Origin: a virus
Reading direction: 5' to 3' (one strand)
IMG/VR virus record: IMGVR_UViG_3300013137_000030
Location: 1 to 45,819 of that record
Length of the DNA: 45,819 bases
Part shown: piece after piece, positions 1-45,819 of the stretch
Layout: every line of letters begins with the position of its first letter
Position numbering within the stretch: the first letter of the stretch is position 1
Program-made: the position numbers and the translations under genes
Notes under the pieces: model-generated
The model's database searches: none
Told to the model about the DNA's origin: nothing
Seen by the model: only the letters and a program-made list of their open reading frames with translations

Positions 1-123
1 CCCTTCATCCTATCCACTACTTCTTGGTAGTAAGAGGGTGGCCACCACTTAGCTTGAATATCAAACTTCCCTCCTGCATCCACTACCCAGTAAGGGTCCT
101 TAAATGGTCTCTCCTTCTTTTCC
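1..123. repeat. Terminal direct repeat, left copy
   Basis: Bases 1-123 are identical to 45697-45819. An exact overlap at the two ends of a contig is what an assembler leaves on a circular or circularly permuted molecule. The reading frame of the minus-strand glycosyltransferase continues without a break across the overlap, which supports true closure. It could also be a short physical terminal repeat, but the contiguous gene makes an assembly overlap more likely. Confidence 0.93.
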
Positions 124-968
124 TTTTCAGTAAGCCAGACTTCTGGTCTAAAATGAATTGGCTTGAGTGGTACCTGCATCTGCTTCTCCCACCACTGGAA
201 GAAGCCATGAATAAAGTGATAGGGTCTTCCACACTCGTTGATAAGCTCATAGTGCATAGGAAGATAGGTGATCCCATCTTTTTCTAGTGGTTTCCTATTC
301 CTGCAAGCCTCGTCGAGGAATTGCTGCTTGAAGCCAGGAAGCTTGGTATCATAGGGACAATTCTCCCAAATCGCTGGGTAAGGAGTCCTAATGTCTGTTA
401 TGTACTTTCCTGGGTAGGTAAGATGAAGATCCCTAATGAAGGCAGTCAACATGAGTACATCCCCAGGAGACAAACCATGTTGGATCACAAGTTGCCTAGG
501 TTGAGGCAATTTACACCCTCCACATTGATGACTAGCACAGAGCTTATCTTTACTGTTTGGGTGACTACAGTCGAATATGCTTACCAGTAAGTCTCCCTGT
601 CCACAAATGTGTCGTTTAGTTTGTTCTTTGAGAGCCCCTCTAAAGAAACAGTAGGAAATCTCTTCTACAAGCTCACTTGTTTCGTTAGAGTTCATAGAAG
701 AGCCTTGAGAAGTGCTTTTAGTCTTGAGCGTTTTGCGTAAGTTATCACGCTTTACTTTTAGATGTAAAGCTGCATCTCTCTTTTCTTTATTGGCAAGACT
801 ATTAAAAGATGTAGTCAAATTAACTGGAAACTCCTTAGCATAAGCCTCGACCTTAACGAGCATACTCGCGCCGCCTGTCTCTCGGCAGCGGCGGCAGACG
901 GGCTCGGTCACGCCGCCGATCTGCGGGTAGCGGGCACAACGACCGTTGGTGGGCAGGCAGTCGCTCAT
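1..968 (-). CDS. Tandem GT9-like glycosyltransferase, N-terminal part (gene crosses the contig join)
   Basis: The frame opens at ATG 968 and stays open to base 1. Through the terminal repeat it joins the frame ending at 44439, giving about 741 residues. The ATG overlaps the TGA of the poly-serine gene (ATGA), so the two are translationally coupled. Residues 1-35 form a short Cys-rich segment (CRRC) coded by GC-rich DNA; an in-frame ATG at 863 marks where AT-richer DNA resumes and may be the older start. A second Cys cluster (CGGC) follows near residues 145-155. The first GT-B-like unit then begins with the motif GDVLMLTAFIRDL, as in ADP-heptose:LPS heptosyltransferases (family known, assignment inferred). 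Likely role: transferring a sugar to a virion protein or host glycan. Confidence 0.75.
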   Translation of the reverse strand, partial: MSDCLPTNGRCARYPQIGGVTEPVCRRCRETGGASMLVKVEAYAKEFPVNLTTSFNSLANKEKRDAALHLKVKRDNLRKTLKTKSTSQGSSMNSNETSELVEEISYCFFRGALKEQTKRHICGQGDLLVSIFDCSHPNSKDKLCASHQCGGCKLPQPRQLVIQHGLSPGDVLMLTAFIRDLHLTYPGKYITDIRTPYPAIWENCPYDTKLPGFKQQFLDEACRNRKPLEKDGITYLPMHYELINECGRPYHFIHGFFQWWEKQMQVPLKPIHFRPEVWLTEKEKKERPFKDPYWVVDAGGKFDIQAKWWPPSYYQEVVDRMK

Positions 969-1600
969 AGTTGGGTCCAATCGCCACAGTAGCCATAGCT
1001 GTTGCAGCCGTTGCAGTAGCCCGAGAGATTGCACGTACCGCCATCCACTACCCAGCACCAATTGCCGTCCCTGGATTCAACAATGCCCAGTGCATAGAGC
1101 ACGCTGGGCGTCTCTTCGTGGGCGTAGGCGAGGATCCATGTGCCGTCGCAGAGCTCCGCGCGGTACCGGGCCTTCCCACCGCTCGTCTCGAACCAGGTCA
1201 CGCAATGCGTTCCGTCGGCGCAGGGCGTGCAGCCTGGCGAATCGGTGATTTGGACGCGAAGTCCGCCCTCGGCGCAGGAGGTCGCCTGAGTGATTTCGGT
1301 GACGACGCAGGTGCCGATGTCGCCGGTGTAGGTGCCGAGAGGGTCTTCTGGGTCGGTGCCGCCTTCCCAGTAGTAGGATGCCCCCTCGCTGCACGTCACG
1401 GACCACACGCCCTCGGAGTAGGCGAGCGTGTAGGTGATACCAGACCTGAGGCCCGCTCCGGAACACTCCTCGCTCAGGGTCACACAGCAGGGGCCGATGC
1501 CGGCGTCAACTGGGGTCAGACAGTAGCGTTTATCCGCCAGGCTCGCACAGTTGCCAGAACTGGACGAACTAGATGAACTCGACGAGGACGATGAAGACGA
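865..1600. other. GC-rich mosaic segment
   Basis: This stretch is visibly much richer in G+C than the DNA on either side and uses codons such as GCC, GGC, CGC and TCG where the neighbours use AGA, CTT and TCA. It covers the C-terminal domains of the poly-serine protein and the first 35 residues of the GT9-like protein. Its right edge falls inside a serine-codon tract (1558-1665) and its left edge at an in-frame ATG (863). This looks like an imported block. Confidence 0.75.
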
Positions 1601-2920
1601 TGAACTTGAGGATGATGAACTTGAGGAACTTGATGAACTTGAGGAACTTGAGGAACTTGATGACGAGCATAGACTATTCCAACCACTACTCACCGAAAAG
1701 GTAAAGTAGATTCCCTCTAACCAGGTATAGCTTCCTGTTGGATTACACGGATCTGTTCCTCCAAAGAAGCCCCCACCAAGTCCTCCAATCAACCACTGCC
1801 CATACCAATACCTCCCAGCCCACCAAATACTAGCAGCACAATTAGTTCCCGCTGTTCCAGAAGCTGAGCAACCAGCTCCCATAGTAACGCAGAAGTTCCC
1901 TGATTGACAACCAGTTCCAGAAGTTCCTACTGAAATAGTATACTGATTACCTTCTAGTGAACTACACACACAAGAACTAGAAGAAGATGAACTTGACGAA
2001 CTACTTGAGCAGCAGTTGTTATTTCCTGCAGAAACTAAGCAGTCATAGCTTCCTGACATCCTTGTATAAAACCCTGCTGGACTACAAGGATTACTTCCTC
2101 CTCGAAATATGCTTGTTATCTCATCTACAACAGCATTTACCCACCAATATAGCCCATCCCACCAAATGGCTACACTGCAATCACCACATGTGGCTGCTCC
2201 TGCGCAACCATTTAAGGTCAAGCAAAAGATTCCTGTCCCAGAGGATAAACAAGGATATTCTCCTCCAATAGGGACAAGTCCTTCTATGTGAACTGTCCAC
2301 TCTGTTCCATTTAGATCTCCACAAGAGGAACAAGAGGAAGAGGAAGAGGAAGATGATGACGAACTACTAGAAGAAGACGATGAGCAACTTTCTAAAGTAC
2401 CAACAGTACATGTTGCTTCTAAGCAAAGTACACAAGTAGCAGGAACAGTACACCCGTCACACCTAAAGCCACTAAAGTCACTATCAATCTCATAGGTTCC
2501 TACTGGATCTTCACTAGTTCTATGGAAGTAGAGTCCACAGTCGTGTGTTATACCTTCTTCAATAAAAACAAAATGACTACAAAGTCTTACTTCAAGGTAT
2601 ATCCAGCAATCTATTGAACTTCCTGTATAAAGTTCATACCCACAATTAGTTATTCCATCCCAAGAGGCTCCCTTATTAAGCTGCCAAGATCCATTTAGAG
2701 GTGCAAAGGTACCTCCTAATCCTGTAAACGTAACTTCATAGCAGTCTTCTCCTCTCCCACAGGATTCTATACTACAAGAAGAGGAAGATTCTGATGAACT
2801 ACTTGAACTACTAGAATATAACGCTCCTGGATCTATATATACCACACCATCTCTTAAGTCACTAAGAATAGTGGTATCTGCAAACCTCAAGGGAGAATGA
2901 TAGTATTTAGTAATCGCCAC
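965..2920 (-). CDS. Poly-serine, Cys-rich multi-module tail protein
   Basis: This 651-residue protein starts at GTG 2920 behind GGGGAG. It is built of repeated Cys-rich modules of about 100-120 residues joined by poly-serine spacers near residues 36-48, 180-196, 304-315 and 419-454. Each module carries a related motif of the form DP..P.G.Y (GGSNPCSPAGFY, GGTDPCNPTGSY, GGTDPEDPLGTY, SEDPVGTY). I do not recognise the family. As the last large gene after the tape measure and distal tail genes it is probably a tail fibre or tip protein that contacts the host. The serine codons are mixed (TCA, TCC, TCG, AGT), so the runs are kept at protein level. The last 200 residues are coded by GC-rich DNA. 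A GT9-like gene follows with an ATGA overlap. Confidence 0.85.
   Translation of the reverse strand: MAITKYYHSPLRFADTTILSDLRDGVVYIDPGALYSSSSSSSSESSSSCSIESCGRGEDCYEVTFTGLGGTFAPLNGSWQLNKGASWDGITNCGYELYTGSSIDCWIYLEVRLCSHFVFIEEGITHDCGLYFHRTSEDPVGTYEIDSDFSGFRCDGCTVPATCVLCLEATCTVGTLESCSSSSSSSSSSSSSSSSSCSSCGDLNGTEWTVHIEGLVPIGGEYPCLSSGTGIFCLTLNGCAGAATCGDCSVAIWWDGLYWWVNAVVDEITSIFRGGSNPCSPAGFYTRMSGSYDCLVSAGNNNCCSSSSSSSSSSSSCVCSSLEGNQYTISVGTSGTGCQSGNFCVTMGAGCSASGTAGTNCAASIWWAGRYWYGQWLIGGLGGGFFGGTDPCNPTGSYTWLEGIYFTFSVSSGWNSLCSSSSSSSSSSSSSSSSSSSSSSSSSSSSSSSSSSSSSGNCASLADKRYCLTPVDAGIGPCCVTLSEECSGAGLRSGITYTLAYSEGVWSVTCSEGASYYWEGGTDPEDPLGTYTGDIGTCVVTEITQATSCAEGGLRVQITDSPGCTPCADGTHCVTWFETSGGKARYRAELCDGTWILAYAHEETPSVLYALGIVESRDGNWCWVVDGGTCNLSGYCNGCNSYGYCGDWTQL
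1558..1665 (-). repeat. Longest poly-serine coding tract
   Basis: About 35 consecutive serine codons on the minus strand. Codons on the left, GC-rich side favour TCG/TCC/TCT; those on the right side favour TCA/AGT. The change of codon choice inside the tract marks the likely recombination junction of the GC-rich segment. Shorter tracts lie at about 1976-2012, 2333-2383, 2777-2815 and, in the next gene, 3268-3297. Confidence 0.85.
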
Positions 2921-2922
2921 TC

Positions 2923-3813
2923 TTAGGCTCCCCAGTAACCAAGAATTACTTCCCCTGTATCTTCATCATACTGCACTGCTACAGTCTCATCACACCTATA
3001 TGTCTTTGTGATGTACCAATCATCAGTATTATAAGATACTGCAAGGTGTATAGGCATTTGGACAGTAGTAGTTGTAGTTCCTGAGTAAGGAGCTCCATAG
3101 GAGAGGTTAGTAACTCCAAATTTATGATAAGCTAACGTGTAATCTGTTGCCCAGATAATAGTATGAAATGCTCCAAAGACACTATCGTCTTCTTTCCTCA
3201 CACTTATCATATCCCCTCTTTGTTGACTTATCCTTGCCCACCAGAGGACATTTTCAGGATCAGCACTACTAGAAGAGCTACTACTAGAAGAACTCTCTCC
3301 AATAGTGTCTATGTACTTTGTCAGCAAGGTAAAAGGCCCAATTGGATTATACTCTCCTACCATACTATCTTTATGCTCCCCTACCCTATCTCCCCACTGA
3401 GGAGTAGAAGAGAGGAAAGTAGTCTCATCAACTCTAATTAACGAGATTCCACTCCTCTTTACCCTAAGTAACTGATTAGTATCTACACCATCTAGGGCAA
3501 GTCCCAAACTATGCGCATTACCTGTATAAGAAGCCAAGTCTGCCTTAAAACTCTTATTCAGCATTGTTGCATTACTACTCTCAAATATCTGTACTATCCC
3601 ACCCACCTCCACTGGATCTGTCCCCTCCCATTCAGCCCAGTCCCAATCTTCTCCCCACTCTCTTTTAGGAGCATTCATCGCCATATGAACGCCCTGCCCA
3701 AGTGCTTCCATTCCTTCTCCTGCCCAAGTAGGACGGAGAGCTTGGCGTAGCATTTCATTATAGTCACGAGCTACTATAAGATCCCCACGAGAAATAGGAG
3801 ACACTATCGCCAC
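2923..3813 (-). CDS. Distal tail protein with poly-serine spacer
   Basis: 296 residues, starting at GTG 3813 with AGGAGG seven bases upstream. It sits 2 bases from the poly-serine gene and directly after a tail protein gene, so it belongs to the same late operon. About ten serines (residues 173-182) separate an N-terminal region from a C-terminal region rich in aromatic and beta-type sequence, the same spacer type as in the next gene. No known family is evident. Position after the tape measure suggests a baseplate, tip or fibre component, perhaps one that carries or anchors the large poly-serine protein. Confidence 0.8.
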   Translation of the reverse strand: MAIVSPISRGDLIVARDYNEMLRQALRPTWAGEGMEALGQGVHMAMNAPKREWGEDWDWAEWEGTDPVEVGGIVQIFESSNATMLNKSFKADLASYTGNAHSLGLALDGVDTNQLLRVKRSGISLIRVDETTFLSSTPQWGDRVGEHKDSMVGEYNPIGPFTLLTKYIDTIGESSSSSSSSSSADPENVLWWARISQQRGDMISVRKEDDSVFGAFHTIIWATDYTLAYHKFGVTNLSYGAPYSGTTTTTVQMPIHLAVSYNTDDWYITKTYRCDETVAVQYDEDTGEVILGYWGA

Positions 3814-3815
3814 AA

Positions 3816-4766
3816 CTATCCTCCTATATACTTAGCTGAAAATGCTGATGCCCACTTAGCAGTCACGCCTGAAGGAGAAGACCCTCCAGCTTGGAGGTAG
3901 ACAGGCACAGATGACAGCGTATCCTTAAACACTCTAGTAAGTGTTGCAGGACTAGTAGACGTATCAAGCTTATCCTCGAAGTCTCTCCAATAGCAGTTCT
4001 TAATTAGGTAGCTACTAGCTCCTGGAAAGAGCCCAGCAGTTGCCATAAATGTATGTTGAAGTATATGATACTGCCTACACATTGACTGAATCTTATAACC
4101 AAGATAGACCCAAGTACCTGCAGTCTGAAAGTCTTTCGACATTATAGGCCAGGGAGTAATATCAGTTGCCTCGTTAACAGTAAACAAGATGTCGTCATAT
4201 TTCTTAAGGGGATGAGGAATAGCTTTTGTCTCTATTCCTGTTTCGTAAGCAAGATCATCAGTGGTCCCATTAAATGTATACGACTCACCCTCATAGATTA
4301 TTGGAGTAGACGAAATCAACTCCGCCTTAATGTTTTCTCTTACTGTCATAAGCATCCTACCCCTTACTACATTAGTCCCTATTCCTTTAGGCCCTACAGC
4401 CTTATACTTTCCATCAGTATCCTTTTCATAACCAACAAGCAACTGTTCCCCAGTTTGTTGAACTTCCTGCTCCACTGAGTGAAATCCTTGGAGAAGTCCA
4501 TAGTAAGTAGCTAACTCATGGCAATTATTTGTTCCATACCTATCTGCTTGCATGTCTACAAGAAACAACTCAAGATCCTCTAATCTATACTCATGATTAC
4601 CAGGAATCTTTATCATTTTGGGATATTCAGGATCAAACAGAGAATCACACGCCATCCCGAGATCTAGCCACTTAGCAATATAGACTACCTCTCCAGTCCT
4701 GTTATTAAACTTCAAGGTTTCTGGCTTATACATCTTCCCAACATCATTTACTGTAGCACCACTCAT
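3816..4766 (-). CDS. Tail protein after the tape measure
   Basis: 316 residues from ATG 4766, whose A is shared with the TAA of the tape measure gene (TAATG), a coupled start. I see no signal peptide, membrane segment or enzyme motif. The place immediately after the tape measure is where siphophages encode distal tail or tail-associated proteins, so a tail-tip role is inferred from context only. The sequence is rich in Tyr and mixed charged residues and ends in a Gly/Ser-rich stretch. Confidence 0.8.
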   Translation of the reverse strand: MSGATVNDVGKMYKPETLKFNNRTGEVVYIAKWLDLGMACDSLFDPEYPKMIKIPGNHEYRLEDLELFLVDMQADRYGTNNCHELATYYGLLQGFHSVEQEVQQTGEQLLVGYEKDTDGKYKAVGPKGIGTNVVRGRMLMTVRENIKAELISSTPIIYEGESYTFNGTTDDLAYETGIETKAIPHPLKKYDDILFTVNEATDITPWPIMSKDFQTAGTWVYLGYKIQSMCRQYHILQHTFMATAGLFPGASSYLIKNCYWRDFEDKLDTSTSPATLTRVFKDTLSSVPVYLQAGGSSPSGVTAKWASAFSAKYIGG

Positions 4767-6844
4767 TATTGTGCTCCAAAATTATCTGCTATTACTTTCG
4801 TGTTAGCTGCTATCTCTGAAAGAAAATCTACATCTTTCCCTCTAGCTATAGCCACACTCGCCCCACCAGCAATAACCCCTCCTCCTATTCCACCAGTAGT
4901 TTCTGCAAACATCCCTCCAATGTTGAAGGTAAGTCCCTTAGTCTTAAAAGCGTCTTCACCTCTTGCATCCTTAGCAAGTCTATCCTCATAGAGTCCCCTT
5001 TCTTTTTCATACCGAAGCATTACTCTCTCTTGTCCTAGTATTCCAAGCATTCTCGCATCACCACCAGCTCTCTCTGCCTTTGCCCACATCTCTTCTTGAA
5101 AATAGTCATCTCTACCTCTTCCTTTTAAGCCTATACCAAAAGGATGCTCAAAGGTGTCTGCAACCACTCGCTTAAGTGCTACCCAAGACTCTCCTAGAAA
5201 AGTCTCAGGCTCTTTAGCCTGTTTAGTATAAGCATTTTTTAAGTTTGTAACTCTAAAAGTCTCAAACTCCTTTAAGTATTCTCCAGGAGTCATACCAGAT
5301 GCTAGAACAGACTTTCCAGTTCTTTTAGCATAATCAGCCTTAAAACGTTCTTCTATTTCATCCATTCTAGGATCAGCTCCCCACTTACTCCTTCCTGGAC
5401 CCTTCTCAAAGGGATACTTTCCAAAATAGGTCTCTGCAATTCCTTTAACTGCTATACCTAGTTTAGAAGCTCCTTCCTCTTTGGGCATATTATTCTTTGA
5501 CCACTCAAGAAATGTGCCCCAAGCAGGAGCAGCATGTTCTCCAAAAGCTGCCTTAGAAGAAGTCCATTGAGCTAAAAAGGCTCTCTGCTGCATTTCAGGC
5601 TTCCTACCCTCTAAGAACATCTTTCCTTCCATAACAGCAGTAGCATCCATCATTGCCTTAATTCTAGCTCTAATCTCAAGTTGCTTCTCTAGTGCCTTAT
5701 TTTTCTCATCTACTACCCTCTTAGTAGTTTTTGTCTTATTAAATTCTATATCCAAACTCTCATCTATCTTTATCCCAAGAGCTTGGAACTGTCTTGTAAG
5801 TCCCATAGCTCCTTTCTTCATCGCTTCTACTGCGTGCTCAAGAGGAATCCTCTTATAAGCAGATAGGTCAGCTGCTCTCTTAGAGAGCATCTGAGTATAC
5901 GTTGCTGCTTCTTTTGCACCCATCCCAAGAGTACGTAATGTGTATCCCATGTCGTTATTGAGTTCTTGGAACTCATAGGAGTTAAGTCCAAGAGACTTCG
6001 AGGTAGTACGTGACCAAGAAGTCATTGACTGTGACATAATCCCAAAAGCATCATGAGTCTTCTCAGCTAGATCTTCATATCTCATTCCCAACTTTATAGC
6101 GTCAGCTGTTTGCCTTCCAACAAATCTCGCTGTCCCAAATATTCCTATCATCCAAATAGCTCTCTTAAGGTAGGACATAACAAACTGTCCTCCCTTAACC
6201 TTACTTTCCTTTCTTCTTCTTTCTGCTCCTGTAGTACGAGTAAGCATATCGCGATCTTCAGGAGCAGTAGTAGTATAAGCTCTCTCTGCCCAAGGAAGAG
6301 CATCTTTCCAGTGCTTTCCTCCCTTTGCATAGGCAAGACTTCTAATTGCTCTTCTTCTAGTAGCTGCCTCCCTTTCCATAGCAAATACTTCTGCGTAGCC
6401 TCTTTTTTCCTCCTTAAGTCTGTCACTAACTGCTTTCTTCGTTGCAGAAGTAAGCTTATCTTCCTCTTTAGCTCGAAGACCCATAGTTATCAGGTCGATT
6501 TTTTCTATCTCTTTAGCAGCTCTTCTCTTTTCTTTAAACACAGCTACATCTGCTGCTCTAGTCTCATAGTACCTTGGGTCTCTCCTTAGTAAAATTCTTG
6601 CCTCTTTTTCTGCAGTTTTCTTAGTCACTCCTCCCTTCTCATAGATTTCTGTGGTAAGACGTTTAAAGTCTCTCTTCATACTAGGAGAAATCTTAGCAAC
6701 TGGAGTCACAGGAATCTCTATTGGCGACAAAGCTTTTGCTTTTCTTACTGCCTCTGCTCTAGCTTTGGCCAGATCAGGAGCAAGTTTAGTGAACCCCAGA
6801 CGAGTATCAATAAGCAACTCGCCTACCTTAATTATTGTCGCCAT
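4766..6844 (-). CDS. Tape measure protein
   Basis: 692 residues, ATG at 6844. A long, Lys/Arg/Ala-rich helical N-terminal half is followed by a hydrophobic stretch near residues 232-250. After it comes a block of the type found in TP901-like tape measures (SLGLNSYEFQELNNDMG, then MLSKRAADLSAY and GLTRQFQALGIKID). The C-terminus has a Gly/Ala-rich hydrophobic segment. The protein sets tail length and helps DNA passage. With the usual 1.5 angstrom per residue the tail would be about 100 nm. Its position behind the two-frame tail chaperone supports the call. Confidence 0.92.
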   Translation of the reverse strand: MATIIKVGELLIDTRLGFTKLAPDLAKARAEAVRKAKALSPIEIPVTPVAKISPSMKRDFKRLTTEIYEKGGVTKKTAEKEARILLRRDPRYYETRAADVAVFKEKRRAAKEIEKIDLITMGLRAKEEDKLTSATKKAVSDRLKEEKRGYAEVFAMEREAATRRRAIRSLAYAKGGKHWKDALPWAERAYTTTAPEDRDMLTRTTGAERRRKESKVKGGQFVMSYLKRAIWMIGIFGTARFVGRQTADAIKLGMRYEDLAEKTHDAFGIMSQSMTSWSRTTSKSLGLNSYEFQELNNDMGYTLRTLGMGAKEAATYTQMLSKRAADLSAYKRIPLEHAVEAMKKGAMGLTRQFQALGIKIDESLDIEFNKTKTTKRVVDEKNKALEKQLEIRARIKAMMDATAVMEGKMFLEGRKPEMQQRAFLAQWTSSKAAFGEHAAPAWGTFLEWSKNNMPKEEGASKLGIAVKGIAETYFGKYPFEKGPGRSKWGADPRMDEIEERFKADYAKRTGKSVLASGMTPGEYLKEFETFRVTNLKNAYTKQAKEPETFLGESWVALKRVVADTFEHPFGIGLKGRGRDDYFQEEMWAKAERAGGDARMLGILGQERVMLRYEKERGLYEDRLAKDARGEDAFKTKGLTFNIGGMFAETTGGIGGGVIAGGASVAIARGKDVDFLSEIAANTKVIADNFGAQ

Positions 6845-6848
6845 CCTA

Positions 6849-7393
6849 CTATTCCCTTGAATAAAACATCCAGACTTGTAAGAGAGAAAGCTTCTTTACT
6901 TCCTCGTAGCTAAATCCCTTCTTCACCAAGGTAAGCATTATTTCTGCCCAGTCAACTGCGATGTCGGAGGGTTTTCAGGAGTAGTTTCTCCCTCCTTTAC
7001 TTTAAGCAATCCACTCTCCACATAAAGGATAGTGGCAAGGTCAGTGTGCTCTACAAGCTCTGAGCAGTCAGAAATAGTAGTATTGGGGTAGTTGGTTTTG
7101 AGAGACCTACAGAGTAAGAACGCTTGTCCAGTAGAGGTATAGACAAAGTTCCAAATATCATCCTCTGACGGGTCTTGAGCAACTGTCTTTGCCAGAGAGT
7201 TAGCCACCAGTGTCTGTCGTTGCTCCTTAGCAACAAACGCAGCTATTGCCTCCAAACGCTGCTTCCTAATCTCTGCAGAAACAGCTGCAAGATCTTCGAA
7301 GTTGATCCTCCTAAGCTTGATTGCACTTCCTTGGAAAGGAACTTCGACATCTTGTTCTACCACCTTATCCAACACAACTCTATTCAGACTCAT
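6849..7393 (-). CDS. Tail assembly chaperone, -1 frameshift product (gpGT-like)
   Basis: A -1 slip at AAACCCT (6974-6968) would replace the last nine residues of the 151-residue frame with a 39-residue extension ending at TAG 6851-6849, about 181 residues in all. The extension (SDIAVDWAEIMLTLVKKG, then SYEEVKKLSLLQVWMFY) resembles the T-domain of lambda-like chaperones, which binds the tape measure. Known biology: most long-tailed phages make two chaperone forms this way. The extension lies just before the tape measure start at 6844, as expected. The frame and the slippery heptamer are seen directly; the slip itself is inferred. Confidence 0.75.
6938..7393 (-). CDS. Tail assembly chaperone, short form (gpG-like)
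   Basis: 151 residues from ATG 7393, with GGAGGGGAG upstream. It contains an N-terminal FQGSAIKLRRINFEDLAAVSAEIRKQRLEA region typical of phage proteins lying between the tail tube and tape measure genes. It is probably the abundant short form that coats the tape measure during tail assembly. It ends at 6938 unless ribosomes slip at 6968-6974 into the -1 frame. Confidence 0.8.
   Translation of the reverse strand: MSLNRVVLDKVVEQDVEVPFQGSAIKLRRINFEDLAAVSAEIRKQRLEAIAAFVAKEQRQTLVANSLAKTVAQDPSEDDIWNFVYTSTGQAFLLCRSLKTNYPNTTISDCSELVEHTDLATILYVESGLLKVKEGETTPENPPTSQLTGQK
6968..6974 (-). promoter_or_regulatory. Programmed -1 frameshift slippery site
   Basis: On the minus strand the sequence reads A AAC CCT in the chaperone frame, which fits X XXY YYZ exactly. 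Re-pairing as AAA CCC leads straight into an open -1 frame of 39 codons. I see no strong stem just downstream. Confidence 0.75.
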
Positions 7394-7414
7394 CTTTCTC
7401 CCCTCCTAGTAGGG

Positions 7415-7789
7415 TTAAGCACCAGTAAGTGTGCTACTCACAGTAAACTGCACCACAAGAACCCTTTCTGACCCATCCTTACTTACTCCCGCTTGAACTC
7501 CATTCACGATAAGGCTCCCAGTGTAGGTTTTTCCTGCAGCAGCAGTAAGTGTGAATGCAGCAGCAGTGGCACCCATAGTGATTGGAGGAGCAGTAGTGTC
7601 ACCCATATAGCAGGTATAACTTCCTGTTGCTCCTTTCAGCCCATCAATATTAGTCTTCCATGCACTTCCACCAGAGAAGATAGAAGTGTCTAGAGCTTCT
7701 CCTGCAATGTCAATCTGCCATTTGTGAACAAACACCACATGCCCAGTAGCAAAGGTCACGTTCCCTGTCGTGCCACTAATAGCAGCCAT
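7415..7789 (-). CDS. Tail tube-like protein, copy B
   Basis: 124 residues, ATG 7789 behind AAGGAGAA. It aligns along its length with the next protein upstream: both start with an ISG.TG.VTFA.G motif, then VHKW, a central GTG/ATGSY.CY and a shared AGVSKDGS.R.L.V.F near the end. The beta-rich composition and place before the chaperone and tape measure fit a tail tube protein. The tandem pair suggests gene duplication, with one copy forming the tube and the other perhaps a decoration or terminal ring. Confidence 0.75.
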   Translation of the reverse strand: MAAISGTTGNVTFATGHVVFVHKWQIDIAGEALDTSIFSGGSAWKTNIDGLKGATGSYTCYMGDTTAPPITMGATAAAFTLTAAAGKTYTGSLIVNGVQAGVSKDGSERVLVVQFTVSSTLTGA

Positions 7790-7807
7790 CAGCAGTTCTC
7801 CTTACCA

Positions 7808-8197
7808 CTATGCCATAACGTTCGTCATTTCACCATTGAATTCAAACTCTACAGTAAGTGTTCTATCAGAACCATCTTTACTAACCCCTGCCTTGATTCC
7901 AGTCGTCCTAATTGGTCCTTTGTAACCAACAGGAGTAGTAGAATCAATTTGGAATGTCGCAGTACCAGTATCTCCCACATCCACTGGAAGAGCCACTACA
8001 CTATCAATATAGCACTCATAGCTACCAGTCCCTGACATCTGTCCTCCAATATAAGTCCTCCAGGCGCCATCAGCAAACGCAGTGGTTTCCAACATCTCAC
8101 AGGTGGGATTAAGTGACCACTTGTGAACATTGGTAGTGTAGCCTTCTGCAAAGGTAACACTCCCTGTAATACCACTAATTGCAACTTCTGCAGCCAT
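7808..8197 (-). CDS. Tail tube-like protein, copy A
   Basis: 129 residues, ATG 8197 with AGGAGGA upstream. It is a paralogue of the 124-residue protein that follows. The strongest shared parts are GSVTFAEG, VHKWSL, GTGSYECY and AGVSKDGSDRTLTVEF. No enzyme motif or membrane segment is present. By position and beta-rich sequence it is the better candidate for the major tail tube subunit, but which copy forms the tube cannot be told from the sequence. Confidence 0.77.
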   Translation of the reverse strand: MAAEVAISGITGSVTFAEGYTTNVHKWSLNPTCEMLETTAFADGAWRTYIGGQMSGTGSYECYIDSVVALPVDVGDTGTATFQIDSTTPVGYKGPIRTTGIKAGVSKDGSDRTLTVEFEFNGEMTNVMA

Positions 8198-8208
8198 CTC
8201 GATTCCTC

Positions 8209-8667
8209 CTAGTATTGAATCTCAGCCATCAACGTTCCATGCAAAGCAAGCATAGTACCATCCATCATTACTACTGGTCCTCCAAGAACCCGAAGAGAAA
8301 CAAAGGAACCCTTAAGAAGCTCAAGGTCTTGCTCATCATAGAGTTCTACAAAGGCATCCCAGATGCTCTGAGCATCTCTAGCAGAACCAGCAGTATCTGA
8401 AGTTCCCACAAAGTCAGTAAACACTGAAAGTCGCAATGAGGTCTGACTCAACCTCGTACTAAACATCCTTACATAGGAACCTCCTAGAGAACTCAATACT
8501 GCATACTTTGGTCTACTCCCTCTAGGAGCTTCAGGATAGTAGAGTTTCCCAGTTCCTAGGAGACTATATGGAGTTCCAGCAGTGGTATGCTCTTCATACC
8601 TAGCCACAAGGGCTCTAATAAGATCATTAGAGTAAGACCAAGGATTAGGGGCAATAGGAGTTGTCAT
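8209..8667 (-). CDS. Tail completion / terminator-like protein
   Basis: 152 residues from ATG 8667, which overlaps the stop of the preceding gene (ATGA). The N-terminus (SNDLIRALVARYEEHTTAG) and the middle (TSLRLSVFTDFVGTSDTAGSARDAQSIWDAF) resemble small phage proteins placed between the neck and the tail tube gene, which cap the tail and join it to the head. The family assignment is from position and general likeness, not a firm motif. Confidence 0.65.
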   Translation of the reverse strand: MTTPIAPNPWSYSNDLIRALVARYEEHTTAGTPYSLLGTGKLYYPEAPRGSRPKYAVLSSLGGSYVRMFSTRLSQTSLRLSVFTDFVGTSDTAGSARDAQSIWDAFVELYDEQDLELLKGSFVSLRVLGGPVVMMDGTMLALHGTLMAEIQY

Positions 8668-9167
8668 ACAACAAGTCCAATAATCATGATCTTGTAGATA
8701 ATGGTCGCTGCTCCAGAATCTATCTTAAGTATGTCTCCTGTTCCTGCAGTCACTGCCCACCCTGCACCTGGATGCCAGATGAGGAGAGAACCATTAGGGC
8801 CCACTTTCACGATATCAGTCGCTGCATTGAATGGAGCATACCAAGCATTAGCAGCAGCCCCTCCCACGAGGAGATTAGCTCCAGCAGTAGCAGTACTATT
8901 CTTAATAAGAAGTCCCTTTATGTAAGTAAAGGTAATAGTAGTTCCAAATACGTCAGTCAGTCCTCCTGCAAGATCAAGATTCTCAGAAGTAGCAGAAAGA
9001 CTCCTTTGATCTCCCCAAACCATATTTGCTTGGTCTGTCCCTGTCCCCTGAATGAGTGTATCTCCAAAGTCGATTGTAGGTTGATCAATAGTGGTTGAAA
9101 GGTCAAGAGGATTTGTATACCTACACTTGAGATTACCAAAAAGAGTTGTTGTAAGAGAGGTAGCCAT
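8664..9167 (-). CDS. Structural protein of unknown function
   Basis: 167 residues from ATG 9167, the second of two adjacent ATGs; TAGGAG lies six bases before it and only three before the first. The protein is rich in Thr, Gly and Ala with alternating hydrophobic residues, typical of beta-structured virion proteins. It lies between the gp10-like and tail terminator-like genes and overlaps the next gene by ATGA. The segment FGDTLIQGTGTDQANMVWGDQRSLSA suggests a phage tail protein domain, but I cannot name it. Confidence 0.7.
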   Translation of the reverse strand: MATSLTTTLFGNLKCRYTNPLDLSTTIDQPTIDFGDTLIQGTGTDQANMVWGDQRSLSATSENLDLAGGLTDVFGTTITFTYIKGLLIKNSTATAGANLLVGGAAANAWYAPFNAATDIVKVGPNGSLLIWHPGAGWAVTAGTGDILKIDSGAATIIYKIMIIGLVV

Positions 9168-9176
9168 CATCTTCTC

Positions 9177-9641
9177 CTAATCAAGAGGGGTAGAAACAAA
9201 TTCTTCACCACCAAGGTATTTCTTTATAACTCCTAGACTATTCAACATCACTGGAGTTATGTAAGGTCTTGGATAGATGTAAGCCCTTCCAGCCTGCCCT
9301 CCAAACTCAAGAATTGCTGCGTAGGGAACTCCTCCCCACGATTCCTTGCCACTCAAACTCCCAACAGTAAGCACAATCTCCTTCATCCTAGCATCAGAAA
9401 TCCTATAGGAGATACTATTTCTAAGATCTCCACTACGCTTAAAGGGAGGACTATAAGGTGTACTTCCAGGTCCCCCCGGCCAAAGAATATTAAGGAGTGC
9501 CTTGATGTCTCGAACAAGTCTCTTCCCTAGGCGCACCAGTCTAGGTTTCATGATCCCTACTGTCATGAGCTCCACTTGCTGCTCGGCTCCTTGAACTGCT
9601 ATAAACTTAACTCCCACTAGAGAGACCTTTCTAGAAAGCAT
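9177..9641 (-). CDS. HK97 gp10-like neck/tail protein
   Basis: 154 residues, ATG 9641, overlapping the head-closure gene by 25 bases. The sequence PPFKRSGDLRNSISYRI followed by YAAILEFGG and RPYITP is the pattern of the HK97 gp10 family: a small neck protein with a conserved FGG/RPFL-type tail end. It would act at the head-tail joint. No strong ribosome site is seen near 9641, so translation may depend on the upstream gene. Confidence 0.75.
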   Translation of the reverse strand: MLSRKVSLVGVKFIAVQGAEQQVELMTVGIMKPRLVRLGKRLVRDIKALLNILWPGGPGSTPYSPPFKRSGDLRNSISYRISDARMKEIVLTVGSLSGKESWGGVPYAAILEFGGQAGRAYIYPRPYITPVMLNSLGVIKKYLGGEEFVSTPLD

Positions 9642-9943
9642 TGAGTCACATGATTTCTCCCAGCCTCATCTTTTACTGCTTTCACTTCCCAAATAGTTGA
9701 ATCGTCGAGGATTATAGTACAAATTTCAGTAACGTCTGTTCTATATGCCAAGTAGAGTTTTCCCTTCTTGGTGTCTGCATCTCTCTCTTCATTAGGAGTT
9801 TCAGCCCCTTCATCCTCTTGAAAGGCACAAGCCACACTAGAAGCAACAATAGAAGAAGTCCTTACTACCCCTCCCATAGAATCCAAAGAAGTAGTATAGG
9901 TGACTATTGTGCACGTACGATTTAGAAGACTAGTAAGACTCAA
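9617..9943 (-). CDS. Head closure / head-tail adaptor protein
   Basis: 108 residues with a TTG start at 9943 that overlaps the TGA of the connector gene (TTGA), the same coupled layout used elsewhere in this operon. Length, the N-terminal LLNRTCTIVTYTT strand pattern and the C-terminal WEVKAVKDEAGRNH fit head-closure proteins of the SPP1 gp16/HK97 gp7 sort, which seal the portal after packaging. Assigned from length, order and pattern. Confidence 0.7.
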   Translation of the reverse strand: MSLTSLLNRTCTIVTYTTSLDSMGGVVRTSSIVASSVACAFQEDEGAETPNEERDADTKKGKLYLAYRTDVTEICTIILDDSTIWEVKAVKDEAGRNHVTQCFLERSL

Positions 9944-10833
9944 GAGGACACCAACCTTCTATAGTGACCCAGGATCATCCTTTGTTTGGCATTAAACACT
10001 GTCCCATTGTTAGCCTGCTCTCTACTCTTCCTATACTCATAATCTCCTATCTTCTCCATCTCCAAACTTGCATCCCCTTCCCTCTCGTCATACATAGACT
10101 TCACGAGTTCCAAACAAACCTGCTCCATATCATAAGGGATAGAGGTAGAAGCATATCCCGCAGTGTACTCTATGTAAATTGCTGCCTCTTGTTCTATCGT
10201 GAAATCCTCATCCAAATCCACTATTCCCTCTTCAGCTTGCAGACGAAACTCCCTTATTGGACGATAAGGAACCTGAAGCCAGGCTTGAACAGGAGTATAA
10301 CACATAAGTCCATACTTAGGACGAAGTTTGGTGGATTGGTAGGAGCCATAGGTAATAGAGTCTGGAATAGTCGCGGTCCATCCAGAAGTAGCAGAGATCG
10401 CTGCTGCCATGAGAGTGAGTGTACTATAGATAGTTGTAGACAAAGAAGTAGTCCCTGCTCCTGCTCCATCAGCTACCACTAAACTCACAGCAGTAGAAGA
10501 AGCATTGATGGTTGCTACTGTCGCCCCACTTGTAGAGCATTCCACATACATAATGTCTTGCACATCTACTGAAAGTCTCCCTACAGCAGTCACTGGATAC
10601 TGAGGAAGGAGGAGTCTCGACGAGCCATCTCCATCAAGCCAGCTGGCATAGCTCCTAGATACTAGAAGTCTATCACAGTAGGCTTCTATTGCTGCTGAGG
10701 CTGCTTGACACAACCTAGTAAGTCTAGTATCATAGGTACTAGAGGTGCTTCCAAGCACATAGTCCCTAATAGTGGTCAACTTTGCTGAGTCAGTTGATCC
10801 ATTCACTAGGCAGTAACCCATTACATCTGCCAT
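9940..10833 (-). CDS. Head-tail connector protein (gp6-like)
   Basis: 297 residues, ATG 10833. The N-terminal half (TRLTRLCQAASAAIEAYCDRLL) and the C-terminal half (YDMEQVCLELVKSMYDE, then YEYRKSREQANN) match the two helical parts of HK97 gp6-type connectors, which form a ring under the portal. Between them is a Ser/Thr/Ala-rich beta insertion (about residues 95-160) that makes it longer than typical 100-200 residue connectors. It is followed by closure and gp10-like genes in the normal order. Confidence 0.8.
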   Translation of the reverse strand: MADVMGYCLVNGSTDSAKLTTIRDYVLGSTSSTYDTRLTRLCQAASAAIEAYCDRLLVSRSYASWLDGDGSSRLLLPQYPVTAVGRLSVDVQDIMYVECSTSGATVATINASSTAVSLVVADGAGAGTTSLSTTIYSTLTLMAAAISATSGWTATIPDSITYGSYQSTKLRPKYGLMCYTPVQAWLQVPYRPIREFRLQAEEGIVDLDEDFTIEQEAAIYIEYTAGYASTSIPYDMEQVCLELVKSMYDEREGDASLEMEKIGDYEYRKSREQANNGTVFNAKQRMILGHYRRLVSS

Positions 10834-10835
10834 CG

Positions 10836-11243
10836 TTAGGCCCTTTGAAGAAAGAGCTTTATCGTTCCAGCCGTGGAGTTTCCAGCATTCGTGACTGCCA
10901 CAGTAACCACACTGCTAATCATAGGATGCACAGCAAGGGCCACTGCAGCAGCATTCTTCACAAAGAAGTAAACCTCTTCAGTATTCGCTATGTCCCTATC
11001 AAGGAGATTATCATCACAATTAGAAAGGAAGTTGAATGAGTTACTATCAGTAAGGACGATATCATAGTTGTCAGCAGGAGCAGCAGTTCCTGAAGGAATA
11101 GTAATCGCTTTTACTAGTCTTCCCTCTAACTTCGCAGTAGACCCAGAAACTGCTCCAGTATCAGTAGAAGTAACCCAAGAAACGTTACACACATACACTG
11201 GTCCAGCACTCTCGTAGGTAAACGTCATTGTTCCCGCAGCCAT
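10836..11243 (-). CDS. Small virion protein before the connector genes
   Basis: 135 residues. The start is ATG 11243, since GGAGGA lies only a few bases upstream; a TTG at 11255 in frame is a worse choice because the ribosome site would fall inside it. The protein is beta-type (TFTYESAGPVYVCNVSWVTSTDTG) without enzyme motifs. It is the first gene after the GT4 gene and lies just downstream of one of the five palindromes, so it may open a new transcription unit for the neck and tail genes. Function unknown; a head decoration or completion role is possible. Confidence 0.7.
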   Translation of the reverse strand: MAAGTMTFTYESAGPVYVCNVSWVTSTDTGAVSGSTAKLEGRLVKAITIPSGTAAPADNYDIVLTDSNSFNFLSNCDDNLLDRDIANTEEVYFFVKNAAAVALAVHPMISSVVTVAVTNAGNSTAGTIKLFLQRA

Positions 11244-11259
11244 CTTGTCCTCCAATCGT

Positions 11260-11278
11260 TATTTCAATAATTGAAATA
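11260..11278. promoter_or_regulatory. Palindromic operator-like site 1
   Basis: TATTTCAATAATTGAAATA is a perfect 19-bp palindrome around a central A, followed by TCTC. It sits 17 bases ahead of ATG 11243 of the minus-strand gene at the head of the neck/tail block. It is one of five near-identical copies, all in intergenic DNA. Confidence 0.75.
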
Positions 11279-11288
11279 TCTCTAGCAA

Positions 11289-12377
11289 CTACTTGCTAAG
11301 CGCTTCCTCATAAACTCCTTGCATTCTCTTGGAGAACTCCTTTTCAGAAAAGACCATTTCTCCATGAGCTGCTACAGACATCCTCCACTCTTCCCTATTT
11401 CTTTTTTCTAGACTACTCAACACCTCATCTACCTGTTTTGCCATAACTTCTGGCCTATCTGGCATTGACCCTTCTAGCCAAAAAAGTTCTTCCTGTCCCC
11501 TCTCATCTCCCATCACTGGGCATCCACAGCATTGCGCTTCCATCACAATCCTAGTGGCTATCTTATGAGGAGTTATTACAAGATCCATAGCTCTATAGAC
11601 TTCATCCATCCTAGGAGCTCTTGCCCATACCTCCCCTTGGATACCAAGTTCCCTATACTTCCTAAATATCCACTCCCAGCTCCTAAGTGGTTGATCCACT
11701 GCGTAGAAATGAATCTTGAAGTCCTTGAAACCTCTCTTATAAAGTTCTACAGGAACATGTGCTATCTCGAAGCAGTCAACATCACTTCTCCAGGAATCTG
11801 CAACTAGAAGGTTAAATTTTCCACTCTTCCCTTCAGGGAACTTATGCACTTCTCCCTCTAACTTATACCTACTCATATCCAAAGTAGGTGGCCCTATACA
11901 CCTTAGTTTCTTATCATCCACTAAAACACTCCAATAAGGCAAGTGTTCTTTCCAAAGAGTAACCATAAACGCACATCTTTCTTGTCTCGAAAAGTCTCCA
12001 TGAAAACTATAAGCCATGTTCCTTCCTTGATACTCTGGCCTAAAGCAGTCAAGAGGCCTTCCATGACAAATCATCACCACTGGACAACTCGTTACTTTCA
12101 TTACATCTTCTGGCACCACGTCATGCCCCACAATAATATCTGCTCCTTTAGCATCTTCTACTGAAGAGGTAGAGAGTAGAAACCCTCCCCGATCATCTCT
12201 GGTTCCTACTCTCCTTTCCTCTCTTGTAACCCCATTACTAGCTCCTGTATCTATGAAAACCACTTCATGTCCAGCAAGTTTATCTAGACGATAAAAGTCT
12301 CTCGCTGCTTCGTAGAGACCACATCTCACGAAGCCTCCATTTCCTAGTCCAAACGGAGCTACATGAACGATCTTCAT
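11289..12377 (-). CDS. GT4-type glycosyltransferase
   Basis: 362 residues, ATG 12377. The N-terminus MKIVHVAPFGLGNGGFVRCGLYE is the Gly-rich acceptor-side loop of GT-B enzymes. The C-terminal half carries the GT4 signature region (GEVWARAPRMDEVYRAMDLVITPH, then EAQCCGCPVMGDERGQEELF), matching the E-x7-E nucleotide-sugar site. It would move a sugar from an NDP donor to an acceptor. It stands inside the capsid operon, directly after the Ser/Thr-rich fibre gene. Phage enzymes in such places often modify a virion protein, so that fibre is the likely substrate (inference). Confidence 0.82.
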   Translation of the reverse strand: MKIVHVAPFGLGNGGFVRCGLYEAARDFYRLDKLAGHEVVFIDTGASNGVTREERRVGTRDDRGGFLLSTSSVEDAKGADIIVGHDVVPEDVMKVTSCPVVMICHGRPLDCFRPEYQGRNMAYSFHGDFSRQERCAFMVTLWKEHLPYWSVLVDDKKLRCIGPPTLDMSRYKLEGEVHKFPEGKSGKFNLLVADSWRSDVDCFEIAHVPVELYKRGFKDFKIHFYAVDQPLRSWEWIFRKYRELGIQGEVWARAPRMDEVYRAMDLVITPHKIATRIVMEAQCCGCPVMGDERGQEELFWLEGSMPDRPEVMAKQVDEVLSSLEKRNREEWRMSVAAHGEMVFSEKEFSKRMQGVYEEALSK

Positions 12378-12404
12378 AGTAGGATCTCCCCTCCTAGTAG
12401 TTTA

Positions 12405-14264
12405 CTACGCTCCAGCTGTCACGGTCGCTCCAGGAGTCACAGGTTCCCAAAGGATACCCCACTTGATCACACCAGTAATTGGAGCGGAGTAGGTAACAGT
12501 AATCGTCCCACTCGTCACACAAGCAGCCACCACGTCCTTCAATTGAGAGCCTGGCGCCAGTGCACCACCAGCTGTGACCACAAGACCATCAGCAGCAGTA
12601 CCAGTAATATCAAGCATGGTCCCCGCTGCCTTGTTCTGCACAGAAGTGGTAGTACAGATGTCATAGGCACCAAGCGCATCAGGAGTCACAGACAACTTCG
12701 CTGTAGCCGCTGCGTCCTCTGTGTTAGTGGTTACTACTCCCACGATCCTCTTGATACCAATGATTCCAGTATAGTTAAAGAGAGTTGCTGAGGCCAAACT
12801 CGCCTGGGTCTTAGTGGTCTGCTGCTCAGTCTTCAAGGTAAGAGTGCTCAACACTGAAGCAGTAGCCACATTAGCCAATGTGCTCACCAAAGTGGATTGA
12901 TTAGTGGAAGCAGTCGTTTGATCAGCCGTCAAAGTGCTAACGAGCGTCGATTGGTTAGTAGAATCTACTGTGACATTGGAAGCAAACGTGCTAACCAATG
13001 TGCTTTGGTAAGTGCTCTGTGTAGAAGCCACCGCCAGTGTAGCAAGAGTACTAACCAAGGTCGACTGGTTCGTAGAGTCCACTGTGACATTAGAGGCAAA
13101 GGTGCTCACCAACGTACTCTGGTAGGTACTTTGGGTAGAAGCCACTGCTACTGTAGCCAACGTGCTTACGAGAGTCGACTGATTGGTGGAATCGACTGTC
13201 ACATTAGAAGCAAATGTACTTACCAAAGTCGACTGGTTAGTAGACACACTTGTAGTCAACACAACAATCTTCGAATCCACCGTGCTTACTGCAGTAGAAG
13301 AGGCCTTAGTACCAAGTGTACTAACCAACGTTGATTGGCTGGTCGAATCCACAGTCACGTTAGAAGCAAAGGTACTCACAATCGTTGACTGGTTAGTCGA
13401 CACTGCTGTCGACAAGGCACTCACATCATCCCCAGCAAGTGCCGCGCCAGAACCACCAGAGAAGTTACACCCAGCTTCTTGGTCAAAACAAGAAGTCACT
13501 TCCCACACTGAACCAGTAGCAGTATCTACTACACTCTTGGAGAAGTCAGAAGTAGTAGCGGAATAAAACTCACTATTCTTTACCACTACTCCCAAGCAGG
13601 CAGTGTCAAAGCTCACCGCTGCAGTAACATACTTGCCATAAAACCTACAACCATCTACAACTGCTCCAGAGCACCCATTAAGCGACAACGCACTCTCTTG
13701 CTGATCCCCTGAAGTGTAGCCATTGAAGAAGCATCCTTGAAAAACAGGACGAACACCACTAGCGGTTACCCAGATATCCACCTCAACATTCGTGGCGTCT
13801 CTACACTCGCAGTCAATCATCTTGAAGTCAGCACCACTAGCAGTAATGCCAACATTCAAGCCATCCTTTCCTGCCACAAAAAGAAGGTTCTTCAGGGTCA
13901 CATTAGCAGCTGAAACCACCACTGTAGCTGCATCAGCAGTCTTTACTGTAAACGTTGGACGATTAGTTCCTTCCCCAAGACCCACCACAGAAATCCCTGC
14001 AATGTCCAACACCGCAGTAGTGGCAGCTACAATGTCCTCTGCATGACCAGGCATCAAGTAGATGATGTCTCCAGCGTTCGCTGTGCAGAGCCCAACTGCG
14101 TAGTCGAGAGACTTCAACGGACTATCAGGATTAGTCCCATAGCCAGTAGAGTCTGTTCCAGTAGTGGCATTCACAAAGAATCTCGAACCAGTAGACTTGC
14201 TCTGGTCCTCAATCACCATACTCCCTTGATGCCACCTAGAAAACAACTCAGTTTTCGCAGCCAT
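12405..14264 (-). CDS. Head fibre-like protein: beta-helix plus Ser/Thr repeats
   Basis: 619 residues, ATG 14264 with AGGAGAG upstream. Residues about 25-255 look like a right-handed beta-helix (FFVNATTGTDSTGYGTNPDSP, then repeated strands such as ISVVGLGEG, VTLKNLLFVAGKDG and DFKMIDCECRD). Residues about 275-470 are a tandem repeat of about 38 residues around QSTLVSTFASNVTVDSTN and QSTLVSTLATVAVAS, very rich in Ser and Thr. A beta-type C-terminal domain follows. The order head, shaft, tip suggests a trimeric fibre. The place between capsid and connector genes favours a head fibre over a tail spike. A GT4 gene follows at once. Confidence 0.78.
   Translation of the reverse strand: MAAKTELFSRWHQGSMVIEDQSKSTGSRFFVNATTGTDSTGYGTNPDSPLKSLDYAVGLCTANAGDIIYLMPGHAEDIVAATTAVLDIAGISVVGLGEGTNRPTFTVKTADAATVVVSAANVTLKNLLFVAGKDGLNVGITASGADFKMIDCECRDATNVEVDIWVTASGVRPVFQGCFFNGYTSGDQQESALSLNGCSGAVVDGCRFYGKYVTAAVSFDTACLGVVVKNSEFYSATTSDFSKSVVDTATGSVWEVTSCFDQEAGCNFSGGSGAALAGDDVSALSTAVSTNQSTIVSTFASNVTVDSTSQSTLVSTLGTKASSTAVSTVDSKIVVLTTSVSTNQSTLVSTFASNVTVDSTNQSTLVSTLATVAVASTQSTYQSTLVSTFASNVTVDSTNQSTLVSTLATLAVASTQSTYQSTLVSTFASNVTVDSTNQSTLVSTLTADQTTASTNQSTLVSTLANVATASVLSTLTLKTEQQTTKTQASLASATLFNYTGIIGIKRIVGVVTTNTEDAAATAKLSVTPDALGAYDICTTTSVQNKAAGTMLDITGTAADGLVVTAGGALAPGSQLKDVVAACVTSGTITVTYSAPITGVIKWGILWEPVTPGATVTAGA
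12880..13410 (-). repeat. Tandem coding repeats, about 114 bp, in the fibre gene
   Basis: The motif QSTLVST recurs with alternating spacings of about 18 and 20 residues, so the full unit is about 38 residues (114 bp). Copies differ at many silent sites, so the array is old and kept by selection on the protein rather than by recent slippage. Confidence 0.8.
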
Positions 14265-14316
14265 CTCTTTGCTCTCCTATCCCCTCCAAGTTTCTCCCAG
14301 GTTCTCTGGGGTAGGA

Positions 14317-14338
14317 AAAGAGGTCACACGGCCTCTTT
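14317..14338 (-). terminator. Terminator-like hairpin after the decoration gene
   Basis: On the minus strand AAAGAGG pairs with CCTCTTT across an 8-base loop and is followed by T and CC, giving a T4 run. It lies about 120 bases past the stop of the capsid-decoration gene and before the fibre gene. A weak terminator or attenuator could explain extra capsid expression upstream of it. Confidence 0.45.
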
Positions 14339-14363
14339 ACCCTAGTAAGCACTTCCCTACTCC

Positions 14364-14441
14364 CGAGCATCCTATCCACAGGAGGCACTAGGAGGGACTT
14401 TTTAGAGACCCTTTCCTCAGGCTCCTGTGGATAGGTGCTCG
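14364..14441. other. Long imperfect hairpin between head genes
   Basis: Arms at 14364-14384 and 14422-14441 pair over 20 bases with a single-base bulge, around a 37-base loop. The stem lies in a noncoding gap of 190 bases. It may be an mRNA processing or stability element guarding the 3' end of the capsid message. Confidence 0.6.
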
Positions 14442-14459
14442 TCATGAAACTTCTCCTAC

Positions 14460-14927
14460 CTAGTTAGTAATCGCAGAAGGATAGGAGCCATACCGAGGAT
14501 CAGACAAGATAACATCGATGGAGTAGTAGTCGTTATTGCTACCTGGAGTAGCCACAGCCACCCCCACGCAATCAAACCCATCCGACAGTGCTTCCGCATC
14601 CAACTCAATCACGTGGATAGCACCAGCAGCAGACAAGTTAAAGGTGTTAGAGGTAACAGTGGTTTCCACAAGTGTGTCAGTCGAAGTGTCTGTCACATTC
14701 GTCCACTGCTTCGTAAAGGCCAAGGCCTGCGCAGACGTGCCTGCAACAGCCGTAGCCTCATTCACCGTCACCGCCGCTGTCCCACCCGCCCACGCGCCAC
14801 AGTGAATGATGAAGGTCACGTGGTTGTAGTCTTTCAAGCTAACATACTCAGGAGTATTGGCAGCACCTGTGTAGTTAGCCGGATCGCTATTCGCCACAAT
14901 CTTAACATTATTAACCATTCTAGGCAT
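14460..14927 (-). CDS. Capsid decoration-like protein
   Basis: 155 residues, ATG 14927 with GAGGAGGTGA upstream, one of the best ribosome sites in the window, so high expression is likely. The sequence is beta-type with Thr/Val/Ala-rich strands (VTFIIHCGAWAGGTAAVTVNEA, TKQWTNVTDTSTDTLVETTV) and ends in YYSIDVILSDPRYG. It directly follows the capsid gene. Small abundant proteins here are usually head decoration or cement proteins, but I see no diagnostic motif. Confidence 0.7.
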   Translation of the reverse strand: MPRMVNNVKIVANSDPANYTGAANTPEYVSLKDYNHVTFIIHCGAWAGGTAAVTVNEATAVAGTSAQALAFTKQWTNVTDTSTDTLVETTVTSNTFNLSAAGAIHVIELDAEALSDGFDCVGVAVATPGSNNDYYSIDVILSDPRYGSYPSAITN

Positions 14928-14948
14928 CTAAGTTCACCTCCTCTTTCT

Positions 14949-16229
14949 CTACGCCCTAGTGGCCAAGGTGACCCAGGGGCTGACTGTGTTGGTGCCTTGG
15001 TAAGGGGTCAAAGCCGTCTTCCACAAGGGCTGTCCAGCACACCTAAATGTCCACTTGAAAGCCACTTCGTCGTAGTCAAACCTCAAGTGGATACTCATCT
15101 GAGAGTTGACTTGAGCACCCTTCTTCATAAGAAAGAGATACTGACTCATGTCAACAAAGCTCACATCCCCAACCGTACCAAGGGTAGGGTTGTACTCAGT
15201 GGGGATCACAGGCCTACCAATCAGTTGATTGAATGGCGACCCAGAGATCCCACCTGCCGGCATCCAGACTGGCGCACCACCAGTGCCCACATTGATGGTC
15301 ATAGTCATCATAGCGGGCATGACATCCTGGTTGGTCAGCCAGACAGCCTTGTTCAGACTAGCAGCATGAACTCTCGAGTACATCTTAATAGCATTCTCGT
15401 ACTTGAAAGTCTTAGCTTCCTGCCCTGTCTCCTTCGCTACCGACACTGTCGCGCCGTGGTTGAGAAAGCCCAGAGGCTGTCCCGCACCATTCCCTCTAAA
15501 GAGCGCATCTTCCACAAGGAACCTAATCTCATCCCCAGCGCAACGAGTGAGATAAGGCCCCAAGAACGACTGATCCGCCAACATCTCCTCAGTGGCATAG
15601 GCGAAGACACCCAACTTATGCAGAGTCACCTGCATAGGATGAAACTTCGGCGCAGACGCAGTAAACTGCCCAGCTTCAGGAATCCAGTAGCCTCTCACCC
15701 CACCATGTCTGGAACCTGTAGCCCTAGAGGTCTCGTCCTCTGCAAAGAGCTTCAAGGTGTTACCAGAAACTTGGTAGGAGTCAAGAGTAGCTATGAGATT
15801 ATAAGGGGACTGTTGGACTCGCTGCCAGATACCATTAGCGAACTCAGGAGCTACGAGGAACCCAGCAGAAGTATCATCCGCTTCACTAATCCCACTCGCG
15901 GCCTTAGTGGCTACCTCAATGGCTCTAAGTCTCTCATCCACCGCCCCACCAGGATAAGAAGCAACCTTAACCACCGAAGCAAACTCTCCAAGTCCCTTGA
16001 AACCAAACTTGGAATCGTCCACACACTTTTCGCGGACTGTCCTAATCCCTTGTCCAGTAAACTGAGCAGCCAGCTTCTTCTGCTCATCCTTCTCCCAATC
16101 CTCCCACTTCTTCACAGTACCCTTTTCCAGGAGTTCTTTAGCTACCTCTTGGTCCATTTCCACCACCACACCAGCCTCAAACTTCTGCCCAAAGAACTCG
16201 AAGGCAGAAAGAACCTTATACTTATCCAT
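14949..16229 (-). CDS. Major capsid protein, HK97 fold
   Basis: 426 residues, ATG 16229 behind AGGAAAGGAAA. Residues 1-55 form a small added domain (LSAFEFFGQKFEAGVVVEM). The body matches phage_capsid family signs: a segment like FLVAPEFANGIWQRVQQ, the WIPEAGQFTAS strand, then LHKLGVFAYATEEMLADQS, EDALFRGNGAGQPLGFLN, and a late RFDYDEVAFKWTFRCAGQPLW. Residues about 56-110 may be the delta region removed by the protease encoded just upstream. It forms the shell of the head. Confidence 0.92.
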   Translation of the reverse strand: MDKYKVLSAFEFFGQKFEAGVVVEMDQEVAKELLEKGTVKKWEDWEKDEQKKLAAQFTGQGIRTVREKCVDDSKFGFKGLGEFASVVKVASYPGGAVDERLRAIEVATKAASGISEADDTSAGFLVAPEFANGIWQRVQQSPYNLIATLDSYQVSGNTLKLFAEDETSRATGSRHGGVRGYWIPEAGQFTASAPKFHPMQVTLHKLGVFAYATEEMLADQSFLGPYLTRCAGDEIRFLVEDALFRGNGAGQPLGFLNHGATVSVAKETGQEAKTFKYENAIKMYSRVHAASLNKAVWLTNQDVMPAMMTMTINVGTGGAPVWMPAGGISGSPFNQLIGRPVIPTEYNPTLGTVGDVSFVDMSQYLFLMKKGAQVNSQMSIHLRFDYDEVAFKWTFRCAGQPLWKTALTPYQGTNTVSPWVTLATRA

Positions 16230-16313
16230 CTCCGTTTCCTTTCCTAGTTTTCCAACTCTCCCAAATCTCCACGTTCCTTGGTGATTGTGCTAAGGTCTCA
16301 AGGAGTCCCTTCC

Positions 16314-17255
16314 CTAACCTCTCCGCACAACCCTTCCTTTGGCACGTGCAAGACGATCATTCTCCAAAGACGCAAGTTCCACAGCATCAAGGGATCTAAT
16401 AGCCACCCTTCTAATCAAGAGTCCCTTAGAAGCTTCTGCAGGCTCGAAGGAGATACCTTTATGAGCCTTACAGTGACTCCTAGCAGCCTCTACTGTCCAA
16501 GAATCCTTGGAGTACCTATATGCCTGCTCAGTCATAGAGGTCTCCCCCTTAATCTTCCCCATAATGACTGAGTACTCCTTTCCTTCATGTTCCCTCTTAA
16601 CTCTCCTAAAGCTCCCCTCCTCAAAATCTTCTGGTTGACGAAGCCTACAAGCATGTTCACTAGGATATGGTTTCATCGCTACCTCATCGGAGAGTCCTTC
16701 TCCCTCAAGAGGAGGAAGTACTATCCCTAGTGGGCCAAGTTCCCTCTCATATCCTTTCTTCAACGCATCTACTCTTAAAGCCTCAGGATTTGCAGGAATT
16801 CCACAGTAGGAGTACTCAAGGAGTTCTGCCTTCCAGAAAATGGCCCTTGCTCCTGCCCAGTGGTTGTTGGCTTTAATGTCCTCCTCTGTAGGAGCCTTGA
16901 CATCCTTAGGAATAAATCCTATCGAAGTAGCATTCAAGAACCCTCCAGCTCTAAGAAGGAAGATTCTCTGAGTCATTTTCGCGTGTTCCGAGTCGTCATC
17001 CCAAGGAGCAAACTCAGTCTTAGAGATCACTTCCCTCCCCTCTACCTTCCTCCACATACTCCTACCAATAGGAGGATTATAGTAATCATGCCCCCACATC
17101 ACCACAGGGTTCTGCTCATAATGAGAGAAGTCAATCCCTTTAGGAACCACTACTTCCTTATACCTATCTACACAGTCAGTAGTAATTCGATCTACTGCAG
17201 TTCTTGTCTTCTCATTGATGTCTTCAATCTTAGTGGAATAGTAGAAATTAGGCAT
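16314..17255 (-). CDS. Prohead protease, HK97 family (U35)
   Basis: 313 residues. ATG 17255 is chosen because AAGGAGGA lies six bases before it; a longer frame back to 17330 lies inside the portal gene. The catalytic-type signature is visible: NPVVMWGHDYYNPPIGRSM (His), then FLNATSIGFIPKD (Ser), as in HK97 gp4. A C-terminal part (SVIMGKIKGETSMTEQAY, SWTVEAARSHC) occurs in some phage protease genes. The protein should cleave the scaffold domain of the capsid protein. It overlaps the portal stop by 8 bases. Confidence 0.9.
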   Translation of the reverse strand: MPNFYYSTKIEDINEKTRTAVDRITTDCVDRYKEVVVPKGIDFSHYEQNPVVMWGHDYYNPPIGRSMWRKVEGREVISKTEFAPWDDDSEHAKMTQRIFLLRAGGFLNATSIGFIPKDVKAPTEEDIKANNHWAGARAIFWKAELLEYSYCGIPANPEALRVDALKKGYERELGPLGIVLPPLEGEGLSDEVAMKPYPSEHACRLRQPEDFEEGSFRRVKREHEGKEYSVIMGKIKGETSMTEQAYRYSKDSWTVEAARSHCKAHKGISFEPAEASKGLLIRRVAIRSLDAVELASLENDRLARAKGRVVRRG

Positions 17256-18678
17256 TCGCTTCCTCCTTAGGGGTAGAGGGAGGTGGCGCCTCCTCTTCCT
17301 CTTTGTCCTCCTTGGTTCCTCCTGCTCCACTAACCTTGCTTAGAGGAGCAGTATTTACTGGCACTATTGGCTCATCCCCCCAGGGAACAGGCTGAAGTCC
17401 TCTCTCTTCCCTTACCTCGTTGACAACTCTCACCGCGTGATTAAGGTCTGCCTCTTCTTCCTTAAGTGTAAACTCCCTATCATCAGGGACTGGATCATCG
17501 AAAGCCACAAAAACATTATCGTCGTATTTAGAGCAAACATCCTTGTTGATCTGGTCTTCAATGAGATAGCATCTTGGACGAATAGCGTGTTTAGCGTGTT
17601 GAAGCTCCCCTATTTTAGCATTAGCGAGGTTAACATTCTCAGTAAGCAACATCGACAAGGGAACTGAGAAGGCAGCAGCAATATCTTCTCTTAGGGACTT
17701 CCTCCCCTCTCTATACTGCATCTCTTTTTGAGATCTCCCGAGTTCCTTGACCTCAAGGGCTTCCTCGAAAATCATAAAGGGCCTTGCACGGGCTGGTCCT
17801 CCAATTCTCTTTTGTAGCTCTACCTCTGCCCTCTTCCTCTGTCCACTTCCCATAGACTCCCCTTGCTTAGGGGTGAGGAGAGTAGGAGGAATAGCCCCTC
17901 CCCTAATCAATGCATCCTCGTAAAGGGTCCAGTTGTCATAGAGTCTAGCTTCTAGTCCCACTGCTTTAAGAGGTGCTAGTCCCCAAATGGGATCATAGGG
18001 GTCAGGGAACTTGATATGCATGACTTCTTCAGGAGACAATCTCATCTTCTCTCCATTAGTGGTAGTAAGAAAGTAACCACTTATTACTTCTACCCCTGCA
18101 TTCTTAGTTTCTATGCTCATCCTTCCTGGAGGAAGTGATACCATGTATTCTGGTTTATTAGGAGTCTCAGAGTTCTTACTCTTAGCAAGGAGAGTAAAAG
18201 AATCTCCTACTAGATCAAGATGCATAGTAAGGAGTCTCTTTTGCTGTTCCCCCGAAAGGAAGGGATTTCCCTTCTCCCAGAGATCAAAAAAGGGATGCTC
18301 TACAAGCTCTTCAACTGCTACTGCCCTCTTAAGGAATCTTTGTAAGTGTCCCCTATTCCCAATCGTCCTCTCAAACCTCCTAGTTTCCTTATTCCCCAGT
18401 TGGCGAGAAGGAAAATACAACTGAGTTGAGTGAGACTCTTTTGCTACATAGAGTCTCAAGGGAACAGAAGCCACCCCTTCTGCATTCTTTACCGCACAGG
18501 AGTAGACCCACTGCTTACACATCTTGAGATAGGCGTCTACTGGTATTAGTGCTTGCCTATCTTGAAACCAATTCTGGGGAATAGAGTAGGCAGCATTCGC
18601 TACCTCATTTGCTCTAGGAGAAGGAGTCTCTCCTTCCTGTTTTCCTAGAGTCACCCACCCACCAAACAAACTAATCAT
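17248..18678 (-). CDS. Portal protein, HK97 family
   Basis: 476 residues from ATG 18678; GGAG lies eight bases upstream and the ATG overlaps the terminase stop by 8 bases. Family features: KQWVYSCAVKNAEGVASVPLRLYV, then LLTMHLDLVGDSFTLL, PEEVMHIKFPDPYDPIWGLAPLKA, and AAFSVPLSMLLTENVNLANA. The C-terminus is rich in Glu, Pro and Lys. The dodecameric portal is the DNA channel and binds the terminase. Confidence 0.92.
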   Translation of the reverse strand: MISLFGGWVTLGKQEGETPSPRANEVANAAYSIPQNWFQDRQALIPVDAYLKMCKQWVYSCAVKNAEGVASVPLRLYVAKESHSTQLYFPSRQLGNKETRRFERTIGNRGHLQRFLKRAVAVEELVEHPFFDLWEKGNPFLSGEQQKRLLTMHLDLVGDSFTLLAKSKNSETPNKPEYMVSLPPGRMSIETKNAGVEVISGYFLTTTNGEKMRLSPEEVMHIKFPDPYDPIWGLAPLKAVGLEARLYDNWTLYEDALIRGGAIPPTLLTPKQGESMGSGQRKRAEVELQKRIGGPARARPFMIFEEALEVKELGRSQKEMQYREGRKSLREDIAAAFSVPLSMLLTENVNLANAKIGELQHAKHAIRPRCYLIEDQINKDVCSKYDDNVFVAFDDPVPDDREFTLKEEEADLNHAVRVVNEVREERGLQPVPWGDEPIVPVNTAPLSKVSGAGGTKEDKEEEEAPPPSTPKEEANA

Positions 18679-20101
18679 CCTGTTCTCCACTCCACACAAG
18701 TGGATTAGAAGGTGACAACCAAGGTTCTACTGCATTTCCCCTCCCCGCAAGTACCAACTCCCTTTTTTCCTGCTTCTCAACTTCAGTCCTAGGAGGCTCT
18801 CCTTCTTCTTCCTTCTCTTCCCCCCTAGGTTCCTGTTCCCTACCTTCCCAGACATCCAAGGGTCTCTTATCCAGGGAACTTACCACGTACCTAAGAGCAT
18901 CACAAGCATGATCATCTTCTTTTACTGGCTTGTCCTTTTCCTTATCCCACCTATAGCCAGAAAGCTCAGAAATCAACATCTTACACCTAGGGGAAACGGT
19001 AAGTCCTGGAGAACCATCTACTACTGCAAATCTCCTTTGAGTTTTAGCAATACCAGACAACACATCGTTGTAAGCATTCTTAGCAGTCAAGTTAGCTTCT
19101 TTAAGGGCAGCCTTCACACTCGCTGCAGAGGGGTCGCAGAAGACTAAATCTACTGCTCCATAGGCATTCGCTACATCCACAGAGGCTTGAGTATACTGAA
19201 ACTCGCTCATCCCCTTCTTATAGACTTCATCGAAGACATGAAATCTTCCATCAATATCTCTTCCCACCACTAGAAAGACAAAGGGACAAGAATACCCTGC
19301 ATCAACCCCTCCAAACCATTCCACCATCTCTTTTGTAGGACGCTCTTTTACATGCACCTTAGGATCAAACTCCTGATATATGATACCCTCGAAGGCTCCC
19401 CACTTTCCTAGGAAATAGCGTTCTCTAAACGCTGGAGGCATAGAAGACAAGGCTTCTACATACTCACGAGGGAGGTAGAAGTTGTCTGTAGTAGCAGCAT
19501 GTATGTAGTGTCTATTCTTTGCCCTCTTCTCTACCCTATCTGGTTGAAACCTCTCATAGAGAAAATGTGACTTCGGTCCTGGGTTAGAGGCCATGAAGAC
19601 TTGGAGAGGATCAGCAGCATTATTTCTTAAACCCCCTAGAAGCATAAGATACTCATCCTCATGGAGTTCAATTGCTTCATCAATTCCTATTGCTCCCGCG
19701 TTGAAGGACCCCAGTCTACTTTCATCATCAAAGCCAAAGTAGTCAATGTCTCCCCCACCAAGGAGGTGAATGTGGTGCTCAGCCTTGTTATGTTCATAGA
19801 CAAGGGACCCTCCAGGAGTTCTCTCTGGTAACACGGGAGGCAAGTTTCCGTCTGAGAATAGGAGGGTTCGGAGGGTTGTTCTACGCAGATCACTAAAAAA
19901 CTTCCTACAAAGTAGAACCTGATTCCCAGGGATCATCGCGTGCTGGACAAGCTTGAAACAAAGGGCTCTAGTCTTTCCTGCTCCTCTAGCACCAGTATAT
20001 AAGAGTTCATAACTCCTAGAACCTATGTATTCTAGCTGTGCTGGAAGACAAGGTACCTGTCGGGTACTAACTATCTTAGATGGTTCCTGTTTGGGTGGCA
20101 A
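18671..20101 (-). CDS. Terminase large subunit
   Basis: 476 residues with TTG 20101 as start and GGAGAG eight bases before it. ATPase part: Walker A GARGAGKT at 37-44, Walker B IGIDEAIE at 138-145. Nuclease part of the RNase H fold: GVDAGYSCP with D267, FCDPSA with D323 and DHACDALRY at 397-405. It packages DNA into the prohead and cuts it. The N-terminal KQEPSK echoes the LKQEP repeats of the gene before it, with which it overlaps by 26 bases. Confidence 0.95.
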   Translation of the reverse strand: MPPKQEPSKIVSTRQVPCLPAQLEYIGSRSYELLYTGARGAGKTRALCFKLVQHAMIPGNQVLLCRKFFSDLRRTTLRTLLFSDGNLPPVLPERTPGGSLVYEHNKAEHHIHLLGGGDIDYFGFDDESRLGSFNAGAIGIDEAIELHEDEYLMLLGGLRNNAADPLQVFMASNPGPKSHFLYERFQPDRVEKRAKNRHYIHAATTDNFYLPREYVEALSSMPPAFRERYFLGKWGAFEGIIYQEFDPKVHVKERPTKEMVEWFGGVDAGYSCPFVFLVVGRDIDGRFHVFDEVYKKGMSEFQYTQASVDVANAYGAVDLVFCDPSAASVKAALKEANLTAKNAYNDVLSGIAKTQRRFAVVDGSPGLTVSPRCKMLISELSGYRWDKEKDKPVKEDDHACDALRYVVSSLDKRPLDVWEGREQEPRGEEKEEEGEPPRTEVEKQEKRELVLAGRGNAVEPWLSPSNPLVWSGEQDD

Positions 20102-20972
20102 GCCACTCTCTCCGAGGAACTTTGATCCTAAGGGTCTTGTCTCTTAGTAGTAACTTCCTTGCCTCTTTAGCAACTATTTCTGCACTCACATCTATCCTAG
20201 CTTTCTCTACTTCTCCTAGGAGTCTCATTCTCTCCCTCTCCTTAGAGGAAGCCTCTTGATAAACCACCTGGTCCTTAAAGGGCACCTCTTCTCCTTCTCC
20301 TCCTGGGAGGGGAGAAGTGGGAGACAAGTCAATCGGAGATCCATTCCTAGGGACTATTCTTGCAGAAGTCTCAATAGGAGCCGGGAGATGCCTTATTTCT
20401 TCCTGAGGCCTTATACTCCTAGAAAGGAGATCCTCTAGGCCAGAAGGAGTGGAAACATTAGGAGATATATCCCTAGGAACTGCCTTTACAAACTCTAGAC
20501 GAAGGGTATCCCTAGTTTCCACGTCTACCTTCGCTCGTGGGGCAAAGTTCTTATCAAACCTTTGTAGGTAGACTTTGCACACTGCCGCTATCCTCGATGC
20601 CCTTCCTGCATGTTCAGGAAGAGTAATGCAGTCAAGCATGGTACCCCACACCACAGGAAGTTTACTACTAAAATACCCTCCTGCCTGTCTACTCCACCAC
20701 CCTCTAAACTCATAGCTCTCAAACCACCCATACCACTCTTCTACTGAAACTCCTATCCTAAGGAGATGAGCAGAGGTAAAAGAGAAGTTGGTCTCGTAAC
20801 CAAGGAGAAGTACCTTCCTCTGCTTCTCAGAAGGAGTAAACTTCTTCCTCTCTTTCCTAGTGGAAGCTTGCCCTTCTAGGAAAAAGAAGTCAGGATTACT
20901 AGGAATCTGCTTGAGAGGTTCCTGTTTGAGAGGTTCCTGCTTGAGAGGTATCTGAGAAGTTGTGGTAGACAT
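20076..20972 (-). CDS. Putative terminase small subunit
   Basis: 298 residues, ATG 20972, first gene of the late operon. Residues about 45-110 (TPSEKQRKVLLLGYETNFSF, then LRIGVSVEEWYGWFES) read like a helix-turn-helix with a phBC6A51-type flavour, suited to recognising packaging sites. The C-terminal half is long, charged and Pro-rich, probably for binding the large subunit. The N-terminus contains three LKQEP/LKQIP repeats coded by 24-base direct repeats. No Shine-Dalgarno sequence precedes the ATG; instead a palindrome lies 15 bases upstream, so its initiation may be regulated. Confidence 0.7.
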   Translation of the reverse strand: MSTTTSQIPLKQEPLKQEPLKQIPSNPDFFFLEGQASTRKERKKFTPSEKQRKVLLLGYETNFSFTSAHLLRIGVSVEEWYGWFESYEFRGWWSRQAGGYFSSKLPVVWGTMLDCITLPEHAGRASRIAAVCKVYLQRFDKNFAPRAKVDVETRDTLRLEFVKAVPRDISPNVSTPSGLEDLLSRSIRPQEEIRHLPAPIETSARIVPRNGSPIDLSPTSPLPGGEGEEVPFKDQVVYQEASSKERERMRLLGEVEKARIDVSAEIVAKEARKLLLRDKTLRIKVPRREWLATQTGTI

Positions 20973-20986
20973 GGTTCGCTAAAGAT

Positions 20987-21003
20987 ATTTCAATAATTGA
21001 AAT
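20987..21003. promoter_or_regulatory. Palindromic operator-like site 2
   Basis: ATTTCAATAATTGAAAT, a perfect 17-bp palindrome with central A. It lies between the late promoter (-10 at 21038-21033) and the first late ATG (20972), about 23-39 bases into the expected transcript. A bound protein would block elongation or initiation. Confidence 0.75.
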
Positions 21004-21032
21004 TACTATAACTCTCTTCCCCATCCAAGAAT

Positions 21033-21061
21033 ATTATATCAAATCTCGGCCTAGAAGTCAA
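21033..21061 (-). promoter_or_regulatory. Late operon promoter, sigma-70 type
   Basis: On the minus strand TTGACT (21061-21056) is separated by exactly 17 bases from TATAAT (21038-21033). Five of six and six of six consensus matches make this the clearest promoter in the window. It points into the terminase/portal/capsid genes. Confidence 0.8.
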
Positions 21062-21077
21062 GAGAAAAATTGAAATT

Positions 21078-21149
21078 GTCATAAGTTGTTTTTGCACAAG
21101 GACTTAGGAATTATGAGTCATAACTTATTTGTTTCCAACAACTTATGAC
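21078..21149. repeat. Inverted repeat GTCATAAGTTGTT / AACAACTTATGAC
   Basis: Perfect 13-bp arms at 21078-21090 and 21137-21149. A third partial copy, GTCATAA, lies at 21117-21123. Such spaced repeats beside an AT-rich tract fit initiator or regulator binding sites. Confidence 0.65.
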
Positions 21150-21199
21150 TTTCTTATGTATTATGGATTTTAGCCCCCGGTCCCCATGCCCCCGAAACA

Positions 21200-21460
21200 C
21201 CGCGCGGAGATTCCCTAGAAAATCAGAGAGAAAACAGAGAAGATTTCTTCTAGAAGAAAATGAAAAGAGAGGAGAAAAAAGAGGAAACTTTCCTAGAAAA
21301 GATAGAGGAACCACGTGCTGTATAGAAAGAGAAGAGGAAGAAGAGGAAAAAGAAGAGGTAAAAATAGAGGAAAAAGAGGAGAGAGAAGAGGAGAGGAGAG
21401 GATAGGGAATAATATAATATATATATATATAATAATATTATAATATATAATAGTATATAT
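21200..21460. other. Purine tract followed by AT-only tract
   Basis: From about 21200 to 21406 the plus strand is almost all A and G (many GAGGA and GAAGA units). It then turns at about 21408 into about 53 bases of A and T only. The AT block is the easiest part of the genome to melt. Short open frames on both strands here are low-complexity and not credible proteins. Confidence 0.8.
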
Positions 21461-21544
21461 CTATCTTCTTTCCTTTCAACCACTTACATTATTTCAATCT
21501 TATGGCCCCTATGGCTTCCAATATTTCAATTTTTTGCTTTTCTA

Positions 21545-22090
21545 GTTCCCTAGGGAACATACAAGTGTTACACCTGGTCCTTCTTCCTAGCAAATTATGC
21601 TAGCCTATCCTAGTATAGCCTCTAAGGGGCATGCTAGCTAATATAGCTGCCATGATAGTAGTCAATCATTCCAGCACAAGAGAGGCAGGACGCTATTTAG
21701 TCGCCCTATCCCCTAGTTTGGCATGAGAATAGCTAGGGGGAATTGGCATGAAAATATATTTATCCTGCAAATATCATACCGGTATGAAATTAGAATCAAG
21801 ATAGTTTCATGCCAAACTAGTAGGCAAGGGAAGAGATTTTCTTCCCCCTGAACTTTGAGTAGCCTCCCCCTGAACCCCATAAGCCATAATGCCAGATAGG
21901 TCGAAAATGACGGAACAGTCAATACTGACCCCTACTGAATATGCCATTATGGCAGTCGTTTCGTATAACTTCTGCCGATATGGCAGATTTAGCATCTTGT
22001 CATAAGTCCAGCAGAATCCCTGGCTTACTCAATACCTGACCTTTTCGTCAATATTGTATGTCAAAATGACAGAAACCGCGATAAGCTCAT
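21545..22090. repeat. Cluster of palindromes
   Basis: Seen in order: GTTCCCTAGGGAAC (21545-21558); CCCCTAG/CTAGGGG (21710-21716, 21733-21739); CTAGTTTGGCATGA with its complement (21713-21726, 21807-21820); TCATACCGGTATGA (21774-21787); TGCCATTATGGCA (21942-21954); TCTGCC/GGCAGA (21971-21987). The density is far above the surrounding genes and suggests several protein-binding sites. Confidence 0.7.
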
Positions 22091-22274
22091 TCCGCACAAA
22101 AGATTTCTGGAGAACAGAGAAGTCAAATAGTAGTAAGTCTAACAGGAACTTGGACTTACAATGAGGAAAAGAAATCTTAGAATCTTGGAAAATGATCTTG
22201 ATTTTCACAGTCTATGGTTCATAATATGTATGGAGAGGCAAGAAACTAGGCCTGAAATGAAAGAGAGTAAAGAC

Positions 22275-22451
22275 ATGTCCAGCGAGAACAAAGCCGCATA
22301 CGTGGACGAAACAGCAGAGGACGCACGCATCAACGCTATGGTAGCCGCCCATGTAGCCCGACTCGACCGCGAAGCCGCGCAGATCGGCGTGTGCCCGCTT
22401 TGCGGTGATCCCTGGTGCATCGGGTCAGAAGCAGACAGAGAACAAAGGTGA
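22275..22451 (+). CDS. Small zinc-ribbon-like protein
   Basis: 58 residues from ATG 22275. The open frame extends back to ATG 22161, but that upstream part is AT-rich and lacks a close ribosome site, whereas from 22276 on the DNA is GC-rich. The C-terminus has CPLCGDPWC, a likely metal-binding knuckle, behind an acidic helix (DETAEDARINAMVAAHVARL). Function unknown. It is the first early gene after the putative origin. Confidence 0.55.
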   Translation: MSSENKAAYVDETAEDARINAMVAAHVARLDREAAQIGVCPLCGDPWCIGSEADREQR

Positions 22452-22505
22452 GGAACTGAACCTGGAATCAGTCCCAAGTAAAGGTAGCAGAGAGGATGGT
22501 GCAGC

Positions 22506-22856
22506 ATGCACGCAACGTATGACGCTACTGTGCAGCTCATGGGGAAGCGTTGGATTGAGGGGAAGAAGCCAGAAGGTTCCGCCTACAAGACTGCCACAAA
22601 GCGCGGTCGCGCGGGAGTAGTGGTCGCGTTGACGGTAGAAGTCCCTGAAATCAACCTCAAAGCCGTGTCCAAGTCCGGCCTTGTGGTTGAAATCGGTACT
22701 GCTGACATAGTTGACGGTTTGGGGCCGATTGTGTCTCGAACTGCCAGCAGGACGGCAAGCAAAGTTCGACAAGCCATCCTGACGAAGTTCGCCAGCAGTC
22801 TGGAGAACATTCCAGACGTGGTTGACGACAAGTCTCCAGATGGCGTCTCAATCTAA
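22506..22856 (+). CDS. Unknown early protein
   Basis: 116 residues, ATG 22506, GC-rich with CGC/GTC-type codons unlike the replication genes downstream. The N-terminal half is basic (GKKPEGSAYKTATKRGRAG) and the rest alternates Val/Ile with charged residues. No known family. A strong hairpin (22875-22895) follows the stop. Confidence 0.55.
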   Translation: MHATYDATVQLMGKRWIEGKKPEGSAYKTATKRGRAGVVVALTVEVPEINLKAVSKSGLVVEIGTADIVDGLGPIVSRTASRTASKVRQAILTKFASSLENIPDVVDDKSPDGVSI

Positions 22857-22874
22857 TAGGTTCTGAAGCATAGG

Positions 22875-22895
22875 GGGGCCGTCTATGACGGCCCC
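22875..22895 (+). terminator. GC-rich hairpin after an early gene
   Basis: GGGGCCGTC and GACGGCCCC form a perfect 9-bp stem with a TAT loop 19 bases after a stop codon. The following bases (TCTTGCCTTG) are only partly T-rich, so termination may be partial. Confidence 0.55.
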
Positions 22896-22935
22896 TCTTG
22901 CCTTGTGGCCTAGTAAACAACAGAGAGGAAAAGCT

Positions 22936-23139
22936 ATGTTCAAGCGTAGGGGAGACTGGTTAGAACCATGCGTCGTATGCGGCAGTAGGCGCCACCTGTT
23001 ACAAAGGCGTTTACACTTTCGTTTAGTGCGCGGGGTGCTGGATCATCATGGACAACCTCTTTTCGTGAGAACTTGTCCTCACCACAGTAACACCACCATA
23101 GATGCGGCGTTGGGTGTTCCTGTGGAGCTGTTACAATGA
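22936..23139 (+). CDS. Small Cys/His protein
   Basis: 67 residues. ATG 22936 is preceded by GAGAGGAAAAG, a better start than 22885, which lies before the ribosome site. The pattern CVVC near residue 13, then CPHH near residue 48, suggests one zinc site of the CxxC...CxxH type. The sequence is basic. It is GC-rich and overlaps the next gene by ATGA. Confidence 0.6.
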   Translation: MFKRRGDWLEPCVVCGSRRHLLQRRLHFRLVRGVLDHHGQPLFVRTCPHHSNTTIDAALGVPVELLQ

Positions 23140-23420
23140 ACCTCTCAAAGACTTCCACAACAGTCCTCAAGACCCGTCGTGAGCTGCTACACACTGAAGC
23201 GTATGGCTTGCGGATTGCATGGTCTGAAGCACAAGCGGTTCGTCAAGAGCTGCTCACGCGCTTGGACCATCTCAACAGAGAGGAAGAGTATAGGGGTACT
23301 CGCTTGCCAGCTCTCCATAGACAGATCGAGCTGATAGATAGGGAGCTCGCAGCTCGACAGCGTTCCACAGCCCGACTTGCTAGGCCAGCCAAGTCCAAGA
23401 TGAAAGGAATTGAAATATAG
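23136..23420 (+). CDS. Helical early protein
   Basis: 94 residues from ATG 23136, coupled (ATGA) to the gene before. Almost all of it is predicted helix with heptad-like spacing (WSEAQAVRQELLTRLDHLNREEEY, LHRQIELIDRELAARQ), so a coiled coil is likely. The C-terminus is basic. Function unknown. Confidence 0.6.
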   Translation: MNLSKTSTTVLKTRRELLHTEAYGLRIAWSEAQAVRQELLTRLDHLNREEEYRGTRLPALHRQIELIDRELAARQRSTARLARPAKSKMKGIEI

Positions 23421-23467
23421 GCAGACAAAACGGCATGGAAATTGCGAGTAAGTTTTCCTGCTATTCT

Positions 23468-23498
23468 GGCATGAGATTTGCGAAGCAAATCCTATGCC
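23468..23498 (+). terminator. Terminator-like hairpin
   Basis: GGCAT and GATTTGC pair with GCAAATC and ATGCC around a GAA loop, with a small internal loop, and AAGTTTTC follows. It lies 48 bases after the stop of the helical early gene. It is a plausible intrinsic terminator with a short T run. Confidence 0.55.
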
Positions 23499-23505
23499 AA
23501 GTTTT

Positions 23506-23598
23506 CTGTAACCGATTACAGGAACCAATATCTGAAACAGTGTTCCTGTAACCGATTCCTGTAACCGATTACAGGGAACTTATCTGAAACAGTGTTCC
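23506..23598. repeat. Short direct repeats
   Basis: CTGTAACCGATT occurs three times (23506, 23546, 23559), twice completed to CTGTAACCGATTACAGG, itself an interrupted palindrome. TATCTGAAACAGTGTTCC occurs twice (23529-23546, 23581-23598). They may be binding sites for a regulator, or a duplicated control region. Confidence 0.7.
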
Positions 23599-23724
23599 AG
23601 ATAACTTTCTGGACTTCCGCGTAGGTGCCCAAAACAAGGATTTCTGGGATTGACTCTATAGGAAGAGTAGCAAAAATTTCAAAGTCCGCGTGTGCGAACA
23701 AGAACATAGGAAAAGGAGCCTAGA

Positions 23725-23973
23725 ATGTACCTTACAGCAACGTGCTGCCTCTGTGGCAGAACAAAGTTCTGGAAGAAAGGAGAGGACGGAATCTCCTATG
23801 CGAGAATCCTCCTTCCAGGAGAGACGTTCTACGAAGTTCCTATCTGCAATAATCACGCCAACGAAATGTGGTATGAGTTCTTATTGGTGGAATCTTGCAT
23901 CTTCCCGAAGCTTGTTCGTAGGAAGGATGGAGGAATGATGGTACACACCGCTCTTGGATTCAAGGCAGTCTAG
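23725..23973 (+). CDS. Small Cys-rich protein
   Basis: 82 residues, ATG 23725 with AAGGAG eight bases upstream. CCLC near residue 8 and a later CNNH near residue 42 form a plausible zinc site. The rest is beta-like (GISYARILLPGETFYEVPIC, FLLVESCIFPKLV). Function unknown. The following 160 bases are noncoding and hairpin-rich. Confidence 0.65.
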   Translation: MYLTATCCLCGRTKFWKKGEDGISYARILLPGETFYEVPICNNHANEMWYEFLLVESCIFPKLVRRKDGGMMVHTALGFKAV

Positions 23974-24055
23974 CCTTCTAGAGAGTAGAACAGCCCGTCA
24001 GGGGACTACACTACCTGGCAACAATGGCTGCCTCTCTCCCTAGGAGTCTAATCAA

Positions 24056-24115
24056 CTCGTAAGTGTCTACGAGTAGACCCCTAGCTGTCTAGCCACCCTC
24101 TAAGAGGGCGGTAGC
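24056..24115 (+). ncRNA. Hairpin pair in an intergenic gap
   Basis: CTCGTA/TACGAG (24056-24061, 24068-24073) and a following CCCTC/GAGGG stem (about 24095-24107) lie between two early genes. They may be part of the 5' leader of the gene at 24136. Confidence 0.35.
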
Positions 24116-24135
24116 TACAAGAAAGGAGCAGTAAG

Positions 24136-24423
24136 ATGGGACCTATTATGCAAGAAAGAGTTCTCGTTGGGATGGCAAGCGTGCTTACCACCTGTCTTGA
24201 GGCAGAGGCAAAAGGCACGCCTGTGCCTGAATCCAGTGCCTACCTTGCATTGGGGTCAGACATTGACCTCTGGTACGGAGTGCAAGGTGCGCTGGGTCTG
24301 GCGCAACTTGCCACCTTCCCCTCTCATCAGATCGTACTGACTAAGAAAGGAAGGGAACTCGCGCAGAAGTGCGTGAAGTTCCTTGAGGACAACAAGGCTG
24401 CTAAGGAAGCAGCCACAAAGTAG
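24136..24423 (+). CDS. Unknown early protein
   Basis: 95 residues, ATG 24136, with AAAGGAG well placed. It reads as a compact helical protein (VGMASVLTTCLEAEAK, then YGVQGALGLAQLATF, and a charged helix KGRELAQKCVKFLEDNKAAKE). No motif is recognised. It stands alone between two structured noncoding gaps. Confidence 0.65.
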   Translation: MGPIMQERVLVGMASVLTTCLEAEAKGTPVPESSAYLALGSDIDLWYGVQGALGLAQLATFPSHQIVLTKKGRELAQKCVKFLEDNKAAKEAATK

Positions 24424-24462
24424 GTTCTTTGGCAATCTGTGCAGGGAGGTAGGCTTAGAAGC

Positions 24463-24734
24463 AGCCATCCTCTAAGGAGTGGCTATGTTGACCGAATGGA
24501 AGAGACCTGCAGTAAGCAGGTCCTAGACCGAAGCTGAGACTATGACTTCACTGGTGAGCCGAATTCTCAGCGTAGGAGGATGGTCAACTATAATGCGGTA
24601 AGACCGCTAGGAGAAGCTGCCAGGTTACTCCTAGCCTTTGGCGTAATAGCACACCTGTGCAGGTTGCAGTTGCTGGATCGTCCGCCTAGGTACCTAGCAT
24701 GACAGTGGTCGTGCTGTCCTAGAAAGTAACTCCT
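24463..24734 (+). ncRNA. Candidate structured RNA with many stems
   Basis: This lies in the 327-base gap 24424-24750, which has no credible gene. In order: hairpin 24463-24484 (AGCCA TCCT / AGGA TGGCT); closing helix GTTGACC 24487-24493 with GGTCAAC 24582-24588, which encloses hairpins 24504-24522 (GACCTGC) and 24533-24571 (GCTGAGA); then 24595-24607 (GCGGT/ACCGC), 24607-24634 (CTAGGAG/CTCCTAG), 24649-24660 (GCACA/TGTGC), palindrome 24686-24697 and 24701-24718 (GACAG/CTGTC). A multibranch junction with further stems suggests a folded RNA or a long regulated leader. I match no known family. Confidence 0.55.
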
Positions 24735-24750
24735 AGAAAAGGAGCGAGAG

Positions 24751-24960
24751 ATGTCTATCATGAAGTGCAAGAAGGTGATAACTGGCCACTGCTTAGTGGT
24801 TAGGGAATGCATTTCGTCACCTATTTATTCAGAAGCGATCTTTTCTAAGGCCGCGCGGTATCTTGCGCGACATCCTAAGGAGGCTCTGGACGAGTTCGCT
24901 AGACTTCAATCTCTAATTGATGAGATAGAGAAGGGTCCTTCTTCTGGAGAGCAGAAATGA
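24751..24960 (+). CDS. Small early protein
   Basis: 69 residues, ATG 24751 with AAGGAG nine bases upstream. The second half is a clear amphipathic helix (HPKEALDEFARLQSLIDEIEKG). Function unknown. It overlaps the following gene by ATGA. Confidence 0.65.
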   Translation: MSIMKCKKVITGHCLVVRECISSPIYSEAIFSKAARYLARHPKEALDEFARLQSLIDEIEKGPSSGEQK

Positions 24961-25160
24961 CCCTCCAGATAAGATTCAGAAGACAGTCCCAGGGGATTAT
25001 CCCTATAGTCGTCCTAGTGGACAAGGACGGTTCAGAAACTACCCTCTGGGCATCATCTACTCCCTACAAGTCTCAAAGGGAGGCAGATGTTGCCGCAGGA
25101 AAGTCCTGTGGGAATGTAATGCTGGCCTATAGGATTGGCCAGATAGACCCTATAGGATAA
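24957..25160 (+). CDS. Small early protein
   Basis: 67 residues, coupled by ATGA to the gene before it. It is basic at the N-terminus, then a beta-like core (GIIPIVVLVDKDGSETTLWAS). No family is recognised. AAAGGAG for the next gene lies just past its stop. Confidence 0.6.
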   Translation: MTLQIRFRRQSQGIIPIVVLVDKDGSETTLWASSTPYKSQREADVAAGKSCGNVMLAYRIGQIDPIG

Positions 25161-25175
25161 AGAAAGGAGTTGTAT

Positions 25176-25427
25176 GTGATTATTCAAGTCACCTGTGAGT
25201 CCTGCGGGAAGAAGCATCTTCCTAAGGATTCTATCCTTGTGTGGAAGGTAGGATGGTTCTGCTCCAAGAGAGGCTGTTTGGTTACTGCTGAGAAGAAGAG
25301 GCAAGAAGTTGCCTCTAGAGAGGAGATAGCAAAAGAGAAGTTCAAGAGGAAGGCGCAAGAGGTAAGGTCTCTTAGAGAACTGTCTTCTTTGAGGGTTCTT
25401 GAGCCTGAGCCCTCTACTCCAGAATAG
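25176..25427 (+). CDS. Zinc-ribbon protein with charged helix
   Basis: 83 residues. GTG 25176 is preferred because AAAGGAG ends six bases before it; TTG 25170 directly abuts that site. CESCGKKH near residue 8 and CSKRGC near residue 29 form a likely four-cysteine zinc ribbon. The rest is a long Lys/Glu/Arg-rich helix. A nucleic-acid role is possible but unproven. Confidence 0.65.
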   Translation: MIIQVTCESCGKKHLPKDSILVWKVGWFCSKRGCLVTAEKKRQEVASREEIAKEKFKRKAQEVRSLRELSSLRVLEPEPSTPE

Positions 25428-25475
25428 GCCGCGTGGCCATTAGGAGTCTACTAGGCTCAAAGGAAGGAGTCTCTC

Positions 25476-25835
25476 ATGAGAGAGCACAACAGCATGTTCC
25501 GTAAGAAGATCAAGGGTGGTCGTTGGGCGGACCCCACTCGTAAGGGTGAGGTTGAGGTTGTGGTTTTCAAGCCTATTCAGCTTCCTGACGCCGCGGATCT
25601 TCCTAATCTCAACTATGAGATCAAATGGAAGAATGGTAAGGTCACCAAGTTCGACGGTGAGTTCCTTGCTAAGGCGTTGTCGGTCGGCATTCCTCAGCTC
25701 CTCAGGGACTCTGAGATTGTGGAAGCCGCCCTGAATGCTCGCATCGCTGAGATGGCTGCGAGTGGCCAAGTGGTGGTGGCTGCTGGCTCTGTCTCTGCCG
25801 CCAAGACCACCCAGATCTCCGGCGTGGAGATCTAG
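25476..25835 (+). CDS. GC-rich early protein, Ala-rich C-terminus
   Basis: 119 residues, ATG 25476 with GGAAGGAG upstream. The codon use (GGT, CGT, GCC, GTC) is unlike its neighbours and suggests high expression or recent arrival. The sequence starts basic (MFRKKIKGGRWADPTRKGEVEVVVF), then ITYEIKW-like strands (LNYEIKWKNGKVTKFDGEF), helices and an Ala/Ser/Val-rich end. A perfect hairpin, AGATCTCC/GGAGATCT, spans its last codons and stop. Confidence 0.65.
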   Translation: MREHNSMFRKKIKGGRWADPTRKGEVEVVVFKPIQLPDAADLPNLNYEIKWKNGKVTKFDGEFLAKALSVGIPQLLRDSEIVEAALNARIAEMAASGQVVVAAGSVSAAKTTQISGVEI

Positions 25836-26000
25836 TAACTATTCCTTGGTCCTCGCCGCCAACGAGGTAAATGCGGACGACCTTTGCAGGGAGGTAGCCC
25901 TCTACCAAGGATCCTCGAAAGAGGGAGGAGGAGTAGGCTGCTCCTCCTCAGAGGAACCTGGGTGACTAGGTTCCTATGAGGAAGAGCAGCAAACCTCTGT
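25813..26000 (+). other. Series of strong hairpins
   Basis: Stems in order: AGATCTCC/GGAGATCT (25813-25833), CCTTGGT/ACCAAGG (25844-25850, 25904-25910) enclosing CCTCG/CGAGG (25851-25867), GAGGAGGAG/CTCCTCCTC (25925-25949), and GGAACCT/AGGTTCC (25953-25974). None has a long T run. They may end, protect or process the mRNA before the operator at 26008. Confidence 0.6.
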
Positions 26001-26007
26001 TTAGAGT

Positions 26008-26026
26008 TATTTCAATAATTGAAATA
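26008..26026. promoter_or_regulatory. Palindromic operator-like site 3
   Basis: TATTTCAATAATTGAAATA, identical to site 1. It lies 79 bases before the ATG of the next plus-strand gene, at the start of a new block of small genes. Confidence 0.75.
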
Positions 26027-26090
26027 TCTCCTTTAGGGAAAGGCCAAGGTTTTCCTTGTCTGCTCCCTCCTAGCCCCCCTAAAGGAGATC
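26027..26090 (+). promoter_or_regulatory. Long-range stem in the leader after site 3
   Basis: ATCTCCTTTAGGG (26027-26039) pairs perfectly with CCCTAAAGGAGAT (26078-26090) around a 38-base loop. The right arm includes an AAAGGAG ahead of the ribosome site used by the gene at 26105, so the fold could affect translation. Confidence 0.6.
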
Positions 26091-26104
26091 AAAAGGAGTA
26101 GAAA

Positions 26105-26362
26105 ATGAATACTAAGACAAGCATCTTGCTCCAGAAGAAATTCGAAGAGTTTTACTATGAAATGACCAATTATCGTATACCTGAAAGCCTTTCAGAATCA
26201 GCTCAATACTTACGAGGGTTTGTTGGAGCCCTCTATTCTATTGGTGCATTCGACTCTAAGGAACAGGACTTCATCGAGAACTTAAATAGTGGATCAGAAA
26301 GATTCCTTACCTTAGCATCTGAAATCTCTCGTGTTTATAAACTCATTAGATGGGGGCCTTGA
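26105..26362 (+). CDS. Small helical early protein
   Basis: 85 residues, ATG 26105 with AAAAGGAG eight bases upstream. The protein reads as several helices (LLQKKFEEFYYEM, LSESAQYLRGFVGALYSIGAF, FIENLNSGSERFLTLASEISRVYKLI). AT-richer codons like those of the replication genes mark it as native. Function unknown. Confidence 0.65.
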   Translation: MNTKTSILLQKKFEEFYYEMTNYRIPESLSESAQYLRGFVGALYSIGAFDSKEQDFIENLNSGSERFLTLASEISRVYKLIRWGP

Positions 26363-26365
26363 CTA

Positions 26366-26632
26366 ATGCTTGTTTACACAACCACTAGAGAATCTGACTC
26401 CTTTAGGACTCTATCAAGGATCCTAGACACTTACCCTCCAGTCACCTTCTCCTGTGCCTACTGGAATCCCCAATCCCTAGAATGGTACCTACAAATCAAG
26501 GGAACTAGGAAGATAGTAGTGTATAGCAAGCACAGTGAGTTCCTTGTTAGTTATTTACTCCCTCAAAGGATACATGGTCCTCTTGAGGTAATCAAGTGGC
26601 TCAAGTCCTCTATGAAAGGAGTAGCAAAATGA
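26366..26632 (+). CDS. Unknown early protein
   Basis: 88 residues, ATG 26366, three bases after the previous stop. It is mixed alpha/beta with many Tyr, Trp and Ser residues (TFSCAYWNPQSLEWYLQIKG). No motif is recognised. It overlaps the next gene by ATGA, so it belongs to the same operon. Confidence 0.6.
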   Translation: MLVYTTTRESDSFRTLSRILDTYPPVTFSCAYWNPQSLEWYLQIKGTRKIVVYSKHSEFLVSYLLPQRIHGPLEVIKWLKSSMKGVAK

Positions 26633-26973
26633 GTAACGAACAAGTTAGACCCTTAAACGAGGCAGCGATAGTAGAAGAAAGGGCTCTAAGGAAGGAGCTG
26701 CAAGAAGTAAAAGAAGCTGTTCAAGAAACCATCATCCAAACTCTTCTTGAGCCCAATGGAGTAAGCGAGAAGATCTATAATACTTTTAGGGACCTTGCTA
26801 ACAAGTGCGGTCTTGAACATGACCTTCTTTGGGACTACGTGGATGCTGTTGATGACCGCTTCTTTCTCGATGACTCCTACGACTCCTGCCCAGCAGAAGA
26901 CGCACGCTTGGCAGCGAGGAAAGCAGGAGAGGATACCAGCGCAACTCCTACCAGCAAAACTCCCGAAAGGTAA
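26629..26973 (+). CDS. Acidic helical early protein
   Basis: 114 residues. ATG 26629 has AAAGGAG eight bases before it; the longer frame from GTG 26596 lies inside the previous gene. The N-terminal 45 residues form a likely coiled coil (EERALRKELQEVKEAVQETIIQ). The middle is acidic (DAVDDRFFLDDSYDSCPAED). Function unknown. Confidence 0.65.
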   Translation: MSNEQVRPLNEAAIVEERALRKELQEVKEAVQETIIQTLLEPNGVSEKIYNTFRDLANKCGLEHDLLWDYVDAVDDRFFLDDSYDSCPAEDARLAARKAGEDTSATPTSKTPER

Positions 26974-27020
26974 TCGACTGAATGTAGGAAGGTTATCCTC
27001 TTCTGCTTTCGAGGGTTGTC

Positions 27021-27320
27021 ATGCTCCATATCTTCGAACTAGGAATCTGTTCCCTAGAAGCGACACCAGTCTCTTCTAGGACAGTCAAACTTCATCTTAC
27101 TACTCCTCTTCAAGTCAAGGATCTTATCCCTCCTCCTAACACATGGCTACACCTTTGTGATAGTAGAGATAAGTCCCACTGGACTTGTAGGAGTAGAGGA
27201 CCAGAAGAGCTCTTGATAGCTCTAGGAGAAGCGTGGCAGTTTTGTAGTCTGAAAGGGTGGGTGGGAGGACATCCACACCTTACTTGGCACACGAGAAGCT
27301 TAGAGGGAGATATAAGATGA
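27021..27320 (+). CDS. Unknown early protein
   Basis: 99 residues, ATG 27021 behind GAGGG. Trp- and His-rich middle (WLHLCDSRDKSHWTCRSRGPEELL, GEAWQFCSLKGWVGGHPHLTWH). No clear zinc motif. It is coupled to the next gene by ATGA. Function unknown. Confidence 0.55.
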   Translation: MLHIFELGICSLEATPVSSRTVKLHLTTPLQVKDLIPPPNTWLHLCDSRDKSHWTCRSRGPEELLIALGEAWQFCSLKGWVGGHPHLTWHTRSLEGDIR

Positions 27321-27589
27321 TTGCTTTGTTTCCCTATAGAGACCCAGGAGAAGGAACAAAGGAAGCCTATCTCCAACGTGGCCTACTCTTTCTTCGCCAC
27401 TTTGCCTCTATGGATGAGGTAGCTTGGAAGGACTTAGCGAGTCAGCTACTTACTCACTTTGAGAAGGAGCATAAGGAACTCTTAGAGCTTGTAGGTCAGC
27501 TTACTGACAAGAGCGTGAATTTAGAGATAGAGGTGTACATACTCAAGAAAAAGATAGCAGAGTTGGAGGCAAGAAGTGATGCTCTGTAA
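27317..27589 (+). CDS. Small coiled-coil protein
   Basis: 90 residues from ATG 27317, which overlaps the previous stop and follows GAGGGAG; the frame extending back to 27257 lies within the previous gene. The C-terminal half has clean heptads (HKELLELVGQLTDK, LEIEVYILKKKIAELEARS), a coiled coil for dimer formation. It is the last AT-type gene before the GC-rich island. Confidence 0.65.
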   Translation: MIALFPYRDPGEGTKEAYLQRGLLFLRHFASMDEVAWKDLASQLLTHFEKEHKELLELVGQLTDKSVNLEIEVYILKKKIAELEARSDAL

Positions 27590-27809
27590 TGGAACCTTAG
27601 ATCGTGGCGGATGGACCGTGGACGTTGTTCTCAGCCAACGCGAGAAGGGTGACCCGACCGTGAGTGAGGAAAACACCTTTCCCGAGTCGGTACAAGCCCG
27701 CATCCCGTGGAGCGTACCGAAGGGAAGGGCTGGCCGCCTGACTCCCGACCAGCGGGAGAGCGAGCGGGAGACGGAGGAATACAACGAAGTGGTGACGGAA
27801 CGATCATAG
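27579..27809 (+). CDS. Unknown protein at the left edge of the GC-rich island
   Basis: 76 residues from ATG 27579, starting inside the end of the coiled-coil gene with GGAGG upstream. The protein is highly charged and polar (RLTPDQRESERETEEYNEVV). Codons are CG-rich. The stop TAG lies in the conserved block GGAACTAGGYGCGGYG, which recurs after the next gene. Function unknown. Confidence 0.5.
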   Translation: MLCNGTLDRGGWTVDVVLSQREKGDPTVSEENTFPESVQARIPWSVPKGRAGRLTPDQRESERETEEYNEVVTERS

Positions 27810-27830
27810 GAACTAGGTGCGGTGGCACAA
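27809..27830 (+). repeat. Post-stop conserved block, copy 1
   Basis: GGAACTAGGTGCGGTG starts on the stop codon of the gene ending at 27809. A near-identical block (GGAACTAGGCGCGGCG) occupies the same place after the gene ending at 28195. Confidence 0.6.
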
Positions 27831-27925
27831 AGCTTCACAGCCTGACGATCACGGCAGCCATACGAGATCGTTGCCGGGTTTGCGACCGGTCCGCGTCTAA
27901 AGAGACAGAAAGGATGGGTATTGAG

Positions 27926-28195
27926 ATGAAAGCCTGTTGGTGTACTCTTGGTGGCACAGCCGCGTGCATCGGCTGCCCCAACAACGATTTAGCGTTCGGT
28001 ATGTTCAGTATATTCAATCCACGCCCGCTCCATCTTCCTGAATCCCCTGTTTACACCTATGAGAGAACGTACCAGAAGTGCCCGGTCTGCGAGGGAAGGG
28101 GGACTGTTCAACGCGGCTTCTATGACCGCGTGAACCCTATAAACCCGAAAGACACCGAACCGTGCCGGGCATGCGAAGGTAAAGGAGTCATATAG
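27926..28195 (+). CDS. Zinc-finger protein with DnaJ-like CxxCxGxG motifs
   Basis: 89 residues from ATG 27926; ATG 27914 is an alternative but is too close to its AAAGG. Two CxxCxGxG motifs (CPVCEGRG and CRACEGKG, about 30 residues apart) form the paired zinc knuckle of DnaJ-type domains. A further CWC...CIGC pair lies near the N-terminus. Isolated knuckles like this occur in many small phage proteins and probably bind nucleic acid or protein. GC-rich. Confidence 0.65.
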   Translation: MKACWCTLGGTAACIGCPNNDLAFGMFSIFNPRPLHLPESPVYTYERTYQKCPVCEGRGTVQRGFYDRVNPINPKDTEPCRACEGKGVI

Positions 28196-28300
28196 GAACT
28201 AGGCGCGGCGTCAAAAGACCCGAAATCAGGTGAGTGTCCAGACTACTCGAAAGTAGTCGGCTTGGCTGCTCCTGATGCTGTAGGCTAAGGCCGCGCCTAG
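28195..28300 (+). ncRNA. Nested three-stem RNA element before the hexapeptide-repeat gene
   Basis: Outer stem CTAGGCGCGGC (28199-28209) with GCCGCGCCTAG (28290-28300), perfect 11 bp; middle stem ATCAGG (28225-28230) with CCTGAT (28271-28276); inner hairpin GACTACT/AGTAGTC (28241-28258) with a CGAA loop. The three are nested in order and end 16 bases before ATG 28317. The form is that of a leader element or small ncRNA. No known riboswitch core is recognised. Confidence 0.6.
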
Positions 28301-28316
28301 ATATGGAGAAACTACA

Positions 28317-29162
28317 ATGTGGTTGTGGAGTGAAATCCAAACCTGGACGCAAGAGGCGTTTGGACGACATGGCGTTCTCTGGATTGCCTACGTAAAAGAC
28401 TCGATCAGGATTGAGGTGGCAGCCCACACGTACATCGAAGACCACGTCTCCATCGAAAATGGTGTGTCCATTGGGAACCACACCTTCATCGGGAATTACA
28501 CGTCCATCGGGTACGACACATCCATTGGGAACCACACCTCTATTGAGGATCACATCTCCATTGGGTGCAACACATTCATTGGGGATCACATCTCCATTAA
28601 GTGCTACACAGTTATTGGGAACCACGTATCCATCAGAGACGATACAGTCATTGGGTACAACACGTTTATCAGGAACGACGTCTCCATCTGGAGGAGTGTA
28701 TCTATCGAAGATAATGTGTCTATTGGAGATGGCACTCTCATTGAGAGCCGAGTGTCTATCAGGAACAATGTGTCTATTGGAGATGGTGCGTCTATCGGGC
28801 GTCGCACAATCATCGGGGACAGCGCGTCTATTGGAGACAACGCGTCTATCGGAAATGGTGTATTCATTGGGTGCCACGCAATTATCAGGCACGACGATGC
28901 CTACTTGACTCTCGGTCCACTAGGATCGCGAAAAGCGATGCTCACGGTAGTTATGCGAGCGACTGGACGTGTCACTGTTTTCGCAGGATGTTTCTCTGGC
29001 AGTCGCACAGAGTTCAAAGCTGCGGTGAAGGCCAAACACGCTGGGACGGTCTACGAGACCGAGTACATGGCAGCGATCGCGTTTGCCATCGCGGTTATGG
29101 CTAAGCGCATAAAGCGTCACATCTACATGGAGGGAAGCAATGTGCTGGACGTTTCTAGGTGA
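28317..29162 (+). CDS. Left-handed beta-helix (hexapeptide repeat) protein
   Basis: 281 residues, ATG 28317 with GGAGA upstream. Residues about 35-195 are some 26 hexapeptides of the form x-[ND]-x-[TV]-[SFV]-I (for example GNHTSI, EDHVSI, GDGASI), about nine coils of a left-handed beta-helix. No acyltransferase His loop is seen. The C-terminal domain (LTLGPLGSRKAMLTVVM, VTVFAGCFSGSRTEFKAAV, YMAAIAFAIAVMAKRIK) resembles a domain that follows repeat regions in other phage proteins. It is probably a structural or DNA-mimic-like binding protein rather than an enzyme; this is uncertain. Confidence 0.75.
   Translation: MWLWSEIQTWTQEAFGRHGVLWIAYVKDSIRIEVAAHTYIEDHVSIENGVSIGNHTFIGNYTSIGYDTSIGNHTSIEDHISIGCNTFIGDHISIKCYTVIGNHVSIRDDTVIGYNTFIRNDVSIWRSVSIEDNVSIGDGTLIESRVSIRNNVSIGDGASIGRRTIIGDSASIGDNASIGNGVFIGCHAIIRHDDAYLTLGPLGSRKAMLTVVMRATGRVTVFAGCFSGSRTEFKAAVKAKHAGTVYETEYMAAIAFAIAVMAKRIKRHIYMEGSNVLDVSR
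28430..28895 (+). repeat. Degenerate 18-bp coding repeat array
   Basis: Units of 18 bp code the hexapeptides of the beta-helix. Because the unit is a multiple of 3 and poor in stop codons, other frames are also open here on both strands (for example a 234-residue minus-strand frame), but those are by-products. Confidence 0.8.
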
Positions 29163-29397
29163 CACCTACCCGAGAGCCCGAAAGCGGTATGTATGCTACC
29201 TGTGTGACCATCTAATCTTTGTGGGGGAACTGCATGTCGCTAGAAGAGGCGTGTATGACGGGCAGGCCGTGACCTGCCGTATGCACGTTGCCTGTGAGAT
29301 CGTCACCCGCTGCTGGGACGCGAACGATTGGGAGACGTTCGACCAATCGTGCTTCGCGCAGAGCAAAACGGAGTTTTATGCTAGTCACCCCGCCTAG
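29140..29397 (+). CDS. Zinc-binding early protein
   Basis: 85 residues, ATG 29140 with GGAGGG upstream, overlapping the previous gene by 23 bases. CYLCDHLI, GELHVAR and CRMHVAC suggest a treble-clef-like zinc site of the CxxC...HxxC type seen in phage proteins of the RKRYVCxxC kind. Function unknown. It lies in the GC-rich island. Confidence 0.65.
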   Translation: MCWTFLGDTYPRARKRYVCYLCDHLIFVGELHVARRGVYDGQAVTCRMHVACEIVTRCWDANDWETFDQSCFAQSKTEFYASHPA

Positions 29398-29411
29398 ATG
29401 GAGGGAAAAGC

Positions 29412-29594
29412 ATGAACCCACACCAAGTCACCGCGCTGATGGAAGCCCTCGCGGACCAACTGAGGACGCTTCATCAAACAATATCCGACTACGGCTATCG
29501 ACTTAAGGAACTGACCCAAAGGAACCAGGACTTGCGTAACGAGATTGCTGCACTGAAGGCCGAACTCGCCAAGCTGAAAGAAGGCAAGTCATAA
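29412..29594 (+). CDS. Short leucine-zipper-like protein
   Basis: 60 residues, ATG 29412, GGAGGG seven bases before. Residues 12-57 follow heptads with Leu/Ile (LADQLRTLHQTISDYGYRLK, RNEIAALKAELAKLKE), so it is nearly all coiled coil. Probably a dimer. Function unknown. Confidence 0.6.
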   Translation: MNPHQVTALMEALADQLRTLHQTISDYGYRLKELTQRNQDLRNEIAALKAELAKLKEGKS

Positions 29595-29596
29595 AG

Positions 29597-29734
29597 GTCG
29601 AAATACCCATCCGCGTTGAGAGCGAAAACTGCCTATGGGCCATGCACCACATGGACCGATACCGGAAGCTTAAGCGGCAGCGGGATGACGTGTTCCTGTT
29701 ATTGCGCTCGCGTGTGTGGCGAGTACGCGGTTAG
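29597..29734 (+). pseudogene. Short open frame lacking a normal start
   Basis: An open frame follows the previous stop: VEIPIRVESENCLWAMHHMD, then basic residues, ending at TAG 29732-29734. No ATG, GTG or TTG precedes VEIP; ATA 29591 or an internal ATG at 29642 are the only choices. The start resembles the first strand of RusA-like phage proteins, so it may be a truncated remnant. Low confidence. Confidence 0.3.
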
Positions 29735-29758
29735 GATCGAGATAGAGGAGAGAATGAG

Positions 29759-30349
29759 ATGACGGACGAAGAGGTCAAGAAGGCGTGCGAGAGGTGGAAC
29801 TCCAGGCGCGGCATACTCGCAAAGAACGTACTCACCCCAGGTTTTCTAAACGGCCAAGGCACATCAACTAAGACAGACGTAAACGACTGGCGAGGCCGTG
29901 CCATCTGCTACCTTTGGCCATCTCTTCCCGGCCACCGCGACGGCGACGACATTGACGGGTGGCTGATTGACGCGATGCTGGCCAAGGCAGAAGCTGTAAA
30001 GCCCAAGCCAGGATTGTTTATCTGCGATCATGCGTCTGAATGTGTGTACTCGGATTGTCCGCGCCGAACGCCTCACATCAACAGGCACACCTGCGAGGTA
30101 AGTGACTACTGTCCGCGCAACAAAAAGGAAAACCTGTTGGTGAAGTGCAATCCTGTTCGACCTCCGATGAAGAAGATGCCGACTTGCGGAACGTGTGACA
30201 TGAGAGAAAAGCAATACCCAACATATAATGATCTCATTAATGATCTCATGTGGTGCGGCGGAGGCGGGCATCGTTGGGTTCACCCAAACGATAATGCCTG
30301 CAAGATGCACCCCGACCGTCGCCACGAGTGGTTGGAGGTCAAAAGATGA
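29759..30349 (+). CDS. Cys-rich early protein
   Basis: 196 residues, ATG 29759 with GAGGAGAG upstream. The N-terminal 85 residues are globular without motif. The C-terminal part has many cysteines (FICDHASECVYSDCPRR, CEVSDYCPRN, CGTCDMRE, DNACKMHPDRRHEW), enough for two zinc sites. It is coupled to the next gene by ATGA. Function unknown. GC-rich codons. Confidence 0.7.
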   Translation: MTDEEVKKACERWNSRRGILAKNVLTPGFLNGQGTSTKTDVNDWRGRAICYLWPSLPGHRDGDDIDGWLIDAMLAKAEAVKPKPGLFICDHASECVYSDCPRRTPHINRHTCEVSDYCPRNKKENLLVKCNPVRPPMKKMPTCGTCDMREKQYPTYNDLINDLMWCGGGGHRWVHPNDNACKMHPDRRHEWLEVKR

Positions 30350-30651
30350 CCGACCAAGAAGCCATCGAGGGCTATGAGGCCCGAGCCCAGAAGACGGGAA
30401 GGCCCACATGGCCCGGAGCATCGGAACAGTTGACACTGTTCGGAACTGTGATTCGCGGAGATCGTGAAGCGTTCATAAGCAACATTACGCCCCATGAAGT
30501 CCTCTGCCTCTGGCGCGACCATGTGAGGGAGTGGCTGGTCAAGAACGCAGTTGAGGAAGCAGCAGTCAACAAAATGAAATGGCTTAGCAGTGAGATAGAC
30601 TATGATTCCGCCCTCTTGGGCGTCGTTGACGCTCTGGAGGTGAGTTCATGA
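30346..30651 (+). CDS. Unknown early protein
   Basis: 101 residues from ATG 30346 (ATGA overlap; GGAGG about eight bases before). Helical in the main (FISNITPHEVLCLWRDHVREWLVKNAVEEAAVNKMKWL). It is the last complete gene of the large GC-rich island. Function unknown. Confidence 0.65.
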   Translation: MTDQEAIEGYEARAQKTGRPTWPGASEQLTLFGTVIRGDREAFISNITPHEVLCLWRDHVREWLVKNAVEEAAVNKMKWLSSEIDYDSALLGVVDALEVSS

Positions 30652-30692
30652 CAGCCCCCATTTCCATGACCTACGCCGATTCCATCAACTGA
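30648..30692 (+). pseudogene. Truncated ORF start at the right edge of a GC-rich island
   Basis: ATG 30648 overlaps the previous stop (ATGA), as a real gene start would, but the frame ends after 14 residues (MTAPISMTYADSIN). Base composition changes to AT-rich right after it. It reads as the remnant of an island gene cut off by recombination. Confidence 0.45.
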
Positions 30693-30702
30693 GGGAACAG
30701 CC

Positions 30703-31605
30703 ATGATTAGACCTCTACTCGCCGCTACTATCACCGACATCTACTCTCTCCACTATCCCCTCCTTGCTAGTCCCAAACTCGATGGGATTAGGTGTCTCCT
30801 CTATGATGGGCGTGGCTGGAGCAGGAATGGAAAACTGATTCCCAACCATTTTGTACAGCTATGCCTTGCTGAGTTGTCTTCTTCTCTTCCTCTCGATGGA
30901 GAACTCATAGTTGATAGTCTTACTGCTAAGGACTGCTTTAGGGCAACTACTAAAGGAGTAATGACTACTGAAGGTAGGCCATTCTTTACTTATAATGTTT
31001 TTGACTCTATTTCTGAAAACCCCTTCAATCAACGTTTTAGTAAGGCAAGAGAGGCAGTAAACTCTTTAATGAAAAAGTGGGGTAGACTTTGTTACCTACC
31101 TTCTTGGCTCCCTACTATAGTGCACCACGAAACAGTCTGGAGTCCTACAGACCTCCTATCTACTGAAGAAAAGTTCCTCCAAAAAGGCTACGAAGGTGTC
31201 ATACTCCGAGATCCCAATGGTCGCTATAAAGAAGGGAGATCAACACTAAAGGAAGGAATCCTATTGAAACTCAAAAGGTTTAAGGATTCTGAAGCAATAG
31301 TAATTGATGTCATCGAGAAGCTCCACAATGCTAACGAGAAGAAGTATGATCCCTTTGGTCATGCAGAACGCTCAACCTCTAAGGAAGGTATGATTCCTGC
31401 TGATACTATGGGAGCCTTAGTGGTTAGGGATGTAGTCACTCAGGTCGAGTTTGAGATAGGAACTGGTTTTGATGATGCTGAGAGGGCTGCGTGTTGGGTA
31501 AACCCTAAGGCCCTTCATGGTAGAATCCTTAAGTACAAGTTTTTCGCTTATGGTCAAAAAGATAAACCTAGATTCCCTGTGTTTCTTGGGTGGAGAAAAG
31601 ACTAG
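30703..31605 (+). CDS. ATP-dependent DNA ligase
   Basis: 300 residues, ATG 30703 with GAGGGA upstream. The AMP-accepting lysine lies in SPKLDGIR (K25). Further nucleotidyltransferase motifs: LDGELIVD, FTYNVFD, EGVILRDP near residue 163 and LLKLKRF near residue 187. A C-terminal OB-fold-like part (MGALVVRDV, FEIGTGFDD, LKYKFF) completes a minimal T7-like ligase. It would seal nicks during phage replication. It is the first gene of the replication block. Confidence 0.93.
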   Translation: MIRPLLAATITDIYSLHYPLLASPKLDGIRCLLYDGRGWSRNGKLIPNHFVQLCLAELSSSLPLDGELIVDSLTAKDCFRATTKGVMTTEGRPFFTYNVFDSISENPFNQRFSKAREAVNSLMKKWGRLCYLPSWLPTIVHHETVWSPTDLLSTEEKFLQKGYEGVILRDPNGRYKEGRSTLKEGILLKLKRFKDSEAIVIDVIEKLHNANEKKYDPFGHAERSTSKEGMIPADTMGALVVRDVVTQVEFEIGTGFDDAERAACWVNPKALHGRILKYKFFAYGQKDKPRFPVFLGWRKD

Positions 31606-31606
31606 C

Positions 31607-31798
31607 ATGTTTCCTAATGACTCCTACTTTCTTGCTGGATTCTCAAAGATTAGAGTGGTGGTAGAGGTTGGTTTACAGAAGTACCTAGTAGGCATCTCTC
31701 CTACTGGAAAGAGCCTTCTCATCTGGGACAATGACGGTCAACTTGTGAAGCAATCAATGTTTATAAAGGAGGACGACTGTGCCCAAGAACCTAAGTGA
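31607..31798 (+). CDS. Small protein after the ligase
   Basis: 63 residues, ATG 31607, directly after the ligase stop. A beta-rich sequence (IRVVVEVGLQKYLVGISPTG, KSLLIWDNDGQLV). It overlaps the start of the next gene, whose AAAGGAGG lies in its last codons. Function unknown. Confidence 0.6.
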   Translation: MFPNDSYFLAGFSKIRVVVEVGLQKYLVGISPTGKSLLIWDNDGQLVKQSMFIKEDDCAQEPK

Positions 31799-31961
31799 TC
31801 TCACCGACGACGAGCTTCGTGCTAAGATTGCCTCTCTCCGACAAGAGAGGAGTCAGTTGACTAGGCAGAAGCTTATGCCAGAAAAGGTGAAAAAGACTAT
31901 CAAAGCCAATAAGGAAAAGACTCAAAAGGTAAATGCCCTTGATGGAGCAGTAGAGATCTAA
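31779..31961 (+). CDS. Small basic helical protein
   Basis: 60 residues, GTG 31779 with a strong AAAGGAGG eight bases before. It is highly charged (LTDDELRAKIASLRQERSQL, Lys-rich second half), so mostly helical and perhaps DNA-binding. It is coded in the tail of the previous gene and onward. Confidence 0.6.
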   Translation: MPKNLSDLTDDELRAKIASLRQERSQLTRQKLMPEKVKKTIKANKEKTQKVNALDGAVEI

Positions 31962-31972
31962 GGAGCAATCTA

Positions 31973-32164
31973 GTGGTAAAGTTTGTTTTTCATAGTAGAG
32001 AGATAGCCTCCTACAATAGGAAGGTATCCTCTACTATAGAAGCAGCTAGAAAAAGGATTCAGAAAGCTGCTGACACCTACTGTGATACTCCTTCATCTAG
32101 AGCTATCTTCGTGAGGAGAGTCCTCTTTGGACTCTCTGAGCAACTACGTAGTAATCTTTTATAA
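31973..32164 (+). CDS. Small basic protein
   Basis: 63 residues, GTG 31973 behind AAGGAG. Basic and helical (YNRKVSSTIEAARKRIQKAAD, RAIFVRRVLFGLSEQLRSNLL). It lies 11 bases after the previous gene and 11 before the nuclease gene. Function unknown. Confidence 0.55.
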   Translation: MVKFVFHSREIASYNRKVSSTIEAARKRIQKAADTYCDTPSSRAIFVRRVLFGLSEQLRSNLL

Positions 32165-32175
32165 GGAGTCTTCCT

Positions 32176-33045
32176 GTGCAAGTCCCAGTCCCCATTAGTA
32201 CTCTTGCCTCTATTCCTCGCAAGGCTGGAGGGATGGCTTCAATAGCTGAACATCACTACGATGCCTCTTGTCTTGATGACTTCATGACTTGTCCAAGACT
32301 CTTCTTCTATAAGCACCTCCTTCGTCTTGATGCAAAAGAGGAACCTATTGCGAGATTCTTTGGGCTTGTCTTTCATGAAGCTCTTGCTGCTTACTATAGG
32401 GGTTTTAGTACTGAAGAGTCCACTAAGTTCCTTGACCAAATTCCTGAGGAGACTCCCAATCCTCTCCTCACTAGGAAGAGAGCCAAAGTCCTATTCGCTG
32501 ACTATCTCGCCTACTGGGGAAGGGAACAGTGGTTAGTGGATAGGGTAGAAGAGAAGTTTGTCATTCCAATGGATAACGAGACTTTCTATACAGGCATCAT
32601 GGACCTTGTGGTAAGAAAGGATACTGCTACCCTTGTGGTAGATCATAAAACCACCTCTAGAATGGGTTCCCTCTTCTTCGGTTCCTTCCGTCCGAGTATA
32701 CAAATGGATGGGTACTTCTTCGCCTGTCGTGAACTCCTCGGCTCCTGCGATGGTATCATTGTGAATGGTATCAATACTTCTGGGAATCCAAAAGAGAGAT
32801 TCGGGAGAGATGAGAATCCAAGGAGTCAAAGAGAGCTTGACTCTTTCCTAGCTACTTACAACTACTTTGTTGCTGCTATTGAGCAGTGTATAAGCGACAA
32901 CTTCTGGCCCATGTCCACTTGCAAGCAACACTGTGGTGCTTGGGGAGGATGTATCTATAAGAATCTTTGCCTTTATGGGTATAGCAAAGAGCAGATAAAT
33001 GGTTCCTATTCAGTTAGGGATCAGTATGAAAGGATAGAAGTATGA
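32176..33045 (+). CDS. Cas4/RecB-like PD-(D/E)XK nuclease
   Basis: 289 residues, GTG 32176 with AAGGAG eight bases upstream. The core shows GLVFHEALAAYY (His), GIMDLVV (Asp) and VVDHKTTS (D-x-K), the catalytic set of Cas4/AddB-type exonucleases. Cysteines in CPRLFFYKH at the N-terminus and in CKQHCGAWGGCIYKNLC at the C-terminus could hold a 4Fe-4S cluster, as in Cas4. With the Sak4-like ATPase and ssDNA-binding candidate nearby it probably serves recombination or end processing. There is no CRISPR array in the window. Confidence 0.85.
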   Translation: MQVPVPISTLASIPRKAGGMASIAEHHYDASCLDDFMTCPRLFFYKHLLRLDAKEEPIARFFGLVFHEALAAYYRGFSTEESTKFLDQIPEETPNPLLTRKRAKVLFADYLAYWGREQWLVDRVEEKFVIPMDNETFYTGIMDLVVRKDTATLVVDHKTTSRMGSLFFGSFRPSIQMDGYFFACRELLGSCDGIIVNGINTSGNPKERFGRDENPRSQRELDSFLATYNYFVAAIEQCISDNFWPMSTCKQHCGAWGGCIYKNLCLYGYSKEQINGSYSVRDQYERIEV

Positions 33046-33116
33046 CTGGGTGGATACTAGTAGTGCTAGTGGTAGGAATAATCATGACCATTGGCTTCTA
33101 CGAAAAGGACAAATAG
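33042..33116 (+). CDS. Membrane microprotein
   Basis: 24 residues, ATG 33042, coupled to the nuclease stop (ATGA) with AAAGGATAG before it. One membrane helix (GWILVVLVVGIIMTIGFY) and a charged tail (EKDK). The next gene starts on the base after its stop. Tight packing and a clean membrane helix support a real gene. Confidence 0.6.
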   Translation: MTGWILVVLVVGIIMTIGFYEKDK

Positions 33117-33704
33117 ATGCCTATTCCTGATTGCTTTCTCGCTACTCCTCATGGACTCCTCAACCTTGCTTCTCCAGATCTAAAAATGCTCTCTATAGAA
33201 GACATAGCTCAATCGCTCTCTGCCCTCCCTAGGTGGGGAGGAATGACAGCAAGAAAGTGGAGTGTAGCACAGCATTCCCTCATGATGGAGATGCTAGTAG
33301 CTCCTAAGGACCCAGTATTTCGTCTTGCCAATCTCCTTCACGACGCACCAGAAGCCTACTTTCGAGATATACCTAGTCCACTTCGTCCTCATCTTGGAAG
33401 TGTCTTTACAGCATATCAACAGAAACTAGAGCAGGCTCTACAAGAGCACTACCAATTTAGCTTCCTTGATGTGAACTACGAACTTGATCATAATTTGCTT
33501 CTTTGGGAAGCAAATAATCTCCTTCTTGCTTCCATGAAAAAAGCCTTCTTCGAGACGGTATCAAGCAAAACTAGCCATCCAGTTATACTAGCTATGCCTT
33601 ATGAAGTCGCTTTTAAGTCTGTACTCAAGCAAACAAAAGAAGGTAAGCTTACCGAGCAAATGTTTACTATCCGTTTCTGTTCCCTAATGGAGGAGAAAGG
33701 ATGA
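33117..33704 (+). CDS. HD-domain phosphohydrolase (YfbR-like)
   Basis: 195 residues, ATG 33117. HD motifs: WSVAQHSLMM (His), LLHDAPEAYFRDIPSPLR (His-Asp), and ELDHN later. This is the pattern of YfbR-type 5'-deoxynucleotidases, which dephosphorylate dNMPs and shape nucleotide pools. Many phages encode such enzymes near their polymerase. Substrate is inferred from the family. Confidence 0.8.
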   Translation: MPIPDCFLATPHGLLNLASPDLKMLSIEDIAQSLSALPRWGGMTARKWSVAQHSLMMEMLVAPKDPVFRLANLLHDAPEAYFRDIPSPLRPHLGSVFTAYQQKLEQALQEHYQFSFLDVNYELDHNLLLWEANNLLLASMKKAFFETVSSKTSHPVILAMPYEVAFKSVLKQTKEGKLTEQMFTIRFCSLMEEKG

Positions 33705-33904
33705 TTGTCAACTTACTACTTCACACAGCTGGTGATTTCTGTGGAGACGCTTGTCCTTGGAAGTCTGCAATAGTGGACAAGAATCACTTCTGTAGGCTCT
33801 TTCAGAAGCATGTCACCGACTCTCAACGAATTCCTTACTGTAAGCTTGCTGAAGAAACTTTATCCTCTGTAGAAGGATGTGGCTATGCCTCTAAAGACAA
33901 CTGA
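33701..33904 (+). CDS. Small Cys-rich protein
   Basis: 67 residues, ATG 33701 overlapping the previous stop (ATGA). Cysteines in CGDACPW, HFCRLF, YCKLAE and GCGY suggest a bound zinc or iron-sulphur site. It overlaps the start of the Sak4-like gene. Function unknown. Confidence 0.6.
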   Translation: MIVNLLLHTAGDFCGDACPWKSAIVDKNHFCRLFQKHVTDSQRIPYCKLAEETLSSVEGCGYASKDN

Positions 33905-34646
33905 CTTGACTGTCACCAACTTCAAGGTAGCTTGCCTCGTGTATGGAGTAGGAGGAGTTGGCAAGACTCACTTCCTTGGAACCTTTCCTAAGCCTACCTA
34001 CGTAATGGACTTGGATAGAGGCATCGTTACCCTTCGTAAAGTTCCAGGAGTTGAATATGATACCTTTATTGATAATGGAAAGGGTTCTGCTTATAGGGAG
34101 ACTGAAAAGACACTTAGGCTTATAGAGGAAGGCAAGTTCCCTTCATCTGATGGTTCTCCTTTCAAGACTATCTGCCTTGACACTGCTACCTTTCTTCAAG
34201 ATGCCATTATCAAGTTTGAGACTCAGATGTCCCCTAAGGGAATCCTTGGTTATGATGGCTGGGGACGAGTGCTCAACAAGACTATGGATATTCTTAGAAG
34301 GATGAGAGCCCTTTCTATAGCAAGGCAAGTCCATGTAGTAGTCACTTGTCACGAGCTGATAGACAAAGACGACATCACTGGCGAAGTCTTTCGTCTTCCT
34401 CAGTTCCAAGGACAGAGCAAGCAACTCGCTGACAAGAACTTCGATGAGGTCTATAGGTTCTTTGCCAACAAGTCTTCTTCAGCTCCTGCAGGAGTCCTCT
34501 ACAAAATGCTTACTCGTTCTGCGGGCGGCCTAGTGGCTAAGTCCCGTCTTGACTTTCTTCCAGCCGAAGTTGAGAATCCTTCCTTTGAAGCGATTATGAA
34601 GGAGTGGGAAAAGCAGTCAGAAGTCAAGGAAGCTAAGCCTTCCTAA
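33885..34646 (+). CDS. Sak4-like RecA-fold ATPase
   Basis: 253 residues; ATG 33885 is preferred over GTG 33879 because GAAGGA lies nine bases before it. Walker A GVGGVGKT at residues 21-28, a Walker B-like KTICLDTATF near 86-95 and VHVVVTCHE as the following strand. The length and gene order (with an OB-type protein downstream) fit Sak4 single-strand annealing recombinases of phages, which pair with an SSB. It probably supports recombination-dependent replication. Confidence 0.82.
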   Translation: MPLKTTDLTVTNFKVACLVYGVGGVGKTHFLGTFPKPTYVMDLDRGIVTLRKVPGVEYDTFIDNGKGSAYRETEKTLRLIEEGKFPSSDGSPFKTICLDTATFLQDAIIKFETQMSPKGILGYDGWGRVLNKTMDILRRMRALSIARQVHVVVTCHELIDKDDITGEVFRLPQFQGQSKQLADKNFDEVYRFFANKSSSAPAGVLYKMLTRSAGGLVAKSRLDFLPAEVENPSFEAIMKEWEKQSEVKEAKPS

Positions 34647-34670
34647 CCTCTAGAAGAAAGGAGTTCCTAG

Positions 34671-34799
34671 ATGTCTAAAATTCGGGACGGGCCGGAAGTA
34701 AACACGTTTGAGTGGTCTTGTCTCCTTGGTTTGTTTGCTCTTTTGTTTGTCCTTCTCTTCGAGGGATTCTCAAAGAGCGATCATGACTACGACGACTAA
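34671..34799 (+). CDS. Small membrane protein
   Basis: 42 residues, ATG 34671 with AAAGGAG nine bases before. One membrane helix (WSCLLGLFALLFVLLFEGF) flanked by a polar N-terminus and an acidic end (KSDHDYDD). It lies between the ATPase and the ssDNA-binding candidate with its own ribosome site. Function unknown. Confidence 0.6.
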   Translation: MSKIRDGPEVNTFEWSCLLGLFALLFVLLFEGFSKSDHDYDD

Positions 34800-34823
34800 T
34801 TCAACCTCTAAGGAGTCTCCCCT

Positions 34824-35225
34824 ATGCGTATCTCTGCTCCCGGTGTGGCAGACGCTCCTGGTCTTAATGAACCCATTCGTGAGCCTTTTGTGGAAGTGAG
34901 AATCACTAAGGCTGAGGTCAGGACTTCCAAGAAGGGCGATTCCCAGTATATTTCTTGGGAAGGAACTGTCTTCTGGCCTGCTCCTCTTGATGGAAGAAAA
35001 GTCTTTTGGACTAACTCTCTCAAGCAGGAAGCCCGTTCTTTCCTCAAGAACACCCTGGAATCTGCAGGAGTCACTATGGATGCTGAGGGTTTCGACACCG
35101 AGGAGTGTCTTGGCAAGCCTGTTCGTTTGTCCCTGAAGGTTCGTCCTGAGTCTCCTAACCCTGATGGTGGAACGTATCCTGAGAGGACGGAAGTGGTCAA
35201 GTGCTTTAAGCCCGAACACGCCTGA
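34824..35225 (+). CDS. ssDNA-binding protein candidate
   Basis: 133 residues, ATG 34824 with AAGGAG nine bases before. Strand-rich sequence (FVEVRITKAEVRTSKKGDSQ, ISWEGTVFWPA, KPVRLSLKVRPES) with a turn-rich end, the pattern of DUF669/OB-type proteins placed next to Sak4 in phage genomes. Codons are of the high-expression type. I infer that it coats ssDNA for the ATPase. Confidence 0.65.
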   Translation: MRISAPGVADAPGLNEPIREPFVEVRITKAEVRTSKKGDSQYISWEGTVFWPAPLDGRKVFWTNSLKQEARSFLKNTLESAGVTMDAEGFDTEECLGKPVRLSLKVRPESPNPDGGTYPERTEVVKCFKPEHA

Positions 35226-35487
35226 CCTCTAATTGACTAGGTTGCCAGTCCTAGTAGAGGCCTCAAAGCAAACTGGAACTCCTGAACCTTTTGGTGCTAG
35301 GGAGTAAAGCAGACTTTATGTAGTCCAACCAAGTAAGTCCCGATATGGCTTTGGAAGGACGAGCGAAGCAAAGCATCCTAGTCTGTGGAAGTAAGAAGCC
35401 ATTATGCTTCTGAAAGTAGGTTAACCATACCACTTTTCTGCTAGAGCTTTTTCAATAATTGAAATATCTTCCAGAGGAGAAGTTCCT
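35226..35487 (+). other. Structured gap before the ParB-methyltransferase gene
   Basis: 262 noncoding bases. A composite hairpin at 35226-35260 (CCTCT and ACTAGG pair with CCTAGT and AGAGG) follows the stop of the ssDNA-binding gene. A second (AGAAGC/GCTTCT, 35394-35411) precedes the operator-like palindrome at 35450. No T run follows the first. Confidence 0.55.
35450..35464. promoter_or_regulatory. Palindromic operator-like site 4
   Basis: TTTCAATAATTGAAA, the 15-bp core of the five-copy palindrome. The outermost A/T pair is lost on the left side (T for A). It lies 23 bases before ATG 35488 of the ParB-methyltransferase gene. Confidence 0.72.
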
Positions 35488-36960
35488 ATGGCTGTCAAAC
35501 CAGTTACTCCTGACACTACTGTAGAAACAGCGAAAATTATAGTCCCTACTGGAAGATATAGAAAAGTCTTCCAAAACATCGAGGCATTAGCGGTAAGTAT
35601 CTCTCAGTTTGGCCTGCTCATCCCTATCACTATCACTGAAGACCTCCAACTTGTTGACGGAGAACGTAGACTTCGTGCTTGCAAACTCCTTGGTCTTCAT
35701 TCTGTTCCCGTTAGATTCCTCTGTAATCTCACTCCTCTAGAACGAAAAGCTATAGAAGTAGAAGCCAACGTTCAACGCGACGACTTTACCTGGCAGGAAA
35801 GAGTCCTTGCTTACCAAGAGCTCTTCGACCTTCGTAGACTCCAACACGGCGAGGCCCTCCAGGGAGTAGGTGGTGGTTATGGACTCAAGAATGCTGCTGA
35901 AGAGCTTGGAGTTGCCCTGGGTACCATTGGAATGGACCTTCAACTTGCTAAGGCCCTTAGTGATCCAGACATAGCTAATGCGAAAACTAAGGCAGCTGCC
36001 TACAAACTCCTTAGGGAGAAGGAAGAAGCTGCTCTTCAACAAGAACTAGCAAGAAGAGTTAATGCTGCTACTCAATCTTCTGCTATCTCTGATGTTCCCA
36101 ATTTCGTTCTAGGAGATGCTAGAATCAAGATGAGGGAACTTGCTTCAGCTACTGTCGATCTTGTCCTCTGGGATCCTCCTTATGGCAAGGACTGGGCGCC
36201 TCCAGAAAGTATAGAGGGTCTCCCTTCTAAGGGTGCCTTTGACGATTCTACCTACAATGCTTCTAACCTCATAGAGGTAGTGCTTTCTGAGTGCTTTAGG
36301 GTTATGAAGCCTTCTTCTGTTCTCCTCATGTTCTTTGATCCTCCAAGATTTGGAGAGGTGAAAGGGATGGTTGAAAGAGCAGGACTTACTGTCTGCCCCT
36401 ATCCCCTTCTCTGGTGTAAGACTGGAGGAAATGGAGTCCCTACAACCTCTTATTACTACTCCGTTTCCACTGAGGGAATCCTCCATGCTGTAAAGGGGAA
36501 GAAGGATCTCAATAAGTCTCTCCCCAACTTCTTTGTGATCCCTAGAGTCCCCTCTAACAAGAAACTCCATCCTCACCAAAAGCCACAGCAGTTGCTTAGA
36601 CAACTCATCGAGAACCACACTCTTCCTGGAGAACTTGTTATAGATCCTACTGCTGGTTCTGGAAGTGTCCTTGAGGCTGCCTTCCTCACCAAACGTGCTT
36701 TCTGGGGTTGTGAACTTGATCCAGTGTTTCACTCTAAGGGAGTCTTAGCAATTAGAGACCTCATCACTGGTAAGGCAACTCCTCTCGATGAATCCTCTAC
36801 TCCTAAACCTGACTTCCGTCAGTTTGTTCCAGGGACTGCTGATTGGATGCAACACTGGCAAGCATATCCTGAAGATCAGAAAAGCATGGTTGCTTGGCAA
36901 CAGGCGCAGAAAAACAAAGAAGCTTCTAAGGTTCTTCCTGAAGGAGCAGTAGAGTTATGA
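35488..36960 (+). CDS. ParB-like nuclease/DNA-binding domain fused to a DNA methyltransferase
   Basis: 490 residues, ATG 35488 with GAGGAG ten bases before. Residues 1-110 are a ParB N-terminal domain (DGERRLRACK; NVQRDDFTWQE). Residues about 120-165 resemble its helix-turn-helix (GLKNAAEELGVALGTI). The rest is a beta-class amino-methyltransferase: DPPY at 229-232 (motif IV) precedes DPTAGSGS at 386-393 (motif I side), with HPHQKPQQLL between. It methylates adenine N6 or cytosine N4 in DNA, probably to protect phage DNA. This fusion type is known in phages. The palindrome upstream may regulate it. Confidence 0.88.
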   Translation: MAVKPVTPDTTVETAKIIVPTGRYRKVFQNIEALAVSISQFGLLIPITITEDLQLVDGERRLRACKLLGLHSVPVRFLCNLTPLERKAIEVEANVQRDDFTWQERVLAYQELFDLRRLQHGEALQGVGGGYGLKNAAEELGVALGTIGMDLQLAKALSDPDIANAKTKAAAYKLLREKEEAALQQELARRVNAATQSSAISDVPNFVLGDARIKMRELASATVDLVLWDPPYGKDWAPPESIEGLPSKGAFDDSTYNASNLIEVVLSECFRVMKPSSVLLMFFDPPRFGEVKGMVERAGLTVCPYPLLWCKTGGNGVPTTSYYYSVSTEGILHAVKGKKDLNKSLPNFFVIPRVPSNKKLHPHQKPQQLLRQLIENHTLPGELVIDPTAGSGSVLEAAFLTKRAFWGCELDPVFHSKGVLAIRDLITGKATPLDESSTPKPDFRQFVPGTADWMQHWQAYPEDQKSMVAWQQAQKNKEASKVLPEGAVEL

Positions 36961-37157
36961 CAGACACTACTAGAATCTGCCTTGTCTTCTGTAGTATCAG
37001 TTTTCTTCTTGGACTAGTAGTTGGGATTGGTATAGGATTTAAGATCTACACCTACGAGATGAAGAGACTCTTTAAGGAAAGACTCCATGACTACGAAGAA
37101 GTTGAAAAGAGATGTCAAGAAGCAAAAGCCACAAACGATAACTCTAATCATTGGTGA
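36957..37157 (+). CDS. Small membrane protein
   Basis: 66 residues, coupled by ATGA to the methyltransferase gene. One membrane helix near residues 7-29 (LVFCSISFLLGLVVGIGIGF), then a charged cytoplasmic-type helix (MKRLFKERLHDYEEVEKRCQE). Function unknown. It overlaps the next small gene by 71 bases. Confidence 0.6.
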   Translation: MTDTTRICLVFCSISFLLGLVVGIGIGFKIYTYEMKRLFKERLHDYEEVEKRCQEAKATNDNSNHW

Positions 37158-37320
37158 TTTTAAGTACAGACTTTTGTGTGTAAAAATCACCAACCTTACT
37201 TTAGACACACAGCTTAACGTGTTCAACCTTGATCCTATGCCGCTTAAGCAGTGTCCTAGTATACTTCCTATCACCTTTTCCATATCTGGAACATGCGAGG
37301 AGGTCTTCTTTGAATCTTAA
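37087..37320 (+). CDS. Small protein before the polymerase
   Basis: 77 residues, ATG 37087 behind AAGGAAAG. Basic N-terminus (TTKKLKRDVKKQKP), then strand-like sequence (TITLIIGDFKYRLLCVKITN). Its last codons contain AGGAGG, the ribosome site for the polymerase, and its stop overlaps the polymerase start by 11 bases. That layout supports a translated gene. Function unknown. Confidence 0.5.
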   Translation: MTTKKLKRDVKKQKPQTITLIIGDFKYRLLCVKITNLTLDTQLNVFNLDPMPLKQCPSILPITFSISGTCEEVFFES

Positions 37321-39607
37321 CATCAAAGTCCCCTTCTCTGGTCCTCAACCTGCTCGTCTCATGATTGTAGGAGAGGCTCCAGGAGAAACAGAAGTTCGTG
37401 ACCTTCAACCTTTCATAGGATTCAGTGGGAAACTCCTCACTGAACTCCTTAGGGATGTAGGGATAAGAAGGGAGGACTGTAGAATCGGAAATGTTTCTAG
37501 GGTTCGTCCAGCAGAAAACAAGTTCAAGAATCTTCCAGAGGACTTGGTTGCCAGTGAGACTCAACACCTCTTAGAGGACATAAAGAAGACCTCTCCTAGA
37601 GTAATACTCTGCCTAGGTAACGAGCCCTTCTCCGTTCTTACTGGTGAGAGAGACATCTCTAAGTGGAGAGGATCTGTTCTCTGGAACTCCACTTATAACT
37701 GCAAAGTAATCCCTACCTACCATCCTGCCTTTGCGCTTAGAACCTGGGAAGTAGTTCCTCTTATGCGTTTCGACCTTAAGAGGACAGAAAAAGAGCTTTC
37801 TACTCCTAACCTCTCTCGAATCCCTAGACAGTGGGTAGTAGTGAATAGTATTTCACAGTTGACTTTGTTCCTTGAGACAGCGAAGAAGAAGGGAACAGTT
37901 GCTTTTGACCTAGAAACCACTCGTGGTAATATTCAGGTCCTCTGTCTCGCTATCTCCTACGACTCCTCTTTTGCTTTCTGTATCCCTATCACCAAGGGTC
38001 TCGATCCCTACTGGTCAGAGGACGAGGAGATAATTATCTGGAAGCTCCTAGCAGAGTTCTTTGGAGATGCTTCTATAAAGAAGGTAGCTCACAACTCTTC
38101 CTTTGATAGGGGAGTGCTCCAGCATAAGATGCAGATTCCCGTTCGTGGTATGCTTATGGACACTATGAATGCATTCCATCTTGTCTATCCTGAACTCCCC
38201 AAAGCTCTCGACGTGGTTAGTAGCATCTACACCGACCAACCCTACTATAAACACCTCTCTCGCTCTGACCTCTGGCAGTACAACTGTCTTGATGCTATGG
38301 TGTGCTTTGAGGCCTACAAAGTCCTTGAGGAGGAAATGAAAGAGTGGGGAGTACGTGACTTTTACGACTCCAAGATCATGCCATTAGAAGATATTCTTCT
38401 CGAACTTCAACTTAGGGGAGTCAAGATCAACCTATCTCTAAGAGATCGAGTAAGGCTTGAAGAAGAAGTTAGTCTAGAAGAAGCTATGTATAACCTTGAA
38501 AAACTTACTGGTTTCGAGGTCAACATCGCTTCTCCCAAGCAGCTCGCTGTCCTCCTCTACAACAAACTTGGTCTTCCTCTTCAACACAAAAGAGGCAGCG
38601 AGTCAGTCACTACTGATGAAGAGGCCCTCTCTAACCTCTTCCGTCTCACTCATCACGAAGCAGTCAACCATATTCTTTCTTATCGAGGCCACGCAAAACT
38701 CATTTCCACTTACCTCGATGCAGAACTAAAAGGAGGAAGGATGCACTGTTCCTATAATATAGGAGGGACAGTGAAAGATGATGGTAAGGTAGAAAAGGGT
38801 CCTGCTACTGGAAGACTTTCTTCTTCAGGTTCTATTGTAGTAGGTTCTGGCACTAATCTCCAAAACATTCCTCGTGGGAATTTTAGGAGACTCTTTATTC
38901 CTGATGAAGGTCTTGTCCTTTATGAAGTTGATCTCTCTCAAGCTGAAGCAAGGGTTGTTGCCTATGAGGCTCAAGAACCCACAATGATGAGAGTCTTTGA
39001 GGAAGGGAAAGACATTCATCGTCTCAATGCTTCTTGGATTTATGGAATCCCAGAAAACGAGGTCGCTAAAGACCAGCGACAGTTTGCTAAGACTCACGTT
39101 CATGCTTTCAACTATGGAGAAGGACCCTTTACTTTTGCTAAGAGGGCTGGAGTTCTAGAAGCTGAAGGCAGACGAATCAGGAACCTTTACTTCCAACAGT
39201 TTCCTAGAATCCCTAGGTGGCATGATGAGATAATCAAGCAACTCAAAAATGGAAGGATTCTTGTTAACTACTTTGGAAGGAAGAGAACCTTCTTTGGAAG
39301 ATGGGGAGAAGAACTATTCAAGGCAGCCTTTGCCTATATACCACAATCTACAGTAGGGGACTTGCTAAACATTGCTCTAGTCAACTTTAGAAGGTCTTGT
39401 CCTTCTAGTATTCAAGTCCTCCTTCAGGTGCATGATTCCTTTGTCTTTCAAGCTCCAAAAGACTTTGACGTTCTTACCTTGTTGACTAAAGCATTTGACA
39501 TACCTATTACTGCTCACGGCCGTACTTACTATATCCCTTGGGAACTGAAGGCAGGTCCTAGTTGGGGAGAGATGAAGGATGTCCATAAAGGAGGAAGAAG
39601 AGTATGA
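37310..39607 (+). CDS. DNA polymerase I with N-terminal UDG-like domain
   Basis: 765 residues from TTG 37310, six bases after AGGAGG; the frame upstream to 37229 has no such site. Residues about 10-175 resemble family-4 uracil-DNA glycosylases (MIVGEAPGETE, FIGFSGKLL, YHPAFALR). A 3'-5' exonuclease follows (VAFDLETT, D200; NCLDAMVCFE). Polymerase motifs: A with D541 (VDLSQAEAR), B with R590/K594/Y602 (RQFAKTHVHAFNYG), C with H708-D709 (VHDSF). The residue matching E. coli Phe762 is His598. The same UDG-exo-pol order is known from SPO1-type polymerases. It is the replicative polymerase. Confidence 0.93.
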   Translation: MNLNIKVPFSGPQPARLMIVGEAPGETEVRDLQPFIGFSGKLLTELLRDVGIRREDCRIGNVSRVRPAENKFKNLPEDLVASETQHLLEDIKKTSPRVILCLGNEPFSVLTGERDISKWRGSVLWNSTYNCKVIPTYHPAFALRTWEVVPLMRFDLKRTEKELSTPNLSRIPRQWVVVNSISQLTLFLETAKKKGTVAFDLETTRGNIQVLCLAISYDSSFAFCIPITKGLDPYWSEDEEIIIWKLLAEFFGDASIKKVAHNSSFDRGVLQHKMQIPVRGMLMDTMNAFHLVYPELPKALDVVSSIYTDQPYYKHLSRSDLWQYNCLDAMVCFEAYKVLEEEMKEWGVRDFYDSKIMPLEDILLELQLRGVKINLSLRDRVRLEEEVSLEEAMYNLEKLTGFEVNIASPKQLAVLLYNKLGLPLQHKRGSESVTTDEEALSNLFRLTHHEAVNHILSYRGHAKLISTYLDAELKGGRMHCSYNIGGTVKDDGKVEKGPATGRLSSSGSIVVGSGTNLQNIPRGNFRRLFIPDEGLVLYEVDLSQAEARVVAYEAQEPTMMRVFEEGKDIHRLNASWIYGIPENEVAKDQRQFAKTHVHAFNYGEGPFTFAKRAGVLEAEGRRIRNLYFQQFPRIPRWHDEIIKQLKNGRILVNYFGRKRTFFGRWGEELFKAAFAYIPQSTVGDLLNIALVNFRRSCPSSIQVLLQVHDSFVFQAPKDFDVLTLLTKAFDIPITAHGRTYYIPWELKAGPSWGEMKDVHKGGRRV

Positions 39608-39948
39608 TCTCTGACGAACAGCTTATGGCGGACGCGAAACTGTGCGACAAGGCGACGCCGGGACCATGGAATTGGTACCACTGGAACTCTGGGTGCGTAT
39701 CTGAGCATTGTATAGGCATCCTCGCTAGCGACGGAACCGTTTGCCATGTCCCAACACGCATGGAGGCCGAAGGCCAATTCATCGCACGCGCCCGTACCGC
39801 CCTGCCCGCCTACATCGAGGAGGCCAAGAAGTACAGGGAGTTTAGGACGCTTGTCCAGTGGTTCGTGGATAAAGCGAACGCCCATGACCCTACCGACGTG
39901 ATAAGCAAGCATGGGAAGTTACGCGAATGGCTGGAGTCGAACCCATGA
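39604..39948 (+). CDS. Ea22-like early protein
   Basis: 114 residues, ATG 39604 overlapping the polymerase stop (ATGA). KATPGPWNWYHWN near the start and FIARARTALPAYIEE in the middle match the Ead/Ea22-like family of phage early proteins, whose role is unsettled. The DNA switches to GC-rich exactly at this gene, so it marks the left edge of an imported pair. Confidence 0.7.
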   Translation: MISDEQLMADAKLCDKATPGPWNWYHWNSGCVSEHCIGILASDGTVCHVPTRMEAEGQFIARARTALPAYIEEAKKYREFRTLVQWFVDKANAHDPTDVISKHGKLREWLESNP

Positions 39949-39983
39949 CCGACACCGACCACCAGAGACATGGGAGGAATGAG

Positions 39984-40502
39984 ATGACAACTCTAGAGCA
40001 CATTGTTCGATTCGAGGCCGGGTACGACTGCATCAACTTCGAGTGCAAGTTCAACAAGCCGAACTGCAAGCCCGGCAAAGGCAACTCCCACGGCAAGCAC
40101 GGGCTGGAGATGCGCTTTGTCGTAAAGGGAGACGCTGGAGCCGTCCAGTTTCTTCTGTCTACCGGCTGGCTTCCACAACGAGTTTTGCCTGATGGCATTC
40201 ACGTCAGACACCTGAATCTCGAGACATCTAAGACATTTCCGCTCCCCGCTGACTTGGGATATCACTCCAAGAAGCCCCACTACGCCGGCCAGGAGCCAAT
40301 AGACGGCTCGTGCGAGTTCTGCGACGGTCAACCATGCTACTACGACGGTTCCTCCTTGAACGCGAACGATGCCATGTATGCTCTCGTCAATGGAGGGGAT
40401 AAAGCCTTGTGGGCATTTCTCGATGCCTACTATGTCCACGTCTTTGAAGGTGGAGAATACCCGACGCCAGCAGAATATCCAGCAAAGAGGCGAGGAGACT
40501 GA
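39984..40502 (+). CDS. Unknown protein in a GC-rich island
   Basis: 172 residues from ATG 39984, eight bases after GGGAGG; frames from 39927 or 39945 overlap the previous gene and lack that site. Cys-rich start (YDCINFECKFNKPNCKPGKG), then a segment HGKHGLEMRFVVKGDAGAVQFLLSTGWLP that recurs in small phage proteins. A CEFCDGQPC motif follows. Function unknown. Confidence 0.68.
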   Translation: MTTLEHIVRFEAGYDCINFECKFNKPNCKPGKGNSHGKHGLEMRFVVKGDAGAVQFLLSTGWLPQRVLPDGIHVRHLNLETSKTFPLPADLGYHSKKPHYAGQEPIDGSCEFCDGQPCYYDGSSLNANDAMYALVNGGDKALWAFLDAYYVHVFEGGEYPTPAEYPAKRRGD

Positions 40503-40525
40503 CATGCCGGAGGAATGGTGAGATA

Positions 40526-40852
40526 ATGAATAACAATGAAAGCAGTTCTAAACCTCTTCAAGCTCATCCTCTTCCTCCTCCAGAGAGAGTTCTTAACCAC
40601 GTAGCCATTCTTGAGTGTAAGCATGCTCCCTATCATGGAGCTATTATACTCAAGTTACCTTCCAATTGGTGCCTAATCCTCTACGCAGAAATTAATAAAG
40701 GACCTAAGAAAACTACTGATATGATCTCTCATCCAATCAACTACTGTCCCTTCTGTGGTATTCCTTTAGACAATAGTACTCCAACCCGCACTTACATCCT
40801 TGGACAACTACATTTCATCGACGATCACCTTAAGCATTTAGGAGTCATCTAA
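40526..40852 (+). CDS. Small zinc-knuckle protein
   Basis: 108 residues, ATG 40526; AT-type codons return here after the GC-rich island. CPFCG near residue 74 and an earlier CKH near 31 suggest one zinc site. The middle is strand-rich (HGAIILKLPSNWCLILYAEI). Function unknown. A short open frame (ATG 40852, 18 residues) overlaps its stop and leads into the next gene. Confidence 0.6.
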   Translation: MNNNESSSKPLQAHPLPPPERVLNHVAILECKHAPYHGAIILKLPSNWCLILYAEINKGPKKTTDMISHPINYCPFCGIPLDNSTPTRTYILGQLHFIDDHLKHLGVI

Positions 40853-40891
40853 TGACAATGCTCAACATGAATCTTGAAAAGGTTACCCAAA

Positions 40892-42097
40892 ATGAGACTA
40901 ACCACTGATCTTGTTACCTCTTATGCTTCTGCCTTTATTCGCCAACAGTGCGCTGAATCTTTTCATCAGTGGTCAATAATTTCTGCTGCTTCTGTAGCAC
41001 TTAATAGGAGGGTCTGGATGAATAGAGGTTATGGTATTCTTTATCCAAACCTCTACATAATCCTTACTGCAGAATCAGCCATCTCCTCTAAATCAACCGC
41101 TATTGAACTTGCAATTGACCTTCTTCTCAAAACTAATCCTAAAGCTCCTATGTTTAGCCAAAAGCAGTCCTCACCTGAAAGTATGATAAACTTTCTCGCT
41201 CTTCAATTTAAGGAGTATGGCACTAGTAGTGGTTACATAGTAGCTGATGAACTCGCTTCCTTTATAGGTGCTACTCAGCAAGACCTAAGAATAGTAGCCT
41301 TCCTTACTCAAGTATATGGATGTAAAGAAATCTACAACTACCATTCTATCATGAGAGGAATCGAAACCTGCAATAAACTCTATATCAACCTCCTCGCAGG
41401 AACCACTGTTGACTGGGTTAGACACTCAATGCCTTCTGATGCAGTAGCAGGAGGATTTGCAGGGAGAATCCTCTTTATCTCTGATAGAGGACTCGGACAG
41501 CGTGTAGCACACCCAAAAGTAGACGACGCAAAACTGAAGGACGTAGTAGAGGATATACGATCTCTATGGACTCTCAAGGGCGAGTTTGTTGAATCTCCTG
41601 AAGCCTATAAGTGGTATGAAACTTGGTATGAAGAGTGTCTTGATCCTAACTCCTATCCTCCTCTCCTTCGTCCCTATGCTGGAAGAAAAGGCGAAACAGT
41701 ATTTAAGATTGCTATGATTCTTTCTGCTATGAGAGGAGATTCCCTTATCATCGAAAAGCAAGACCTAGAGGATGCTGTTAGACTTCTAGCAGTCAACGAA
41801 CCCTACCTCTATAAAATCTTCGAGTCCATCGAAGCCACTACCTCTGGGAAAGAAGTTGATAAACTAATCAACTTCCTTCGACGTAGAGGAGGGAGTGCAA
41901 CAATTTCGGAGATAGCCGCTGCTCATGCTTACTGTATGAATGCAGACACTATCCGAAAGAACCTAGATACTCTCGAACTAGCCAACAAGATCACCAGGGA
42001 GCTTGGAGGAAAATCTGGAAAGGCACTAGTGATTAGTCTTACAAAGACTCTGGCCCCGACCACAAAAATCGAAGACTCACCCCATCACGATAACTAG
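40892..42097 (+). CDS. DUF3987-like replication protein
   Basis: 401 residues from ATG 40892 with AAAAGG upstream; TTG 40874 is a weaker choice. The sequence has the layout of DUF3987 proteins: NRRVWMNRGYGILYPNLYIIL, a degenerate P-loop (AESAISSKST), YIVADELASFIG as Walker B-like strand, then GGFAGRILFI. The C-terminus has a winged-helix-like part (RRRGGSATISEIAAAHAY). Such proteins often replace a replicative helicase or primase-helicase in phages. The P-loop lacks the usual GK pair, so ATPase activity is uncertain. Confidence 0.75.
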   Translation: MRLTTDLVTSYASAFIRQQCAESFHQWSIISAASVALNRRVWMNRGYGILYPNLYIILTAESAISSKSTAIELAIDLLLKTNPKAPMFSQKQSSPESMINFLALQFKEYGTSSGYIVADELASFIGATQQDLRIVAFLTQVYGCKEIYNYHSIMRGIETCNKLYINLLAGTTVDWVRHSMPSDAVAGGFAGRILFISDRGLGQRVAHPKVDDAKLKDVVEDIRSLWTLKGEFVESPEAYKWYETWYEECLDPNSYPPLLRPYAGRKGETVFKIAMILSAMRGDSLIIEKQDLEDAVRLLAVNEPYLYKIFESIEATTSGKEVDKLINFLRRRGGSATISEIAAAHAYCMNADTIRKNLDTLELANKITRELGGKSGKALVISLTKTLAPTTKIEDSPHHDN

Positions 42098-42266
42098 GTA
42101 CCTGAACCTTCAACTTGTTGATAAGTTTTTTGTAGGTTCTAAGTGAAAAGGTAGGGAGATGAATAATCACTATCTCCCTACCTTTTTCTTCCTCTATAGT
42201 AAAAGTAGCAAATTTAGTCACTACCTCTTTTGCTACTTCTACCACTTCTTTTGCTTTACTTCTCAC
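42039..42266 (-). CDS. Possible small protein overlapping the terminator
   Basis: 75 residues, GTG 42266. The N-terminal 55 residues look protein-like (KAKEVVEVAKEVVTKFATFT, KGREIVIIHLPTFSLRTYKK), but its frame contains the perfect terminator stem and runs into the end of the opposite gene. No good ribosome site precedes GTG. Either it is a last gene of the late operon whose message ends within the stem, or chance. Confidence 0.3.
   Translation of the reverse strand: MRSKAKEVVEVAKEVVTKFATFTIEEEKGREIVIIHLPTFSLRTYKKLINKLKVQVPSYRDGVSLRFLWSGPESL
42146..42187. terminator. Bidirectional intrinsic terminator
   Basis: AAAAGGTAGGGAGAT (42146-42160) pairs perfectly over 15 bp with ATCTCCCTACCTTTT (42172-42186) around 11 bases, with TTTTT on the plus strand and TTTT on the minus strand. 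It lies between the converging early and late units and should stop transcription from both sides. Confidence 0.88.
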
Positions 42267-42837
42267 CCTTCGAGGCTTCCTTAAAAGCTACCCAAAGACG
42301 AGAGGCAAAGGACTTAAGGCAGTCTTGAAAAAGGATAAGAAGAGTAAAGTAAGCCACAAGAGCAATCCATTTAAGACTCATGTTTTGACTCCTACTAGAG
42401 TTGTAATGGAGAGGAACAGACCTAGTAACACTACTAGGGCACTCGCGGCGAACACTAGTATCAGAATCCACCTGATCATCCCAGAGGCAGGTGGGTCTGT
42501 CCAAAGTGCTGCAATCACTATCATCATTGCTATTGCAGCGAACAAGAGGCTCTCGTTTATCTGTCCCTTTAGTTGTCTCTCTGACAGGTCGAAACTTAGG
42601 GGCGTTGAAGTCCCCACCTACCTTTCCAGCAGAGTCACCAGTAGTAGCCACTTGTTTATTAGATGATTTGTTAGTAGTGGGAGCTTCTACTATTGCTCCT
42701 TCCTTTGCTACTATTGGAGCTCCCTTTTGTTCCGTCTGTTGTTTCTGTGCAGCTGCACAAGCTGTTAAGCAGATACAGAGCCAAGCAAGGAAAAAAGCAA
42801 TAGTAATACTTAACAACCACTTAAGCACTCTCATCAT
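42256..42837 (-). CDS. Putative lipoprotein with nested reading frame (lysis region)
   Basis: 193-residue frame from ATG 42837 with GGAG nine bases before. Residues 1-27 are a signal peptide ending in a lipobox (LTAC), then a Lys/Thr/Ser-rich linker. From about residue 75 to 150 the frame looks non-natural, because another frame there codes a clear two-helix membrane protein. At the end, an ATG at 42381 (MSLKWIALVAYFTLLILF) overlaps the nested gene's stop (ATGA) and may start a separate 41-residue membrane protein. So this may be two genes read in one open frame. A spanin-like lipoprotein is possible. Confidence 0.55.
   Translation of the reverse strand: MMRVLKWLLSITIAFFLAWLCICLTACAAAQKQQTEQKGAPIVAKEGAIVEAPTTNKSSNKQVATTGDSAGKVGGDFNAPKFRPVRETTKGTDKREPLVRCNSNDDSDCSTLDRPTCLWDDQVDSDTSVRRECPSSVTRSVPLHYNSSRSQNMSLKWIALVAYFTLLILFQDCLKSFASRLWVAFKEASKGEK
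42378..42617 (-). CDS. Two-helix membrane protein, holin-like
   Basis: 79 residues from GTG 42617, in a different frame inside the lipoprotein ORF, with AAAGG just upstream. Two strong membrane helices (ESLLFAAIAMMIVIAALW and WILILVFAASALVVLLGLFL) are separated by a short polar turn. Size and topology fit a class II holin. Its stop overlaps an ATG for the following membrane segment (ATGA). Confidence 0.6.
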   Translation of the reverse strand: MGTSTPLSFDLSERQLKGQINESLLFAAIAMMIVIAALWTDPPASGMIRWILILVFAASALVVLLGLFLSITTLVGVKT

Positions 42838-42849
42838 AACTATCTCCAG

Positions 42850-43134
42850 TTACTTCCTAGGAATCGTAAATAACCATCCTGCCAAAAGAAATATAGTAGC
42901 AAAAGCTGCTGTAATTGCCCACCATTGATACTTAGTCCAATCCTCCACTTTCACTAATCGCACAAGAATCTGTTCCCTACAAGTAGAACAAGACTTCTCT
43001 ACTTTTTCTACTTCTTTTCTTAACTTATCCATGCTAAATGCTACTCCTTTGAGGCCTTCCCTGACCTCTCCTAGCATGACTCCTACCTCGACATCCTTGT
43101 CCATTGAAGACTCTTTCTTGGCTTCTTTATTCAA
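42850..43134 (-). CDS. Tail-anchored membrane protein, putative lysis or holin-associated
   Basis: 94 residues. TTG 43134 follows AGAGGAGA by seven bases; ATG 43104 in frame is weaker. A helical, charged domain (EVREGLKGVAFSMDKLRKEV, CSTC) is followed by one C-terminal membrane helix (WWAITAAFATIFLLAGWLF) and a basic end. The form resembles phage haemolysin XhlA-type proteins, which act with holins. It is the first gene after operator site 5. Confidence 0.65.
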   Translation of the reverse strand: MNKEAKKESSMDKDVEVGVMLGEVREGLKGVAFSMDKLRKEVEKVEKSCSTCREQILVRLVKVEDWTKYQWWAITAAFATIFLLAGWLFTIPRK

Positions 43135-43152
43135 AGTTAGTTCTCCTCTACT

Positions 43153-43171
43153 TATTTCAATTATTGAAATA
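43153..43171. promoter_or_regulatory. Palindromic operator-like site 5
   Basis: TATTTCAATTATTGAAATA, the same 19-bp palindrome with T at the centre. It lies 18 bases ahead of the first gene of the putative lysis block (minus strand). Confidence 0.75.
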
Positions 43172-43194
43172 TCTACTGCAGGAAGGGAAGCTGT

Positions 43195-43686
43195 CTAGGT
43201 CGGAGGGGGCGACCCTTTCAGGCATCCCTCCTGCAGTAAAGTGGTAGTTGAGAAACCTTCTTCTTCCTTAATATACACCACCTTTCCTCCCCACCTAGTA
43301 ATTAATGTCTCTCCAGTAAGCTTCTTTCCCATATAAGAGGATCCTTTAACAAGAAGATCTGCTTGAGTAGCTACAAGAAGTTCTTCTAGTTCTTCTTCAG
43401 TCTTAAAGGGCACTACGTAGTCTACCCAAGGAAGGTTGGAGAGAGCACTTAGCCTAAACCTCAAGGGTACTATAGGCCGTCCAGAACCTTTCAGTGATTG
43501 TACTGACTCATCAGTGTTTACTAGTACTACCACTGCATCTGCCAGAACCCTACATCCTTTTAGAAGCGCAAAGTGTCCTGCATGAAGTACATCAAAGCAT
43601 CCATTGGTAACTACTATCTTATGGCCATTCTTATGCCTTATCCTACACACTGTCTCAAGTATCTCTCTATCCACTATCCTATTCAA
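43195..43686 (-). CDS. Nucleotidyltransferase, HldE/RfaE C-domain type
   Basis: 163 residues from TTG 43686, which has AGGAGG nine bases before and overlaps the methyltransferase stop; GTG 43710 is the longer alternative. TNGCFDVLHAGH is the CTP/ATP-binding HxGH-type motif. VNTDESVQSLKGSGRPI and the end GFSTTTLLQ are typical of D-glycero-beta-D-manno-heptose-1-phosphate adenylyltransferases. It would make an activated sugar, perhaps the donor for the GT9-like enzyme two genes upstream. Confidence 0.83.
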   Translation of the reverse strand: MNRIVDREILETVCRIRHKNGHKIVVTNGCFDVLHAGHFALLKGCRVLADAVVVLVNTDESVQSLKGSGRPIVPLRFRLSALSNLPWVDYVVPFKTEEELEELLVATQADLLVKGSSYMGKKLTGETLITRWGGKVVYIKEEEGFSTTTLLQEGCLKGSPPPT

Positions 43687-44245
43687 GGTAGAAGACCTCC
43701 TGATAGCCACTATAAAGTCTCTTCCATCCTCTTCTCTCTAAGAATGGTACTAACAATCCTCCTTTACCCCCTTTCTCCTGCTGACAATCATCAATCCCTA
43801 CCACGCTCCCTTTATGCAACTTATCTTCTGCCTCCTGGAATTCTTCAAGGGCATGGAATTGACTCTCTTGTTGTATCTCTGGGTAGAAGTCGAGAGAGTC
43901 TAGGTAGAGGAGGTCAATAGGGTAAGTATAATAACGTAAAAAGTCTACTGAGTCAACACAAGCATAGTAGATGCTCTTTTCTTCTCCACATATCTCTCTA
44001 GCTATATTGAGATGCCGAGAGTCATTATCTATAGTAATCAACTCTGCCCCAGTTCCTTCACAAAACTCTTTCAACACTAGGGTACTCATCCCTGCTCCCC
44101 AGTCGTCATGTTGGCGAATGCAGCCAGTCTCTACTACTATCTTAGCAAAATTCTCTTCTGCCTTAGAGAGCATAGCTAACCAACCTTCCCTACGTCTCCC
44201 CATGAGGAAGCTATACCTAGTAGTCACTTTGTCTGTAACACTCAT
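43679..44245 (-). CDS. Class I SAM-dependent methyltransferase
   Basis: 188 residues, ATG 44245, coupled by ATGA. VVETGCIRQHDDWGAGMSTLVL is the SAM-binding loop, LITIDNDSRHLNIA the acidic strand end and IDLLYLDSLDF the motif IV region. It resembles methyltransferases (Methyltransf_24-like) that act on sugars or small molecules rather than DNA. Lying between glycosyltransferase and sugar-nucleotide genes, it may methylate a glycan (inference). Confidence 0.78.
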   Translation of the reverse strand: MSVTDKVTTRYSFLMGRRREGWLAMLSKAEENFAKIVVETGCIRQHDDWGAGMSTLVLKEFCEGTGAELITIDNDSRHLNIAREICGEEKSIYYACVDSVDFLRYYTYPIDLLYLDSLDFYPEIQQESQFHALEEFQEAEDKLHKGSVVGIDDCQQEKGGKGGLLVPFLERRGWKRLYSGYQEVFYLE

Positions 44246-44442
44246 TTGCTTTCAACTCCGCTATAGTAACAAACAAGTTGTGGAGAATTCCCTGGAATAA
44301 AAGTCACCCTGATTTCTGTGCAACAATCTAAGAGTACTTGCTTTCCATTTATAAAAACCTGAAAGTCTCCTATTCTAGGACTTCCAGAGATTTTCAGTCC
44401 TTCTGAGTTGATATCTGTAGTGGTCACTTCTTGCTTAGTCAC
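44242..44442 (-). CDS. Small protein in the glycan cluster
   Basis: 66 residues, GTG 44442 overlapping the glycosyltransferase stop (GTGA) and itself overlapping the methyltransferase start. Strand-rich (GDFQVFINGKQVLLDCCTEIRVTF). No motif is recognised; it may be a small beta-protein of the virion or a partner of the cluster enzymes. Confidence 0.6.
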   Translation of the reverse strand: MTKQEVTTTDINSEGLKISGSPRIGDFQVFINGKQVLLDCCTEIRVTFIPGNSPQLVCYYSGVESK

Positions 44443-45819
44443 TTTTTCCCCTCTTCTTTCCTAATCTCTGTCAACCACTGCCTTACAATTCCTGGTCGAT
44501 ACCTTAAAGCATCTATCCTAGCAACCTTAGCCCTAGTAATTCCTTCTACCCCTAGTTGGGTGTTTAGGGCAAGAGTCCTTTCCGGACATACCGCAAGTGC
44601 AAGGTTAAGTGGTCCACTAACCACTCCTATAAATGCATAGGCTCGCTGCATAAGTCCAAGGAGATTCTGAGCATTAGAAGCTTCCTTAGAAGCGTTCCTT
44701 GCTGTAGTGGTCAAGAAGTTCCAATACTTATCTTTGGTAGGAGCATTCCAATAGTGGTAGAATTGCACTTCATAAGGAATCTTTCCTGCCTGTCCTACCT
44801 CATCCCAGATAGTCTTCGCTGTTCCTTCCGGAAGGTTCATCCAACTACAAGAAGTCGATTGGAAGTGAACAAGCACTATAGGAGATTCGGTAAGAGCAAA
44901 AGAGGGTCGAGCATCAACAAAAGGAATCCCTAGTTCATAATGACAACACTGTTCCTGCTTAGTCCTTCCTTCTCCTTCCATAGGAAAGCCTATCTTAAAG
45001 GCTTTGTCATAGAGGTCAGGCCTCCATTCCACTGCTTCTGGAAACAAGATTTCTTGTCCTCTCTTTCCTCCCAGTGAATAATGTATTACTGACTTTGGAT
45101 ATAGTCTCCTAAGTTCATTCACTAGGGGAACAAACATTATTGCATCTCCTAGTCCATGCTCAAAGAGAAGTAGGTACCTCTTACCAGGTTCCAGTTGTTC
45201 AGCAATCTTCTTCTCTTTATACTCTCTTACTACCGTAGCAGATCTCTGTATCATTCCTCCCTCGAAGTAGCGACTAATAGCCCTTACTACTTCTTCTGGC
45301 TTGATCATTTCTAGACACTTAGCCACTTTGAGTTTGGGCTGAGGAAAATTCACTAGGTCTGGATTATCAAACTCTACCACGTTACTACAATTATTCCCTA
45401 CCCAACAACCTCCTCCATCTTTCCTACAACTCATAGTTCCACAAGTATGGAGGAAGGCATGAGAGGTATATGCTTCCCAGTGACTTGGTTCCCTAGAACC
45501 TGCAACTACTACACAAGGCTTACTCATAGCTGCCGCTAAGTGCATAGGAAAGGAGACAGGAGTAAGCACTCCTTCAGAATGATAAATCAAGAGAACTAGG
45601 TGTCTCATGTTTACTGTCTTCCCTACCCAATCTACTGCTCCTTCTAGTCTTGGATGAAAATGATCTAGTCCTCCTACTTGTACAAAGGTCACTTTCCCCT
45701 TCATCCTATCCACTACTTCTTGGTAGTAAGAGGGTGGCCACCACTTAGCTTGAATATCAAACTTCCCTCCTGCATCCACTACCCAGTAAGGGTCCTTAAA
45801 TGGTCTCTCCTTCTTTTCC
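44439..45819 (-). CDS. Tandem GT9-like glycosyltransferase, C-terminal part (gene crosses the contig join)
   Basis: Continuation of the gene that starts at 968. This part ends the first GT-B unit (VSFPMHLAAAMSKPCVVVAGSREP, the donor-binding end of GT9 enzymes) and includes a Cys-rich insert (CGTMSCRKDGGGCWVGNNCSN). A second GT9-like unit then follows: FEHGLGDAIMFVPLVNELRRLYP at its start and VSGPLNLALAVCPERTLALNT near its end. Two GT units in one chain may add two sugars or act as one enzyme with a silent half. It ends with GTGA coupling to the next gene. Confidence 0.8.
   Translation of the reverse strand, partial: EKKERPFKDPYWVVDAGGKFDIQAKWWPPSYYQEVVDRMKGKVTFVQVGGLDHFHPRLEGAVDWVGKTVNMRHLVLLIYHSEGVLTPVSFPMHLAAAMSKPCVVVAGSREPSHWEAYTSHAFLHTCGTMSCRKDGGGCWVGNNCSNVVEFDNPDLVNFPQPKLKVAKCLEMIKPEEVVRAISRYFEGGMIQRSATVVREYKEKKIAEQLEPGKRYLLLFEHGLGDAIMFVPLVNELRRLYPKSVIHYSLGGKRGQEILFPEAVEWRPDLYDKAFKIGFPMEGEGRTKQEQCCHYELGIPFVDARPSFALTESPIVLVHFQSTSCSWMNLPEGTAKTIWDEVGQAGKIPYEVQFYHYWNAPTKDKYWNFLTTTARNASKEASNAQNLLGLMQRAYAFIGVVSGPLNLALAVCPERTLALNTQLGVEGITRAKVARIDALRYRPGIVRQWLTEIRKEEGKK
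45697..45819. repeat. Terminal direct repeat, right copy
   Basis: Identical to bases 1-123. Removing one copy gives a circular map of about 45,696 bp. Confidence 0.93.

Follow-up and report, generated by a model that had tools for sequence, protein, structure and literature searches.

A candidate glycosylation cassette next to poly-serine proteins in an uncultured phage: putative O-heptosylation of the virion

The window (the whole stretch of 45,819 nucleotides analyzed here) probably encodes a small glycosylation kit for the phage's own virion, a reading to which we give a probability of about 0.6 and in which poly-serine tracts would be decorated, most likely with heptose. A poly-Ser gene is followed by genes encoding a GT9-type glycosyltransferase (GT), a methyltransferase and a homologue of ADP-heptose synthases, and the GT9 family is strongly and specifically associated with Ser-run genes in phages and, independently, in bacteria.

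Gene layout and the GT9 cassette

The window termini are a 123-bp exact direct repeat, bases 1-123 being identical to 45697-45819, so that the window represents a circular phage unit of 45,696 bp. The GT9 frame crosses the circular join, from 968 down to 1 and then from 45696 down to 44439 (741 aa), and its start overlaps the stop of 965-2920 in an ATGA. The gene order is poly-Ser gene, GT9, methyltransferase and HldC/HldE-domain-II-like gene. A first-pass annotation had proposed this pair, and a second one made of a Ser/Thr-rich protein and a GT4 gene. The layout that it described, with the overlap and the GT9 frame through the join, was borne out, and the genes of both pairs are all present, on the minus strand. 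The span that it gave, 1-14264, misses 43195-45819 and with it half of GT9 as well as the methyltransferase and HldC-like genes. The features are as follows.

1..968, minus strand: GT9-type glycosyltransferase, first part; includes the PGD motif in the N-lobe of catalytic domain 1; runs on past the join
890..1545, no strand: GC-rich block, 62-67% GC vs about 43%
965..2920, minus strand: poly-Ser protein, 651 aa, proposed acceptor; Cys-rich modules joined by Ser runs
2923..3813, minus strand: 296-aa tail-module protein containing 10 consecutive Ser (3265-3294); may also be an acceptor
11289..12377, minus strand: weakly assigned GT4-like glycosyltransferase; next gene after the Ser/Thr-rich protein
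12405..14264, minus strand: Ser/Thr-rich protein, 619 aa; N-terminal domain, then repeat
14949..16229, minus strand: HK97-like major capsid protein, context gene
43195..43710, minus strand: HldC/HldE-domain-II-like heptose-1-phosphate adenylyltransferase (TIGR02199; PDB 5x9q, 6.5e-21; phrog_7878, 1.9e-29)
43679..44245, minus strand: class I methyltransferase, MT24-like (PF13578, 8.2e-5, below cut-off; phrog_24975, 1.3e-36)
44439..45819, minus strand: GT9-type glycosyltransferase, second part; K307, REPxxWEAY, Cys413/420/438/450 and the second domain

The 965-2920 protein contains Ser runs of 8 (2792-2815), 17 (2333-2383), 12 (1973-2008) and 37 residues (1556-1666), and its modules M2-M4 are mutually homologous. 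The runs of this gene and of 2923-3813 use mixed TCN/AGY codons, which indicates that they are kept at the protein level and are not microsatellites; a run of at least 12 was found in 0 of 2000 shuffles of the poly-Ser protein. Searches of phage records gave no match to this protein. The GC-rich block begins where the 37-Ser tract ends and extends over modules M4-M5 into the beginning of the GT9 frame, which points to recombination at this tract. As a separate observation, a paralogue of the major capsid protein with a poly-Ser tail adjoins the capsid gene in the relatives L042 and L105.

The assignment to GT9 of the gene next to the poly-Ser gene, already made in the first-pass annotation, is supported by PF01075 (1.1e-8, 35.2 bits, cut-off 22). 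D170 of the PGD motif and K307 are present in the window protein and invariant in 21 family sequences, in which the PGD and K align with the catalytic positions of HepII; a four-Cys cluster is conserved as well. The family has members in phages and bacteria, and no match to it was found among 50,697 GenBank phage records. The window protein itself diverges from the rest of the family and sits on a long branch of the tree, which counts against the proposed role, and searches found no homologues of its N-terminal 157 aa. An AF2 model of another family member, L282, has a GT-B heptosyltransferase fold (pLDDT 92.5). Its Foldseek matches below 1e-6 are exclusively GT9 heptosyltransferases, TibC included, and its top PDB matches are HepII, 3tov, TibC and WaaC; TibC was not recovered by sequence in a PDB profile search with GT9. 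The second GT9-like domain of the window protein (aa 486-741) exists as a gene of its own beside GT9 in L292, L294 and L311, and this gene overlaps GT9 in the latter two, both with neighbours carrying 33-42 Ser. A sulfotransferase-like C-terminal domain, suspected from motifs in L005, L279 and L290, was set aside after Pfam gave no confirmation in L005, the one member checked.

The product of 43195-43710, previously called a sugar nucleotidyltransferase, can be described more specifically as HldC/HldE-domain-II-like. TIGR02199 is its best family by far, with a score (5.4e-40, 136.5 bits) below the curated cut-off of 181.5, and the protein is likely the source of ADP-heptose. In Planctomycetota, as in phages, HldC/HldE genes are found next to GT9. 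Heptose-7-phosphate kinase is absent from the phage, which would thus rely on its host. Homologues of the methyltransferase were seen in 4 of 80 viral loci with GT9 and in none of the 331 other viral loci, and they adjoin GT9 in bacteria as well as in phages.

Association of GT9 with Ser-run genes

Genes with a Ser run of at least 6 were counted around GT9 in viral contigs, with 91 random and 120 collagen-type viral loci as controls. For the 52 GT9 clusters their density was 38/Mb, as opposed to 0/Mb in random and 0.9/Mb in collagen-type loci, and one or more lay within ±5 kb in 20/52 clusters vs 0/91 and 1/120, respectively (Fisher, ~1e-10). Homopolymers other than Ser were not enriched around GT9 in these contigs. 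In the reverse direction, GT9 was carried by 8 of 49 poly-Ser records and by none of 50 random ones. Within the same records, genes with at least 8 consecutive Ser numbered 10 per 223 kb in proximal loci, whose selection was not blind, and 0 per 400 kb in distal ones. The tie was replicated in bacteria, where Ser-run genes were found in 11/20 proximal vs 2/20 distal regions taken irrespective of poly-Ser (p=0.006); another figure, 15/20, was not used as the bacterial rate because its loci had been picked partly for poly-Ser. In some bacteria, complete HldE genes stand beside GT9 and poly-Ser proteins. One bacterial pair is that of Chthoniobacter flavus Ellin428 (L583), with GT9 at 9413-10519 and the poly-Ser gene at 10588-11127.

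The pairing of poly-Ser genes with GTs put forward earlier thus holds for GT9, in phages and bacteria and with ADP-heptose synthase genes nearby, but not for poly-Ser genes in general. The generalization that poly-Ser genes travel with GTs was rejected, since no GT family was among the top Pfam matches of their ±2-gene neighbours, and GT9 is missing from 84% of poly-Ser records. The first-pass annotation had named GTs kept without a Ser-rich neighbour as evidence against its proposal, and such cases make up part of the family: in 27 of the 52 GT9 clusters, the fetched locus contains no Ser-run gene. Adjacency within two genes exceeded chance by only a modest margin (11 against 6.5 expected, p=0.035), without significance for runs of at least 8, and was therefore dropped as a main argument. 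In favour of the pairing, at least 15 changes of the poly-Ser label were counted across the phage part of the tree.

Proposed mechanism and alternative explanations

In the mechanism that we propose, the HldC-like enzyme would turn host-derived heptose-1-phosphate into ADP-heptose in the host cytoplasm. Domain 1 of GT9 would then place the sugar, most likely heptose, on the hydroxyl groups of Ser within the flexible runs of the product of the gene just upstream (965-2920), and possibly of 2923-3813 too. The second GT domain and the methyltransferase may lengthen or cap the glycan. The outcome would be sugar-coated, extended spacers between Cys-rich domains, displayed on the virion, with a possible benefit in shielding, stability or adsorption.

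The competing explanation of most weight, which we nevertheless consider unlikely, is that poly-Ser is a plain unmodified flexible spacer and that GT9 and its companions modify a different virion protein or some other acceptor, the neighbourhood being shared through variable tail or receptor clusters. It would account for the many poly-Ser genes without a GT neighbour, for the half of GT9 loci without Ser runs and for the modest within-locus adjacency. Polyserine linkers are moreover already known from bacteria whose genomes abound in carbohydrate-active enzymes; the term is reportedly used for T. turnerae (PMC2699552) and S. degradans (PMC2386152). It fits poorly with a ~40-fold, Ser-specific enrichment around one GT family and with the enrichment found in the reverse direction, and collagen-type control tail genes have no such enrichment. 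The enrichment in bacterial chromosomes, some with complete HldE, is not explained by a phage tail cluster. Modification of the host envelope with an LPS-type heptose glycan during infection or lysogeny, for instance as a superinfection block, appears improbable. GT9 and HldE are classic LPS-core enzymes and the closest named sequence matches are LPS heptosyltransferases, but the cassette overlaps a virion gene inside a structural operon, its four-Cys cluster is conserved, and an association with Ser runs would be unexpected for LPS modification. Glycosylation of hypermodified phage DNA, with the methyltransferase belonging to base modification, is an activity of some phage GTs (reviewed in PMC12619734) and hardly credible here: the methyltransferase is MT24-like and not of a DNA-methylase family, and the genes found alongside encode ADP-heptose enzymes and Ser-run proteins rather than nucleotide enzymes.

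The Ser/Thr-rich protein 12405-14264 and the GT4-like enzyme might form another glycosylation pair, independent of the first, with the protein as the acceptor; we rate this as less likely than not. The GT4-like gene lies directly behind the Ser/Thr gene, whose repeat (aa 270-475, window 12840-13457) is 44% Ser+Thr and 5% charged, and a relative without the repeat also lacks an adjoining GT (n=1). The position of the gene as given earlier is thus correct, whereas the GT4 label is weak: PF13524 reaches 1.9e-4 and 21.9 bits, under the cut-off of 25, and no homologues were found in viral contigs or phage records. An AF2 model built without alignment (pLDDT 38) was uninformative. Surface Ser/Thr on a fibre shaft could also be a mere neutral surface. 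The protein had been called a fibre; it is probably capsid-attached and not a tail fibre, since its gene has the major capsid gene on one side and the connector gene on the other, and another phage encodes a homologue of its N-terminal domain directly after the major capsid gene. A single-protein scan of viral contigs gave no relatives of the capsid protein.

Returning to poly-Ser heptosylation, we also considered a wider proposal, which we rate at somewhat under even odds: an undescribed poly-Ser O-heptosylation system common to Planctomycetota/Verrucomicrobiota-type bacteria and uncultured phages. The four-Cys GT9 would initiate on Ser runs, variable fused or neighbouring GTs and methyltransferases would elaborate the glycan, and long, hyperglycosylated runs would act as bottle-brush spacers both on virions and on RHS-type surface proteins of bacteria. 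Surface proteins of phages and bacteria repeatedly show pure poly-Ser runs that lack an explanation, and a dedicated enzyme accompanying part of these runs would explain that part. If true, Ser O-heptosylation would reach past autotransporters, heptose would join the known virion glycans, and REPxxWEAY...GGCW would provide a sequence signature for spotting glycosylated virions among uncultured phages.

Comparison with known glycosylation systems

Serine-rich repeat adhesins, the analogy first chosen for this phage, also combine a Ser-rich acceptor with its own dedicated GTs in a single cluster. Their GTs belong to other families and their Ser alternates with other residues, in contrast to the pure runs seen here. 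In fold, donor and preference for Ser, a nearer parallel is offered by Ser heptosyltransferases of the TibC type. The LPS core heptosyltransferases WaaC, WaaF and WaaQ (GT9) share the fold and the positions of the catalytic PGD and K, but the present family differs by its four-Cys cluster, its REPxxWEAY motif and its gene neighbours. In the mycobacteriophages Che8, Corndog and Myrna, phage-encoded GTs glycosylate the phage's own capsid or tail protein (Freeman et al. 2023, as cited in PMC12363180 and PMC12619734), as proposed here from genes; the passages cited from these two papers do not describe the GTs as GT9/heptose enzymes or as poly-Ser-paired.

The BAHT family (TibC, AAH; PDB 4rap/4rb4; PMC4358343) resembles the GT9 family in its heptosyltransferase fold, the ADP-heptose donor genes nearby, four conserved Cys late in the C-lobe, a nearby partner gene and a preference for Ser, which in TibC means modification of Ser and not Thr (PMC4358343) and which in the phage/bacterial family is suggested by gene context, with HldC/HldE and Ser-run partners. 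The Cys spacing differs, with C-x2-C-x15-C-x11-C (iron finger) in BAHT and C-x6-C-x17-C-x11-C here, and the present family is fused to other GT domains and occurs in phages. The BAHT N-terminal beta-barrel is missing from the L282 model, which opens with a Rossmann strand and has the PGD at residues 12-14, and the partners are poly-Ser proteins in phages and RHS/DUF6531-like proteins in bacteria, not beta-helix autotransporters. Membership of GT9 in BAHT was rejected on the missing barrel and the different partner type. Taken together, the best reading of the cassette is an O-heptosylation of Ser tracts on virions, TibC-like in action and outside the TibC family.

Gene arrangement of the window

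The 123-bp exact direct repeat at the window ends (one IMG/VR virus record) indicates a circular unit of 45,696 bp, whose - strand carries a siphovirus-type structural operon. Its gene names are ones which we take from gene order and sequence, in part from general knowledge.

Genes of the window, in operon order
Start of operon, before major capsid gene, -, terminase, portal, protease (gene order and sequence)
16229-14949, -, major capsid protein (gene order and sequence)
Between major capsid and Ser/Thr-rich protein genes, -, 155-aa gene
14264-12405, -, Ser/Thr-rich protein, 619 aa
12377-11289, -, GT4-like gene (weak assignment)
After GT4-like gene, before tape measure, -, connector and tail genes (gene order and sequence)
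6844-4766, -, tape measure (gene order and sequence)
Between tape measure and poly-Ser gene, -, two tail-region genes
2920-965, -, poly-Ser protein, 651 aa
968 through the join to 44439, -, glycosyltransferase GT9, 741 aa (ATGA overlap with poly-Ser gene)
Between GT9 and methyltransferase, -, small gene
44245-43679, -, methyltransferase
43710-43195, -, HldC-like adenylyltransferase

Both pairings noted in the first-pass annotation are present as gene arrangements: the Ser/Thr-rich gene 12405-14264 is followed by the GT4-like gene (11289-12377), and the poly-Ser gene is joined by ATGA to GT9 across the join, ahead of the methyltransferase and the sugar nucleotidyltransferase. Ser runs of 8, 17, 12 and 37 residues occur in the 965-2920 protein and one of 10 in the 2923-3813 protein; they are encoded by mixed TCN and AGY codons and their length is far above chance. 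Two similar tandem genes (7415-7789 and 7808-8197) occupy the major-tail-protein position.

The block 890-1545, of 62-67% GC amid 43% GC, begins where the 37-Ser run ends. Module M4, one of the Cys-rich modules of the poly-Ser protein, lies inside it and the homologous M2 and M3 outside, in AT-richer DNA, a sign that recombination may have occurred at the poly-Ser tract; Ser tracts may be recombination joints between modules. The first residues of the GT9 frame belong to the same block, so that the true GT9 start is uncertain.

The N-terminal domain of the 619-aa protein has a single relative in phage records (MW202647.1), and since this lies directly after a major capsid gene, the Ser/Thr protein is probably capsid-attached. 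The relative, a single case, carries neither the Ser/Thr repeat nor an adjoining GT. The GT4-like gene has a weak Pfam assignment; its enzyme and the Ser/Thr fibre form a plausible, putative second pair. Judging from their sequences, capsid display of poly-Ser occurs in L042 and L105, the closest capsid relatives in our set, where a paralogue of the major capsid protein bears a poly-Ser tail; as loci fetched for their poly-Ser content, the two give an existence proof, not a rate.

Capsid paralogues directly after the normal capsid gene
L042, 118-1263, -, second major-capsid-like protein, long poly-Ser C-terminal tail
L105, 3401-4921, +, second major-capsid-like protein, long poly-Ser C-terminal tail and Cys-rich module

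The GT9 family

A DNA signature from the window GT9 (WEAY...GGCW) matched 26 viral loci, whose proteins align to window residues 158-473 with 32-46% identity. PGD (D170), K307 and a REPxxWEAY motif are invariant, and four Cys (413, 420, 438, 450) are conserved. An alignment search gave 80 viral GT9 loci, forming 52 clusters at 70% identity; the annotated phage records (n=50,697) held no sequence relative of GT9 or of the poly-Ser protein. The part encoded by 44439-45819 matches PF01075 (GT9; Pfam, 1.1e-8). The predicted structure of family member L282 (pLDDT 92.5, alignment of 44 sequences) matched only heptosyltransferases in the PDB below 1e-6 (HepII, Veillonella GT9, TibC, WaaC), and in a profile alignment the invariant PGD and K coincide with HepII positions.

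The conserved domain is fused in the window to a second GT9-like domain, which is a separate gene immediately upstream of GT9 in L292, L294 and L311; the conserved domain is combined with a GT4 (Pfam) in L306 and joined to other C-terminal domains in other members. One conserved first enzyme with variable second enzymes is the pattern that would be expected of a glycan-initiating transferase with variable elongation. The GT9 of L018 (5196-7469, +), and the same gene in L338, bears an intein-like insert at the catalytic K motif, which in L018 splits GGKYDFT from CKWW, with a Cys at the insert start and HN ahead of the next Cys. Possible sulfotransferase-like motifs, without Pfam match, were seen in L289 (6989-7747, beside GT9) and in the L005 C-terminus (fused to GT9).

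Association of GT9 with Ser runs

The density of genes whose Ser run reaches 6 or more was 38 per Mb near the 52 GT9 clusters; it was 0 in the random viral loci (n=91, 0.83 Mb) and 0.9 per Mb in the loci chosen for collagen-like repeats (n=120, 1.09 Mb), these controls not being matched tail clusters. Such a run lay within 5 kb in 20/52 clusters versus 0/91 random and 1/120 collagen-type loci (Fisher about 1e-10); for runs of 8 or more the counts were 14/52 versus 0/91 and 0/120. Thr, Asn, Gln, Ala, Gly, Glu and other homopolymers were not enriched around GT9 clusters. In the reverse direction, GT9 was found in 8 of 49 records picked by a poly-Ser DNA pattern alone and in none of 50 random records. 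Eleven long GT9-bearing records held 10 genes with runs of at least 8 in 223 kb proximal versus 0 in 400 kb distal, the proximal set having been picked knowing that several had Ser runs. Within loci, Ser-run genes lay modestly nearer to GT9 than did random genes (within two genes, 11 versus 6.5 expected, p=0.035). For half of the GT9 clusters the fetched locus lacks any Ser-run gene, so GT9 may have acceptors other than poly-Ser; as most poly-Ser genes also have no adjoining GT, poly-Ser has uses apart from GT9. Among the collagen-type controls (L148-L267), five 2OG-Fe(II) oxygenases and four GT2 neighbour collagen-like (GPX) phage genes; these are perhaps loci of phage collagen hydroxylation and glycosylation.

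The association recurs in bacteria. A signature scan of genome contigs recovered 113 loci including 92 true GT9 members, mostly from Planctomycetota and Verrucomicrobiota, and a Ser-run gene was present in 18 of 92 unselected tiles (up to 8 kb each). A further search, family- and order-wide and without poly-Ser in the selection, yielded 20 proximal GT9 regions; 11 of them had a Ser-run gene, versus 2 of 20 distal regions for which six of these genomes were used (p=0.006). In L459 and L509, complete HldE genes (kinase and adenylyltransferase; NF008454, 1e-119 and 1e-114) lie next to GT9 or to the gene adjoining it, and next to a gene for a poly-Ser RHS/DUF6531-like protein; GT9 adjoins a poly-Ser gene in Chthoniobacter flavus Ellin428 (L583). 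Planctomycetota loci L459, L509, L515, L568 and L578, apparently chromosomal rather than phage, carry GT9, several with HldE, and long poly-Ser RHS/DUF6531-like proteins. Phage and bacterial sequences are mixed in a tree of 153 GT9 domains (9 label changes, of which starred branches force at least 5), and the poly-Ser label switches at least 15 times among its 66 phage rows; the GT9/poly-Ser link is thus not a single inherited arrangement.

Proposed activity and comparison with known systems

The window nucleotidyltransferase most resembles HldE domain II/HldC (TIGR02199, 5.4e-40, under the curated cut-off; PDB 5x9q, 6.5e-21), so the activated sugar that it supplies is most likely ADP-heptose, the donor of GT9 heptosyltransferases. 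TibC moves heptose from ADP-heptose onto Ser, and the modified residues of its partner are Ser, not Thr (PMC4358343). From the TibC-like fold, the donor synthesis and the Ser-only association, our analysis suggests that GT9 O-heptosylates the Ser runs in the protein of the upstream gene, ahead of virion assembly; GT9 domain 2 and the methyltransferase would elaborate the sugar. That phage GTs glycosylate virions is established for mycobacteriophages, according to work cited in PMC12363180 and PMC12619734. Searches of open-licence papers on phage proteins with poly-Ser, on heptosylation in phages and on poly-Ser GTs of Planctomycetes turned up no account of the GT9/poly-Ser pairing.

The GT9 family shares its fold, donor synthesis genes and Ser association with the bacterial autotransporter heptosyltransferases (BAHT) such as TibC. 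However, the BAHT N-terminal barrel is missing from the family model (L282) and the GT9 partner is not an autotransporter, on which grounds BAHT membership is rejected; the Cys spacing also differs from that of BAHT. Most likely, GT9 acts in the manner of a BAHT without belonging to that family.
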